A stretch of 64,000 bases of DNA, taken from NCBI GenBank assembly GCA_028753945.1, contig JAPNXP010000015.1, positions 1,364,001-1,428,000 on the forward strand. Direction: 5' to 3'. Position 1 is the first letter of the stretch; the number at the start of each line of letters is the position of its first letter. The notes beneath the pieces are model-generated. The model saw nothing but the letters and a program-made list of their open reading frames with translations. It was not told where the DNA came from and ran no database searches. The translations under genes were made by a program, and so were the position numbers. Below are positions 1-64,000 of the stretch, piece after piece. This DNA is from Hexactinellida sp. DTS-2022 (taxonomy: Eukaryota > Porifera > Hexactinellida).

Positions 1-27
1 CTACGGAGAAAAAATAAAAATAAAAAA

Positions 28-141
28 TCCAAAATTGCAGCTGTGCCGACGCATGTTCCTTTGGTGGCACTATATTTTGTTGGTTGTTTATTGATAGTGC
101 CTCCAAAGGAACATGCTGTCGGCGCAGGCTGCAATTTGGGA
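28..141 (+). repeat. Junction hairpin 1
   Basis: About 115-bp near-palindrome. Arms of about 47 bp start TCCAAAATTGCAG and contain TGTGCCGAC then GCATGTTCCTTTGG; the loop is about 20 bp. The left arm reads GACGCATG, the right-arm complement reads GACAGCATG, a one-base asymmetry that gives the element an orientation. Confidence 0.85.
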
Positions 142-880
142 TTTTTTTTCGCAAAGTCATCAACGCCTCAAGGAGTCAAGAACCATTTGTTAATCGGTCC
201 AAGTCACAAGGAACGGTAGATAAATTTGAAGTTTATTTTCAATCATAAACCATCTAGAGTTTAAAGCCATTCATTCATTATGTATCGATAATAAATTATA
301 TTATTAGCTATTTATTTTAGCAATGTTATCCACGGTGATTTGAGTTTAGTCAACAAATTCCTTATATAATTATATTTTATTTAATCCATTGTATAGTAAT
401 ACTAGAATTAAATAGAAGCCAGCTGGAATTTATAAGCTAAATCAATATAATTATCGCAAGTTGAATCAATAGAGTAGGATTTAACAAGTTAAATCAATAT
501 AATTATTACAAGTTAAAACAATGGAATTAGATTTAACACTTTTAAAGAAATTGAAGTGTGAGTAAACAAAGAAATTTCAATCCCCATTTATGGCAGAAAT
601 TGAACCTTTATTGAAAGATTTCTTCTCCCATCAAACGCAGAATTTTATGGTGAATCCAAATATGAAATAAAATTTGAGGGTTTATTAAAGCATATTTTGA
701 GTTATGGACCAGACAAATTTTGAAGGGTGTTAAAGATGTGTCCAAAATGTGTTAATTAAAAATAGTAACCCCAGGTGCAAATTAGACGGTCCCATCGCAC
801 CTACATGCCTAGTTTCAGCCCATCAACTATAAAGCTCTGGCCAGGGCACCGTCTACGGAGAAAAGAAAAAAGAATAAAAA

Positions 881-994
881 TCCAAAATTGCAGCCTGTGC
901 CGACGCATGTTCCTTGGGGGCACTACATTTTGGTTGTGGTTTATTGATTGTGCCTCCAAAGGAACATGCTGTCGGCACAAGCTGCAATTTTGGA
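881..994 (+). repeat. Junction hairpin 2
   Basis: Same hairpin, plus orientation, between a short unit on the left and a long unit on the right. Confidence 0.85.
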
Positions 995-2300
995 TTTTTT
1001 TTCGCCATGTCATCATCACTATGAAGGTGTTAAATTATTTCAAAAAGGTGTTACAGAAGGCAACGACCCTTATTGAGTTGTAAGTTTCGTTTTGATCACT
1101 TCATTTCAAAGATATTCAAGTTTCAGTAGAATATAATAGCTGATGACTCAGCATTTTTTATGTGAGTGTTGGGTCATCACCCAACATCAACTAACCCATT
1201 TTAAATATCGAATTAACAAAATTGTAAAAACATATTTTTTTGACGATGTCATAATCACCTCAAGGTGTCAGGACCCACTTGTATAGGTGGCACGTGCCAT
1301 AAGGACCAATTGATAAATTGAAAGTTTGTTTCTATCTTGAATCATCTCTGAAATTAATGAAATTTAGCTAATTAGTATAAATATTTAATTAATTTATAAT
1401 TATTTAACACCATTATTATATACAGCAAAATAAATTAAGTTCAATTATTTGCAATTATTATTAATTTAAATTGAATTTCACTATAATATTTGAATTCCAC
1501 GTACTCGATAACCCCAATAATCCAATTGGAACCGTCTATAAGTTAAATACAAAAGGAATTAATTATAATTAATTACGTCAGTACATTAATTGTGCAAGAA
1601 TATTCTCGCTGAAGTATATATAATCACTTAATCTGTCGTTGTTGTGGAATGTTAAATCTTAACTGTTCTATCATAAACCATCTTGAGTTTAATGCCATTC
1701 ATTCATTATGTAGTGATAATAAGTTATATTATTTGTTAATTATTTTAGCAATGTTATCCATGGTTGGTTGAGTTGAGTCAACAAATTCCTTATATTATAT
1801 TATTTAATTTAATCCATTGTATAGTAATACTACAATTAAATAGAAGCCAGCTGGAATTTATAAGTTAAATCAATATAATTATCGCAAGTTGAATCACTAG
1901 AGTAGGATTTAACAAGTTAAATCAATATAATTATCACAAGTTGAAACAATAGAATTAGATTTAACACTTTTAAAGAAATTGAAGTGTGAGTAAACAAAGA
2001 AATTTCAATCCCCATTTATGGCAGAAATTGACCCCTTTATTGAAAGATTTCTTCTCCCATCAAACGCAGAATTTTATGGTGAATCCAAATATGAAATAAA
2101 ATTTGAGGGTTTATTAAAGCATATTTTGAGTTATGGACCAGACAAATTTTGAAAGGTGTTAAAGATGTGTGCAAAATTTCGTAATCAAAAATCGTAACAC
2201 CAGGTGCAAATTAGAAGGGCACTTCGCATCTACATGGCAAGTTTCAGCCCTCAATGTATAAAGGTGTGGCCAGGGTACCGTCTACGGAGAAAAAAAAACA

Positions 2301-2415
2301 TCCAAAATTGCAGCCTGTGCCGACGCATGTTCCTTTGTTGGCACTATATTTTGTTGGTTGTTTATTGATAGTGCCTCCAAAGGAACATGCTGTCGGCACA
2401 GGCTGCAATTTTGGA
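2301..2415 (+). repeat. Junction hairpin 3
   Basis: Same hairpin, plus orientation. About 20 bp beyond it the unit head is cut by a CGAGCCCTTCGG-family insertion. Confidence 0.85.
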
Positions 2416-2435
2416 TTTTTTTCGCCAAGTCACTA

Positions 2436-3113
2436 GCCCTTCGGTCTCGGCTTCGCGACGGTTTGGCGCTTCACACTTCAACTGATGGCCGCTGCGCGGC
2501 CTTTTATGCCATGAGCTGAATTATTTATTTGTATAAATCTGCTTGGCGTATTAATATACATATATTCCCCACAAAGTCATCTTTGTGGCCTTAGTTCATT
2601 CGTATCTGCGCGCCTAAAATTATGGACCATTTCAAATTAGAATATAGTATTTGAATCCTGTGGCTGGTAATTATACGTAATTAATTAATTCAGTAAATTA
2701 TATTGCAAAGTTATATTCCTAATCCTGAATTTAACTTCTGCATAATAATTAAATGTAAAAATTTAGGAAACATGCAATATATTTTATAATGTGTTAAAAT
2801 TTTGTGTCCACGAATCAAAATTGTAAGAGCTAAAATAAAATAAGTTCCCTACATGACTTTAGGATCCCATAATCGGTATACGTGCATCTGATAAAAACTG
2901 AAAGAATTATTCCCAAATATGTGCTTTTATGACGTCATAATCCCGTTATTTCGTTTAGAAAACCAATAGATTGTTGTCAGCGTGTAAATTTACCCCTGCA
3001 TGCAAATTTTCAGATCTCTAGACTAGAGCATATTGTCTTTCCTATTAAATTCTGGACAAACACACAAACAAAGGACTATTGTGTTTTCAATAGATAGATA
3101 GATACGTTATTCA
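2436..3113 (+). mobile_element. CGAGCCCTTCGG-family dispersed repeat, copy a
   Basis: Starts AGCCCTTCGGTCTCGG, followed within 90 bp by short GC-rich palindromes (GGCCGCTGCGCGGCC type). It ends with a C/A-rich stretch (TTCTGGACAAACACACAAAC) and a short TAGA microsatellite. The same two ends occur at 10163-12092 and 48430-48936, and the 3' body recurs at about 53380-53812. No ORF. Class unknown: shared 3' ends with a simple-repeat tail and one 5'-short copy recall a retroelement, but no reverse transcriptase is seen. Confidence 0.6.
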
Positions 3114-3198
3114 ACTCTGTAACAATGTTGTACAATGTATGTTTGGTTTGGTACAATTTAGTTGCATCAAGTAAATGACTTTGCAGTATTATAGAAAA

Positions 3199-3250
3199 GG
3201 GGGGTCCATTTCTGTAAAGTAAAATGATATTTTACAGATTTGGACCCCCC
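3199..3250. repeat. Short G-rich inverted repeat
   Basis: Arms GGGGGGTCCATTTCTGTAAA and its near-exact complement (one mismatch) enclose about 12 bp. It lies directly 5' of the decayed transposase fragment and may be a tiny MITE. Confidence 0.6.
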
Positions 3251-5036
3251 GGGCCAAATCTGTAGGGGGGGCCATTTCCGGCAAAACAGGCGTAGATATA
3301 ATGTACTAACACAAGTTTTGGCTCTTAAAACACATTTAATTTCTCCAGCCTGTTGTAAATATCTCCAGCAGATGCTTTGTCTAACTCTTCCTCATATCAA
3401 TACTCTACTCAAGTTATATTCTTCATCTGGCCTTGAAAGTTACTATTTTCCCTTCCTCAAACAAGCGACTCATTCTTTCTCTGATCCTGAAAAACATGTA
3501 ATTGTCCAATGGACGAAATTCATGTCAAATCGGATATTTCATATATTGGTGGTAAGATATATGGTGCTAGTTTAAGACCAGAAGATCCGGTCAAAACTGT
3601 ATTCGCTATCATGGTCTCTAGTCTTCAGAAAAAATGGTCCTGTATTGTTCGTTTGTTACCCTGTGCTTCTCTTTCAGCGGAAACGATATTCGCTATAGTG
3701 GCAGTGTTTCATCCAGACATTTAGGCAAGGGGGGGGAAAGTAGAGTTTTGGGAATGTGAGGGGGGGCGGCTTCAGCTTTGATCATTGATTCAATATATAT
3801 TTTCAAATCCCAAGGGGGGCATATAGGATCCAAGGGGGGGGGGGAAATGCCCCACCTCGCCCCTCCCTAAAAGAAACCCTGAGTGGTATTATGTATTCAA
3901 GATATAGAGCTTTGTGGTTTAGTTGTAGATATTATCTCTACCGACAACTATCCTCTCAATGTAAAATTATTCAAACTCTTCTCTAAAAATGGTAAGCTGG
4001 AAACTCAAGTACCGCATCCTTCTGATCCAAATCGGATTCTATTTCTCACCTTTGATTTTGTGCACATATTGAAGACAATACGAAATAACTGGTTGAATCT
4101 AAAGTCAGAGAGTAAGAGTTTTATTTACCCTAATTTAGAAGATATACAAACCAATTATTGTTCCTATCCTTTGAGACTGTGCCAGCTTCTTTCCGCGATG
4201 TCCGTACCTTATATCTTTCTGAGAAAGAAAGCTTGGCAAAACTAGCTCCAAGGTTAACATTTAAAGCATGTTTTCCTTCTTGTTTAGAACGTCAGAATGT
4301 GAAATTAGTTTTAAAGGTCATACATTAATCCACAATATCTGCTTTAACCATTCAAAATGACCAACGTTGTGCTGCATATATATCTAATACTTCAGATTTT
4401 CTTGACATTATCTTATCTTTATGGAAAATGTTCAATGTAAATGCTCCATTCAAGTATGTTCGTTTAAACGATCCACCCTCTCAACCATTCACCTTTAATG
4501 ACGACCGCTTTGCCTTTTTAGATCGTATAGTTTGTTGGTTAGTCGCTTGGGATTCACTTCCTGGGAAAGATGGGAAATTAAGCAAACAAACTTTCACAAG
4601 CTTAAGACATGCCTGCCTTGTTTTACCACAAATAACTAACTATCTGGCGGGCACATGTGGATATTCATACCTTTTAACCTCTTTCTTACAGACGGACCCT
4701 TTGGAACATCGATTCGGAATTTATCGTATGATGTCAGGTGCCAATTACTACATTTCTTATCTGCAAATATTAGAAGCTGAGCGACGTCTGAAAATTTCAA
4801 ATATTTTAAATCTATTTTCCTATCAGTCTGAATCTTGTAGTTATTCTTTACAAGAATTTATCCAATCCTTTTCTTCTGAAGAGAAGGCATCTTCGCTTCG
4901 GATACTGATTTTGATCTTGACCCTTTCCTTAATGAAATTTCAGATCTATCCAACATTGAGTCAGTGTGATGCCCAAACACTTCAATCATTAGCTTTTATA
5001 GCCGGATATGCCGCACACCAATACCTTAAACCATAG
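3240..5036 (+). pseudogene. P-element-like transposase, decayed copy 1
   Basis: Three or more reading frames are needed to follow homology to the transposase at 17876-20797. In order: RRYNVLTQVL.. (about 3290-3500), DEIHVKSDISYIGGK then FAIMVSSLQKKWSC (3509-3700), CGLVVDIISTDNYPLNVKLF (3900-4245), and DPLEHRFGIYRMMSGANYY near the end (4428-5036, last motif IAGYAAHQYL). The N-terminal THAP zinc finger and the C-terminal Cys-rich part are missing, so it is truncated at both ends. A 180-bp MITE (3702-3881) splits it. The protein is closer to the minus-strand copy at 5400-7740 than to the element at 17632-21057. Inactive. Confidence 0.8.
3702..3881. mobile_element. CAGNGTTTC-ended MITE inside P-like copy 1
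   Basis: Ends CAGTGTTTC and GAAACCCTG are inverted, and the interior is rich in G runs. AGTGG stands directly on both sides (3697-3701, 3882-3886), a possible 5-bp target duplication. Homology to transposase resumes after it, showing an insertion. The ends resemble the MITE at 62318-62479. Confidence 0.6.
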
Positions 5037-5399
5037 CCTACTATACATAATGCCCCACAGTAACTTGATAATTTTGGACCATGGATGCGGTCGAAGATGG
5101 ATTTGTAAATTCTAAATTAAGTCAATTGCAAGCTGAATTATTGATAAACTAGGTGTCTAATATTTAATTTAAGTATTTTGTGTCCATTGTAAATAAAAAT
5201 ACTGTCGTATTCCCCTTCCTTGTATGAATTAGCTAATATCACTAATGATTAGACTGGACAATAATTAATAAATTTAATATACATCTATGTAATAGTACAA
5301 AAGTACACATCTATATAATAGTTAATTAAGTAGAAAACATCATTAATGTATTATGCATTTTCTTAAACAAGAAACAATAATACACATTATACAAGTAAC
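5037..5399. other. AT-rich gap between two facing P-like copies
   Basis: No ORF or repeat end recognised. The C-terminal sides of the plus copy (left) and the minus copy (right) face each other here. Confidence 0.5.
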
Positions 5400-7740
5400 A
5401 TTAGATTAAACGATACAAACCGAAATGGTGCTCTAGTGGGTCTGTCTGTAAGAAAGATGTTAGGAGATAAGAAAATCCACAATTTTCTAACAGATGGCTA
5501 GTTATTTGGGGTAACGCAACACAAGCATGTCTAAAGCTTGTAAAAGTTTGGAGACCTAATTTTCCTTCCTTTCCATTTCCAGGGAGTGATCTCCAGGCTT
5601 CTAAGTTCTAACCAATAGACAACTCGCCTCAAAAAAGAAAAGCGCTCGTCATTACCACGAATGGGCTAGAGAATGCATCGTTTAAACGGACATGGTTATA
5701 TGGAATGTTTACATTAAACATTTTCCAGAGCGAGAGAAGAATTTTGGAAAAAATCCGACGTATCAGTTTGTAATTCTAGACAACATAGGTCATTTTGAAC
5801 AGCTAAAGCAGCTACTGTTGATTCATGAATAACTTTTAAGACAAGTTTGACATTTTGGCGCTCTAGAATAGAAGGGTAACAAGATCTCAAAGTTAGGCGT
5901 TGGGCAAGTTTGGTTTCTCTGAATTGTAAAGGACTCTGACATCCCGAAAAGAAGCTGAACATAATCTCAAAGGAAAGGAACAGTAATCTGTGTGAAAATT
6001 GTATAAATCAGGATAAGCGAAAGTTTTGCTGTCAGATATTTGATTGAGCAAATTATTTCGAATCGTTTTTATAATGTGGTCAAAATAAAACGTAAGAAAA
6101 AGTGGCCTGTTGATATCATAAGGATGAAGTACTTGAGTCTCTAGCATACCAACAGGGGAAACAATTTGAAGAGTTCACATTTAGAGGATAGTTATCAGTT
6201 GAAATTACCTGAACCAGTAGTCCACAAAGTTTAATATCTTCAATACAAGATTGTATAACAGAAAATATCTTTTCAGCAGAAATAAATGCGCATGGCAATA
6301 AACGGACAATACAGGACCAATTTTTATGAAGACTAGATACCATGATAGCAAATACTGTTTTGGTTGGATCATCAGGATTTAGATTATAACCAACTAGTTT
6401 TCCTCCTTTGTAAGTAAGATATGTCCGATTTGATGTGTATTTCATCCATTTGGATAATGACATGCTTTTGTTCAGTAGAAATATATTTAGTCGCTTGTTT
6501 AAGAAAAGATAAGAATTCCTTTTCAAGTCCAAAAGAGTGATAAAACTATTCTAAAGGTATGGAAGTGTGGAAGAGATAAACAAGGTAACTCTGGAGATAC
6601 TTGTAGCAAGCTGGCGAAATCAGATGTGGTTTAAGTGCCAAAATTTGGGTGATCAAATTATATCTGCGACTGTTTTAGGAATGAGGCTATTTTCTAGCTG
6701 ACAAAGAATGAAGAAAAGCTCTGGACAATCGAAAAATTCATCAGAAGTAGGAACTTTTTCAATTGCTTGTTGTACAGTCGAAACTGGGTTTTTTTGCCCC
6801 CGTAAATGCATGGAAAAAGAGGCAAAAAAACCCGATACGCAAAAAAACCCGTATTTAACAATATACAGTTCTATGAGGTTATGAAGAAACAAGGAGAAGC
6901 AAGGAGGCAAAATAACCCGATAAGGCAAAAAACCCCGATTTCGACTGTATATGTTCCATTGCCATAGAAATAGGGGTAGCGTATGTACATTCGGTATTAG
7001 AGGTATAGGCTGGTGTAAAATTCATAATTTTCACTTAAAATTGACTCAAGCAGTCGAGTATCACTGATAGAGCATGTAGAGAGAGGGATAACATCACCGT
7101 TATAAAATGCTTTTATAGACAAATCGGATTCAACTATCAAGTAAACATCGACCAAAATATTTGAATTCAGCAAGTGAGGACGCATAAAAATTAGACTCTG
7201 CTCATTCGGAAACCATAATGACCATTAGGTAAAGAAATACAAGTTAACTTCACTTTCAAATCCTGAAAACCGTGTATCAAATACTTCTCCTTCTCTTCAG
7301 TCTGTGATGTCAAGCGAAGTGCTACAGCCTGCTGGAGTAGTTCATCGTATTTCGAATCGAAGGAGAGACGTCTGCGTTTTGTAGTAGACTGTAAATAGTA
7401 GTCTGATGGATAAACTGGTACTGTCCAATCTTTTAACTTGGGATATTTGTGTGGATACTCGTGGTAAGTCCCATCTCCGTTAGGAACTTTGCGGGTGTAC
7501 TCAATATACTCTTCTCTAAAATGTTTCACGCATACAAAACAGTTTTCAGATTATCTACATCTTCTCTATGCAGAGCTCGAATCCAAGACTCTCTAATTCA
7601 TCCGGCTGTCGAGGCATTCTGAATACAGGAATACGATCTCTGGATTATACACGTAGTTACTCGAACAACAGGGAGCAGAGCATGTATTCAGCATTCTGAT
7701 TGATGTAGTTGCTAATATATAACAAAAGGAATCTTGTATA
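5400..7740 (-). pseudogene. P-element-like THAP transposase, decayed copy 2
   Basis: Read right to left. A broken THAP finger occupies about 7720-7530 (IPVFRMPRQPDE, WIRALHREDVDNL, VKHFREEYIEY), aligning with the intact THAP domain at 20797. Then come linker sequence (7529-6997), FILCQLENS (about 6700), GGKLVGYNLNPDDPTKTVFA with SCIVRLLPC (6532-6300), STDNYPLNV, DHIIKTIRNN (about 6070) and YPSILERQNVKLVLKV (5890-5800). Frames change at least five times and a 173-bp MITE (6775-6947) interrupts it. P transposases bind element ends through THAP and cut through an RNase H-like core; this copy cannot. Confidence 0.8.
6775..6947. mobile_element. TA-flanked CAGTCGAAA MITE
   Basis: Termini CAGTCGAAA and TTTCGACTG, about 24 bp inverted with a GGGTTTTTTTGCC inner part, and TA on both sides. 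Tc1/mariner-superfamily style (pogo-like), non-autonomous, inserted in P-like copy 2. Confidence 0.75.
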
Positions 7741-7782
7741 ATTAGTATGGGAGTGGGTATGTTGAAAAGTGATTATAAAAAA

Positions 7783-7897
7783 TCCAAAATTGCAGCCTGT
7801 GCCGACGCATGTTCCTTTGGTGGCACTATATTTTGTTGGTTGAGTATTGTTAGTGCCTCCAATGGAACATGCTCTCGGAACAGGCTGCAATTTTGGA
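7783..7897 (+). repeat. Junction hairpin 4
   Basis: Plus orientation. It starts block II directly next to non-array DNA, with no unit tail on its left. Confidence 0.85.
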
Positions 7898-8631
7898 TTT
7901 TTTTTCGCCAAGTCATCAACGCCCAAGGTGTGAAGAAGCGTTTGTTATTTGATCTGAGTCACAAGGAACGATTGTTGAATTTGAAGTTTGTTTCTATCAT
8001 AAACCATCTTGAGTTTAATGCCATTCATTCATTATGTATTGATAATAAATTATATTATTCGTTATTTATTTTAGCAATGTTATCCACGGTTAAGTTGAAT
8101 TAAGTCAACAAATTCCTTATTTAATTTAATTTGTATTTATTCATTAAATAGTAATACTACAATGAAATAGAAGCCAGCTGCAATTTATAAGTTAAATCAA
8201 TATAATTATCGCAAGTTGAATCAATAGAGTAAGATTTAACAAGTTAAATCAATAAGTTTATTACAAGTTGAAACAATGAAATTAGATTTCACAGTTTTAT
8301 TGAAATTGAAGTGTTGAGTAAACAAAGGAATTTCAACTCCCATTTATGGCAGAAATTAAACCAATTTTAACAAATTTTCTTCTCCCATCAGACGCACAAT
8401 TTTGAGATGAATCTAAATATGAAATAAAATTTTGGGGTTTATTAAAACATATTCTGAGTTATGGACCAGACAAATTTTGAAAGGTGTTAAAGATGTGTCA
8501 AAAATTTCTTAATATAAATTCATAACCCCAGGTGTAAATTAGACGGACCCTACGCAACTACATGCCAAGTTTCAGCCCTCAATGTATACAGGTGTGTCCA
8601 GGGCACCTGCTACGGAGAAATAAAATAAAAA

Positions 8632-8745
8632 TCCAAAATTGCAGCCTGTGCCGACGCATGTTCCTTTGGTGGCACTATATTTTGTTGGTGGTTTTTGATA
8701 GTGCCTCCAAAGGAACATGCTGTCGGCGCAGGCTGAAATTTTGGA
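8632..8745 (+). repeat. Junction hairpin 5
   Basis: Plus orientation, between two short units. Right arm has one extra mismatch (GGCTGAAATTTT). Confidence 0.85.
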
Positions 8746-9473
8746 TTTTTTTCGCCAAGTCATCAACGCCCAAGGTGTGAAGAACCATTTGTTAATTGGT
8801 CGGAGTCACAAGGAACGATTGTTGAATTTGAAGTTTGTTTCTATCATAAACCATCTAGAGATTAATGCCATTCATTCATTGTGTATTGATATTAAATTAT
8901 ATTATTCGTTATATATTTTAGCAATGTTATCCACGGTTGGTTGAGTTGAGTCAACAAATTCCTTATATTATATTATTATATTTAATCCATTGTATAGTAA
9001 TACTACTACAATTAAATAGAAGCCAGCTGGAATTTATAAGTTAAATCAATTTAATCATTGCAAGTTGAAACAATAGAGTAGGATTTAACAAGTTAAATCA
9101 ATATAATTATTACTAGTTGAAACAATGGAATTAGATAACACAGTTTACTGAAAATGAAGTGTGAGTAAACAAAGAAATTTCAACCCCCATTTATTGCAGA
9201 AATTAAACCCTTTATTGAAAGTTTTCTTCTCAAATCAGACGCAGAATTTTATGGCGAATCCAAATGTGAAATAAAATTTGGGGGTTTAGTAAAACAATTT
9301 TTAAGTTATGGACCAGACAAAATTTGAAAGGTGTTAAAGATGTGTCAAAAATTTCTTAATCAAAAATCGTAACCCCAGGTGCAAATTAGACGGTCCCATC
9401 GCACCTACATGCCAAGTTTCAGCCCATCAACTATAAAGCTCTGGCCAGGGCACCGTCTACGGAGAAAAAATAA

Positions 9474-9588
9474 TCCAAAATTGCAGCCTGTGCCGACGCA
9501 TGTTCCTTTGGTGGCACAATATTTTGTTGTTGGTTTATTGATAGTGCCTCCAAAGGAACATGCTGTCGGCACAAGCTGCAATTTTGGA
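9474..9588 (+). repeat. Junction hairpin 6
   Basis: Plus orientation, short unit on the left, long unit on the right. Confidence 0.85.
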
Positions 9589-10162
9589 TTTTTTTTTCGC
9601 TATCTCATCATCACTATGAAGGTGTTAAATTATTTCAAAAAGGTGTTTCAGAAGGCATCGACCCTTAGAGTGGTGGAAGTTTCCATTTAGTTCACTTCAT
9701 TTTAGAGATATTCAAGTTTGAGTAGAATATAACAGCTGATGACTCAGCATTTTTTATGTGAGTGTTGGGTCATCTCCCATACATGAACTAACCCATTTTA
9801 TATATCGAATTAACAAAATTGTAAAAATACATTTTCTTGACGATGTCATAATCACCACAAGGTGTCAAGACCCACTTGTATAGGTGGTACCTGCCATAAA
9901 GACCAATTGATAAATTGAAAGTTTGTTTCTATCTTGTATCATCTCTGAGATTAATGAAATTTAGCTAACTAGTTTAAATATTTAATTAATAAATTAATAA
10001 TTTAACACCATTATTATGTACAGCAAAATAAATAAAGTCAATTATTTGCACTTATTATTAATTAATTCGAATTTCAATATCATATTTGAATTCAGTCCAA
10101 TCGATAACCCCAATAATCCAATTGGAACCGTCTATAAGTTAAATACAAAAGGAATTAATTAT

Positions 10163-12092
10163 AACGAGCCCTTCGGTCTCGGTCGCTTTGCGACAGATCG
10201 GGCTACACACCTCAAGTTAACGGCCGCTATGCGGCCTTACTCCTCACCCTTCTGCCATGGAAAATGGTAGAAAGGGACGTTATATAGATCCCTATATAAG
10301 ATTTCCATTTTTTAACTTGTTTTTCATATTCTTTTAAACGCGAAATTCGTGTTCAGCATACTTGTTTACCTAAAATACCCGTTGAAAGCTAACTTCTAGG
10401 TTGATTTTAAATTTTCGTTAATTTGTTTACCTATTTGTGTCAACAACAACAACAAATATTTATATTATAAATTTATAAATGCGAAATTCGAAATCAGCAT
10501 AATTGTTAACCTATATATCCGTTGAAAGCTAACTTCTAGGTTGATTTTGAATTTTCATAAATTTGTTTACCTATTTTGTGTCAACAACAACAACAAATAT
10601 TAAGGTGTTACCCCCTTGATATTTCGACACCCGACGACCTAATGTTTTTATTGCGTTTTTGGATAGTACTAAGTATTCTAAGATATCCCTGCAAATATTA
10701 GAGTTCTACTATCTATTAATCCATAGTTATGAACTATGTAAGTTTCAATACAGTACTAATCCATACTAGCCAATAATTGAATTTTGAACCTTTATTTCAT
10801 TTTTTAGCCCGAAACATGTCAATTATATATTATACCTGAGTCGATTCTCGAGGGTTTCAACCGCATCAGAATTTCAAAATTCCTCCGTCTTCCCCAACTT
10901 ATTGTCATTTTTGTGAAATTGGTCCAAAAAATTGCCAAAATTTTGATTAAAAGTGTCCTAATTGAATAATTTTGTATTATAAGGCCAAAACTGCCGCGGT
11001 TGAAACCCTTCATCTACGTTTCCTGATCATTTTAAAAAAAAGTTTGACTTTCTATGATAAATATTCTGGATTTTACATTTTTTTTCCCAAACTCACTTTT
11101 TTTTTTATTCAAATTTTTTTTTAAAGTAAATATTACGTAATTTAATTTTTTGTTTCTTAAATATTTTCGATTTTTCTGCATTTTTTTAAAAAAAAAATCA
11201 CGGGTGACATTCTCTGTATCATTTAGAGTATTGCTGGAAGAAAATATCCCACTTTTAAAATTCCAATTATTTCCCGAAATTTCATGCACGTATGCCCTTT
11301 TAAAAATTTTTTTTTTTTTTCTTAAATATTTTCGATTTTTTCTGACTTTAAAAAAAAAAAAAAATTATGGGTGACAATCAGTATATCATACAGAGTATTC
11401 CTGGTAAGAAATATTTTCACAATCAATGCCCCTGAATATCAAGGGGGAAACACCTTAATATGATAAATTTATAAACGCAAAATTCGAAATCAGCATACTT
11501 GTTTACCTATAATACCCGTTGAAAGCAAACTTCTAGGTTGATTTTGAATTTCATTAATTTGTTTACCTATTTTGTGTAAACAACAACAACAAATATTAAG
11601 ATGAGAAATTTATAAACGCGAAATTCGAAATCAGCATACTTGTTTACCTATAATACCCGTTGGAAGCTAACTTCTAGGTTGATTTTGAATTTCATTAATT
11701 TGTTTACCTATTTTGTGTAAACAACAACAACAAATATTAAGATGATAAATTTATAAACGCGAAATTCGAAATCAGCATACTTGTTTACGTATAATACCCG
11801 TTGGAAGCTAACTTCTAGGTTGATTTTGAATTTCATTAATTTGTTTACCTATTTTGTGTAAACAACAGCAACAAATATTAATATGAGAAATTTATAAACG
11901 CGAAATTCGTGTTCAGCATACTTGTTTACCCCTTATAACTTTTGTTTACCAATTATAACATTTGAAAGTTAGTTTATATCTCATATATAAATGCGGTTTC
12001 TATTCCCCCATCACTTTAATACAATCCGGACAAACAAACAAACACACACACACACAAACACACAACAATCGAGATTTAATAATATAGATTAT
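10163..12092 (+). mobile_element. CGAGCCCTTCGG-family dispersed repeat, copy b
   Basis: Interrupts a long unit at AATTAATTATA. Starts ACGAGCCCTTCGGTCTCGG with palindromes GTCGCTTTGCGAC and GGCCGCTATGCGGCC, and ends in a CAAACACACAC tract plus AATATAGATTATA. The interior holds several direct copies of a ~140-bp repeat (from about 10334, 10469, 11459, 11603, 11745; a shorter last one near 11885), each carrying GCGAAATTCG, CCCGTTGAAAGC or a variant, and CAACAACAACAAATATT. A TTAA-flanked MITE (10604-11454) sits between repeat copies. No coding sequence seen. Confidence 0.7.
10604..11454. mobile_element. TTAA-flanked 851-bp MITE
   Basis: 20-bp inverted ends, GGTGTTACCCCCTTGATATT with one mismatch, each flanked by TTAA (10600-10603, 11455-11458). 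The repeat it interrupts reads through a single TTAA in neighbouring copies, supporting the target duplication. TTAA targets are typical of piggyBac and Kolobok elements. The interior is homopolymer-rich and has a ~100-bp direct duplication (about 11145-11260 and 11310-11415). The Lys/Phe-rich ORFs in it are composition artefacts. Confidence 0.8.
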
Positions 12093-12349
12093 ATACGTCA
12101 GTACATTAATTGTGCAAGAATATTCTCGCCGAAATAAATATAATCACTTAATCTGTCGTTGTTGTGGAATGTAAAATCTTAACGGTTGTATCATAAACCA
12201 TCTTGAGTTTAATGCCATTCATTCATTATGTATTGATAATAAGTTATATTATTAGGTATTTATTTAAGCAATGTTATCCACGGTGATTTGAGTTTAGTCA
12301 ACAAATTCCTTATATTATTATATTTTATTTAATCCATTGTATAGTAATA

Positions 12350-12849
12350 CAGTGCAACCTCTATAAGTGGGGTCTCTATAAATGGGGAACCTCCATAAGT
12401 GGGGAATTTTTTTACCATATTCGTATATATCCATACAAATGAACCTCTATAAGCGGGGAAGTGGGGAATGGGGGACCATAAATTTCAAGGAGTTTTTATC
12501 TGCATACAAAACAACCTCCATAAATGGGGGGAATGGACAAATCCTAACATGATTCTTATAAAATAATACAATATTTCCAATAAATCGACTCTAAAGTTCT
12601 ACAAAGAAAATATTTTCGATTGATCAACTCTGATGTTTTTAGAAGAAATCACCTAGTGTAGATCAGCAGTTAACTAAATTGTCATAATATACAAATAATA
12701 ACTATAACGTGCATTAATGTGTGTGTTATATGAATACTTTGTATAATATAGCATATATAATGTTTTTCCAATTGAATTTTATAACCGGGGAATGGGGGGC
12801 AATTGAAATTTTCGCCGTCCCATGCTCCCCACTTATAGAGGTTCCACTG
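12350..12849. mobile_element. TA-flanked 500-bp mariner/pogo-like MITE
   Basis: Inverted ends CAGTGCAACCTCTATAAGTG / CACTTATAGAGGTTCCACTG of about 23 bp, with TA on both sides (12348-12349, 12850-12851). The motif ACCTCYATAARYGGGG is repeated several times near the ends. The empty target GTAATACTACAATT is present in sister units. No transposase. Confidence 0.85.
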
Positions 12850-13338
12850 TACTACAATTAAATAGAAGCCAGCTGGAATTTATAAGTTAAATCAATTTAA
12901 TTATCGCAAGTTGAAACAATAGTGAAAGATTTAACAAGTTAAATCAATATTATTATTACAAGTTGAAACAATGGAATTAGATTTCACAGTTTTATTGAAA
13001 TTGAAGTGTTGAGTAAACAAAGGAATTTCAACTCCCATTTAAGGCAGAAATTAAACCAATTTTAACAAATTTTCTTCTCCCATCAGACGAAGAATTTTAA
13101 GCTGAATCTAAATATGAAATAAAATTTTGGGGTTATTAAAACAGATTTTGAGTTATGGACCAGACAAATTTTGAAAGGTGTTAAAGATGTGTCAAAAGTT
13201 TCTTAATAAAAATTCGTAACCCCAGGTGCAAATTAGACGGTCCCTCCGCAACTACATGCCAATTTTCAGCCCTCAATGTATACAGGTGTGGCCAGGGCAC
13301 CTGCTACGGAGAAATAAAAGTAATAATAATAATAAAAA

Positions 13339-13453
13339 TCCAAAATTGCAGCCTGTGCCGACGCATGATCCTTTGGTGGCACTATATTTTGTTGTTGGTT
13401 TATTGATAGTGCCTCCAAAGGAACATGCTGTCGGCACAGGCTGCAATTTTGGA
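13339..13453 (+). repeat. Junction hairpin 7
   Basis: Plus orientation. The left arm has GATCC for GTTCC. It follows an AAT microsatellite. Confidence 0.85.
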
Positions 13454-14611
13454 TTTTTTTTTTCGCCATGTCATCATCACTATGAAGGTGTTAAATTATT
13501 TCAGAAAGGTGTTTCAGAAGGCAACGACCCTTTAGAGTGGTGGAAGTTTCCATTCAGCTCACTTCATTAAAGAGATATTAAAGTTTCAGTAGAATATAAT
13601 CTGTAATGACTCAGCATTTTTTAAGTGGGTGTTGGGTCATCAACCAACATTAACTAACCCATTTTAAATATCGAATCAACAAAATTGTAAAAACACGTTT
13701 TTTTAACGATGTCATCATCACCTCAAGGTGTCAAGACCCACTTGTATAGGTGGCACGTGTCATAAGGACCAATTGATATATTGAAAGTTTGTTTCTATCT
13801 TCTATGATCTCTGAGATTTATGATATTTAATTAATTAGTATAAATAATTATTAATATTATTTATAATATGACACCAATTTCAATGTCAACATACAATTAT
13901 TAAGTTCAATTATTTTGTCATAAATAATTAATTAATTAATTTATCTATCAAATTTCAATTCCGCACACTCGATAACCTCTAATATACAAATTGGAAGCTT
14001 CTATATAAGTTAAATACAAACTGAATTATTTATAATTAATTACGTCAGTATATTAACAGTGCAATTATATTCTCGCAGAAGTAAATATAATCACATAATA
14101 TGTCGTTGTTATGAAATATATAATCTTAATTTTCAATTGCAAAATAGAAGCCAGCTTGAATTCACAAGTTAAATCAATATAATTATAGCAAGTTGAATCA
14201 CTAGAGTAGGATTTAACAAGTTAAATCAATATAATTATTACAAGTTGAAACAATGGAATTAGATTTAACACTTTACTGAAATTGAAGTGTGAGTAAACAA
14301 AGAAATTTCAACCCCCATTTATGGCTGAAATTGACCCCTTTATTGAAAGTTTTCTTCTCCCATCAGACGCAGAATTTTATGGCGAATCCAAATATGAAAT
14401 AAAATTTGGGGGTTTAGTAAAACATATTTTGAGTTATGGACCAGACAAATTTTGAAAGGTGTTAAAGATGTGTCCAAAATTTGTTAATCAAAAATCGTAA
14501 CCCCAGGTGCAAATTAGACGGTCCCATCGCACCTACATGCAAAGTTTAAGCCCATCAACTATAAAGCTCTGGCCAGGGCACCGTCTACGGAGAAAAAATA
14601 ATAAAAAAAAA

Positions 14612-14724
14612 TCCAAAATTGCAGCTGTGCCGACGCATGTTCCTTTGGTGGCACTATATTTTGGTGGTGGTTTATTGATAGTGCCTCCAATGGGACATGC
14701 TGTCCGCACAGCTGCAATTTTGGA
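14612..14724 (+). repeat. Junction hairpin 8
   Basis: Plus orientation. Both arms have lost one base at the same stem position (left GCAGCTGTGCC, right GCACAGCTGC), keeping the pairing. Confidence 0.85.
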
Positions 14725-15826
14725 TTTTTTTTCGCCATGTCATCATCACTAAGAAGGTGTTAAAATATATCAAAAGGTGTTACAGAAGGTATCGACCCTT
14801 AGAGTGGCGGAAGTTTCCATTTAGTTCACTTCATTTTAGAGATATTCAAGTTTGAGTAGAATATAATAGCTGATGACTCAGCATTTTTTATGTGAGTGTT
14901 GGGTCATCACCCAACTTCAAATAACCCATTTTAAATATCGAATTAACAAAATTGTAAAAACACATTTTTTTTACGATGTCATCTTCACCTCAAGGTGTCA
15001 ATACCCATTTGTAGAGGTGTTAACGTGACATTGGGATCAATTGATAAATTGGAAGTTTGTTTCTATCTTTTTTGAATTCTGAGATTTATGATATTTAATT
15101 AATTAGTATAAATAAATATTAATATTATTTATAATATAACACCAATTTCAATGTCAACTTACAATTATTAAGTTAAATTATTTTGTCATAAATAAATAAT
15201 TAATTAATTTGGTAATCAAATTTCAATTCCGCTCACTCGATAACCCCTAATACACAAATTGGAAGTATCTATATAAGTCATATACTGACTGAATTAATTA
15301 TAATAAATTACGTCAGTCTATTAACAGTGCAAGAATATTCTCGCAGAAATAAATATAATCACTTAATTTGTCGTTGTTGTGGAATGTAAAATCTTAGGTT
15401 TCAATTAGAAAATAGAAGCCTACTCGATCTCACAAGTTGAATCAATATAATTATTACAAGTTGAAACAATGGAATTAGATTTCACAGTTTTACTGAAATT
15501 GAAGTGTGAGTAAACAAAGAAATTTCAACCCCCATTAATGGCAGAAAAAAAACTCGTTATTAAAAGTTTTCTTCTCCCATCAGACGCACAATTTTATGGT
15601 GAATCCAAATGTGGAATAAAATTTGGGGGTTTAGTAAATATTTTTTGAGTTATGGACCAGAAAATTTTGAAAGGTGTTAAAGATGTGTCAAAAATTTGTT
15701 AATCAAAAATCGTAACCCTAGGTGCAAATTAAACGGTCCATACGCACCTACATGCCAAGTTTCAGCCCATCAGCTATAAAGCTCTGGCCAGGGCACCGTC
15801 TACGGAGAAAAAATAAAAATAAAAAA

Positions 15827-15940
15827 TCCAAAATTGCAGCTGTGCCGACGCATGTTCCTTTGGTGGCACTATATTTTGTTGGTTGTTTATTGATAGTGCC
15901 TCCAAAGGAACATGCTGTCGGCGCAGGCTGCAATTTGGGA
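15827..15940 (+). repeat. Junction hairpin 9
   Basis: Plus orientation; appears identical to hairpin 1 (segmental copy, offset 15799). Confidence 0.85.
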
Positions 15941-16679
15941 TTTTTTTTCGCAAAGTCATCAACGCCTCAAGGAGTCAAGAACCATTTGTTAATCGGTCCA
16001 AGTCACAAGGAACGGTAGATAAATTTGAAGTTTATTTTCAATCATAAACCATCTAGAGTTTAAAGCCATTCATTCATTATGTATCGATAATAAATTATAT
16101 TATTAGCTATTTATTTTAGCAATGTTATCCACGGTGATTTGAGTTTAGTCAACAAATTCCTTATATAATTATATTTTATTTAATCCATTGTATAGTAATA
16201 CTAGAATTAAATAGAAGCCAGCTGGAATTTATAAGCTAAATCAATATAATTATCGCAAGTTGAATCAATAGAGTAGGATTTAACAAGTTAAATCAATATA
16301 ATTATTACAAGTTAAAACAATGGAATTAGATTTAACACTTTTAAAGAAATTGAAGTGTGAGTAAACAAAGAAATTTCAATCCCCATTTATGGCAGAAATT
16401 GAACCTTTATTGAAAGATTTCTTCTCCCATCAAACGCAGAATTTTATGGTGAATCCAAATATGAAATAAAATTTGAGGGTTTATTAAAGCATATTTTGAG
16501 TTATGGACCAGACAAATTTTGAAGGGTGTTAAAGATGTGTCCAAAATGTGTTAATTAAAAATAGTAACCCCAGGTGCAAATTAGACGGTCCCATCGCACC
16601 TACATGCCTAGTTTCAGCCCATCAACTATAAAGCTCTGGCCAGGGCACCGTCTACGGAGAAAAGAAAAAAGAATAAAAA

Positions 16680-16793
16680 TCCAAAATTGCAGCCTGTGCC
16701 GACGCATGTTCCTTGGGGGCACTACATTTTGGTTGTGGTTTATTGATTGTGCCTCCAAAGGAACATGCTGTCGGCACAAGCTGCAATTTTGGA
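16680..16793 (+). repeat. Junction hairpin 10
   Basis: Plus orientation; appears identical to hairpin 2 (segmental copy). Confidence 0.85.
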
Positions 16794-17631
16794 TTTTTTT
16801 TCGCCATGTCATCATCACTATGAAGGTGTTAAATTATTTCAAAAAGGTGTTACAGAAGGCAACGACCCTTATTGAGTTGTAAGTTTCGTTTTGATCACTT
16901 CATTTCAAAGATATTCAAGTTTCAGTAGAATATAATAGCTGATGACTCAGCATTTTTTATGTGAGTGTTGGGTCATCACCCAACATCAACTAACCCATTT
17001 TAAATATCGAATTAACAAAATTGTAAAAACATATTTTTTTGACGATGTCATAATCACCTCAAGGTGTCAGGACCCACTTGTATAGGTGGCACGTGCCATA
17101 AGGACCAATTGATAAATTGAAAGTTTGTTTCTATCTTGAATCATCTCTGAAATTAATGAAATTTAGCTAATTAGTATAAATATTTAATTAATTTATAATT
17201 ATTTAACACCATTATTATATACAGCAAAATAAATTAAGTTCAATTATTTGCAATTATTATTAATTTAAATTGAATTTCACTATAATATTTGAATTCCACG
17301 TACTCGATAACCCCAATAATCCAATTGGAACCGTCTATAAGTTAAATACAAAAGGAATTAATTATAATTAATTACGTCAGTACATTAATTGTGCAAGAAT
17401 ATTCTCGCTGAAGTATATATAATCACTTAATCTGTCGTTGTTGTGGAATGTTAAATCTTAACTGTTCTATCATAAACCATCTTGAGTTTAATGCCATTCA
17501 TTCATTATGTAGTGATAATAAGTTATATTATTTGTTAATTATTTTAGCAATGTTATCCATGGTTGGTTGAGTTGAGTCAACAAATTCCTTATATTATATT
17601 ATTTAATTTAATCCATTGTATAGTAATACTA

Positions 17632-20600
17632 CACAGACTACGTAACTAAAGACTGTTCACGGCATTTAACCATGGATTACTTCAAGTCTTGTATCCAAAC
17701 TGCTAAAATAATAATATTTCAAAAGCTACTAGACGTAAACGCTCTAAATCATAATAAAGTCAAGTTTCATTTTAATAATGAGGATGCTCCATCATTTAAG
17801 GACACCATTTACCTAATTGGTGCTGACATCACGCAAGATAAATATAAAAGTTGAACTAGGAATACATTTAAATAACTATTTTGATTGTAGTTTCAGTAGT
17901 TTTCTTTTCGATCCGGTAGATTTTTCAATACATCGTTTCGAATTTAAATTTCGGACTTTGTTCTTTAACAAACAATTGCTAGTAGAAAAAAGTATTCGAT
18001 TGAGATACCATAGGAAAGGTGTTTGACATTTGGGACACGTAAATATACAGAATTGAAAATTCTCAAATTCTAGTCTTGAAATTGATAATTGAATAAGAAT
18101 ATTTCTGCTGCTACTAATAACAAATTGTCGCATTAAAGAAAAGTTCTGTTCTATTCTGAAAAGAATTCTCCATAAACTGGAGACCGCATTAATAACTTCA
18201 TCAGAAGGATATTTAAGCCCCCCTCGATCTGCTAACTCGATGAGAATCAAGTGAGAATCCTCACATTCAAGAGAAAGACTTTTGAGTTGGGTGAGTAAGG
18301 GCACACATTCAGGACACAGAGAAGTAGCGGCTTTAACTTTTTTCGAATATAACTTCGACTTAAATATACTATGTATAGCATAACCAGCTATAAAGGTTAA
18401 GGCTTGACGAGTTTCTTTAATGGGTGAAAAATCAAAGTTTTGATGGAGAATAAAATAGTAAGAGCTCAGATCTAGTTCAGGTTTCTCAACATTCTCAGTT
18501 TCAATGTCAACAGAAAAAGTGTTAACGAATTCCTTCAATGAAGTTTCAAATGTATTATCTTGGCTTCGATAGAGTTTTAAAATGTTAGAGAGTTTTATCC
18601 GGCGTTCGCTTTCAAGAATTTGGCAAATGGATATATTGTAATTACAACCAGACATTAGCCTGTATACCCCAAAGTGTTTTTCTAGAGAATCGTTTTGTAA
18701 GAAATCTGTCAAGACATAAGAAAAGCCACAAGCGTCACTGGTTAAGTAGTTAACAATTCTTGGTAAAACTCGGCATGTATGAATTAAACTGGTAAATGTA
18801 TGTGAGCTAAGTTTTCCATCTCTACCGATACAGTTGAGTGTCTTCCAATCCTGAAGCCATGAAAAAATCTAGAAAAGAACTCAAAACGTTCATCCTGTAA
18901 TGTGAAAACCCTTGAATCAGGATCGAGCAGGCGGATATCTTTCCCTGGACTTTGTATGTTACACATTTTCCAAAACCGGGTTATAAGTGAAATAAATTGA
19001 GAAGTTTGATTTGAAATGTTATTCTTTTGATTGTATAACAAAACAGCATTGTATGTTGACTGATCCCATACCGCAAGAGCCAAAGGTACACTTTGCCTTT
19101 CAAGTGTGGATGGCCAAACGACTCTAGATGTTAATTTATGAGCTATCTTGGCATTTGAAAATTGTTCAAGCTTGTAAATATTTCTGAGATCGATGAAAGA
19201 AGCAGTTGAAATCTGATAAGGAAAAGTTCCACCAAAATAATGATCAATAGAAGGAAAAGTAAATGTCGTATTGGTATCCTTTTGATTAATCCAGTTATTC
19301 CGGATACACTTAACTATGTGCACCGGATCAAACATCAAAAAAATGGATCTTGTAGGGTCTGAAGGGTTAGGACAAGTTAATTCTAAATTAGATGAATTGT
19401 CAGCTAGTAATTTGAATAATCTAACGTTAAGTTGGTAATCGTCTGTACAAATCGCTATTACTCTAAGATCACATTTCTCAATGTCAATAATAACTTGTTT
19501 TACTATTGGAAGTAATTCAGAGGCTTTAGTATTGCAACAGGGGAGAAGTCTAACGATCTCTGACCACTTTGTGTAAAGGCCTGAAACTTGAAAAGCTAGT
19601 ACAGTTTTAGCTGGGTCACATTCAGAAGATATGTACTCTGCATCATCTAAATCCCAATTGATACAAGAGGATCCAAAAAAATTTCCACCTTTGTAAGTGT
19701 ACGGTCTTCACATGAATTTCGTCGAGCTGTAAAAGGATATTCCTTTTATATTTGTTAAAAGCCTTACAATAAACTTTAAGATAGTCAATAAAATATGTAT
19801 CTAATCCCATGTTTGAATATAGTCTTCGGAGTGTTGATGGATGAGGCAAAGAGAGGCATTCCAATGATTGCAGATAACGGTAACAACCAGAAGATATCAG
19901 TTGGGCTTTGAGAGAAAGAACCAATGTTAACACGTTATACCGACGGTTATTTTTACTAAGTTTCAAATTTTCAAGCTGACATAGGATGAACTGTAGTCGA
20001 ATAGAAATATCCTTTAATTCTTTCGTATCATCTTTCGTTTTCAACTTTTCCACTGTAAGTCTAACGGAATCTGTAGCTTGCATGATACCAACCTCAATCT
20101 CATCTTGTTGATGCGTATCAAGCTCTTCAATTAAATCAGAAATCTGGCGGATATCAGTAATATCGGTAATTTTAGTCTTTATCTCAACTTCATTCAGAAA
20201 ACATCTAACATGTAAAGAATCATAAATAAGGATTTGATGTGACATGATTAGTAAATGTCCAGACAGTATCCTCTTGAAAACATTTATCGTTGTCGGGCCT
20301 GAGCGAAAATAGAACCATTGTTGAGCTAAATTTAATATTGAATGCTTCTGTTCAATTTCTTCAATATTTGAAACAGAGAACTTTTCACTTTCTGTTTTAG
20401 ATTCAGCAAGACTCAGCTCAAAAGCTTTTTGAAAATGTCGAAAATCAATTACATTTCGGTCAAACCTTTCTGCATGTTCAGAAGAGCTCTCCAAATACGA
20501 AGGACAATTGGGTAGGTAAATCGGTTTGGCATTCTTCCGGAGTCCAGGTTTACGGGAAACTTTCTCAACGGTTCCATCTTGCTGAGGTATCTCAACATGA

Positions 20601-21057
20601 AGTAAAAGGTCATCGTCACCAAAGTGTTTCGCACAAATAAATACTCTGGTCAACTCCCATGCATCTTCACGATGTAAAAATTTACGCCATTCATCCGGAG
20701 TATCTTTCGGCCAATGATTTAACATTTCAAATACTGGTGTATACTGTGTACCGTCGTAATTTGAGGTGCAATTTGCAACGCTGCATCTGTTTGGCATATT
20801 ATTGCTATGAAGAGAAGTAATAATGTGTAATGTAAAGACGAGCTATTAATTAGGCAGTAATAATTAATGTAATAGTAATAAACAATAATGTTATACAAAA
20901 GCTAATACTAGCTATGAATATACCTACATTGATTACGCACGGGAATTAGTAAAAATTTCGTATTCAAACATTATGGTTTGTTTACAAAATAGACTTGAAG
21001 TAATCCATGGTAGTGGAGAAGTCAGACCGTGAACAGTCTTTAGTTACGTAGTCTGTG
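17632..21057 (-). mobile_element. THAP/P-element-like DNA transposon, nearly intact
   Basis: 31-bp perfect terminal inverted repeats, CACAGACTACG... (17632-17662 and 21027-21057), with GTAATACTA directly on both sides (17623-17631, 21058-21066), read as a 9-bp target duplication. A shift of one base would give 8 bp, the canonical P size. Just inside the ends lies a second, perfect 20-bp inverted repeat (17670-17689 and 20991-21010, CCATGGATTACTTCAAGTCT), comparable in position to the internal repeats of P elements. The empty site is present at about 1820-1835. The element encodes a minus-strand transposase. Its insertion postdates the 2.4-kb segmental duplication. Confidence 0.92.
17876..20797 (-). 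pseudogene. THAP-domain P-element transposase (two frameshifts)
   Basis: Starts MPNRCSVANC, a C2CH THAP zinc finger (Cys pair at residues 5 and 10, then CAKHF), which in P elements binds the transposon ends. After a helical linker come RRYNVLTLVLSLK, LQLDEIHVK, YTYKGGNFFGSS, ICTDDYQLNV, FDPVHIVKCIRNNW, FLQNDSLEKHFGVYR and a Cys-rich C-terminus (CPECVPLL, ADRGGLKYPSDE, CPKCQTPF). Acidic residues in DEIHVK, CTDDYQ and LEKHFG are candidate catalytic positions of the RNase H-like core (inference). Frame changes near 19700 and near 18865 (a T run) split it into pieces of about 384, 300 and 330 codons that otherwise stay open. Either a very recent pseudogene or sequencing error at homopolymers. The start MPNRC fits THAP family starts. 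Confidence 0.88.
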
Positions 21058-21534
21058 GTAATACTACAATTAAATAGAAGCCAGCTGGAATTTATAAGTT
21101 AAATCAATATAATTATCGCAAGTTGAATCACTAGAGTAGGATTTAACAAGTTAAATCAATATAATTATCACAAGTTGAAACAATAGAATTAGATTTAACA
21201 CTTTTAAAGAAATTGAAGTGTGAGTAAACAAAGAAATTTCAATCCCCATTTATGGCAGAAATTGACCCCTTTATTGAAAGATTTCTTCTCCCATCAAACG
21301 CAGAATTTTATGGTGAATCCAAATATGAAATAAAATTTGAGGGTTTATTAAAGCATATTTTGAGTTATGGACCAGACAAATTTTGAAAGGTGTTAAAGAT
21401 GTGTGCAAAATTTCGTAATCAAAAATCGTAACACCAGGTGCAAATTAGAAGGGCACTTCGCATCTACATGGCAAGTTTCAGCCCTCAATGTATAAAGGTG
21501 TGGCCAGGGTACCGTCTACGGAGAAAAAAAAACA

Positions 21535-21649
21535 TCCAAAATTGCAGCCTGTGCCGACGCATGTTCCTTTGTTGGCACTATATTTTGTTGGTTGTTTATT
21601 GATAGTGCCTCCAAAGGAACATGCTGTCGGCACAGGCTGCAATTTTGGA
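21535..21649 (+). repeat. Junction hairpin 11
   Basis: Plus orientation; segmental copy of hairpin 3, here with an uninterrupted unit head after it. Confidence 0.85.
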
Positions 21650-22019
21650 TTTTTTTCGCCAAGTCATCAACGCCCAAGGTGTGAAGAAGCATTTGTTAAT
21701 TGGTCCGAGTCACAAGGAACGGTAGATAAATTTGAAGTTTGTTTCTATCTTAAACCATCTTGAGTTTGATGCCATTCATTCATTATGTATTGATAATAAA
21801 TTATATAATTAGTTATTTATATTAGCATTGTTATCCACGGTTGAGTTGAATTAAGTCAACAAATTCATTATATTATATTATTTTATTTAATCCATTGTAT
21901 GGTAAATTAAATAGAAGCCAGCTGCAATTTATAAGTTAAATCAATTTAATTATCGCAAGTTGAATCAATAGAGTAAGATTTAACAAGTTAAATCAATATA
22001 ATTATTACAAGTTGAAACA

Positions 22020-22223
22020 ATGGAATTAGATTTAACAGTTATACTGAAACTGAAGTGGGAGTACACAAAGAAATTTCAACCCCCATTTATGGCAGAAATA
22101 AAACACTTTATTGAAGGTTTTCTTCTCCCATCAGACGCAGAATTTTATGGTGAATCCAAATGTGAAATAAAATTTGGGGGTTTAGTAAAACATATTTTGT
22201 GTTATGGACCAGACAAATTTTGA
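22020..22223 (+). pseudogene. 67-codon ORF preserved in one array unit
   Basis: Every unit carries this ~200-bp stretch starting ATGGAATTAGATTT, but nearly all copies read TGTGAGTAA and stop after about 13 codons. Here TGGGAGTAC keeps the frame open to a TGA: MELDLTVILKLKWEY.. through GLVKHILCYGPDKF. I do not recognise the family. It may be a fossil of a coding region of the ancestral unit, or chance. Confidence 0.35.
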
Positions 22224-22387
22224 AAGGTGTTAAAGATGTGTCAAAAATTTGTTAATCAAAAATCGTAACCCCAGGTGCAAATTAGACGGTCCCATCGCAC
22301 CTACATGCCAAGTTTCAGCCCATCAACTATAAAGCTCAGGCCAGGGCACCGTCTACGGAGAAAAAATAAATAAAAATAATAATAAAA

Positions 22388-22500
22388 TCCAAAATTGCAG
22401 CTGTGCCGACGCATGTTCCTTTGGTGGCACTATATTTTTGTGTTGTTTATTGAAAGTGCCTCCAAAGGAACATGCTGTCGGCGCAGGCTGCAATTTTGGA
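22388..22500 (+). repeat. Junction hairpin 12
   Basis: Plus orientation, between two short units. Loop shortened by about two bases. Confidence 0.85.
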
Positions 22501-22670
22501 TTTTTTTCGCCAAGTCACCAACGCCCAAGGTGTGAAGGAGCATTTGTTATTTGGTCCGAGTCACAAGGAACGGTAGATAAATTTGAAGTTTGTTTCTATC
22601 ATAAACCATCTAGAGTTTAATGCCATTCATTCATTATGTATTGATAATAAATTATATTATTAGTTATTTA

Positions 22671-23418
22671 CAGTAATACCTCGTTTTACGCGGTTTTTTT
22701 TACGCGTTTTCGTTTTACGCGGAACAATTTTTTATAACCAAAACTTTTTTTACGCGATCCTCAACTCGTTTTACGCGGTTTATCTATGATTTTCATACAA
22801 TTAATTCTCTTTTTTATGGAGATTTTAGATAATTTTTAATATTTAGTCGAAACAAAGCGATTCTACATTTCCAAAAAATCAAAAAATGATTATTAAGGGT
22901 TAGTAGATAGTTAGCGATATGTATTTGTCATATAGTGAGTTCATCCAAATATATTATTGGTCAAATGAATACATATTTGCTTCACTATAAACACTAAATA
23001 TACCTGGTTGTGGGAGGTACCCGAAGGTGTAGGGTTGCGTTGTGAAGGAAATTTTAATTCCCTTCACAACACAATTCCCTTTCTGTGGGAATTCCCAAAT
23101 ATTCTCACAAGTTGGTTTCTTTTAGGATTCCCATAGGTTAAAATAATTTCCATTCAAATCTCATATTGGAAATCCCATGGGAATTCCCAGGGGATTAACA
23201 TACACACGTAAACCTTGGCTATCTGAGAGGTCCGGATGTTGGAGGTTTGAGTGTTTAAACACTAGGTATTTAAAATTTTATTCGATGTTGATAATTTTTG
23301 GAAACGCATCTATTGGTTTAATATGTGTTACTATGAGAATATACCGTTTTTTTACGCGATTTCGTTTTACGCGGGCTTTTCAAGGAACGCATCTACCGCG
23401 TAAAAAGAGGGATACCTG
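22671..23418. mobile_element. TA-flanked 748-bp MITE with ACGCG-rich ends
   Basis: Inverted ends CAGTAATACCTCGTTTTACG and its imperfect complement (about 25 bp), with TA outside (22669-22670, 23419-23420). TTTTACGCG is repeated in several copies near both ends. The middle (about 23030-23200) has GGGAATTCCC-type palindromes. Mariner/pogo style; no transposase. Sister units show the empty site (ATTTATATTAGC). Confidence 0.75.
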
Positions 23419-23963
23419 TATTTTAGCACTGTTATCCACGGTGAATGACTAAAATCGACAAATTCCATATTTAATTTAATTTTATTTAATCAATTGTCTA
23501 GTAATACTACAATTAAATAGAAGCCAGCTGGAATTTATAAGTTAAATCAATATATTTAACGCAAGTTGAAGCAATAGAATAAGATTTAACAAGTAAAATC
23601 AATCTAATTATTACAAGTTGAAACAATAGAATTAGAATTAGTTTTACTGAAATTGAAGTGTTGAGTAAACAAAGGAAATTTGCAACTCAATTGTGGCACA
23701 ATCTAAGCCCAATTTGAAAATTCGTGCACTGTGAAAAGGTGTAGAATTTAATTCTCTATCCGTACATTTAAATTTTATCAAGCTCAATATTAATTATTTC
23801 ATGTTATGAGCCATAATTAGTTTAAATAGGTGTTGAAATCATTTGATAAAAAATCGTAACCCCAGGTGCAAATTAGACGATCACTCCGCAACTACATGCT
23901 AAGTTTCAGCCCTCAATGTATACAGGTGTGGCCAGGACACCTGCTACTGAGAAAAAATAAAAA

Positions 23964-24018
23964 TAAAGGCAGTGATTCCAATACTGGGCCACTATACTAT
24001 AGTATAGTCGGCACAGTA
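23964..24018 (+). repeat. 18-bp-palindrome module, single copy
   Basis: AAAGGCAGTGATTCCAATAC.. followed by the perfect palindrome ACTATACTATAGTATAGT and CGGCACAGTA. It sits directly 5' of hairpin 13, so both junction modules share one junction. Confidence 0.8.
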
Positions 24019-24023
24019 AAAAA

Positions 24024-24138
24024 TCCAAAATTGCAGCCTGTGCCGACGCATGTTCCTTTGGTGGCACTATATTTTGGTGGTGGTTTATTGATAGTGCCTC
24101 CAAAGGAGCATGCTGTCGGCGCAGGCAGCAATTTTGGA
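24024..24138 (+). repeat. Junction hairpin 13
   Basis: Plus orientation, preceded by one palindrome module. Confidence 0.85.
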
Positions 24139-24871
24139 TTTTTTTTCGACAAGTCATCAACGCCCAAGGTGTGAAGAAGCATTTGTTAATTGGTCCGAGT
24201 CACAAGGAACGGTAGATAAATTTGAAGTTTGTTTCTATCTTAAACCATCTTGAGTTTGATGCCATTCATTCATTATGTATTGATAATAAATTATATTATT
24301 AGTTATTTATCTTAGCATTGTTATCCACGGTTGAGTTGAATTAAGTCAACAAATTCATTATATTATATTATTTTATTTAATCCATTGTATGGTAAATTAA
24401 ATAGAAGCCAGCTGCAATTTATAAGTTAAATGAATTTAATTATCGCAAGTTGAATCAATAGAGTAAGATTTAACAAGTTAAATCAATATAATTATTACAA
24501 GTTGAAACAATGGAATCAGATTTAACAGTTATACTGAAACTGAAGTGTGAGTAAACAAAGAAATTCAACCCCCATTTATGGCAGAAATAAAACTCTTTAT
24601 TGAAAGTTTTCTTCTCCCATCAGACGCGGAATTTTATGGTGAATCCAAATGTGAAATAAAATTTGGGGGTTTAGTAAAACATATTTTGTGTTATGGACCA
24701 GACAAATTTTGAAAGGTGTTAAAGATGTGTCAAAGATTTCTTAATCAAAAATCGTTACCCCAGGTGCAAATTAGACGGTCCCATCGCACCTACATGCAAA
24801 GTTTAAGCCCATCAACTATAAAGCTCAGGCCAGGGCACCGTCTACGGAGAAAAAATAAATAAAAATAAAAA

Positions 24872-24986
24872 TCCAAAATTGCAGCCTGTGCCGACGCATG
24901 ATCCTTTGGTGGCACTATATTTTGTTGTTGGTTGATTGATAGTGCCTCCAAAGGAACATGCTGTCGGCACAGGCTGCAATTTTGGA
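24872..24986 (+). repeat. Junction hairpin 14
   Basis: Plus orientation, short unit on the left, long unit on the right. Confidence 0.85.
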
Positions 24987-26143
24987 TTTTTTTTTTTCGC
25001 CATGTCATCATCACTATGAAGGTGTTAAATTATTTCAGTAAGGTGTTTCAGAAGGCAACGACCCTTTAGAGTGGTGGAAGTTTCCATTCAGCTCACTTCA
25101 TTAAAGAGATATTCAAGTTTCAGTAGAATATAATCTGTAATGACTCAGCATTTTTTAAGTGGGTGTTGGGTCATCAACCAACATTAACTAACCCATTTTA
25201 AATATCGAATTAACAAAATTGTAAAAACACATTTTTTTAACGATGTCATCATCACCTCAAGGTGTCAAGACCCACTTGTATAGGTGGCACGTGTCATAAG
25301 GACCAATTGATATATTGAAAGTTTGTTTCTATCTTGTATCATCTCTGAGATTTATGATATTTAATTAATTAGTATAAATAATTATTAATATTATTTATAA
25401 TATGACACCAATTTCAATGTCAACATACAATTATTAAGTTCAATTATTTTGTCATAAATAATTAATTAATTAATTTATCTATCAAATTTCAATTCCGCAC
25501 ACTCGATAACCTCTAATATACAAATTGGAAGCTTCTATATGAGTTAAATACAAACTGAATTATTTATAATTAATTACGTCAGTATATTAACAGTGCAATT
25601 ATATTCTCGCAGAAGTAAATATAATCACATAATATGTCGTTGTTATGAAATATATAATCATAATTTTCAATTGCAAAATAGAAGCCAGCTTGAATTCACA
25701 AGTTAAATCAATATAATTATAGCAAGTTGAAACAATAGTGAAAGATTTAACAAGTTAAATCATTATAATTATTACAAGTTGAAACAATGGAAATAGATTT
25801 CACAGTTTACTGAAATTGAAGTGTGAGTAAACAAAGAAATTTCAACCCCCATTTGTGGCAGAAATTAAACCCCTTATTGAAAGATTTCTTCTCCCATCAG
25901 ACGCAGAATTTTACGGTGAATCCAAATATGAAATAAAATTTACGGGTTTAGTAAAACATTTTTTGAGTTATGGACCAGACAAATTTTTAAAGGTGTTAAA
26001 GATGTGTCAAAATTTTGTTAACGAAAAATCGTAACCCCAGGTGCAAATTAGACGGTCCCATCGCACCTACATGCTAAGTTTCAGCCCATCAACAATTAAG
26101 CTCTGGCCAGGGCACCGTCTACGGAGAAAAAATAATAAAAAAT

Positions 26144-26255
26144 TACTGTGCCGACTATACTATAGTATAGTGGCCCAGTATTAGAATCACTGCCTTTATT
26201 ATTAATTTTTACTGTGCCGACTATACTATAGTATAGTGGCCCAGTATTGGAATCA
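26144..26255 (-). repeat. 18-bp-palindrome module, two copies at a tail-to-tail junction
   Basis: Two inverted-orientation modules between a plus unit tail (CTACGGAGAAAA) and a minus unit tail (TTTTCTCCGTAG). No hairpin at this junction. Confidence 0.85.
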
Positions 26256-26976
26256 TTTTTTTTTCTCCGTAGACGGTGCCCTGGCCTGAGCTTTATAGTT
26301 GATGGGCTGAAACTTGGCATGTAGGTGCGATGGGACCGTCTAATTTGCACCTGGGGTTACGATTTTTGATTAACAAATTTTTGACACGTCTCTAACACCT
26401 TTCAAAATTTGTCTGGTCCATAACACAAAATATGTTTTACTAAACCCCCAAATTTTATTTCACATTTGGATTCACCATAAAATTCTGCGTCTGATGGGAG
26501 GAGAAAACTTTCAATAAAGAGTTTTATTTCTGCCATAAATGGGGGTTGAAATTTCTTTGTTTACTCACACTTCAGTTTCAGTATAACTGTTAAATCTAAT
26601 TCCATTGTTTCAACTTGTAATAATTATATTGATTTAACTTGTTAAATCTTACTCTATTGATTCAACTTGCGATAATTAAATTGATTTAACTTATAAATTG
26701 CAGCTGGCTTCTATTTAATTTACCATACAATGGATTAAATAAAATAATTTAATATAAGGAATTTGTTGACTTAATTCAACTCAACCGTGGATAACAATGC
26801 TAATATAAATAACTAATAATATAATTTATTATCAATACATAATGAATGAATGGCATCAAACTCAAGATGGTTTAAGATAGAAACAAACTTCAAATTTATC
26901 TACCGTTCCTTGTGACTCGGACCAATTAACAAATGCTTCTTCACACCTTGGACGTTGATGACTTGGCGAAAAAAAA

Positions 26977-27091
26977 TCCAAAATTGCAGCCTGCGCCGAC
27001 AGCATGTTCCTTTGGAGGCACTATCAATAAACAACCAACAAAATATAGTGCCACCAAAGGAACATGCGTCGGCACAGGGTGCAATTTTGGA
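26977..27091 (-). repeat. Junction hairpin 15 (head-to-head)
   Basis: Reverse orientation (GACAGCATG first), flanked by GACTTGGCGAAAA on the left and TTTTCGCCAAGTC on the right, so a minus unit and a plus unit meet head to head. Confidence 0.85.
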
Positions 27092-27822
27092 TTTTTTTTC
27101 GCCAAGTCATCAACGTCCAAGGTGTGAAGAAGCATTTGTTAATTGGTCCGAGTCACAAGGAACGGTAGATAAATTTGAAGTTTGTTTCTATCTTAAACCA
27201 TCTTGAGTTTGATGCCATTCATTCATTATGTATTGATAATAAATTATATTATTAGTTATTTATATTAGCATTGTTATCCACGGTTGAGTTGAATTAAGTC
27301 AACAAATTCCTTATATTAAATTATTTTATTTAATCCATTGTATGGTAAATTAAATAGAAGCCAGCTGCAATTTATAAGTTAAATCAATTTAATTATCGCA
27401 AGTTGAATCAATAGAGTAAGATTTAACAAGTTAAATCAATATAATTATTACAAGTTGAAACAATGGAATTAGATTTAACAGTTATACTGAAACTGAAGTG
27501 TGAGTAAACAAAGAAATTTCAACCCCCATTTGTGGCAGAAATTAAACCCCTTATTGAAAGATTTCTTCTCCCATCAGACGCAGAATTTTACGGTGAATCC
27601 AAATATGAAATAAAATTTACGGGTTTAGTAAAACATTTTTTGAGTTATGGACCAGACAAATTTTTAAAGGTGTTAAAGATGTGTCAAAATTTTGTTAACG
27701 AAAAATCGTAACCCCAGGTGCAAATTAGACGGTCCCATCGCACCTACATGCTAAGTTTCAGCCCATCAACAATTAAGCTCTGGCCAGGGCACCGTCTACG
27801 GAGAAAAAATAATAAAAAAAAA

Positions 27823-27937
27823 TCCAAAATTGCACCCTGTGCCGACGCATGTTCCTTTGGTGGCACTATATTTTGTTGGTTGTTTATTGATAGTGCCTCC
27901 AAAGGAACATGCTGTCGGCGCAGGCTGCAATTTTGGA
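27823..27937 (+). repeat. Junction hairpin 16
   Basis: Plus orientation, between short units; left arm has one change (GCACCC). Confidence 0.85.
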
Positions 27938-28668
27938 TTTTTTTTCGCCAAGTCATCAACGTCCAAGGTGTGAAGAAGCATTTGTTAATTGGTCCGAGTC
28001 ACAAGGAACGGTAGATAAATTTGAAGTTTGTTTCTATCTTAAACCATCTTGAGTTTGATGCCATTCATTCATTATGTATTGATAATAAATTATATTATTA
28101 GTTATTTATATTAGCATTGTTATCCACGGTTGAGTTGAATTAAGTCAACAAATTCCTTATATTAAATTATTTTATTTAATCCATTGTATGGTAAATTAAA
28201 TAGAAGCCAGCTGCAATTTATAAGTTAAATCAATTTAATTATCGCAAGTTGAATCAATAGAGTAAGATTTAACAAGTTAAATCAATATAATTATTACAAG
28301 TTGAAACAATGGAATTAGATTTAACAGTTATACTGAAACTGAAGTGTGAGTAAACAAAGAAATTTCAACCCCCATTTATGGCAGAAATAAAACTCTTTAT
28401 TGAAAGTTTTCTCCTCCCATCAGACGCAGAATTTTATGGTGAATCCAAATGTGAAATAAAATTTGGGGGTTTAGTAAAACATATTTTGTGTTATGGACCA
28501 GACAAATTTTGAAAGGTGTTAGAGACGTGTCAAAAATTTGTTAATCAAAAATCGTAACCCCAGGTGCAAATTAGACGGTCCCATCGCACCTACATGCCAA
28601 GTTTCAGCCCATCAACTATAAAGCTCAGGCCAGGGCACCGTCTACGGAGAAAAAAAAAATAATAAAAA

Positions 28669-28782
28669 TCCAAAATTGCAGCTGTGCCGACGCATGTTCC
28701 TTTGGTGGCACTATATTTTGGTGGTGGTTTATTGATAGTGCCTCCAAAGGAACATGCTGTCAGCACTAGCTGCAATTTTGGA
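28669..28782 (+). repeat. Junction hairpin 17
   Basis: Plus orientation. The left arm has the one-base loss of hairpin 8; the right arm differs (GTCAGCACTAGCTGC). Confidence 0.85.
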
Positions 28783-30116
28783 TTTTTTTTCGCCTAGTCA
28801 TCATCACTATGAAGGTGTTAAATTATTTCAGAAAGGTGTTTCAGTAGGCAACGACCCTTAGAGTGGTGGAAGTTTCCATTTAGCTCAATTCATTTGAGAG
28901 ATATTCAAGTTTCAGTAGAATATAATCTGTGATGACTCAGCATTTTTTAAGTGCGTGTTGGGTATTCACCCAACTCCAACCAACCCATGCGAATTATTTA
29001 ATTCACAAAATTGTAAAAATACATTTTTTTAACGATGTCATCATCACCTCAAGGTGTCAAGACCCACTTGTATAGGTGGTACCTGGCATAAGGACCAATT
29101 GATAAATTGAAAGTTTGTTTCTATCTTGTATCATCTCTGAGATTAATGAAATTTACCTAATTAGTATAAATATTTAATTAATAAATTAATAATTTAACAC
29201 CATTATTATGTACAGCAAAATAAATACAGTTCAATTATTTGCACTTATTATTAATTTAAATCGAATTTCACTATCATATTTGAATTCAGCGCACTCGATA
29301 ACCCCAATAATCCAATTGGAAAATTCTATAAGTTAAATACAAAAGGAATTAATTATAATAAATTACGTCAGTACATTAATTGTGCAAAAAGAATATTCTC
29401 GCCGAAATAAATATAATCACTTAATCTGTCGTTGTTGTGGAATGTAAAATCTTAACGGTTCTATCATAAACCATCTTTAGTTTAATGCCATTCATTCATT
29501 ACTTAATGATAATAAATTAAATTATTAGTTATTTATTTTAGCAATGTTATCCACGGTTAGTTGAGTAAAGTCAACAAATTCCTTATATAAATTAATTTAA
29601 TTTAATCCATTGTATAGTAATGCTACAATTAAATAGAAGCCAGCTGGAATTTATAAGTTGAATCAATATAATTATCGCAAGTTGAATCAATAGAGTAGGA
29701 TTTAACAAGTTAAATCAATATAATTATTACAAGTTGAAACAATGGAATTAGATTTCACAGTTTTACTGAAATTGAAGTGTGAGTAAACAAAGAAATTTCA
29801 ACGCCCATTTATGGCAGAAATTGACCCCTTTATGCGAAACTTTCTTGTCCCATCAGACGCAGAATTCTATGGCGAGTCCAAATGTGAAATAAAATTTGGG
29901 GGTTTAGTAAAACAACTTTTGAGTTATGGACCAGACAAAATTTGAAAGGTGTTAAAGATGTGTCAAAAATTTGTTAATAAAAAATCGTAACCCCAGGTGC
30001 AAATTAGACGTCGACTCCGAACCTACATGCCAAGTTTCAGCCCATCAACCATAAAGCTCTGGCCAGGGCACCGTCTACGGAGAAAAAATAATAATATAAA
30101 TAATAATAATAATAAT

Positions 30117-30754
30117 AAAGGCAGTGATTCCAATACTGGGCCACTATACTATAGTATAGTCGGCACAGTAATAATAAAGGCAGTGATTCTAATACTGGGC
30201 CACTATACTATAGTATAGTCGGCACAGTAAAAATAATAAAAATAATAAAGGCAGTGATTCCAATACTGGGCCACTATACTATAGTATAGTCGGCACAGTA
30301 ATAATAAAGGCAGTGATTCCAATACTGGGCCACTATACTATAGTATAGTCGGCACAGTAATAAAGGCAGTGATTCCAATACTGGGCCACTATACTATAGT
30401 ATAGTCGGCACAGTAATAAAGGCAGTGATTCTAATACTGGGCCACTATACTATAGTATAGTCGGCACAGTAATAAAGGCAGTGATTCTAATACTGGGCCA
30501 CTATACTATAGTATAGTCGGCACAGTAATAAAGGCAGTGATTCCAATACTGGGCCACTATACTATAGTATAGTCGGCACAGTAATAAAGGCAGTGATTCT
30601 AATACTGGGCCACTATACTATAGTATAGTCGGCACAGTAATAAAGGCAGTGATTCCAATACTGGGCCACTATACTATAGTATAGTCGGCACAGTAATAAA
30701 GGCAGTGATTCTAATACTGGGCCACTATACTATAGTATAGTCGGCACAGTAATA
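30117..30754 (+). repeat. Minisatellite of 11 palindrome modules
   Basis: Eleven copies of TAAAGGCAGTGATTYYAATA.. ending CGGCACAGTAA, each holding the perfect 18-bp palindrome ACTATACTATAGTATAGT within a longer imperfect palindrome (TACTGGGCC..CGGCACAGTA). The period is 59 bp between the first and last pairs of copies 1-4 (71 bp between copies 2 and 3), then a constant 56 bp from copy 5 on. The only frequent variation is C or T in GATTCY. The array joins a plus unit tail (30090) to the interior of a minus unit (30755). Confidence 0.9.
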
Positions 30755-31108
30755 ATTATATTGATTTAACTTGTTAAATCTTACTCCATTGATTCAACTT
30801 GCGATAATTAAATTGATTTAACTTATAAATTGCAGCTGGCTTCTATTTAATTTACCATTCAATGGATTAAATAAAATAATATAATATAAGGAATTTGTTG
30901 ACTTATTTCAACTCAACCGTGGATAACAATGCTAATATAAATAACTAATAATATAATTTATTATCAATACATAATGAATGAATGGCATCAAACTCAAGAT
31001 GGTTTAAGATAGAAACAAACTTCAAATTTATCTACCGTTCCTTGTGACTCGGACCAATTGACAAATGCTTCTTCACACCTTGGGCGTTGATGACTTGGCT
31101 AAAAAAAA

Positions 31109-31223
31109 TCCAAAATTGCAGCCTGCGCCGACAGCATGTTCCTTTGGAGGCACTATTAATAAACAACCAACAAAATATAGTGCCACCAAAGGAACATGCG
31201 TCGGCACAGGGTGCAATTTTGGA
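31109..31223 (-). repeat. Junction hairpin 18
   Basis: Reverse orientation, between minus units. Confidence 0.85.
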
Positions 31224-32443
31224 TTTTTTTATTATTATTTTTTCTCCGTAGATGGTGCCCTGGCCTGAGCTTTATAGTTGATGGGCTGAAACTTGGCATG
31301 TAGGTGCGTATGGACCGTCTAATTTGCACCTGGGGTTACGATTTTTGATTAACGAATTTTTGACACATCTTTAACACCTTTCAAAATTTGTCTGGTCCAT
31401 AACTCAAAATATGTTTTACTAAACCCCCACATTTTATTTCACATTTGGATTCACCATAAAATTCTGCGTCTGATGGGAGAGGAATATTTTCAAAAATATG
31501 TTTAATTTCTGCCATAAATGGGGTTTGAAATTTCTTTGTTTACTCACACTTCAATTTCAGTAAAAGTGTTAAATCTAATTCTATTGTTTCAACTTGTAAT
31601 AATTATATTGATTTAACTTGTTAAATCTTACTCTATTGTTTCAACTTGAGATAAATATATTGATTCAACTTATAAATTCCAGCTGGCTTCTATTTAATTG
31701 TGGTATTACTATACAATGGATTAAATAAAATATAATGATATAAGGAATTTGTTGACTAAACTCAAATCACCGTGGATAACATTGCTAAAATAAATAACTA
31801 ATTATTTAATTTATTATCAATAAGTAATGAATGAATGGCATTAAACTAAAGATGGTTTATGATAGAACCGTTAAGATTTTACATACCACAACAACGACAG
31901 ATTATGTGATTATATTCACTTCTGCGAGAATACTCTTGCACTGTTAATATATTGACGTAATTAATTATAATTAATTCAGTCAGTATATGACTTATATAGA
32001 TGCTCCCAATTTGTTTATTAGGGGTTATCGAGTGTGCGGAATTGAAATTTGATAGCCAAATTAATTAATTAATTATTTATGACAAAATAATTAAACTTAA
32101 TAAATATAAGTTGACATTGAAATTGGTGTTATATTATAAATAATATAAATAATTATTTATACTAATTAATTAAATATCATAAATCTCAGAGATGATACAA
32201 GATAGAAACAAACTTCCAATTTATTAATTGATCCTTATGCCACGTGACACCTCTACAAATGGGTCTTGACACCTTGAGGTGATGATGACATCGTCAAAAA
32301 AATGTGTTTTTACAATTTTGTGAATTCTATATTTCGAAAGGGTTGGATGGTGTTGGGCGATCACCCAACACGCACATAAAAAATGCTGACTCATCACTTA
32401 ATATATTCTACTGAAACTTGAATATCTCTCAAATGAAGTGAAC

Positions 32444-32715
32444 TGTTGCATGATATTCTGAGACGCGTGAGATTCTGAGACATTGTATTACCAAACCATG
32501 GATGTGCTATTACAAATTATACAGTGATATTCTGAGACGCTATAAAAGGAAATTTTGGCTTATTTTTACTTTTTATTATGAATTTAATTTAAGTTTGAGA
32601 TTCGTGAGATTTTGAGACATTGTATTAGCAAACCATGGATGTGCTATTAGAAATTAAACAGTGATATTTTGAGACACTATAAAAGAAAATTTTGGCTTAT
32701 TTTTACTTTTTATTA
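32444..32715 (+). repeat. Left subterminal repeats of the Ginger-type element
   Basis: Two ~135-bp direct copies holding GTGAGATTYTGAGACATTGT, CCATGGATGTGCTATTA and GAGACRCTATAAAAG. The inverted counterparts lie at 38510-38954, so the inverted ends are long and built from tandem repeats. Confidence 0.85.
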
Positions 32716-32870
32716 TGAATTTAATTAAAAATACTATGATTTTCATATCATAGTATAGATAAACCCTATACTATTATCAAATTTACTATATAAGACATTT
32801 AATATATGCATTAATTGTCTTATTCATTTACAACAAACAAACAAACAAACAAATCTATTCTTATTTCGAA

Positions 32871-33017
32871 ATGAATCCAAATGAATATGACGAAATCATT
32901 CACTTTCTTCGTGAAGAAAAATATCCTGAAGCATCTCAAGCTTCACGTCAGACAAAATGGAACTACAAAAGAAGATTGTCTTCCTATTTTATTGGAGATA
33001 CCAACAGACTTTTCAAG
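32871..33017 (+). CDS. Ginger-type integrase, exon 1
   Basis: 49 codons from ATGAATCCAAATGAATATGA to a GGTAATATT donor, phase 0. The residues (MNPNEYDEIIHFLREEKYPE) begin a helical N-terminal region. The start is chosen because it is the first ATG after the subterminal repeats and the frame joins exon 2 in phase. Confidence 0.7.
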
Positions 33018-33088
33018 GTAATATTGACTTCCTTATTCCCCTAGACCAATTTTATATATTCCATGGTTTAATTGAATTCTCCCTTTAG

Positions 33089-33262
33089 AGAGTAAAACTG
33101 GAAGGCACAGAGACAGATTTGGCAGTTCCATTGCAGTCTGAGTTGGACAACATCTATGAGAAGTTCCATGACGAAGTCGGTCATCCCGGAATAAATACGA
33201 CCCTACATTCAGTTCAGCAAAGATACACATGGGCAGGCGTTTCCCAAGACGTTAAAGAATAT
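33089..33262 (+). CDS. Ginger-type integrase, exon 2 (HHCC His pair)
   Basis: 58 codons after a CCCTTTAG acceptor, ending at TAT before GTTAGT. It contains EKFHDEVGHPGINTTLH, the two histidines of the HHCC zinc-binding N-terminal domain of integrases. The matching CHIC cysteines are in exon 3. Confidence 0.8.
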
Positions 33263-33631
33263 GTTAGTTAAATTATCCGGTATACTTTCCTATGTAGCAC
33301 GTGGTTCGGTCATTGGCCGGACCACTTCTGTATTTTGTTCGTAGCTTGTAAGATTTACCTACCTATCTCGTTTCAATTGAACATTCTTATTTATATTATT
33401 CAATTGGGGTATTTTAATTTTGAATCATTTCAAAGGATATGATGCATTCTAACTTAATGTATACTAAGTCACCAAAACTATTTGAACAGTATTTTTATTC
33501 CTGTTAAAAAATTACAATATACTTCTCGTTAGCGTAATAAAGCCTGCTGAATTAAACTACTCTCAAATTACTTTATCTTGTAATATATTTCTTAAATTAT
33601 ACACTAGTAATGGCTTTCTTATATTATTAAG

Positions 33632-33943
33632 GTAAAGACGTGCCATATATGTCAGATGACAGCGGCCTTGCCACCTCAACCGCAAAAGAAACTCCAACCA
33701 ATACCACCTCCTTCTAAAACGTGGAGACATATAGGAATGGACCTTATATGCGACCTCCCTGAGAGTGAAGACGGCTACAAACACGTTCTAGTCACTGTAT
33801 GCTACCTGAGCAAATATGTTGCAGTACGCCCTGTCAAGACCAAGACTTCACAAGAAGTTATTCAGAATCTGAAGGACATCTATCTCGATATGGGATTACC
33901 TGATATTATCCAGCACGACCAGGGGAAAGAGTTCACAAGCAAT
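33632..33943 (+). CDS. Ginger-type integrase, exon 3 (core, first two Asp)
   Basis: 104 codons, phase 0 at both ends. Begins VKTCHICQM (Cys pair of the zinc domain), then TWRHIGMDLICDLP with the first catalytic Asp, LVTVCYLSKYVAVRPVKTK, and IIQHDQGKEFTSN with the second Asp. This is the rve core, which joins DNA ends by transesterification in the nucleus. The donor is AAT/GTGAGT. Confidence 0.92.
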
Positions 33944-34120
33944 GTGAGTAGTATAATGTAATACTGTTTGTTAGATTAGTGTTAATTAAATAATTCATTC
34001 ATTAAAATTAAATAACTTATATAATTATCATAATTATCTAATTTTACACACCAACATTATAGTATGTATTATTATTTGTATTTATTTATTTATTGTATTT
34101 TTATTTATTGTATTTAACAG

Positions 34121-34227
34121 ATATTTAAGGAATTCAACCAGAAATTGGGTATCGACAATCGTAGCACTCGTGCTTACCACCCCATGGCTAACGGCTTAGT
34201 CGAAGCGCACAACAAGATTCTGAAACA
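34121..34227 (+). CDS. Ginger-type integrase, exon 4 (catalytic Glu)
   Basis: 35 codons plus two bases after a TTTAACAG acceptor. RAYHPMANGLVEAHNKILK carries the catalytic Glu. Counting through the exon 3/4 joint there are exactly 35 residues between the second Asp and this Glu (DD35E). The codon split at the end matches exon 5. Confidence 0.9.
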
Positions 34228-34279
34228 GTTAGTATTTTGTAATATAATTTTAAGACCAATTTACGTATTATCCATATAG

Positions 34280-35090
34280 AAAACTGATTAAAATGGAGAG
34301 TCAGATAGGGGATCATTGGTCCAAACTGCTCAAACAGGCTGTGCTTGCAATGAACTCCTGCAAGAAAAGATCCCTCGGACAAACTCCATTCAAGGTCATG
34401 TGGGGAAGAGAGTCCCGGCATCAAGATCTCTTGTCCACCATTAACGACCTGCATACCAACGATGAGGAAGACTTTGATTTGGAAGAATCGATTTTCTCAG
34501 AACTCACAGATCCACTAGATGATATCGAAGGTATAAACGACATATTTTGCCCACCTCCTGATAATCCCCTCGAAGCAGTTAGCAACATTGATGAATCTCG
34601 AACTTCAACACAGCAATCAGCTATGGACTGCATCAGTTTTGAACAACTCAAGCAGAAGATACAATATGATAAGAAAGTTAACACTAGTCGGTTTGTTGAA
34701 CTGCTGACGATATTTAATTCATACATAAGTTATCACACAGTCTATCTTGTTACTAAAGTTCGATTCATTCCTTCGATAATAATTATTTCCATAATTATTA
34801 TCTCTGTAATTAGTACACCTCTAAAGAAGGGTGATAAGATCATCTATACCAACATGCCCAAAATAAAACACATGCCCAAAACAAAGAAGCAAACGAAACA
34901 TCTCGGGCCTTACACGATGTCGAAATCAACAGAAAGCCATGTTATAATTTCTCAAACAAAATTAGGAACGAAGAAGGACAAAAAGATTCCAATCCATATC
35001 ACAAGACCTTACTTCGAAAGATCCTCTAGTCCCAAGAATACTAAGAAGAAAGTAAGCCTCGATACTAGCATCGGAATCAACACCTCACAG
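34280..35090 (+). CDS. Ginger-type integrase, exons 5-6 (C-terminal, GPY motif)
   Basis: Continues KMESQIGDHWSKLLKQ and the integrase motif SLGQTPFKVMWGRES. An acidic linker and then KKGDKIIYT and HLGPYTMSK follow, the GPY/F module shared by Ginger and gypsy integrases. The stretch 34677-34813 is open but AT-rich and hydrophobic. It probably contains an intron; GT at 34691 with AG at 34812-34813 would keep frame. A GTAAAT donor follows at 35091. Confidence 0.8.
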
Positions 35091-35161
35091 GTAAATTCAT
35101 TGTGATTGAGTTGTTATTTAAAATATAAAATAGTGTTAATAGTAAAATATTCCTTTTTTAG

Positions 35162-35224
35162 ATGTACCAGAATCTCTTCGGATTTTCTACGGAATCTATA
35201 TTTCAACACCTTAATAACTTAAAA
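35162..35224 (+). CDS. Ginger-type element, small downstream exon
   Basis: 21 codons (MYQNLFGFSTESIFQHLNNL..) between TTTTTTAG and GTAAGC, phase 0 with its neighbours. Function unknown. Confidence 0.6.
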
Positions 35225-35379
35225 GTAAGCTTCCCGTTTCACATCTATAGTCTAATTCATTTAGTGTAATCTTTATTGACACTCATTGTTATTTTCGCTT
35301 TACACCTTCTCTTGACGTCAATCCAGAATATTTGTAACATTCCATAATATTTTTCTTATTACAATGTTGTCATTTGTAG

Positions 35380-35523
35380 GAAATCCTAAAGCAGAATATA
35401 CGTGGGCAGACCTTCATGACTCCTCTACATGAAGAGCTGGACCACTTGCTATACAAAGCGCACAGCTACACTCCCAACACGATGTTATTCGAGTATTTGG
35501 ATGGCGGAAAAGAAGAGGAAGTT
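35380..35523 (+). CDS. Ginger-type element, downstream exon
   Basis: 48 codons between TTTGTAG and GTAAGTT, phase 0 at both ends. Charged, no recognised domain (EILKQNIRGQ.. EELDHLLYKAHSY..). Confidence 0.6.
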
Positions 35524-35590
35524 GTAAGTTAATTAATTAACAATGATTCATACGATAACTACAAATTACCATTTTACCCATTTATTGTAG

Positions 35591-35697
35591 AAGAGAGATA
35601 TTATGGAGATTATACTCGGATGGACATCAGATCTCTACCCCAGCTATACAGATACCCAACGTGCTAGATACACACACACAAAGTACTGTATTTCCTG
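35591..35697 (+). CDS. Ginger-type element, downstream exon
   Basis: 35 codons plus two bases between TTATTGTAG and GTAAGTC (KRDIMEIILGWTSDLYPSY..). Joining to the next acceptor at 35836 would not enter the OTU frame, so the OTU ORF may start independently or the frame is damaged. Confidence 0.55.
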
Positions 35698-35839
35698 GTA
35701 AGTCAAAACTATCTACCAATACACTCATACAACTCAATTCAATTTAAATTAGTATGTTTGTTTAGTATATCAAAGCAAGTTGTGACATTATAAAAATTCT
35801 TATATTTATTAAATGGTAAACAAGTTAATATTTTAGGCA

Positions 35840-36520
35840 ATGCAGTATCTAAACACAATGCTATGGGAATCATTTCACGACGCAGTTCCGCTTCGTAATC
35901 CCTACGACACACCGATGGACCCAAGGATCACAGTGATAGATGAAAATTGGCAGCGAAGTAAATGCGATATGTTGGGGATATCATTTGAATCCGTTTGTAG
36001 ACAACCATTTAATAGCGTTGGGAAGTTACTTAGCGATTTTGAACCTTGCGATGCGGAACATATCGAAGGAGATGGTAATTGTCTATTTCGATGCATATCC
36101 AAATTAATTACTGGGAGTGAAAACAGCCACCTACATCTTCGTTCCATCATCTCTCGCTTTATCGCCAGTGAAGGAACAAGGAAACTAGGATGGTATTTTA
36201 AAACCAAACGAACGACACCGTGTGAATACCTTAGCACACAAAGACTTATGAATCGTGAATCCATTTGGGGAACAGATGTGGAAATTTATGCTGCTTCTGC
36301 TATTCTTGATGCCGATGTCTACATTGCCAATAACTGCTACACAACGAAAGAATCAGTAATTCGCGAGGTGCGTTGGAGTTTACACAGAGCCACAGATAAC
36401 CCTACAGCCATCCTTTATATCCAAAACTACTTCGACCACTATGAACCTGTCGTATCAATGCTGATCACGAATTACAAGACTTATGGAACTATTTCAGATG
36501 ATGTCCAAACGATTGAATAA
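35840..36520 (+). CDS. OTU-family cysteine protease encoded in the transposon
   Basis: 226 codons, intronless. The OTU signature is HIEGDGNCLFRCISK (about residues 74-88: Asp, Cys nucleophile in GNC). RESIWGTDVEIYAASAI lies mid-way and NYFDHYEPVVS near residue 200 supplies the expected catalytic His. OTU proteases are deubiquitinases. Accessory OTU domains have been reported in some mobile elements, where their role (stabilising transposition proteins or counteracting host ubiquitination) is unproven. The frame continues after the TAA for 68 more codons to TAG at 36725-36727, basic and coding-like (TLYRKRSKARYIELCGDL..). A premature stop, readthrough, or a separate exon are the options. Confidence 0.88.
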   Translation: MQYLNTMLWESFHDAVPLRNPYDTPMDPRITVIDENWQRSKCDMLGISFESVCRQPFNSVGKLLSDFEPCDAEHIEGDGNCLFRCISKLITGSENSHLHLRSIISRFIASEGTRKLGWYFKTKRTTPCEYLSTQRLMNRESIWGTDVEIYAASAILDADVYIANNCYTTKESVIREVRWSLHRATDNPTAILYIQNYFDHYEPVVSMLITNYKTYGTISDDVQTIE

Positions 36521-36727
36521 CAGCTCACAACACTCTATCGAAAGCGCTCAAAGGCAAGGTACATCGAACTTTGTGGGGACCTCTGCTCGAGGTTATTCAG
36601 GCAACGCAATCCCAATCATGATGAGCCCAGATTATGGAAACGTGACCTGCAACGGCACATCCCCAGTGGCGAAAGACGAGCTGTTATCTACGATCTAGGA
36701 TGCAAAAGACTGACGACTAGTATGTAG

Positions 36728-38500
36728 GTAAATTATCTGTGGAATCAAGTGAGTTAACATTTTTAATTATCTACTAATATACTTTATACTAAGTAATTAA
36801 TTAGTTTCTATTTAGTAAGTCCACCATAGACGATGTAACTTTGTTACATCGTATATTATTAAGTACAGTGAACTCCCGTTATAACGAATTGCGGACATCG
36901 ATTTAATATTTGTATACACCTAATTTGTTATAAGCAGATTAAAATTAATTACTCAGAAATTTATGGGGTAAGAAATATCTTCGTTAAAAAGAGATTACAT
37001 ATATGAATTTATTTGATTATAGTATAGTCAAATATAAGGATGTACGGACCATTGAACTTTGTTATAAGCCGATTTATATCCGAATTGGAGTTCACTGTAA
37101 TAGTGTTTAATTTAAGAGTTTGAGTAATTTACTGTAACTTAACCTATTTTCCTTTGAGAGTTTTTTTTGTACACTGGGAACCGCATTATCAGGGCGCATC
37201 AATGCGATGCTCATTCTGTTACACACATACGAACGAAGGCTAATTAACTTAAAAATTGGGGCCGATTGAATGGATATAGCTATGCGGTTTCCACTGTATG
37301 AATGGAGAGGATAGGGCGGCTGTGTGGGGAAAAGGAGGAGGCCCCCAAATTAATAATAGGTTAATACAATCAAAACTGATTGAAAAAATAGTTTACCTTT
37401 TACTGATCTTATAAATATATGTATATCTCTTTCTAGACATTCTCCAAGTTTAAGTATGATACATTCAGAAATAAGTTAATCGTTGTGATTATTTCTTTTA
37501 GCTATTATATTGGTAGGCTAGTAACCATAAGTCGTCAGAAATCTAGGAATATATTATAGAAATTCAGGAGAAATATAAAGGTTTAAACATTTTAAAAAAA
37601 TCGTTTTATTTCGTAACAACAAAGTTTGTTAGAAATATTTTGTTTGTATTATTTTGTTAATCGTAATCAGATAAGGTATGTGTTGGCAACTGAAGTAATT
37701 GACACTGTGTATTAGAATTTCGTTTGTGGGCAATACAAAGTTTACTTTAATTAAGTAATAGGTAACAAACTTACTTAACAAGACAAAAATTTGGTTTAAA
37801 ATATTTTGTTTGTATTATTTTGTTAATCGTAATCAGATAAGGTAAGTGCTGGCAATTGACGTAATTGACACTGTGTATTAGAATTTCGTAGGTTGGCTAT
37901 GAAAATTTTATAACTATAAGTAATAGCTAACAAAGCTACATAATTTAAATGTTACTATTATATTTATTATTATATTATTTAAGAAAGTGGGATGGGGAGA
38001 GGAGGGCTTGGGAAGGGGATGGGAGGTTGAAAGATTTTGGAAGGAGGGGGAAATAATCACGTTAAGGGGACTGTTGAGGGAGGGAATGAGCCGGAGGAGG
38101 AGGGAAGACAGGAGGAGGAGGATGTGAAGGAGGAGGGGGATATTGATGGGGTTATTATAATAATTTATTTAATGTTGTGTTTTTGTATTTAGTTTATGTA
38201 TTTATTATTAGGTTTCGTTTATATTAATTTAGTATGTTTATTCTGTTTGTTTGTAATAGTTGTTTTTGTTTTACTTAATTAAAGTTGTGTCTCTACAATT
38301 TTTAGTATTATAACAATATGGTGAATTGGGAAATTAGTAGATTAGGTAAACTAGTCAAATCAGATATACATTGGAAATTGGGCGTTTAAGTTGCTATAAT
38401 TATCAGTAATTTAAATTAATTTAAAAGAGATACTTATTGTAGATAGAATATAACATATAGTGAGACGTTCAAAACAGGTATCCACTCAGAAATTGTTATA
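36728..38500. other. Non-coding 3' part of the Ginger-type element
   Basis: No credible ORF. It holds a TA-flanked MITE (36866-37097), a direct repeat of about 120 bp (about 37635-37750 and 37800-37915, with GTTAATCGTAATCAGATAAG) and a strand-biased purine tract (37984-38150, GGGA/GGAGGA runs). Confidence 0.7.
36866..37097. mobile_element. TA-flanked 232-bp MITE
   Basis: Ends CAGTGAACTCCCGTTATAAC and GGAGTTCACTG inverted, TA on both sides. GTTATAA-type inner repeats. Related in style to 52207-52495. Nested in the Ginger-type element. Confidence 0.8.
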
Positions 38501-38509
38501 TACCAGTGT

Positions 38510-38954
38510 CTCAAAAGAATACAAAATAGCACATCTATGTCTCTGGTTTATCTTTACTATCGTCTCAAAATTGTTAGAATCTTTAATTCATAATAAAAAG
38601 TAAAAATAAGCCAAAAATTACTTTTATAGTAGTGTCTCAAAATATCACTGTATAAATTCTAATAGCACATCCATGGTTTGCTAATACAATGTCTCAAAAT
38701 CTCACGCGTCTCAAAATATCACTGTATAATTTCTAATAGCACATCCATGGTTTGGTAATACAATGTCTCAAAATCTCACGCGAATCAAATTATATTATTC
38801 TTAAATTCATATTAAAAAGTAAAAATAAGCCAAAAATTTCCTTTTATAGCGTCTCAAAATATCACTGTATAATTTCTAATAGCACATCCATGGTGAATTT
38901 AGTGTATCAGATAGGCGTCTCAGAATCTCACGCGTCTCAGAATATCATGCAACA
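38510..38954 (-). repeat. Right subterminal repeats of the Ginger-type element
   Basis: Inverted counterparts of the left repeats: at least three copies of AATAGCACATCCATGGTTTG with GTCTCAAAATATCACTGTAT, ending in the perfect terminal inverted repeat. Confidence 0.85.
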
Positions 38955-39059
38955 GAACTAAAACGAAACTTCCACCACTCTAAGGGTCGATGCCTTCTGT
39001 AACACCTTTTTGAATTGTTTTTACACCTTTATAGTGATGATGACTTGGCGAAAAAAAAA

Positions 39060-39174
39060 TCCAAAATTGCATCCTGTGCCGACAGCATGTTCCATTGGAG
39101 GCACTATCAATAAACCACCAACAAAATATAGTGCCACCCAAGGAACATGCGTCGGCACAGGATGCAATTTTGGA
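39060..39174 (-). repeat. Junction hairpin 19
   Basis: Reverse orientation, between minus units. Confidence 0.85.
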
Positions 39175-39906
39175 TTTTATTATTTTTATCTTTTCTCCGT
39201 AGACGGTGCCCTGGCCACACCTTTATACATAGAGAGCTGAAACTTGGCATGTAGGTGCGATGGGAGCGTCTAATTTGCACCTGGGGTTACGATTTTTGAT
39301 TAAAAAATTTTTGACACATATTTAACACCTTTCAAAATTTGTCTGGTCCATAACACAAAATATGTTTTACTAAACCCCCAAATTTTATTTCACATTTGGA
39401 TTCACCATAAAATTCTGCGTCTGATGGGAGAAGAAAACTTTCAATAAAGAGTTTTATTTCTGCCATAAATGGGGGTTGAAATTTCTTTGTTTACTCACAC
39501 TTCAGTTTCAGTATAACTGTTAAATCTAATTCCATTGTTTCAACTTGTAATAATTATATTGATTTAACTTGTTAAATCTTACTCTATTGATTCAACTTGC
39601 GATAATTAAATTGATTTAACTTAGAAATTGCAGCTGGCTTCTATTTAATTTACCATACAATGGATTAAATAAAATAATATAATATAAGGAATTTGTTGAC
39701 TTAATTCAACTCAACCGTGGATAACAATGCTAATATAAATAACTAATAATATAATTTATTATCAATACATAATGAATGAATGGCATCAAACTCAAGATGG
39801 TTTAAGATAGAAACAAACTTCAAATTTATCTACCGTTCCTTGTGACTCGGACCAATTAAGAAATGCTTCTTCACACCTTGGGCGTTGATGACTTGGCTAA
39901 AAAAAA

Positions 39907-40021
39907 TCCAAAATTGCAGCCTGCGCCGACAGCATGTTCCTTTGGAGGCACTATCAATAAACAACCAACAAAATATAGTGCCACCAAACGAACATGCGTC
40001 GGCACAGGGTGCAATTTTGGA
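39907..40021 (-). repeat. Junction hairpin 20
   Basis: Reverse orientation, between minus units. Confidence 0.85.
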
Positions 40022-40239
40022 TTTTTTATTTTATTTTTTCTCCGTAGACGGTGCCTTGACCACACCTGTATACATTGAGGACTGTAACTTGGCATGTAGT
40101 TGCGAAATGACCATCTAATTTGCACCTGGGGTTACGATTTTTGATCAAATAATTTTAACACCTATTTAAACTAATTATGGCTCATAACATGAAATAATTA
40201 ATATTGAGCTTGATTTGGATTTTTTTTGGCGAAAAAAAA

Positions 40240-40354
40240 TCCAAAATTGCAGCCTGCGCCGACAGCATGTTCCTTTGGAGGCACTATCAATAAACCAACA
40301 AAAATATATAGTGCCACCAAAGGAACATGCGTCGGCACAGGCTGCAATTTTGGA
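40240..40354 (-). repeat. Junction hairpin 21, at truncated units
   Basis: Only about 220 bp after hairpin 20. Reverse orientation with a GGCGAAAA head fragment on its left, then directly TTTTAGCAATGTTATCC from the interior of a plus unit. This looks like a rearrangement breakpoint at the hairpin. Confidence 0.8.
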
Positions 40355-40925
40355 TTTTTATTTTAGCAATGTTATCCACGGTTGAGTTGAATTAAGTCAA
40401 CAAATTCCTTATTTTATTTAAATTGTTTTAATTCATTGTATAGTAATACTACAATTAAATAGAAGCCAGCTGGAATTTATAAGCTAAATCAATATAATTA
40501 TCGCAAGTTGAATCAATAGAGTAGGATTTAACAAGTTAAATCAATATAATTATTACAAGTTAAAACAATGGAATTAGATTTAACACTTTTACAGTAATTG
40601 AAGTGTGAGTACACAAATAAATTTCAACCCCCATTTATGGCAAAAATTAAACCCATTTTTAAAAGTTTTCTTCTCCCAACAGACGCAAAATTTTAAGATG
40701 AATCTAAATATGAAATAAAATTTGGGGGTTTAGTAAAATATTTTTGAGTTATGGACCAGAAAATTTTGAAAGGTGTTAAAGATGTGTCAAAAATTTGTTA
40801 ATAAAAAATCGTAACCCCAGGTGCAAATTAGACGGTCCATACGCACCTACATGCCAAGTTTCAGCCCATCAGCTATAAAGCTCTGGCCAGGGCACCGTCT
40901 ACGGAGAAAATATAAAAATAAAAAA

Positions 40926-41040
40926 TCCAAAATTGCAGCCTGTGCCGACGCATGTTCCTTTGGTGGCACTATATTTTGGTGGTGGTTTATTGATAGTGCC
41001 TCAATAGGAACATGCTGTCGGCGCAGGCTGCAATTTTGGA
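40926..41040 (+). repeat. Junction hairpin 22
   Basis: Plus orientation; right arm changed to CAATAGGAAC. Confidence 0.85.
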
Positions 41041-42249
41041 TTTTTTTTCCGCCATGTCATCATCACTATGAAGGTGTTAAATTATTTCAGTAAGGTGTTT
41101 CAGAAGGCAACGACCCATAGAGTCGTGGAAGTTTCCATTTTGCTCACTTCGTTTCAAAGATATTCAAGTTTCAGTAGAATATAATAAGTGATGAGTCTGC
41201 ATTTTTTATGTGAGTGTTGGGTCATCACCCAACACCAACTAACCCATTTTAAATGTCGAATTAAAAAAATTGTAAAAATACATTTTTTTAACGATGTCAT
41301 CATCACCTCAAGGTGTCAAGACCCACTTGTATAGGTGGTACCTGGCATAAGGACCAATTGATAAATTGAAAGTTTGTTTATATCTTGTATCATCTCTGTA
41401 ATTAATGAAATTTAGCTAATTAGCATAAAAATTTAATTAATGTATTAATTATTTAACACCATTATTATATACAGCAAAATAAATTAAGTTCAATTATTTG
41501 CAATTATTATTAATTTAAATTGAATTTCACTATAATGTTTGAATTCCACGCACTCGATAACCCCAATAATCCAATTGGAACCGTCTATAAGTTAAATACA
41601 AAAGGAATTAATTATAATTAATTACGTCAGTACATTAATTGTGCAAGAATATTCTCGCCGAAATAAATATATTCACTTAATCTGTCGTTGTTGTGGAATT
41701 AAAAATCTTAACGGTTCTATCATAAACCATCTTGAGTTTAAAGCCATTCATTCATTATGTATTGATAATAAATTATATTATTAGTTATAAATTTTAGCAA
41801 TGTTATCCACGGTTAAGTTGAATTAAGTCAACAAATTCCTTATATTATAATATTTTATTTAATCCATTGTATAGTAATACTACAATAAATAGAAGCCAGC
41901 TGGAATTTATAAGTTAAATCAATATAATTATCGCAAGTTGAATCATTAGAGTAGGATTTAACAAGTTTAATCAATATAATTATTACAAGTTGAAACAATG
42001 GAATTAGATTTCACAGTTATACTGAAATTGAAGTGTGAGTAAACAAAGAAATTTCAACCCCCATTTATGGCAAAAATTAAACCCATTTTTAAAAATCTTC
42101 TTCTCCCAACAGACGCAGAATTTTAAGATGAATCCAAATATGAAATAAAATTTGGGGGTTTAGTAAAACATTTCTTGAGTTATGGTCGAGACAAATTTTG
42201 AAGGTGTTAAACATGTGTCCAAAATTTGTTAATCAAAAATCGTAACCCC

Positions 42250-42350
42250 AGGTGCACGTCTGTAACCCATGAGACACCCATCCAAAAAATTTGGGCTCTT
42301 AGTTGATAAAACTCTGTTCTGTGGGGTGGCTGCGGATGAATAATAATAAT
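42250..42350 (+). repeat. Alternative unit tail
   Basis: After AACCCCAGGTGCA the usual tail is replaced by CGTCTGTAACCCATGAGACA.., then GGGCTCTTAGTTGATAAAAC and CTGTTCTGTGG. The same alternative tail, inverted, occurs at 53944-54025. So at least two unit subfamilies differ in their last 100 bp. Confidence 0.75.
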
Positions 42351-42363
42351 AATAATAAAAAAT

Positions 42364-42478
42364 TCCAAAATTGCAGCCTGTCCCGACGCATGTTCCTTTG
42401 GTGGCTCTATATTTTGTTGGTTGTTTATTGATAGTGCCTCCAAAGGAACATGCTGTCGCCACAGGCTGCAATTTTGGA
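42364..42478 (+). repeat. Junction hairpin 23
   Basis: Plus orientation, after an AAT microsatellite and the alternative tail. GTCGCCACAG in the right arm is one change; CTGTCCCGAC in the left arm another. Confidence 0.85.
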
Positions 42479-43114
42479 TTTTTTTCGCCATGTCATCATC
42501 ACTATGAAGGTGTTAAATTATTTCAGAAAGGTGTTTCAGAAGGCAACGACCCTTAGAGTGGTGGAAGTTCCCATTTGCTCACTTCGTTTCAAAGATATTC
42601 AAGTTTCAGTACAAAATAATAAGTGATGAGTCAGCATTTTTTATGTGCGTGTTGGGTGATCACCCAAAACCAACCGACCCATTTGAATTTTATAATTCAC
42701 AAAATTGTGAAAACACATTTTTTTACGATGTCATAAACACCTCAAGGTGTCAAGACCCATTTGTAGAGGTGGTACGTGGCATAAGGATCAATTGATAAAT
42801 TGGAAGTTTGTCTCCATCTTGTATAATCTCTGAGATTTATCAAATTTGGCTAATTTGTCTAAATATTTAATTTATTAATTAATAATTTAACATCATTATT
42901 ATGTACAGCAAAATAAATTAAGTTCAATTATTTGCAATTATTATTAATTTAAATTTAATTTCACTATCATATTTGAATTCTGCACACTCGATAACCCCAA
43001 TAATCTAATTGGAACCGTCTCTATAAGTTAAACACAGAGCGAATTAATTTGAAGTAAATATGTCATGTATCCATTGTGCTGTTGTATGCCAGAATGACTC
43101 ATGTAAAGTAGGCT

Positions 43115-43486
43115 ATGCTTAAACGTAGTCCACCATGCCACATATGTCAAGATATATTAATAATTGATAAAAATTTCCTACTTGATGAATCAGCCGGGTC
43201 TCAGTATAGGCTATTGGAACTTACTGATCGTGGAGGTCTGAAATATCCCTCTGAACTACTCTTGGATTCCATAATAGCTGTTTGGAAGATATTAACTATT
43301 ATCGAAGGAAATGCAGAATTGATGCGCATATTTGTGGAAGGACCATCTAGGCAGATTCTACTGGATCTTGTTTGTTCAGTTGTTGATGGAAGTTGGAGAG
43401 AACAATGTCCCTCTTGCAAATTAAATATGTCTTTGATTCTTCGCAAAGTTGTATTCATTGAAGTAAATTGTTTAATTAATAGCTAA
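43115..43486 (+). pseudogene. P-like transposase C-terminal fragment
   Basis: Matches the C-terminal part of the transposase at 17876-18400: CHICQD, then LLELTDRGGLKYPSELLLDS, IIAVWKILTIIEGNAELM, RQILLDLVCSV and CPSCKLNMSLILRKVVF. Only this domain remains; the core and THAP finger are absent. It sits at the right edge of the array, 550 bp from the last visible RNF213-like exon and in the opposite orientation. Confidence 0.8.
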
Positions 43487-44033
43487 TAAAGTGAAAAATT
43501 ACAATTCTAAGGTAATTTCTAAAGAATTAGAGAAACGAAAATTGAAAAAGTTTAATTCTTAGTTCTTTCATTGGCAGTACAGATCCTACATTTCTACGTT
43601 TTTCTTACTTAAGTTCACGTTCAAGAAAGATTAAGCATTTTGTTACTATTTGTAATAATTAGATTAATTGTTCTAACATCCTCCACTGTGTAATTCTAAT
43701 AGTATTTGTTTATTTTATTAACAATTAAAGTGCTAATTGTTCATATTCCTTAAGAATTTCCCTTTCTGATTCACTGAATTTGGCAGTTAAATAGAATAAA
43801 TCAATTTCATATTTCATCAACTATTGCATACTTGGTCCACATTTCTCTTAAAAAAAGTGAAGTCTTATGTTTGGTAGACCATGATTGACCAAATTTGACA
43901 ATCGGAAGAATAAATCGTCATTTTCATAATCGATCGGCGACCTCACCCCTGGTCCAAATTTCAATTGTTACTGTGAGGCCTTATGTATAGTAGGCTATGG
44001 TAGTATATACCCCGGCCCCCGTTTAACACTTAC
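43487..44033. other. AT-rich stretch without recognised feature
   Basis: Nothing coding is seen on either strand. The expected final exons of the RNF213-like gene would have to start here on the minus strand, but no conserved C-terminal motif is visible. Confidence 0.5.
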
Positions 44034-44225
44034 TGTTTTGCTCTGCAGAGGATGAGGATACCTGAGAACGTCATGAAGATAGGATGAGACTCTCTGCTCC
44101 GGGTCTCCTCCTGCTGAGGATAAGAATCCAATCACCACATCCAGCACAAGGAGAACATCACTCACAGACTCAAGAGAGTCCAGATCTTCTCGTATGGCTC
44201 TGCACAGGATATCCTTCAACTCAGT
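44034..44225 (-). CDS. RNF213-like exon (last visible)
   Basis: TELKDILCRAIREDLDSLES.., DVVIGFLSSAGGDPEQRVSS and YLHDVLRYPHPLQSK, the conserved segment close to the C-terminus of RNF213 proteins. A GTAAGTG donor follows, so more exons are expected but none is visible to the left. Confidence 0.88.
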
Positions 44226-47200
44226 CTGAGAGAGATGTAGTTAAAGATAAATTAGAACCACAAGTGTTATCTCAAATAACACCAGCCACTAACCTGCGGG
44301 ACCTTGTGTCGCACCTGCTCAAACACACCTAGGTTGTAGGCCTCACGAGTGTACTCGAAGCGCAGATGTTCTGCCAGAATCAGAGGTCTGTTCTGGAACA
44401 ACTGTTCCATCAGTTGCTTCTCCACTCCCTCAAAGTCGTAACTCACGAGGCTTCCTTGTCCGAGAGCTAGTGAGTAGTGAGCGTGTGACAGCAGCAGAAG
44501 CTGGAGCTGCTCCTCGTACTCAATCACGTGACGACCTTTCAACTCACGGAGTGGCACCTTGTCGCTGCGGGACCTGATACAATACAAACTAAACACTCAT
44601 CTGTCTACAGCACACATGTCAGCAGTCACTGATAGGAGTATACCTACCCCCTTCACTCTGTCTCTGTAGGCGTGTACAAATGAGTTGTGTACCAGCACTA
44701 GGTAGTCAGTGAGTGAGGTGATCAGCACTCCCTCTCCTATTGAGGATGCCAGCAGGTAGGCTAGAGAGGTAGCAGGAGTTATTTGTTGTTCAAGAGCTTC
44801 TTCCATTCTGAGACGACCATTCCTCTTCACCTCATCTCCTATCAAACTCCATGCTGTAGACAGACTCTCCACAAGTCGAGTTATTATTTCTGCTTGTTCT
44901 TGGTTCTCTACAAGAAAACACTAATAAAGTGGTTCAAAAATACAGGTAGTATACTGTATAATCTCGTTAGGTAATACGATCACCAGGGTACCGTCAAAAT
45001 GCGTTCGTCTTATCCGGAATTAGTATTAATCAATATAATTTGTATTGAAAGGATTTGGAGGGGACTGAAATAAAGTTCGAATTAATCACAATTTCGTATT
45101 AACCGTGTTCATGCTAACGAGGTTATACTGTAAATACATTTGACATCAACTATCCAAAACCTCAAGGGAATAAAGATATTTTGTGTCTTTGTGTACGCAA
45201 AATAGTACAAAATAGTTCGAAAATCTCAAAGGTTCGTGTTAAGGGCTACTATTTTTCAGGGAAAATAGTTAAGCGTTCGATATAGCGAAGGTTCAAGATA
45301 AGGAGCTTCCTAGATAGCGAACAGTGTCTCCATACAATTCCTGATTGAAATCGAAGTGAAATAAAAATTCGCTCAAGATGGCATTTGAGTTATAGGTGTC
45401 AACTGTATATCAGTAAAACCTTTAGAAAAGTGAACACCCTGGGGAACAGCCAAAATGTTGACTTTTGTTCGGTGTTCACTTTTCATTATTTATCATAAAG
45501 TGCCCTAAAGTGCCCTGTACAGATTCTACCTCCAATAGTAACTTACCACCAGGTAATAAAAGGTTCAAGTATGGACTAATTATCCCAATTCAGTTCATCT
45601 CAAATTGACGCACGTTTAGTTCGTTCACGTTCACCTCCTAACTTCAACACCACCAGCGTTCGTTCAGTTCGTTAAGTTCGATGAGTGGGGCTGGTGGTTA
45701 TTAGGTATGGCAAGCAGATATGAGTAGTGATCTATTTATATCTTACTTTTTTAGTGATGGGGTAAATGATTCAGTATTTAGAATTTATAAATATTCAGTT
45801 TAGTTCGTTCAGTTCATTCAATTCATTCGTATAGTTCGTTCAGTTCCTTCAACTGCCGTTCAGGCAATCGTTAGCGTTCGTTCAGCATGAATCCCTTAAA
45901 TGTCCTGCGTACAGTTCGTTCAGTTCAAGTTCAATAAGTTCGTTCGTGAACCTTTCATCCCCTGCTTATGAAGCCACATCATGAATTATTTGTGCATTCA
46001 CAACAAGTGTGAAAACATAGCTGCCAGTTAGCCTCCAGAAAGTCCATCTCAAGTAGCTCAAATAACACCGCCCCCCTTCAACATGCCTAAAAAATCCTCC
46101 AAAAATCCTTTTTCACATTTAAAAGGTCATATCATATACAATTTGGACAATTGGGACCAAATTAAGTGTTCACTTTCACTTTTCAGAGGTGTTCAGAAGT
46201 TGAAGGGTAAACACGGTGTAAAAGAATTGGAAAATTTGGGCTCTAGAAAAAGTGTTCATATTTTGGAGTTGTTCATGTATTGAAGGTATTCACTGTTGGA
46301 GGTTTTACTGTACTAGGTATACTTCCTTTGAGAGTGCGGTGTAGTCGTTACATTATTTCCCAAATTTCTACCGCTCTGATTATATATTTAAAGTGACACG
46401 AACATTTACAAATCACAATAATCAAAGGTGTACGTATATCCATGTATCTACTATACCTCGCCTCATATGTGATAAGAACTGCTTAATAGTTGTGTTAGCA
46501 GCCACTCTCCTGTCCAGTCTGTGTAGGAACCTATCTCTCACTCGTCTCTGCAGCTGTACAATATCTGGTAAGTAACGAGTCACGAACAATCGGCTTTCTT
46601 CTTTCAACAATTTGGAGACTAGAGGACACTTCTCTTTCGTTGTGAGATCAGCTGTACTGAAGCTCTGAGAGAAATGCTCCAGACTCACTATAGTCCTGTA
46701 GCGCCATAGGTGAGGCAAGGGGTTATCTGGTTCCGGTTCTTCTCTCTCGTACACGATTCTAAGTGGAGATTCATTCAGAGAGATAGTCACTAACCAGTTG
46801 TGTCTCTAACTGTATTAACCTGAGTAGTGGATTGTTAGCAATCCTCTTCTCACTCAGCACCTGTTGCATCTGTCTCTGTACATCTGTGTGTAGAGAGGTG
46901 AGTATTGGCTGAATGAACTTCTTGTCAAACTCCTTCTCCCACTGCTCTCTCAGCTCACGCTGTGTCAGCTCAGTGGGAATACCACCTGTAGCATAGCAGT
47001 CAGTCACAGCACTATTAGCTAGCACTATACTGCTATATAATGTGTAATGAGAGTATACTCACATGGCTCTGCTGCTGTCTGCATGAGAGACTTGATGACC
47101 AGATGAAGAAGGAAGGTAGCTTCTTCAAAGTTCTTCCCTATCAGTCCAGCTAAATCCCTCATGTCTCTCTCCAGGTGTTCGTAGAAGAAAGTAGGCAGGT

Positions 47201-47614
47201 CTCTGGGGTCTTCTAGTCCTCCTTTCACCAGAGAAGGTAGAGCTTGACTCCTCTCAGTGGGATGTTTGGAACAAGATGACCAGATGAAGGAGATGTCCAT
47301 TAGGATACGAGTAATCTTAACAGAAGCAGGAGAGAGATATCTGCAGAAGTTGTCATATTAATAGAACAGACAGTGTTAAAAGAATGAACGCTGTATTGGC
47401 TATGCTATTACCTCTCTCCACTTGGAGTATTCCTAGCATCATGAGCTCTTATTAACAGATATCCAGGCTTGGTTTCATCTTTCATTTTATCAAGAATGGC
47501 ATTTTGATTCATCAATACATAATTAATGCCTCCTATTTTACTCCCACAATCTGGACACGTGAAGTTACTAACAGCTCCACCACACTATATTAATAGTTAA
47601 TAATTATCACTAGA

Positions 47615-47647
<33 letters not shown>

Positions 47648-50600
47648 CAACATAATTCCTGATATCTGATAGGTAAGAATTAGCTAAACTACAAAACAGG
47701 GTCGGGGCAATCCTCCTGTGGAGAGTGCCAAAATAATAATATAGGCTAAGGGGAACGCCTTAGGTAAATCAATGTGATCTACTGAGTCCCTAAATATGAA
47801 TTCCCATTTCCCATTCGCCAATAATATATTTCTTATGTATAAAACTAACTAATCTCGAGATTTTAACAATATTACCATATATGGAAAGGTGTGAAAATCG
47901 CATAACTTACATTCCACAAATATTTTCGATAAACCAATATGACCGTTGGACTCCCAAAATATGACTTCCTATACGACAATAATACATTTCCTGTGTCTAG
48001 CATTAGCGGATTACGGGATATCAATAGGTAACAATACTGTTTTAGGCCTACGCTAATTTTACCGTAAAACGAAGTTTACAGTCCCTATATTAAAGAAGTC
48101 CCTGGTATAGATTAGCAGATTTCATCAATTAGTATAAATAGATTGTGCATAATAGAAATATTTTCTGAGGCTCCAATTTGATTGATTGAAAATAAATTAA
48201 TTTAACCAATCAATCATTTGTCTATTCTATTGCCTGTTTTTCTTTTAGTATTATTTTGATTCGAGCTTTCTTATTGTGCAATTGAAATTTATTGAGCTAT
48301 TAAAACTCATCATTAATGTGATTGCTTTTGGGGAGGGAAAGGCCACGAAGCGGCCGTTAATTGTATCGCGTAGTGCCTAATACGAACAAACAAAAGTCGC
48401 GAAGCGACCGAGACCGAAGGGCTCGTATATAAAAAGAGGAATTGTTGTTTGTTTGTGTGTTTGTGTATTTGTCCAGAATTAATTGAAAAGACTACGAGTC
48501 CTAGAAAGCTGAAAATTTGTATATAGGGGTAATTTTGTACTGCGACAACGATCTATTGGTTTTTGAAGAGAAATATTCACATTTAAAGGTGACAAAATAT
48601 GTTAGCCAATTAAATTCGAGGGTTTGTTAGTATGGATTAGCAGATTTCATCAATTAGTATAAATAGATTGTGCATAATAGAAATATTTTCTGAGGCTCCA
48701 ATTTGATTGATTGAAAATAAATTAATTTAACCAATCATTCATTTGTCTATTCTATTGCCTGTTTTTCTTTTAGTATTATTTGATTCGAGCTTTCTTATCG
48801 TGCAACTGAAATTTATTGAGCTATTAAAACTCATTATTAATGTGATTGCTTTTGGGGAGGTAAAGGCCGCGAAGCGGCCGTTAATTGTATCGTGTAGTGC
48901 CTAACACGAACGACCGAGACCGAAGGGGCTTGTATAGTTAATACGAGCATTGGTAAGGCGAAATAACGGTTGGAGTAAAAGTTATACTTTCCATAGCCTA
49001 TAGTACATGCATGTAAGTTTCTGGATAATAAAAGGAAATTTATGTAATCAAATCAGATTGGATTTTCAATGGCTAAAAATGAACGTTGAGTTCAACCTAA
49101 AAATACCTAGTTTAAAGAGCATCCTTATATGTAGACGGTCTATTTCTAGACGGCTATAAAAGCCCATACAAATAAGCCAAAAATTTGTAGACCGTCTATA
49201 AATTCTGTAGACCACTTGCCTGCTTTTTATGGGTAATACTAATGTATATGTAAGAAAACCTGGTCTAGAAATAGACGGTCTACATATAAGATATCTCTAG
49301 TTTAAATTGGTTTGACTTCGAATACCTTTAGTGATGAATTGAAATGGTGATTTATCGTGTTGTTGTAGTATTTTAAGTTGAGAAATGTATATGTAACATA
49401 ACTTTCTTCGTTTAGGCCAGTTTAAATAAATAAATGTTTATCATCCAGATTTTTTCAGAAAATACGGACGTCGGGCACAATTTTATTTTTATTTTTTATT
49501 TCCATTAATATGCAAATAACATTATCCTATGCCAAAATATCTAATTTAATTAGAAAATCACATGACAATGCCAAATTATTAAAGTAATGCACTAAATACA
49601 AGACTTATTAAAAGTTGATACATTAGGACTTAGGAGTACTTTACACAAGTTTATAGCCAATATCTGTACGATTATGTTCATAAGGTAATAATAAAATGTA
49701 TCCGAACGGAGGGTAAAATGTGGGACGGATGGGGATGATAAACAAGTTATTTATTTATATGGCCTTATTGTAAAACAATTAAAATTATATAACAATTATG
49801 TCTTACATCTCCAATAAAGTATGGATGACCATTAGGACAGCTGTGCCATTTTCCACTTTTTTCGGTTAGAGCAGCCTTGGCAGCTAAGAACTGATCATCC
49901 ATCATAGTAGGAAATAGCTTGTCTTGAAGAGATATAGGGTTGTCGTATAGCAGAGCAATTGGAGAGAACAGCTTGTGGTATCTTTTAGAAGATAACATCA
50001 CAGCTACGTGATAGATCAGTCTGACTAAGAATATTTCATGGTTAGTAGAAGTATCTCTGAGAATGAGAGTCTGTAGGTGTCCCTCTCCAAGGTTGTTATT
50101 TGTTATCTGAATAGCAAGATTGTTCAGCTCTGGGTTAATGTCATTGAGCTCAGTGAGTAGAAAGTCTTTCAGGGTACGGAACTTCTAGATTCAACGGAAA
50201 TTCAAAAAATATTTACTAAAAAGAATAATACTATGAATATTTAAATTATATATATATATATATATACGTAGGTATACTCTATCCTATTTAAAGACTCTTA
50301 TTCTCACGAGCGGTGGTTTAAATTCGAGCAACTATGACAACTCTAATAACTTGTCTGACTTAATCAAATATGTGAAGTTATTTTGATATTCGACTCTGTG
50401 TCAACTTGTATCAGCTTTTATCAGCTTCTATCAATCTATATTAGTTTTGTATCAGTCTGTATCAGATGGTAACAGTCTGTGTGAGTTTATATCAGCTTGT
50501 ATCAACCTGTATTAGTTTGTATCAATATGTATCAAGTTACTACCAACTCGTACCAAATCGCATTAATGATTACTAAATACCAGTAAGTATATCATTAACT

Positions 50601-53600
50601 ATGCGCATTCCAAACAATTTGGGGAAATACTGACGATTTTTTTGCAAGATTTACAGATTAAATCTTTTGGTGCTTTTGAAATGCTTTTTATTTTTTCACA
50701 GCTTATGTGCTTCCATTCTAGGCACTGGTCGCACAAAATGAGATCATCAAAATTTTCAGTGCGTTGACAGTCGCATATTTTTTTAAATTGATATATAGAA
50801 AGAACATCCTTAGGAGAATACAACCTCTATATTTTCAATAACTAATTCGAATTATTAAAGAGTCACTGGACCAGAATACAAATTTCGATATAACTGACGA
50901 ACAAAAGCGAAATTGAGAAATCGGGCTTCGAGATGATCATCTCCAGGATATTCTATATCTCCTGTCCAAATTTTAAATCTCTATCACCAATGGTCTAGTC
51001 AGGCCATCGCGTACGGCCGGCCGGCAGGCCGGAAGTCCGACAGATTTAAATTCAATACTGTGCACTTATAGTATAAAACTATAGTAGGACCCTACTATAA
51101 CGTTTTTACTAGAAGAAGCAGACTAAAAATACCCTTAAAGTTCGACTCAACCTTTATGTGAATCTAAACTGATTCTAAAGCGATGCGATTTGGTACGAGC
51201 TAATACAGGCTAATAAAACTAATATAGTCTTATACCAACTGATACATACTGATAGAAGCTGATGCAGACTGATACAGATTGATAACAGCTGTTGCAGACT
51301 GATACCACCTGATAGAAGCTGATGCAGACTGATACCACCTGATAGAAGCTGATACATACTGATCCAGACTGATACCACCTCCTGATAGAAGCTGATGCAG
51401 ACTGATACATACTGATGCCACCTGATAGAAGTTGATGCAGACTGATACAGACTGATACCACCAGATAGAAGCTGATGCAGACTGATAATTTGATACCACC
51501 TGATACAGATTGATATAAGCTGATAAGAGCTGATACAAGTTGATACAGACGAATGTGAATATCAAATATGAAGGTCGAATATCAAAATAACGAACATACC
51601 TAATTTACGGAACGGAACGGATTAGGACCGTAATTTGTTGATGCCTAATTTACGGAACGGAACGGAACGGAACGATTGATAGTTTAATTACAAATAGTAT
51701 TGTGATAAATTTGCGTTTGTATACTTTTAAAGTTCAACACATTCATATACGTACTGAGATTTGTATGATTTTAACACATTTAACTTACATGTCTATTTGA
51801 TATATATTTGTATACTTTAACACATTGACTTACATGTCTATTTGATATATTTGTATACTTTTAACACATTGATTTTATTGTATATATTGTGATTGATTCA
51901 TATACTTTAACAAACCGATAAAATTTTACCAATACGTGCCTACTTGTATCCAGAATACAGTATAAGGAAATATGTCATTTCGGAACTTAAGATTATGGAA
52001 TCACCACAACCATATGCTATTCGCTACACAACGTATAAGTTATATAATATCGCACAGGAAGCAGCTAATATGCTTCTCAGAATATCTTTTGAAGATACGA
52101 TAGCACTACCTCCCGTAAAGCCCAAAGCTGGCGATGTGTTCATTTCTTCGAACAAAGATTATAAAGGTAATGAGAAACAATTACTAATTAGGTAATATTA
52201 ATACTACAGTCAACTCCCGTTATATCGAAGTTGAAGGGACCCTCTAAATTACTTCGATATAACCGGACTTCGGTATAAGAGAATTCGATATATGCGGACA
52301 ATAATTAATTGCTTTACTGGTCATGGGGATAAAAATTACCTCGATATAAGCGGAATTTCGATATATACAGTTCGATAAAACCGGACTTAATTGTACTCAA
52401 ATTCAATAGGAAAGATTTGGGGAATTTAACTAAATTCGATATAACAGGTGAAAGTATTTCGATATAACCGAGTTCGTTATAATGGGAGTTTACTGTAGAT
52501 TTACTATTTCTATTGTTTAGATGATTGGAAGTCGGATCAATATCGATGGGCAAATAATGGTGTCATTAAACTTCCTCGATCTAGATCAATCGTTCGAAAA
52601 AGTTATTATTCTATTGATACACCTGAAGGACGTTCAAATGGTTTTACTAGACATGCGTATGTGCTACTTGACAATGAAGATAAAGTAAGTAATATAAATA
52701 CTGGGGTACTAGGCTCCAGCCCTAACCTTTACAGGATAATAATATTACATACACGTAGGTTTTAATTCAGTACATTGGAGATGAAACATATCCGAAGATT
52801 TCCCTCATGGCAACCAGAAGAAGCACACCGAACGAATCTACTGCAAACAATGCCCTTCCTCATTTAAATTGATAGCAGAGAAAGTCTCAAATACTGACCC
52901 AGCTAAACTGTATAAATCAGAAATTGCAGCAATAAACTGCAACCCCTCTCTATCAAGAGTTATGAAACCCAGGGATATCAAACAGGTAAATTCAATGACC
53001 AGGTTTTTAACTTTGCATCCTTGCTAGGCACAAATACTCATAATTCTACAAACTTCTTTCCGCCATCCATAAATGTTAACACTGTGCTTTTATTAATTAA
53101 GCTCCTTGCATAGTAAATTGTTTTGATTATCATTAATTCGCTGCATCATCAATATGTCATTTATTATACAGAATATATAGGTAGTATAATAAATAGTTGA
53201 ATTACTTTGATAATATTATGTAGCTTATGTGATTGCCGTAAGCTAAATACATCACGAATAGAAATAAACTGATGGAAGCCAAACTGGATTAATCAAGTAT
53301 GCAATTTCGGAAATAATGTAAGGTGAAGATTAAATCATAAACCACAATATGTGCAATGACGCAGCAATCGGAGGTTACATTTTTGTTATTGCTTGGCTCA
53401 GATTAAATGCGAAAATTACAAAAATTTCTAGAGACATGCAATACATTCTGTTTTATAATGTGACCAAATTATTTGTTGATTGAACCAAAAGTGTAAGAGC
53501 TGAATCCAAATTAGTTCCTGAGTGACGTCACAATCCCATAAATCGGTTTACGTGTGTCTCATTTCATGTTGTCTTGCCATCTAAAATTGTGGACGAATCG

Positions 53601-56600
53601 GATAAAAACTGAAAGAGTTATTCCCAAATAAGTGCATTTATGACGTAATAATCCCGTTATTTTGTTTCAAAAACCAATAGATCGTTGTCGCAGTACAAAA
53701 TTACCCCTGCATGCCAATTTTCAGCTTTCTAGGACTCGTAGTCTTTCTATTTATTCTGGACAAACACACACACACACAACAATTCCTCTTTTAATATATA
53801 GATAGATTATAATAATGCTGTGCCGACTATACTATAGTATAGTAGCCCAGTATTGGTCTTAGTGCTTTGGTATATTATTACTGTGCCGACTATACTATAG
53901 TATAGTGGCCCAGTTCTAATCTTACTGCCTTGGTTATTCTTCCGTATCCTGTCCACAGAACAGAGTTTAATTAACTAAGAGCCCAAATTTTCAGGATATG
54001 TGTCTCATGGGTTACAGATGTGCACCTGGGATCACGATTTTTGACTACATTTTTTTGGACACATTTTTGCACCTGTTTAATATTAAAACAGGAACAATAA
54101 ATAGTACCCAAATATTCAATTTATATGCATTCGATAGAGAATTAAATTCTACACCATTTCACAGTGCACGAATTTTCAAATTGCGCTTCGTTTGTGCCAC
54201 AATTGAGTTTCAAATTTCCTTTGTTTACTAACACTTCAGTTCTATTAAAGTGTTAAATCTAATTCTATTGTCTCAACTTGTGATTATTATATTGATTCAA
54301 CTTGTGAGATCGAGTAGGCTTCTATTTTCTAATTGAAAACTATGATTATATATTTCATAACAACGACAGATTATGTGATTATATTCACTTCTGCGAGAAT
54401 ACTCTTGCACTGTTAATATATTGACATAATTAATTATAATTAATTCAGTCAGTATATGACTTATATAGATGCTCCCAATTTGTTTATTAGGGGTTATCGA
54501 GTGTGCGGAATTGAAATTTGATAGCCAAATTAATTAATTAATTATTTATGACAAAATAATTAAACTTAATAAATATAAGTTGACATTGAAATTGGTGTTA
54601 TATTATAAATAATATAAATAATTATTTATACTAATTAATTAAATATCATAAATCTCAGAGATGATACAAGATAGAAACAAACTTCCAATTTATTAATTGA
54701 TCCTTATGCCACGTGACACCTCTACAAATGGGTCTTGACACCTTGAGGTGATGATGACATCGTCAAAAAAATGTGTTTTTACAATTTTGTGAATTCTATA
54801 TTTCGAAAGGGTTGGATGGTGTTGGGCGATCACCCAACACGCACATAAAAAATGCTGACTCATCACTTAATATATTCTACTGAAACTTGAATATCTCTCA
54901 AATGAAGTGAGCTAAAACGTAACTTCCACCACTCTAAGGGAGGTTGTCTTCCGAAACACCTCTCTGAAATAATTTAACACCTTCATAGTGATGATGACAT
55001 GGCAAAAAATCCAAAATTGCAGCCTTTGCCGACAGCATGTTCCTTTGTAGGCACTATCAATAAACCACCACGAAAATATAGTGCCACCAAAGGAACATGC
55101 GTCGGCACAGGCTGCAATTTTGGATTTTTTATTTAATCTATCATTTAATTAATACCAATATTGATCTTTCAATAATTAAACACAATTTACTCTTCACGTA
55201 TTCTTTAGTTAGAAAAGGGTGATAAATGCTTAATGTATTCGAACGAGTTTCGGTCAGTAATAAACTATCAATCGTTCCTTTCCGTTCCGTAAATTAGGCA
55301 TCAACAAATTACGGAATTGTTCCGTTCCTCCGTAAATTAGGTATGTCCCAAAATAACTTCACATTACAAACTTAATCATACCTCACAAAAGCCCTCAGAT
55401 TCTTCAGCTTGTCGTAACTTGAATGATTTCACTACTTCTTGAAATATTGAGCACAGAAAGCATTCTGTGAGACTGAATACATATTTCTAAAATGATATAA
55501 TCCAATAACCTAGTAATGGGAAGTGGTCTTGATTTTCGGTTAATTAACATTAAGGATGACTGTTTCTTAATAAATAAATTTCTAAATGTGAATAAAGACA
55601 TTCATCTAGTCGCATTATCGAAATAGTTTTGAGGCGGTGATTGTTTAGAATTATTTGTACAAAGTATATATGACTAATCACCAACAATCAAAACGAAGCT
55701 CCAGTTTAGTTTCCAGAATAGGAATCACTAAATTATATATAAAAGATATTTGAAATATCTTTTAGTTAGTTAGCAAATTTCTCACGCCATACTGGTACGT
55801 AACTCAAATGAAGATTTATTACTCACACTCTCTGGATTGAAGAACTGCAATAGAGCATCTTTCTTCTGCAGCAAGATGACTTGTTCCACTGCACTTGTTA
55901 TTCGTATATATTCTTCTCCATAAATTATGAAGTAATCAGGGATTATAGCAGGTGACTAATAATAGAGGAATATTATATAAAATTTAGCAAATAATTGATA
56001 AGTAAAATCAAATGATACCTCAGTAATCTTCTCCATAACATGTTCCGGTATGATCCAGGAACAGATTTTGTTCGTTGTAATTAGATGCAATGTATCACTC
56101 CCTAACTGATGGTAAATGTTCTTGAGGAGGAATATATGGAGATTTTCATATCTCTCATTAAACAGATGTCTCTAAACTGATTGATTAATTTCCGTCTCTC
56201 TCTCTCTATAAGATCAGGTATAAGTGTGTTTGGCTGAGTGCTTATAAGGTCATAGCATTCTATAATCCATTGAGAAATGTGAATACAGATAAATCTCAGA
56301 GTAGCTATCTTCTCAAGCAACTCATAGGAGAGTTCAGGGTTAGCCGGAAATCGGACTGTAACAGAATTGATATTAAAGTTGAAAAATTCAAGTTGATTTT
56401 CTGGGATACTTTGTTTATACTGTTGATGAAGGGAGTCCTATAAGAAAGTGTCTGATTGAGAATGTGCTATTAATTCAAGGGAGATTCTTATTTCCAATAG
56501 AAAAAACCCTCGTTATGAATTAATGAACAAACATATTATTAAATATTCCCAATTACCTCAATCGATTGAATTATCAATAGAAACAGGTCTTTCTGTGCCA

Positions 56601-59600
56601 AGCGATCTCTGTAGTTGAAAACTGTAGTCTTTAGATAATCAGATATCAATTCTTGAAACACACCTTGCCTGGAATTAGAGAGAAATAATGAATTAAATTA
56701 TACATTAGAACATCGTTAGTACGAACACCAGGGGACCGTCAAAGTTCGTTCGCCTTATCCGGAATTCGTATTAATTTGTTTCGAAAGTGAAAAGGCTCTG
56801 AAGGGGAATGAAATAGTGTTCGCATTAACCGTGTTTGTACTAACGAAGTTCTACTGTAGTTAACTGTAGTACTTCGTGGCTTCTATAAATAGACATGAAT
56901 TGGCTGAACAATAAGCGGAGTTCACTAACCAATGTAGCTAGCCATACTTGTCAAACCTTAATGGATCCCTGAATTATCAATGAACCCGGGGATTTCAATT
57001 GTTTTTAATTGACACAATTCAAGAAAATCCAGCGTAGGATTCGAAGAGATATAGCTCTTTTGAAGTGTTTTAGAAGACCCGTGAAAAATTTAAAGCATCA
57101 TCATCAGCCAGAAATCATTTTAGGAAAAGTGCATACCGTATTGCTTCGAATAAGCGCCCCGGCGCTTATTATTTTAGTGGACCAAATTTATCCTAATTAT
57201 TTTTGAAAAATCCAGAAAATAATATTTAGGTGGGTTCTATTGGTTCTCTCACACAGTATACATACCAAAGTTGCTAAAATCAATGTAATTATACACCAGT
57301 TATCAACTAAAGTGTTTTAATTTTGTAATACCAATGCCATTTTTCTTGACCCGGCGCTTATTCAAACCCCCGGAGCTTATTCGGGGAAAGACGGAACCTA
57401 GAAGTTAGCTTTCAACGGGTATTATAGGTAAACAAGTATGTTGAACACGAATTTCGCGTTTATAAATTTATAATAATAATATTTGTCGTTGTTGTTTACA
57501 CAACATAGGTAAACAAATTAATGAAAATTCAAAATCAACCTAGAAGTTTGTTTTCAACGGGTATTATAAGTATATAACTATGACAAATATTACTAACTAT
57601 ATAATCAATTGTTTAGTGAGGAGTAAGGCCGCGTAGCGGCTGTTAACTTGAGGTGTGTAGCACTGATCTGTCGCAAAGCGACCGAGACCGAAGGGCTCGT
57701 ATAATTATAATTCACCATGGCAAGTTTCTATTATAAATTTTTATGAAGACCCAAGGCTACAGGGCTGTTCGGATTATTGAGTGTCAACTATATTTCCATT
57801 TCCTGTAATTATAGAGATTGAAATCCAAGAAATATAAAGCCAAGCAAAAATCGTATTATCCATGAAATTTTCGAGCTGTTGATAAAGAGACACATAGTTG
57901 GTGTATTACCTGTGTTTGATTAATAGCTGGAGTAAGAATGTTCTGAAAGCAGGTGAAGGATCGAGTCCGTCCTTCTTGAATAAATTAATACTACCCTGTT
58001 CAGTCAACAGTGCAGTGATACTGTCTTCATCCAGTGTCACAAACCCCATTAAGAGACGAAAGAGGTCAGTGTTCGTATCACCAATTTGTAAATATTTGAA
58101 TGTTAAATTTGTTAGGATACTTATGAAGAATCTCGTCGCGTGATCTTTGAACTTTTGTCGGTTGAGTGCAGCAAGTCTACAATAATCGGAACCATTTGAA
58201 ATACGTTTAGACAATATTAACTTCATTCAACATTATATTCCTCACCCAGTTCCTTTGCTCATTTTTTTCAAACAATTATTTAAAATAGTTATATAATAAT
58301 AATAATATAACAGTATTTAGAACGCTTTACACTTGTGTCCCAAAGCGTTTACAGTTCAAAAGATACAGAAAGAATTATAGTACGTAAGTTAACAGTCCAA
58401 AAATATACATTACAGAAATAGAAATGTAGTGCATCTTGTTAGCAATCCAAACTATACATTAGATAGATAGTACATCAAAGATTAAGAGTAATAAATTTTA
58501 AAAAGATGTGTTTTAACACGCGTTTTAAATGTTTCTATGGTCTGCGCATTTCTTACGTGATCAGAAAGTGAATTCCACAAACGCGGAGCAGCATTTGAGA
58601 ACGTACGATCGCCATACTTCTTAAACTTAGATCTAGGTTGATATAGTAAATTTGTGTGTGCTGTAGACCTAAGATAATGACTACTTTGATGAAGTGTTAT
58701 CAGTTTACTTAAGTATGCCGGACAACAGCCACAAATGATTTTAAATGTGATAAGCAATATTTTGTAATCTATTCTAGCTCTGACTGGTAACCAATGTAAA
58801 TTTTTGAGTATTGGAGTTATGTGGTCTCGCTTCCTTGCTCCAGAAATTAAACGAGCTGCAGCATTTTGTATACTCTGGAGTCTATTCAGTTCTTGTGATT
58901 GTAGTCCATAAAGTAGGGAATTGCAGTAATCTATTCGACTGGAGATGAATGCATGAACTAATCTCTCAACAGAAGATTTATCCAGATAATTGTGTAGAGC
59001 TCCAATCCGGCTTAAAGCTAGTGATGCCACACTGCATATTCTACTTATATGAGATTTCATCCGTAGATGTTTATCCCAAATAACACCAAGATTCAGAGCT
59101 GAGTCTACTGGATGTATGACAGAAGATCCGAACGTAATTGGAAAGGTAGGATGAAGTATTCGAGATTGGGAAGTAAAATATATGAAGTTAGTCTTATTCG
59201 GATTACAGCTAAGTTTATTTTCAATAAACCAATTCCTCAGAGTAGACAAACAGGTTTCTAGACGGATTTTAGTTTCTTCTAATAGCGATGGCTTAAGAGA
59301 TATGTACAGTTGGGTATCATCCGCAAATAACAGTACTGATAGTTGATGATCATGAATGATGTCTTCTATCGGCGAAATAAATAGGTTAAAGAGTAGGGGA
59401 CCTAAAACTGAACCTTGGGGCACACCCCGTAATACAGTGCAAGAGATAGAATGAAACCTATTTATGCTAACAGTCCGTTGTCTTTGGGACAAGTACGATT
59501 TTAACCAAATAAGGGCATTTCCTGTGATGCCGAACCTTACTTGTAGCGCTCAATTAATAACTCGTGGTCAATCATATCAAAAGCGCTGGACAAATCCAAT

Positions 59601-62600
59601 AGAATTAACATAGCGTTCCGTCCTTCATCGAGGGCACAGCCTACGTCATTAAACAGCTTAATAAGTACTGTCTCAGTCGAGTGGTGCTTTCTATACCCTG
59701 ATTGCATTAATGGATATAGGTTGTTCCTAGAAAGGTAGCTTTCCAATTGTATAACGGTAGCTTTTTCAATAATTTTAGAGAGAAAGGGTAGGTTAGCTAT
59801 AGGCCGATAGTTTGATAGCACATTTGGATCCAGAGAGATTTTTTTTATACAAGGAAAGATAATAGCATTTTTTAGATTTTGAGGGAATGTAGCTTGTTGA
59901 TACGAGCTATTTACAATGATTTGTATGTGTTCCACCAGACAGTCAAGACAGCTTTTAACAATTGATGTGGGTGCTGGGTCAAGAGTACATGATTTTGTCT
60001 TAGATCCTCGAAATAGCTCTTCAATCTCAATTGCACACAAAGGCTTGAAATAGCTTAGTTGAGTTGAACATATCCTAGCTGGAGTGTGGGATACACTTAT
60101 CAAATCTGTGTCAAGATCTTTCCGGAGCTTTTCAATTTTCTTCTCGAAAAATTCAACAAATTGATTTGCAAGAGCTTGTTTAGAGATTGAACTAGAGTTA
60201 GAATCAGGGAGAATGTGGCATTTATTAGGTACTGATAGTTCTTTTGCTAAGTGAAATAGTTTTCTGTCGTCGCAATTACCAAATTTATCACGGTAGAATT
60301 CTGTTTTCATTGAGTGTAGTAGACGATTATACATAAGACATTTCTCTTTAAATTTGTCGAGATCATATAAGGACTTTGTCTTAATGTACCTTCTCTCAAG
60401 TTTACGTACCTCTCGCTTTTCACCTCTTAGGTCGTCAGTGTACCACTTACAGAGAGGGCGACTGGTTAAAGTTTTAGTACATGTGGGAGCATGAGAGTCA
60501 AGTACTTGGGTTAAATTGGAATTGTATCTATTGACTAGTTCGTGAACAGTATCTAGTTCAGAGCCGAAATTGGCTAGATTTAGATCATCCTTGAACCGTT
60601 CAATATTTATTCCTTTTAGTTTTCTAAATTTGACTAAAACTTTTGATCGTTTAGGAGCTGGAAAGTATACATCGCATATCACGTAGGAGTGGTCCGATGG
60701 TGTATCAGAGAAAACGCTAGTTGTAATGATAGTAGCACTATGTGAGCGTTTTGTAATAACTAGGTCTAACAGATGACCAGAGCAGTGGGTTGGAACTTTT
60801 ACGTGTTGTTGCAGGTCAAAAGTATCGAGAAGAACCATAAATTGACTAGCTTGTGAATCTGATAACAGTTCAAAATGTATATTGAAATCACCCGCTAGAA
60901 TAATCTGTGTTTGTGAGGTAATTATACATTCAATTAAGTTTGAGAAATCCGAAAGAAATTGGCTGAAAGGTATTTTATTTTTCGAAGTAGATGGAGGACG
61001 GTAAACTGAGATTATCCGACAGAATAAATTGCCGGATGATAAAGTCAGGTCTAGATACTCAAAAGAAACATAAGACTGACCTCCATTTAGTTTAGCATTA
61101 AAATCACGCCTGTATAATAATGCTAGTCCCCCACCTCGCATGGCTCGTGGAAGACTTTTCAATTTGTAGCCTGGAAGTAAGTCACGCAACATGCATAGTG
61201 AGTGTTCTTTGCCTTGAGTAATCCACGTCTCCGTTATTGTAAAAATATCAATATTGTTAGAAATTACTATATCTGAAATAGAATCAACTTTGTTGTTAAC
61301 AGAGCGGGCATTCCATACAGCGAATTTTATCCTATCTTTCCGATTGATGAAAGAGATGTTTCTAATGATTCTGTGACCCCAGTAGGCAATCCTTCGGTCG
61401 GAGGGAATCACAGTGCTCCTTGTTCTCATCCATGAGCTTGTCACACGGGTTGGAATTGATTTTGCAGATTCCCTGGATTTCACTGAAAGTCCAGACCGCC
61501 TACCTCAGTTTTTCTTCTATATCGACGATCAGTTAATTGCAGAAAGTTCCCCAGATATTGATAAATAGAGTGTGAATTTGGAAAAAATAGTAGATCAGAA
61601 AATATATCATGAATAATCAGAAACAAGTAGTAAGAATAAAAATTAGACCACTCCACAAACAAAGCAGCCATGAGGCGCTTACAGATAAGAAAGAGAGAAC
61701 AGATACAAACAATAAAACAGTCAAGTATTACGGAGTAGTGACTGTGCTCTACACCTCTGTAGTTATAGTTTTTGAAAAGTTGTAAAGATTTTCGAGCTGT
61801 TGATAAAGAGACACATAGTTGGTGTATTACCTGTGTTTGATTAATAGCTGGAGTAAGAATGTTCTAAAAGCAGGTGAAGGATCGAGTCCGTCCTTCTTGA
61901 ATAAATTAATACTACCCTGTTCAGTCAACAGTGCAGTGATACTGTCTTCATCCAGTGTCACAAACCCCATTAAGAGACGAAAGAGGTCAGTGTTCGTATC
62001 ACCAATTTGTAAATATTTGAATGTTAAATTTGTTAGGATACTTATGAAGAATCTCGTCGCGTGATCTTTGAACTTTTGTCGGTTGAGTGCAGCAAGTCTA
62101 CAATAATCGGAACCATTTGAAATACGTTTAGACAATATTAACTTCATTCAACATTATATTCCTCACCCAGTTCCTTTGCTCATTTTTTTCAAACAATTAT
62201 TTAAAATAGTTAGAACGTGATTAATCACTCCTGCTGAGGTAAAGTCCGGATATTCTCCTAGCAACTAAAGAAGCAACAGATATAAATAATTCTTCACTCA
62301 GGTAGAATAATTATACTCAGGGTTTCATCCAGGCGTGCGCAACTTTGAAAGCAAACTTGTCAAGGTGCGCAAATTGAGAGATGCTCTAATAAAGGTAATA
62401 TAAATTGCGTATTTAGGAGCATATGATAAAGCTCAAACTTAATCTAGGCGCACATAAAATTTTCCTGGATGAAAGCCTGATTATACCAAAATACAAAAAC
62501 AGAGGATCTGACCATAAACAGTCTATTGATGCTAGATTCTGTAGCATTGAATCCAACTCCAAATGTACAGTGAGAAATAAACAACTGAACAGCAACAATG

Positions 62601-64000
62601 CGATTCCACTTATCTCTAGAAGAACATTTTGTAATTATAAAATATTTTGTAATAGGTAAGTTTTAGTACTATGTATATTAATATATCAGCTAAAAGAATA
62701 AGCCTGTAATACCTTATATTGAGTTGATATTGATATGATTCATCTGATTGGACAAAACTCAATCCCTTTTCCACAATAGGTAGCCATTGTCTGATCTCAC
62801 TCACATACTTCTCAGCTAGCTCCTCTCCAGCAGTACGCTCCTTCCTATGACAACACAATGCTATTATCTCTTCTAACAGAACTAGTTCTAAACAGGACAA
62901 CTTCCTGTCATTATTAGTTCTCATGTCTGAGAATATTCTAAGGAGTATTACTCCCAAACTCTTCTCCAATAGAAATGCTTCTTGCAAGAGATCCAATAGC
63001 TGTTTTGATTCCTCATAAGCACAGTGGATTCTAGGAATGGAGGGTTTGTTTCTAGAACAAATAGTACTCCTTCTTCACTAATATCACCAAATGAATTGAA
63101 CTGTTCGATGCAATTCAACAGGATAAACTCGTACACCTAGTGAGAAAGAAAAATTAAGTTTCTATTTAATGATCTGATACTTGTACTAAGCATGTTAGAA
63201 GGGATCTTAACTCACTCCATATTGATCCTTTGTATAAGGAAATATCCTCATGAATATAAAATCCCTTAAGTAGAGAAGAATGTACTGAGGGTCTTCTTCA
63301 TTAGTCATTAAATTATGGTTAATCTTGTCCCCTATGGGCGTATTGTTGAATATGGTCTCGAAGCGCATCCATTGACTACCAGCAATTTCACCTGTAGAAA
63401 ATAGAACAATTTTGAGCTTTTTTAATACAAATAGCTGTGCCGACAGCGTTTTCTTCCCGATGCACGAATTTTGGTGGTTTATTGATAGTGCTTCCATAAG
63501 AAAACGCTGCCTACAACAACTGTAATTTTAGATTATGGATATCCATGGGCGGACTGTAATTAATCCTAATTGGTTTTGTGTAATTTGATATATTACAGTA
63601 TTTTCGTTGAGTGGCAAAATATCGGCTAAGGAGGATTACAAGGTTAATTCTCCTAGTCTAACAAATGCATACAAGTCCGGTTAATAGAAATTTTGCATGA
63701 TACCAACAAGTTTCAGGGTTCTCTGCTGCTCGTATTAACGAGAGTCTATAAACGTATAATCAATTACATATTAATATTGTTCTGTTTCTATCGATTGACA
63801 AACGGTTACAAACCTTTAAAATTGTTTATCTCAGACAACACTTGAGAAGCACAGTCATTAATCAACCAAGAGAAAGGGAAATGTGCTTTGAAGTATTTAC
63901 CACCAGCTCCATCACTCGACACAGGTACTCTCCTTCTAGACAACAGAGTGTGAGGAGATACTGTGTCTTTGTACTGTAGTACAAACAGACGCTCATCTCG
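44034..64000 (-). CDS. RNF213-like giant E3 ubiquitin ligase gene (partial, multi-exon)
   Basis: Fifteen distinct exons on the minus strand with GT-AG borders match the C-terminal half of RNF213/mysterin-type proteins, AAA+ ubiquitin ligases acting in the cytosol. The best diagnostic is an RZ-type zinc finger split over two exons: WHSCPNGHPYFIGD (49807-50184), then CGGAVSNFTCPDCGSKIGG (47412-47584). Others are GLDPSPAFRTFLLQLLIKH (exon duplicated around a LINE), DLPTFFYEHLERDM and FLSSAGGDPEQRVSSYLHDV. AAA+ modules and the RING finger would lie beyond the right edge. The last visible exon ends with a GTAAGT donor, yet no further exon is found, so the gene seems truncated. Frame breaks near 63045 and 56150, an LTR-free load of intronic transposons, and the exon duplication raise the chance of a pseudogene. 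RNF213-like genes are multicopy in some invertebrates. Confidence 0.8.
44294..44573 (-). CDS. RNF213-like exon
   Basis: SRSDKVPLRELKGRHVIEYE.., HAHYSLALGQGSLVSYDFEG, LFQNRPLILAEHLRFEYT. Acceptor ATCAG, donor CAG/GTTAGT. Confidence 0.88.
44648..44907 (-). CDS. RNF213-like exon
   Basis: ENQEQAEIITRLVESLSTAW.., ITPATSLAYLLASSIGEGVL and DYLVLVHNSFVHAYRDRV. Acceptor TTGTAG, donor GTAGGT. Confidence 0.88.
44954..45130. mobile_element. TA-flanked 177-bp MITE
   Basis: Ends CTGTATAATCTCGTTAG / CTAACGAGGTTATACTG, TA outside; family of 56703-56856. Confidence 0.7.
45137..45405. mobile_element. 269-bp MITE, imperfect ends
   Basis: CATTTGACATCAACTAT against the complement CAGTTGACACCTATAACT, TA on both sides; TTCGATATAGCGAA-type inner motifs. 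Confidence 0.55.
45411..46310. mobile_element. 900-bp MITE with CAGTAAAACC ends
   Basis: Ends CAGTAAAACC..and GGTTTTACTG inverted. Subterminal GTGTTCACTTTTC / AAAGTGAACAC pairs; a GTTCGTTCA-rich stretch (45600-45950) fills the middle. Third of three MITEs in a row in this intron. Confidence 0.65.
46457..46758 (-). CDS. RNF213-like exon
   Basis: IVYEREEPEPDNPLPHLWRY.., VSLEHFSQSF, SRLFVTRYLPDIVQLQRRV to KQFLSHMRR. Donor GAG/GTATAG. Confidence 0.88.
46820..46985 (-). CDS. RNF213-like exon
   Basis: GGIPTELTQRELREQWEKEF.. to NNPLLR. The donor CAG/GTTAAT is chosen over a later GTTAGT because only it joins the next exon in frame (62-bp intron). Confidence 0.82.
47063..47340 (-). CDS. RNF213-like exon
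   Basis: YLSPASVKITRILMDISFIW.., DLPTFFYEHLERDMRDLAGL and EATFLLHLVIKSLMQTAAEP. Acceptor CTGCAG, donor GTGAGT. Confidence 0.88.
47412..47584 (-). CDS. RNF213-like exon, second half of the RZ finger
   Basis: CGGAVSNFTCPDCGSKIGG completes the RZ finger; then GYLLIRAHDARNTPSGE. Acceptor AATATAG, donor GAG/GTAATA. Confidence 0.88.
47613..48428 (-). mobile_element. CGAGCCCTTCGG-family dispersed repeat, copy c
   Basis: 5' end at 48428; 48113-48428 nearly repeats 48632-48936. The 3' limit is uncertain, perhaps the ATCT microsatellite at 47613-47647. Confidence 0.55.
48430..48936 (-). mobile_element. CGAGCCCTTCGG-family dispersed repeat, copy d
   Basis: Minus orientation, 507 bp, both ends present: 5' AAGCCCCTTCGGTCTCGG, GGCCGCTTCGCGGCC; 3' CTGGACAAATACACAAAC.. 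CAATTCCTCTTTTTATATA. It abuts copy c head to tail. Confidence 0.75.
49118..49290. mobile_element. 173-bp MITE with GTAGACCGTC ends
   Basis: About 28-bp inverted ends, TTATATGTAGACGGTCTATT and complement (few mismatches), with further TAGACCGTCTA pairs inside. Lies in an RNF213-like intron. Confidence 0.75.
49807..50184 (-). CDS. RNF213-like exon, first half of the RZ finger
   Basis: KFRTLKDFLLTELNDINPEL.., LFPTMMDDQFLAAKAALTEK, and WHSCPNGHPYFIGD with the first Cys and His of the RZ-type zinc finger, which binds ubiquitin-transfer or lipid substrates in RNF213 and ZNFX1 relatives. Donor GAT/GTAAGA. Confidence 0.88.
50394..50560 (-). repeat. Foldback left arm, 10-bp repeats
   Basis: TATCAGCTTCTATCAATCTA-type repeats, complementary to the right arm. 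Confidence 0.8.
50599..50823 (-). CDS. PHD zinc-finger ORF inside the foldback element
   Basis: 74 codons. C-D-C, then DDLILCDQCLEWKHISCEKI and ICKSC spell the Cys4-His-Cys3 pattern of a PHD finger (about residues 17-62). PHD fingers read histone tails. It may be one exon of a larger transposon protein or a captured host exon. The ATG start is only the first in frame; nothing proves it. Other PHD-bearing transposons exist, so a link to an autonomous relative is plausible (inference). Confidence 0.65.
   Translation of the reverse strand: MYSPKDVLSIYQFKKICDCQRTENFDDLILCDQCLEWKHISCEKIKSISKAPKDLICKSCKKIVSISPNCLECA
51196..51556 (+). repeat. Foldback right arm, 10-bp repeats
   Basis: About 36 degenerate decamers such as ACTGATACCA, CCTGATAGAA, GCTGATGCAG. 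Three overlapping Ser/Tyr/Gln-rich minus-strand ORFs are produced by this repeat and are not genes. Confidence 0.85.
51944..52986 (+). pseudogene. Coding remnants in the Mutator-like element
   Basis: Three exon-like pieces. 51944-52195 (MYPEYSIRKYVISELKIMES..), cut by a MITE; 52516-52685 (DDWKSDQYRWANNGVIKLPR.., GFTRHAYVLLDNEDK); 52759-52986 (VLIQYIGDETYPKISLM, then after a frame change HGNQKKHTERIYCKQCPSSF to MKPRDIKQ). The YRW..FTRHAYVL..IQYIGDE order is weakly reminiscent of a CG-1-type DNA-binding fold. The HGNQKKHTE..PRDIKQ part recalls N-terminal regions of transposon proteins in cnidarians and sponges. Neither link is firm. Confidence 0.45.
52207..52495. mobile_element. TA-flanked 289-bp MITE
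   Basis: Ends CAGTCAACTCCCGTTATATC / GGAGTTTACTG, TA on both sides; many TTCGATATAA inner repeats in both orientations. Confidence 0.85.
53380..53812 (+). mobile_element. CGAGCCCTTCGG-family 3' fragment, copy e
   Basis: Resembles 2740-3113: ACCAATAGATCGTTGTC, ACAAAATTACCCCTGCATGC, then CTGGACAAACACACAC and ATATATAGATAGATTA. 5' end missing; the left limit is approximate. Confidence 0.65.
53816..53932 (-). repeat. 18-bp-palindrome module, two copies
   Basis: Two modules, the first with AGCCCAG for GGCCCAG, between the copy-e fragment and an alternative unit tail. Confidence 0.8.
53940..55124 (-). repeat. Hairpin-linked array, isolated minus long unit (block IV)
   Basis: An alternative tail (53944-54025), a truncated middle, then 54366-54908 nearly identical to 31897-32439, head, and a hairpin. 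It lies 11 kb outside the main array, within the Mutator-like element. Confidence 0.8.
55020..55124 (-). repeat. Junction hairpin 24
   Basis: Reverse orientation; head of the minus unit on its left, unrelated DNA on its right, so a hairpin terminates the unit even without a neighbour. Confidence 0.85.
55382..55437 (-). CDS. RNF213-like small exon (tentative)
   Basis: About 19 codons, VVKSFKLRQAEESEGFCE, with a GAG/GTATGA donor. The acceptor could be at 55437 or 55440. It joins the RZ-finger exon 5.2 kb downstream. Confidence 0.5.
55827..55955 (-). CDS. RNF213-like exon
   Basis: SPAIIPDYFIIYGEEYIRIT.. to KKDALLQFFNPES between ATTAG and GTGAGT. Confidence 0.75.
56019..56437 (-). CDS. RNF213-like exon with a frame break
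   Basis: DSLHQQYKQSIPENQLEFF.., VRFPANPELSYELLEKIATL, then LINQFRDICLMR. Near 56150, in a GAGAGATAT repeat, the homologous frame shifts and continues YENLHIFLLKNIYHQLGSDT to PEHVMEKITE. Donor GAG/GTATCA. Confidence 0.75.
56557..56668 (-). CDS. RNF213-like exon
   Basis: QGVFQELISDYLKTTVF.. to KDLFLLIIQSIE between TTCCAG and GTAATT. Confidence 0.75.
56703..56856. mobile_element. TA-flanked 154-bp MITE
   Basis: Imperfect inverted ends around AGAACWTCGTTAGTAC, TA on both sides. Same family as 44954-45130 (CCAGGG.ACCGTCAAA and TTCGTCTTATCCGG cores). Confidence 0.7.
57136..57394. mobile_element. MITE with AATAAGCGCC ends
   Basis: Imperfect inverted ends CCGTATTGCTTCGAATAAGC / GCTTATTCGGGGAAAGACGG plus inner GGCGCTTATT pairs, about 259 bp. 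Confidence 0.6.
57397..57702 (-). mobile_element. CGAGCCCTTCGG-family dispersed repeat, copy f (partial)
   Basis: Minus orientation. 5' end CGAGCCCTTCGGTCTCGG at 57702, palindromes around GTCGCTTTGCGAC and GCCGCTACGCGGC, and two copies of the ~140-bp internal repeat seen in copy b. It lacks the usual 3' end. Confidence 0.65.
57867..58291. repeat. 425-bp direct duplication, left copy
   Basis: Contains one complete exon and flanking intron; abuts the LINE's 3' tail. Confidence 0.9.
57910..58176 (-). CDS. RNF213-like exon, duplicate copy left of the LINE
   Basis: Same exon as 61831-62097 with the same acceptor and donor. If both were spliced in, 89 codons would be repeated in tandem; each copy is phase-compatible with itself (267 bp). 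Confidence 0.85.
58482..59492 (-). CDS. LINE pol, C-terminal part (RT core)
   Basis: 336 codons from an internal Met; the true frame extends back to about 59540. GVPQGSVLGPLLFNLFI and LLFADDTQLYIS (the FADD catalytic motif) are present, followed by thumb-region sequence and the C-terminal ISSRIDYCNSLLYGL.. and LHWLPVRARIDYKILL motifs common in L2/CR1 elements. Ends KTHLFKIYYS. Confidence 0.92.
   Translation of the reverse strand: MSQRQRTVSINRFHSISCTVLRGVPQGSVLGPLLFNLFISPIEDIIHDHQLSVLLFADDTQLYISLKPSLLEETKIRLETCLSTLRNWFIENKLSCNPNKTNFIYFTSQSRILHPTFPITFGSSVIHPVDSALNLGVIWDKHLRMKSHISRICSVASLALSRIGALHNYLDKSSVERLVHAFISSRIDYCNSLLYGLQSQELNRLQSIQNAAARLISGARKRDHITPILKNLHWLPVRARIDYKILLITFKIICGCCPAYLSKLITLHQSSHYLRSTAHTNLLYQPRSKFKKYGDRTFSNAAPRLWNSLSDHVRNAQTIETFKTRVKTHLFKIYYS
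59537..61483 (-). CDS. LINE pol, N-terminal part (AP endonuclease, start of RT)
   Basis: 648 codons. Endonuclease motifs: FAVWNARSVNNKVDSIS, DIFTITETWIT, GGGLALLYRRD, LAGDFNIHFE and SDHSYVICDVYF, which cut the target DNA. RT begins with CIKKISLDPNVLSNYRPIA, SGYRKHHSTETVLIK and LILLDLSSAFDMIDHELL. A stop after ERYK at 59537 comes from a one-base frameshift; the next frame continues VRFGITGNALIWLKSYLS directly. No ORF1 seen. Confidence 0.9.
   Translation of the reverse strand: MKSRESAKSIPTRVTSSWMRTRSTVIPSDRRIAYWGHRIIRNISFINRKDRIKFAVWNARSVNNKVDSISDIVISNNIDIFTITETWITQGKEHSLCMLRDLLPGYKLKSLPRAMRGGGLALLYRRDFNAKLNGGQSYVSFEYLDLTLSSGNLFCRIISVYRPPSTSKNKIPFSQFLSDFSNLIECIITSQTQIILAGDFNIHFELLSDSQASQFMVLLDTFDLQQHVKVPTHCSGHLLDLVITKRSHSATIITTSVFSDTPSDHSYVICDVYFPAPKRSKVLVKFRKLKGINIERFKDDLNLANFGSELDTVHELVNRYNSNLTQVLDSHAPTCTKTLTSRPLCKWYTDDLRGEKREVRKLERRYIKTKSLYDLDKFKEKCLMYNRLLHSMKTEFYRDKFGNCDDRKLFHLAKELSVPNKCHILPDSNSSSISKQALANQFVEFFEKKIEKLRKDLDTDLISVSHTPARICSTQLSYFKPLCAIEIEELFRGSKTKSCTLDPAPTSIVKSCLDCLVEHIQIIVNSSYQQATFPQNLKNAIIFPCIKKISLDPNVLSNYRPIANLPFLSKIIEKATVIQLESYLSRNNLYPLMQSGYRKHHSTETVLIKLFNDVGCALDEGRNAMLILLDLSSAFDMIDHELLIERYK
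61788..62212. repeat. 425-bp direct duplication, right copy
   Basis: Same as 57867-58291 (offset 3921) with a single difference seen (GTTCTAAAAG against GTTCTGAAAG). Borders coincide with the LINE ends. Confidence 0.9.
61831..62097 (-). CDS. RNF213-like exon, duplicate copy right of the LINE
   Basis: 89 codons between ATTGTAG and GTAATAC: LAALNRQKFKDHATRFF.., FRLLMGFVTLDEDS and GLDPSPAFRTFLLQLLIKH. One silent-looking base differs from the copy at 57910-58176. Both copies keep both splice sites. Confidence 0.85.
62318..62479. mobile_element. hAT-like MITE in an RNF213-like intron
   Basis: Inverted ends CAGGGTTTCATCCAGG / CCTGGATGAAAGCCTG with an 8-bp direct repeat, ATTATACT (62310-62317) and ATTATACC (62480-62487). 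162 bp. End sequence and duplication length fit hAT elements. Confidence 0.7.
62713..63136 (-). CDS. RNF213-like exon with a frame break
   Basis: VYEFILLNCIEQFNSFGDIS.. leads to ..LFVLET, then the homologous frame shifts by one base near 63045 and continues SIPRIHCAYEESKQLLDLLQ.. to EKGLSFVQSDESYQYQLNI. Donor AAG/GTATTA. No convincing short intron explains the shift. Confidence 0.7.
63216..63391 (-). CDS. RNF213-like exon
   Basis: GEIAGSQWMRFETIFNN.. to IFPYTKDQYG between CTACAG and GTGAGT; ends in phase 0. Confidence 0.75.
63432..63529. repeat. Diverged solo junction hairpin in an intron
   Basis: GCTGTGCCGACAGCGTTTTC.. pairs with GAAAACGCTGCC..ACAACTGTAA around TTGGTGGTTTATTGATAGTGC, which matches the hairpin loop of the array. 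About 98 bp, no array unit attached. Confidence 0.65.
63814..64000 (-). CDS. RNF213-like exon (first visible)
   Basis: Open at the window edge. RDERLFVLQYKDTVSPHT.., then YFKAHFPFSWLINDCASQ, typical of the RNF213 segment before the E3 region. Donor AAAG/GTTTGT. Confidence 0.8.

Follow-up and report, generated by a model that had tools for sequence, protein, structure and literature searches.

The repeat array in the window (the whole stretch of 64,000 nucleotides analysed here) very probably consists of HINEs, internal-deletion derivatives of a resident Helentron, that were joined by nested self-insertion at a TTA stretch. Elements of this type are already known, but the great length of the end hairpin and the degree of self-insertion look unusual. 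Below, HP denotes the hairpin (about 123 bp), T2 the other terminus, T1 and T3 the body starts of the units, and A and B the head/body types.

Organization of the array

The units are gene-less and 0.7-1.4 kb in length. The 24 hairpin modules described in the earlier note were all recovered as full-length HPs, together with one degenerate partial HP (63435-63534). Units were found in both orientations, as had been claimed; in the element sense, 18 full HPs are on the minus strand and 6 on the plus strand. The isolated hairpin-capped unit located at 55020-55124 is also real (unit, 53818-55127; HP, 55004-55127). The array exists, but the limits once assigned to it (7783..32439) are too narrow, since it reaches position 1, 42.8 kb, and 55.1 kb. 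The parts are as follows.

25-860, minus: body with 3′ HP 25-147, T1 753-860
878-2289, minus: HP 878-1000, body A, T1 2182-2289
2300-2421, minus: HP, head truncated
7780-8617, minus: HP 7780-7903 (3′ side is unrelated DNA), body B, T1 8510-8617
8629-9464, minus: HP 8629-8751, body B, T1 9357-9464
9472-13311, minus: HP 9472-9594, body A interrupted at about 10165-12849, T1 13204-13311
13336-14592, minus: HP 13336-13459, body A, T1 14485-14592
14609-15807, minus: HP 14609-14730, body A, T1 15700-15807
15824-16659, minus: HP 15824-15946, body B, T1 16552-16659
16677-21523, minus: HP 16677-16799, body A with a P-like transposon inside (17632-21057), T1 21416-21523
21534-22360, minus: HP 21534-21655, body B, T1 22253-22360
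22385-24016, minus: HP 22385-22506, body B (interrupted at about 22671-23418), T1 23846-23951, T2 23966-24016
24021-24849, minus: HP 24021-24144 (adjoins the neighbour's T2), body B, T1 24742-24849
24869-26126, minus: HP 24869-24992, body A, T1 26024-26126
26146-27094, plus: opposite element with T2 26146-26196, T2 26212-26255, T1 26265-26372, body B, HP 26971-27094 (common to the next minus unit)
27101-27803, minus: body B, T1 27701-27803; no HP adjoins it except the shared one at 26971
27820-28649, minus: HP 27820-27943, body B, T1 28542-28649
28666-30082, minus: HP 28666-28788, body A, T1 29975-30082
30118-30749, minus: 11 stacked T2 modules (5′ termini)
30750-31226, plus: truncated body B, HP 31103-31226
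31244-39177, plus: T1 31244-31351 to HP 39054-39177, other sequence inside (about 32445-38960)
39195-40024, plus: T1 39195-39302, body B, HP 39901-40024
40040-40357, plus: short copy, T1 40040-40145, HP 40234-40357, 3′ end within a minus body
40358-40906, minus: partial body, T1 40799-40906, adjoins the plus element 40040-40357
40923-42336, minus: HP 40923-41046, body A, T3 start 42230-42336
42361-42814, minus: HP 42361-42484 and head; body start not found
53818-55127, plus: isolated copy, T2 53818-53856, T2 53881-53931, T3 53941-54047, HP 55004-55127
63435-63534, minus: degenerate partial HP

DNA folding of three of the 24 HPs gave -51.9, -55.6, and -58.3 kcal/mol (z < -14; 0 of 200 shuffles as good). 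A head of type A or B directly adjoins the HP in 22 of the 24 cases, with exceptions at 2300 and 40234. On the non-head side, the exact sequence CTACGGAG is found at 18 HPs, while T3, T2, and an opposite head (at the shared hairpin, 26971) occur once each. No family end lies there at the remaining three, of which 7780 and 55004 border unrelated DNA and 40234 borders the interior of another unit. Thus, the constant joint reported for this array holds on the head side and not on the other. T2, a module overlooked in the earlier note, has 16 copies in the window, 11 of them in the stack at 30118-30749. An inverted duplicate (27815-28658 versus 26256-27099) is 100% identical.

Anatomy of the element

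From 5′ to 3′, an element has one or more T2 modules, a (TTA)n/T-rich stretch, the body start, 24-bp repeats, the head, and the HP. T2 is a 51-56 bp module composed of TTA-CTGTGCCGAC and a palindrome, and it is often stacked. The body start is TCCGTA (T3) or CTCCGTAG (T1), the latter being the unit tail of the earlier note. The head ends in ...GGCGAAAAAAATCC and is followed by the 123-bp HP, which has 54 paired positions in its palindrome and ends in GGATTTTT. T2 and the HP share a 10-bp inverted motif (CTGTGCCGAC/GTCGGCACAG), which lies inside the HP palindrome arm. HINE subTIRs have been described as 12-15 bp in length, situated 2-4 nt inside the 5′ end and 38-60 bp inside the 3′ end. The distance of the present motif to the 5′ end fits this description, whereas it lies closer to the 3′ end (about 20 bp).

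The hairpin shows no support from covariation: among 3,274 pair cells (63 aligned rows minus the partial rows L065 and L068), three have a compensatory double change. One-arm changes number 165 and two-arm changes five (three still paired), and 136 cells are unpaired. An Rfam scan of the window for ribozymes and other RNAs gave no hits at the gathering score. An miRNA precursor was rejected; the weak hairpin matches within 1-2500 are far below the cut-off and expected of any long hairpin.

The autonomous partner

An autonomous element with the same head and tail ends, the presence of which had been proposed as a check, exists outside the window, in near-identical copies. In autonomous copies, ORF1 and a Rep-PIF1-endonuclease ORF2 lie between the 24-bp repeats and the head. 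The ORF2 of locus L058 encodes 1,700 aa. A Pfam scan of this one copy found Helitron_like_N (E=8e-29), PIF1 (8e-25), and Exo_endo_phos_2 (8e-7), all passing the cut-offs, as well as a C-terminal OTU match below the cut-off (E=0.04); its ORF1, the one scanned, had no RPA match. The Rep motif 2 is IEFQQRGSPHVH. It has the S (RGS-P-HxH; not L) that is described as diagnostic of Helentrons (Thomas, Vadnagara and Pritham 2014; PMC4067079). The ends of the L058 copy are those of the units: its 5′ flank carries three T2, T1, and 24-bp repeats, and its 3′ flank the head of the units with the HP. With a probe for the ORF2 end and 3′ region, the 40 best-scoring matches (40 scored of 1,237 candidates) all start at the ORF2 end. 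Open frames are about 1,700 aa in C1, C7, C11, and C18 and 431-582 aa in C2, C6, and C14. The C1 and C18 copies are 100% identical (rounded) over the 1,201-bp 3′ probe and the 691-bp 5′ probe, with single differences beyond them; the TTA leader is preceded by three T2 in C1 and by the neighbour's HP in C18.

Six ORF-bearing copies on six chromosomes can be aligned through the HP to GGATTTTT and then diverge, one of them continuing into DNA without family features. A seventh also has the head and HP at its 3′ side; the HP was not found in the fetched 3′ stretches of the other two (L066 on C13 and L070 on C8). Thus, seven of nine ORF-bearing copies show that the HP is the 3′ terminus of the Helentron, which bears out the proposal that the hairpin is an element end. 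It is hardly credible that the HP is an independent palindromic MITE or foldback element lying beside the units by chance. It is near-palindromic with thousands of copies, as such an element might be, but the same head lies on the same side at 90 of 95 HPs, and it ends the seven ORF-bearing Helentrons. Only two of the 95 HPs are without a head or family end, the degenerate one at 63435 and the one at 40234 between unit pieces.

In summary, Rep, PIF1 helicase, and AP-type endonuclease in one ORF with the RGS-P-HxH motif are Helentron features, and deletion derivatives with the partner's ends and insertion at TT/T-rich sites without TSD (one empty site and junction counts) are HINE features. The idea of a rolling-circle family with non-autonomous units was correct, while the suggestion of an undescribed system was not, because the partner is recognizable as a Helentron. 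A canonical Helitron (Helitron1; 5′-TC, 3′-CTRR, A/T insertion) was rejected, the ends being TTA-CTGTG and GGATTTTT with a T-rich target. A TIR transposon or MITE is inconsistent with asymmetric ends and no TSD beyond Ts at one empty site. A non-LTR/SINE origin, first hinted at by (AAT)n "tails", was dropped because the partner showed the opposite polarity; moreover, the simple repeat is at the 5′ side, no TSD is present at one empty site, and the partner is a Helentron. P-like transposases of the window were also rejected as drivers; the transposon looked at (17632-21057) has terminal repeats of its own and is inserted inside a unit.

Probable nested insertion into the TTA stretch

The survey of joints covered 95 HPs and 91 T1/T3 body starts, from the window plus 20 further loci. 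A same-sense head is present at 90 of the 95 HPs, an outcome in favour of the check on hairpin flanks suggested in the earlier note. The 3′ neighbours of the 95 HPs in the same sense are T1 (38), T3 (20), and T2 (17); the rest have no family end (17), an opposite neighbour (2), or an edge (1). The body starts follow an HP (55) or a T2 (31), have an opposite neighbour (4), or lie beside an HP remnant (1). None of the 91 faces unrelated DNA; thus, it seems that a new copy mostly lands, in the same direction, within the TTA stretch of a copy already there, as a nested self-insertion. The census strongly points to T2 as the general 5′ terminus, in place of CTACGGAG, which had been regarded as the unit-tail end. 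The outermost T2 is preceded by TTA in 12 of 13 cases, and at least four Ts, some of them the element's own, follow GGA in 15 of the 16 3′ junctions listed. In the 112-Mb genome, exact matches number 3,374 for the HP loop and 5,267 for T2, and 0 for the backward controls.

A complete empty site is available in a single case. The L027 element, from T2 to HP, lies within CTATTTT-CTAATTG of a body that is uninterrupted in L010, and L018 has the same uninterrupted site with one base different. Insertion took place in a run of Ts, and apart from Ts no target sequence is duplicated.

A reading in which T1/T3 forms an additional true 5′ terminus of elements that insert only beside HPs, with T2 as a separate small repeat, is improbable. 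The sharp body start and the varying number of T2 would fit it, but no start borders unrelated DNA, C18 has the TTA leader between HP and T1 just as C1 has it between T2 and T1, the CTGTGCCGAC of T2 recurs inverted in the HP arm, and the L027 insertion starts at T2.

The earlier note had units concatenating through the hairpin. This is most likely not the case; the joints would instead arise where new copies insert into the TTA stretch between T2 and body. Rolling-circle concatemers, in which read-through of the hairpin yields tandem copies in one event and HP-T1 joints are concatemer joints, have a small probability, if a slightly larger one than a second 5′ terminus. The 55 body starts directly after a same-sense HP agree with them, and whole elements in tandem repeats are mentioned in PMC7492417. 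However, identity stays at or below 97% in every adjacent T1 or T3 pair, whereas a single-event concatemer begins at 100%; T2, expected at each joint, is missing there and often stacked upstream; and neighbouring units often differ in subtype.

Local unequal crossing-over in a satellite array, with the hairpin incidental in the monomer, is very improbable, less likely than either of these two. The head-to-tail tandem layout and a recent segmental duplication (1-1834 equals 15800-17633, 100% identity) would suit it. T3 units also have a mean identity of 78.9% when adjacent versus 77.7% between loci, but in this smaller set the medians are reversed (75.4% versus 87.5%), leaving homogenization ambiguous. 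In contrast, T1 identity is 85.2% for list-order neighbours (44 pairs), 86.1% for other same-locus pairs (212), and 85.7% between different loci (1,397). That T1 neighbours are no more alike than units of different loci argues against satellite-type amplification, in agreement with the former view that this is no ordinary satellite. Unit types and orientations are also mixed, and isolated copies are present.

Counting against nested self-insertion, T2 and body numbers are not strictly balanced: they are near balance in some places (4:4 in L009; 12:14 in window 7780-30749, minus sense only) and unbalanced in others (5:1 in L015, 4:2 in L024, 2:1 at 53818-55127). A strict bracket model of one T2 per body fails in isolated copies; therefore, re-transposition with several T2, or loss or duplication, must be added. 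Spacing within the 11-fold T2 stack is near-constant at 56 bp, which could reflect local duplication of T2.

The Rep protein would nick at the T2 end and terminate at the HP. Most new copies would enter older ones in the same direction, within the TTA stretch that separates T2 from T1, so that bodies accumulate downstream and T2 modules upstream. A subsequent transposition that begins at an outer T2 and stops at the first HP would take several T2 modules along, which would explain both the T2 stacks, with as many as 11 modules, and the isolated copies with two to five. A more tentative idea, which I rate just short of an even chance, is that this Helentron lineage homes on its own 5′ end with (TTA)n as the self-target, generating nested arrays, and that the long 3′ hairpin is a strong terminator that keeps one body per transposition despite stacked 5′ termini. 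If so, most insertions would be spent on its own family.

Comparison with known elements

As described in PMC4067079, Helentrons, HINEs, and DINE-1 share with this family the Rep-PIF1-endonuclease with RGSPHxH, non-autonomous deletion derivatives, a subterminal inverted motif, a 3′ palindrome, a microsatellite, internal repeats, and TT insertion in T-rich DNA without TSD. In contrast, the 3′ palindrome there is 5-10 bp, the shared motif here (10 bp) lies in the palindrome arm, the arrays here are dense and self-inserted, and the ORF1 scanned lacks an RPA match; RPA or OTU accessory proteins are reported for Helentrons, not for every copy. The Helitron2-like FoHeli elements of Fusarium (PMC5148889) likewise have self-insertion, a 3′ end in ATTTT, hairpins at both ends (FoHeli1/2), and several short 5′ termini combined with a single 3′ terminus, an arrangement attributed there to a nick at the outer 5′ end and a stop at the first 3′ end. 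That account gives one nested example and some multi-5′ copies, whereas most sampled joints look nested here, stacks reach 11 5′ modules, and an endonuclease domain is present. Cg_HINE of Crassostrea gigas (PMC7492417) also has a left flank of 5′ subTIR and microsatellite, a right flank of 3′ subTIR and palindrome, and TT insertion without TSD. It is described with internal satellite-like repeat arrays and no linked partner; here, the arrays are of whole elements and the partner was found. By titles and abstract openings, no comparable long-3′-hairpin or self-inserted Helitron-array family was recognized among the literature matches listed, which is not proof of absence, and a sponge-directed search found nothing useful.

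Hairpin length and array scale appear to set this family apart from known elements. As a caution, repeats that look like an array with constant joints need not be satellites but can be nested transposons. Here, a Helentron can be read in one genome along with its derivatives and a very large number of nested joints. This makes testable how several 5′ termini come to accompany a single 3′ terminus, including the nested-insertion proposal made for Fusarium (PMC5148889), and whether self-targeting spares host genes.

The hairpin and its neighbours

The window corresponds to C7:1364001-1428000. A BLAST search with a single hairpin as the query found 24 full copies of the ~123-bp hairpin in it, the number given in the earlier note, and one partial copy at 63435-63534. 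When three of the 24 were folded as DNA, they gave -51.9 to -58.3 kcal/mol (z < -14), and none of 200 shuffles equalled them. In the genome (112.4 Mb, 18 contigs), the exact 18-mer GCTGCAATTTTGGATTTT, which can stand in either hairpin arm or both, has 3,715 + 3,807 matches, and the exact loop 19-mer GGAGGCACTATCAATAAAC has 1,682 + 1,692 (3,374); the backward-sequence controls for both have none. Since the loop 19-mer gives 15 matches in the window for 24 full hairpins, the genome holds more than 3,374 hairpins, perhaps about 5,000 by extrapolation.

The flanks of 95 hairpins were surveyed in the window and in 20 loci elsewhere in the genome, each a 6-kb stretch surrounding a hairpin match (ranks 2-21 of the match list). 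Array joints are over-represented in this sample, since the count took in neighbours up to about 3 kb away. On one side, 90 of the 95 have the head of a gene-less unit in the same sense (62 type A, 28 type B). Four have no such head: those at 2300 and 40234 are truncated, that at 63435 is partial and L009:3545 has a differing head. The last one (L018:4292) has T3, one of the two body starts, in the opposite sense. The non-head side carries the other body start, T1 (CTCCGTAG...), in 38 cases, T3 in 20, the 5′ module T2 in 17, an opposite neighbour in two, a locus edge in one, and no family end (unrelated DNA or unit interior) in the remaining 17. Among the 20 focal hairpins alone, 13 adjoin a same-sense family 5′ end, six adjoin other DNA (in one case unit interior) and one an opposite T2. 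The hairpin probe extended by about 10 bases into the T-rich 3′ flank and may favour such joints. Thus, the hairpin is tied to a single unit end, and the neighbour on the opposite side is variable. The constant joint described in the earlier note holds on the head side only.

The hairpin is the 3′ terminus of a Helentron

Six ORF-bearing copies on six chromosomes (C1, C2, C6, C11, C14 and C18) can be aligned through the head and hairpin to GGATTTTT, beyond which they diverge into different neighbours, the C6 copy entering DNA without any family feature. A seventh (L069 on C7) has the head and hairpin in the same place. The C1, C7, C11 and C18 copies have an open frame of about 1,700 aa. In the other three (C2, C6 and C14) it is only 431-582 aa, so that these have probably decayed. 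No hairpin was found in the fetched 3′ stretches of L066 (C13) and L070 (C8), both with ~1,700-aa frames. Read in the sense of the ORFs, the element has the hairpin as its 3′ terminus and CTACGGAG, formerly regarded as the unit tail, on its 5′ side.

A genome search with PF14214 gave at least 151 matches (292 candidates, 150 scored), and those listed form two evident sets, with open frames of up to ~1,930 aa versus many of ~1,700 aa. Four copies of the latter set were fetched. An autonomous element sharing the unit ends, which the earlier note proposed to look for, was found on C1 as L058 and its upstream piece L061. It was revealed that its 1,700-aa ORF2 has Helitron_like_N, PIF1, UvrD_C_2 and Exo_endo_phos_2 above the Pfam cut-offs (the scan covers this single ORF1/ORF2 pair) and contains the motif IEFQQRGSPHVH. 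From 5′ to 3′, the element consists of three T2, a TTA/T stretch, CTCCGTAG, ~450 bp of unit sequence, 24-bp repeats, ORF1, ORF2, a 3′ UTR, ~230 bp of unit head and the hairpin, which folds likewise (0/200 shuffles as good). Because the gene-less units match both ends of this element at 89-92% and the middle is absent, they are deletion derivatives.

ORF1 (L058:554-1864, 437 aa) contains IGGIEINPGP, which resembles a 2A-type ribosome-skipping motif, as well as several short AERLKDP-type repeats in a row. The second Helitron set (e.g., L038, L046 and L054), with frames up to ~1,930 aa, has full-length PF14214 matches; the units, T2 and hairpin have no match in its 3.5-kb stretches L037-L056.

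The 5′ terminus and the insertion site

T2 is a module of 51-56 bp starting with CTGTGCCGAC and containing the palindrome ACTATACTATAGTATAGT. The outer arm of the hairpin carries GTCGGCACAG, whose reverse complement forms bases 1-10 of T2. A T2 26-mer has 2,615 + 2,652 exact genome matches (backward control, 0). In the window and the 20 loci, 91 T1/T3 starts were counted (the match had to begin at base 1, 2 or 3 of the probe). Of these, 55 come directly after a hairpin, 31 follow T2, four have an opposite neighbour, one (L025) has none within 70 bp and adjoins a partly deleted hairpin, and none abuts unrelated DNA. Thirteen T2 have no family feature in the preceding 70 bp, 12 of them preceded by TTA; some of these outermost T2 lie within degenerate family sequence. 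Over probes of 1,201 bp (3′) and 691 bp (5′), the C1 and C18 copies are 100% identical after rounding. Both keep the TTA/T leader ahead of CTCCGTAG, and before the leader lies T2 in C1 and the hairpin of a neighbour in C18. Most simply, T2 would be the true 5′ end, and the neighbour would have entered between it and T1.

In the one case of a complete nested insertion with an uninterrupted counterpart, the L027 element (two T2) lies within CTATTTT/CTAATTG of a body that L010 has without interruption, as has L018 apart from one base. Since only Ts are ambiguous, there is no further target duplication. At least four Ts follow GGA at 15 of the 16 listed 3′ junctions, part of these Ts being the element's own.

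Formation of the arrays

Identity was compared in 85 units over the 420 bp following the body start.

Mean identity of unit pairs (number of pairs)
T1: adjacent in list order within a locus, 85.2% (44); other same-locus, 86.1% (212); different loci, 85.7% (1,397)
T3 (smaller set): adjacent, 78.9% (13), median 75.4%; other same-locus, 82.1% (6), median 90.2%; different loci, 77.7% (332), median 87.5%

No adjacent T1 or T3 pair exceeds 97%. These values argue against both unequal crossing-over and single-event concatemers as the origin of the arrays. Self-insertion between T2 and T1 would explain the joints.

T2 is stacked (11 at 30118-30749) and absent at most joints within arrays. The ratio of T2 to bodies, with many other loci cut off by their edges, is 4:4 in L009, 12:14 in the minus sense at 7780-30749 (plus an opposite element, 2:1), 5:1 in L015, 4:2 in L024 and 2:1 at 53818-55127. 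For Fusarium Helitrons, PMC5148889 proposes a nick at the outer 5′ end, after which the transposase goes no further than the first 3′ end. The surplus T2 in isolated copies would fit such a step by analogy, while local duplication of T2 is a possible origin of the stacks. The hairpin may act as a terminator and the element may target itself, both as read from the element's anatomy.

Other features of the window

3228-5036, 6116-7550 and 43112-43486: fragments resembling the P-like transposase of 17632-21057 (translations, by eye)
17632-21057: P-like transposon inserted in a unit (named by eye)
33611-33961: ORF resembling retroelement integrase (by eye), near the next
35837-36520: ORF with an OTU-like protease domain (E=9e-10)
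57867-58291 and 61788-62212: 425-bp direct repeat (99.8% identity) flanking the retrotransposon ORFs
58482-61504 (-): non-LTR-type retrotransposon (RVT_1, E=4e-16, in 58482-59549; adjoining ORF, 59537-61504)

The P-like transposon is bounded by terminal inverted repeats of 31 bp that start with CACAG, has duplicated 9 bp of its target (GTAATACTA) and carries a THAP-domain ORF at 19643-20842 (E=8e-7); its second ORF (17876-18868) has no Pfam match at E<=0.1. The uninterrupted paralogue of its insertion site is 1-2432. Since 1-2432 and 15800-21666 are 100% identical apart from this insertion, the segmental duplication is recent. At 26256-28658, there is an 844-bp inverted duplication (100% identity) in which the hairpin at 26971-27094 is common to two heads in opposite sense; it possibly arose from a hairpin-mediated template switch.

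Relationship to known elements

A canonical Helitron, a satellite, a MITE and a SINE/non-LTR element each failed a tested defining feature. The earlier note had suggested an undescribed non-autonomous system; the partner protein, the deletion derivatives, the T-rich target and the lack of a target site duplication instead place the family among the Helentrons and HINEs, with which these features agree as described in PMC4067079. In contrast, the 3′ palindrome in its length, and the shared inverted motif in both length and position, fall outside the ranges given there. The family is filed as a Helentron, which works like one but departs in its palindrome and shared-motif features.
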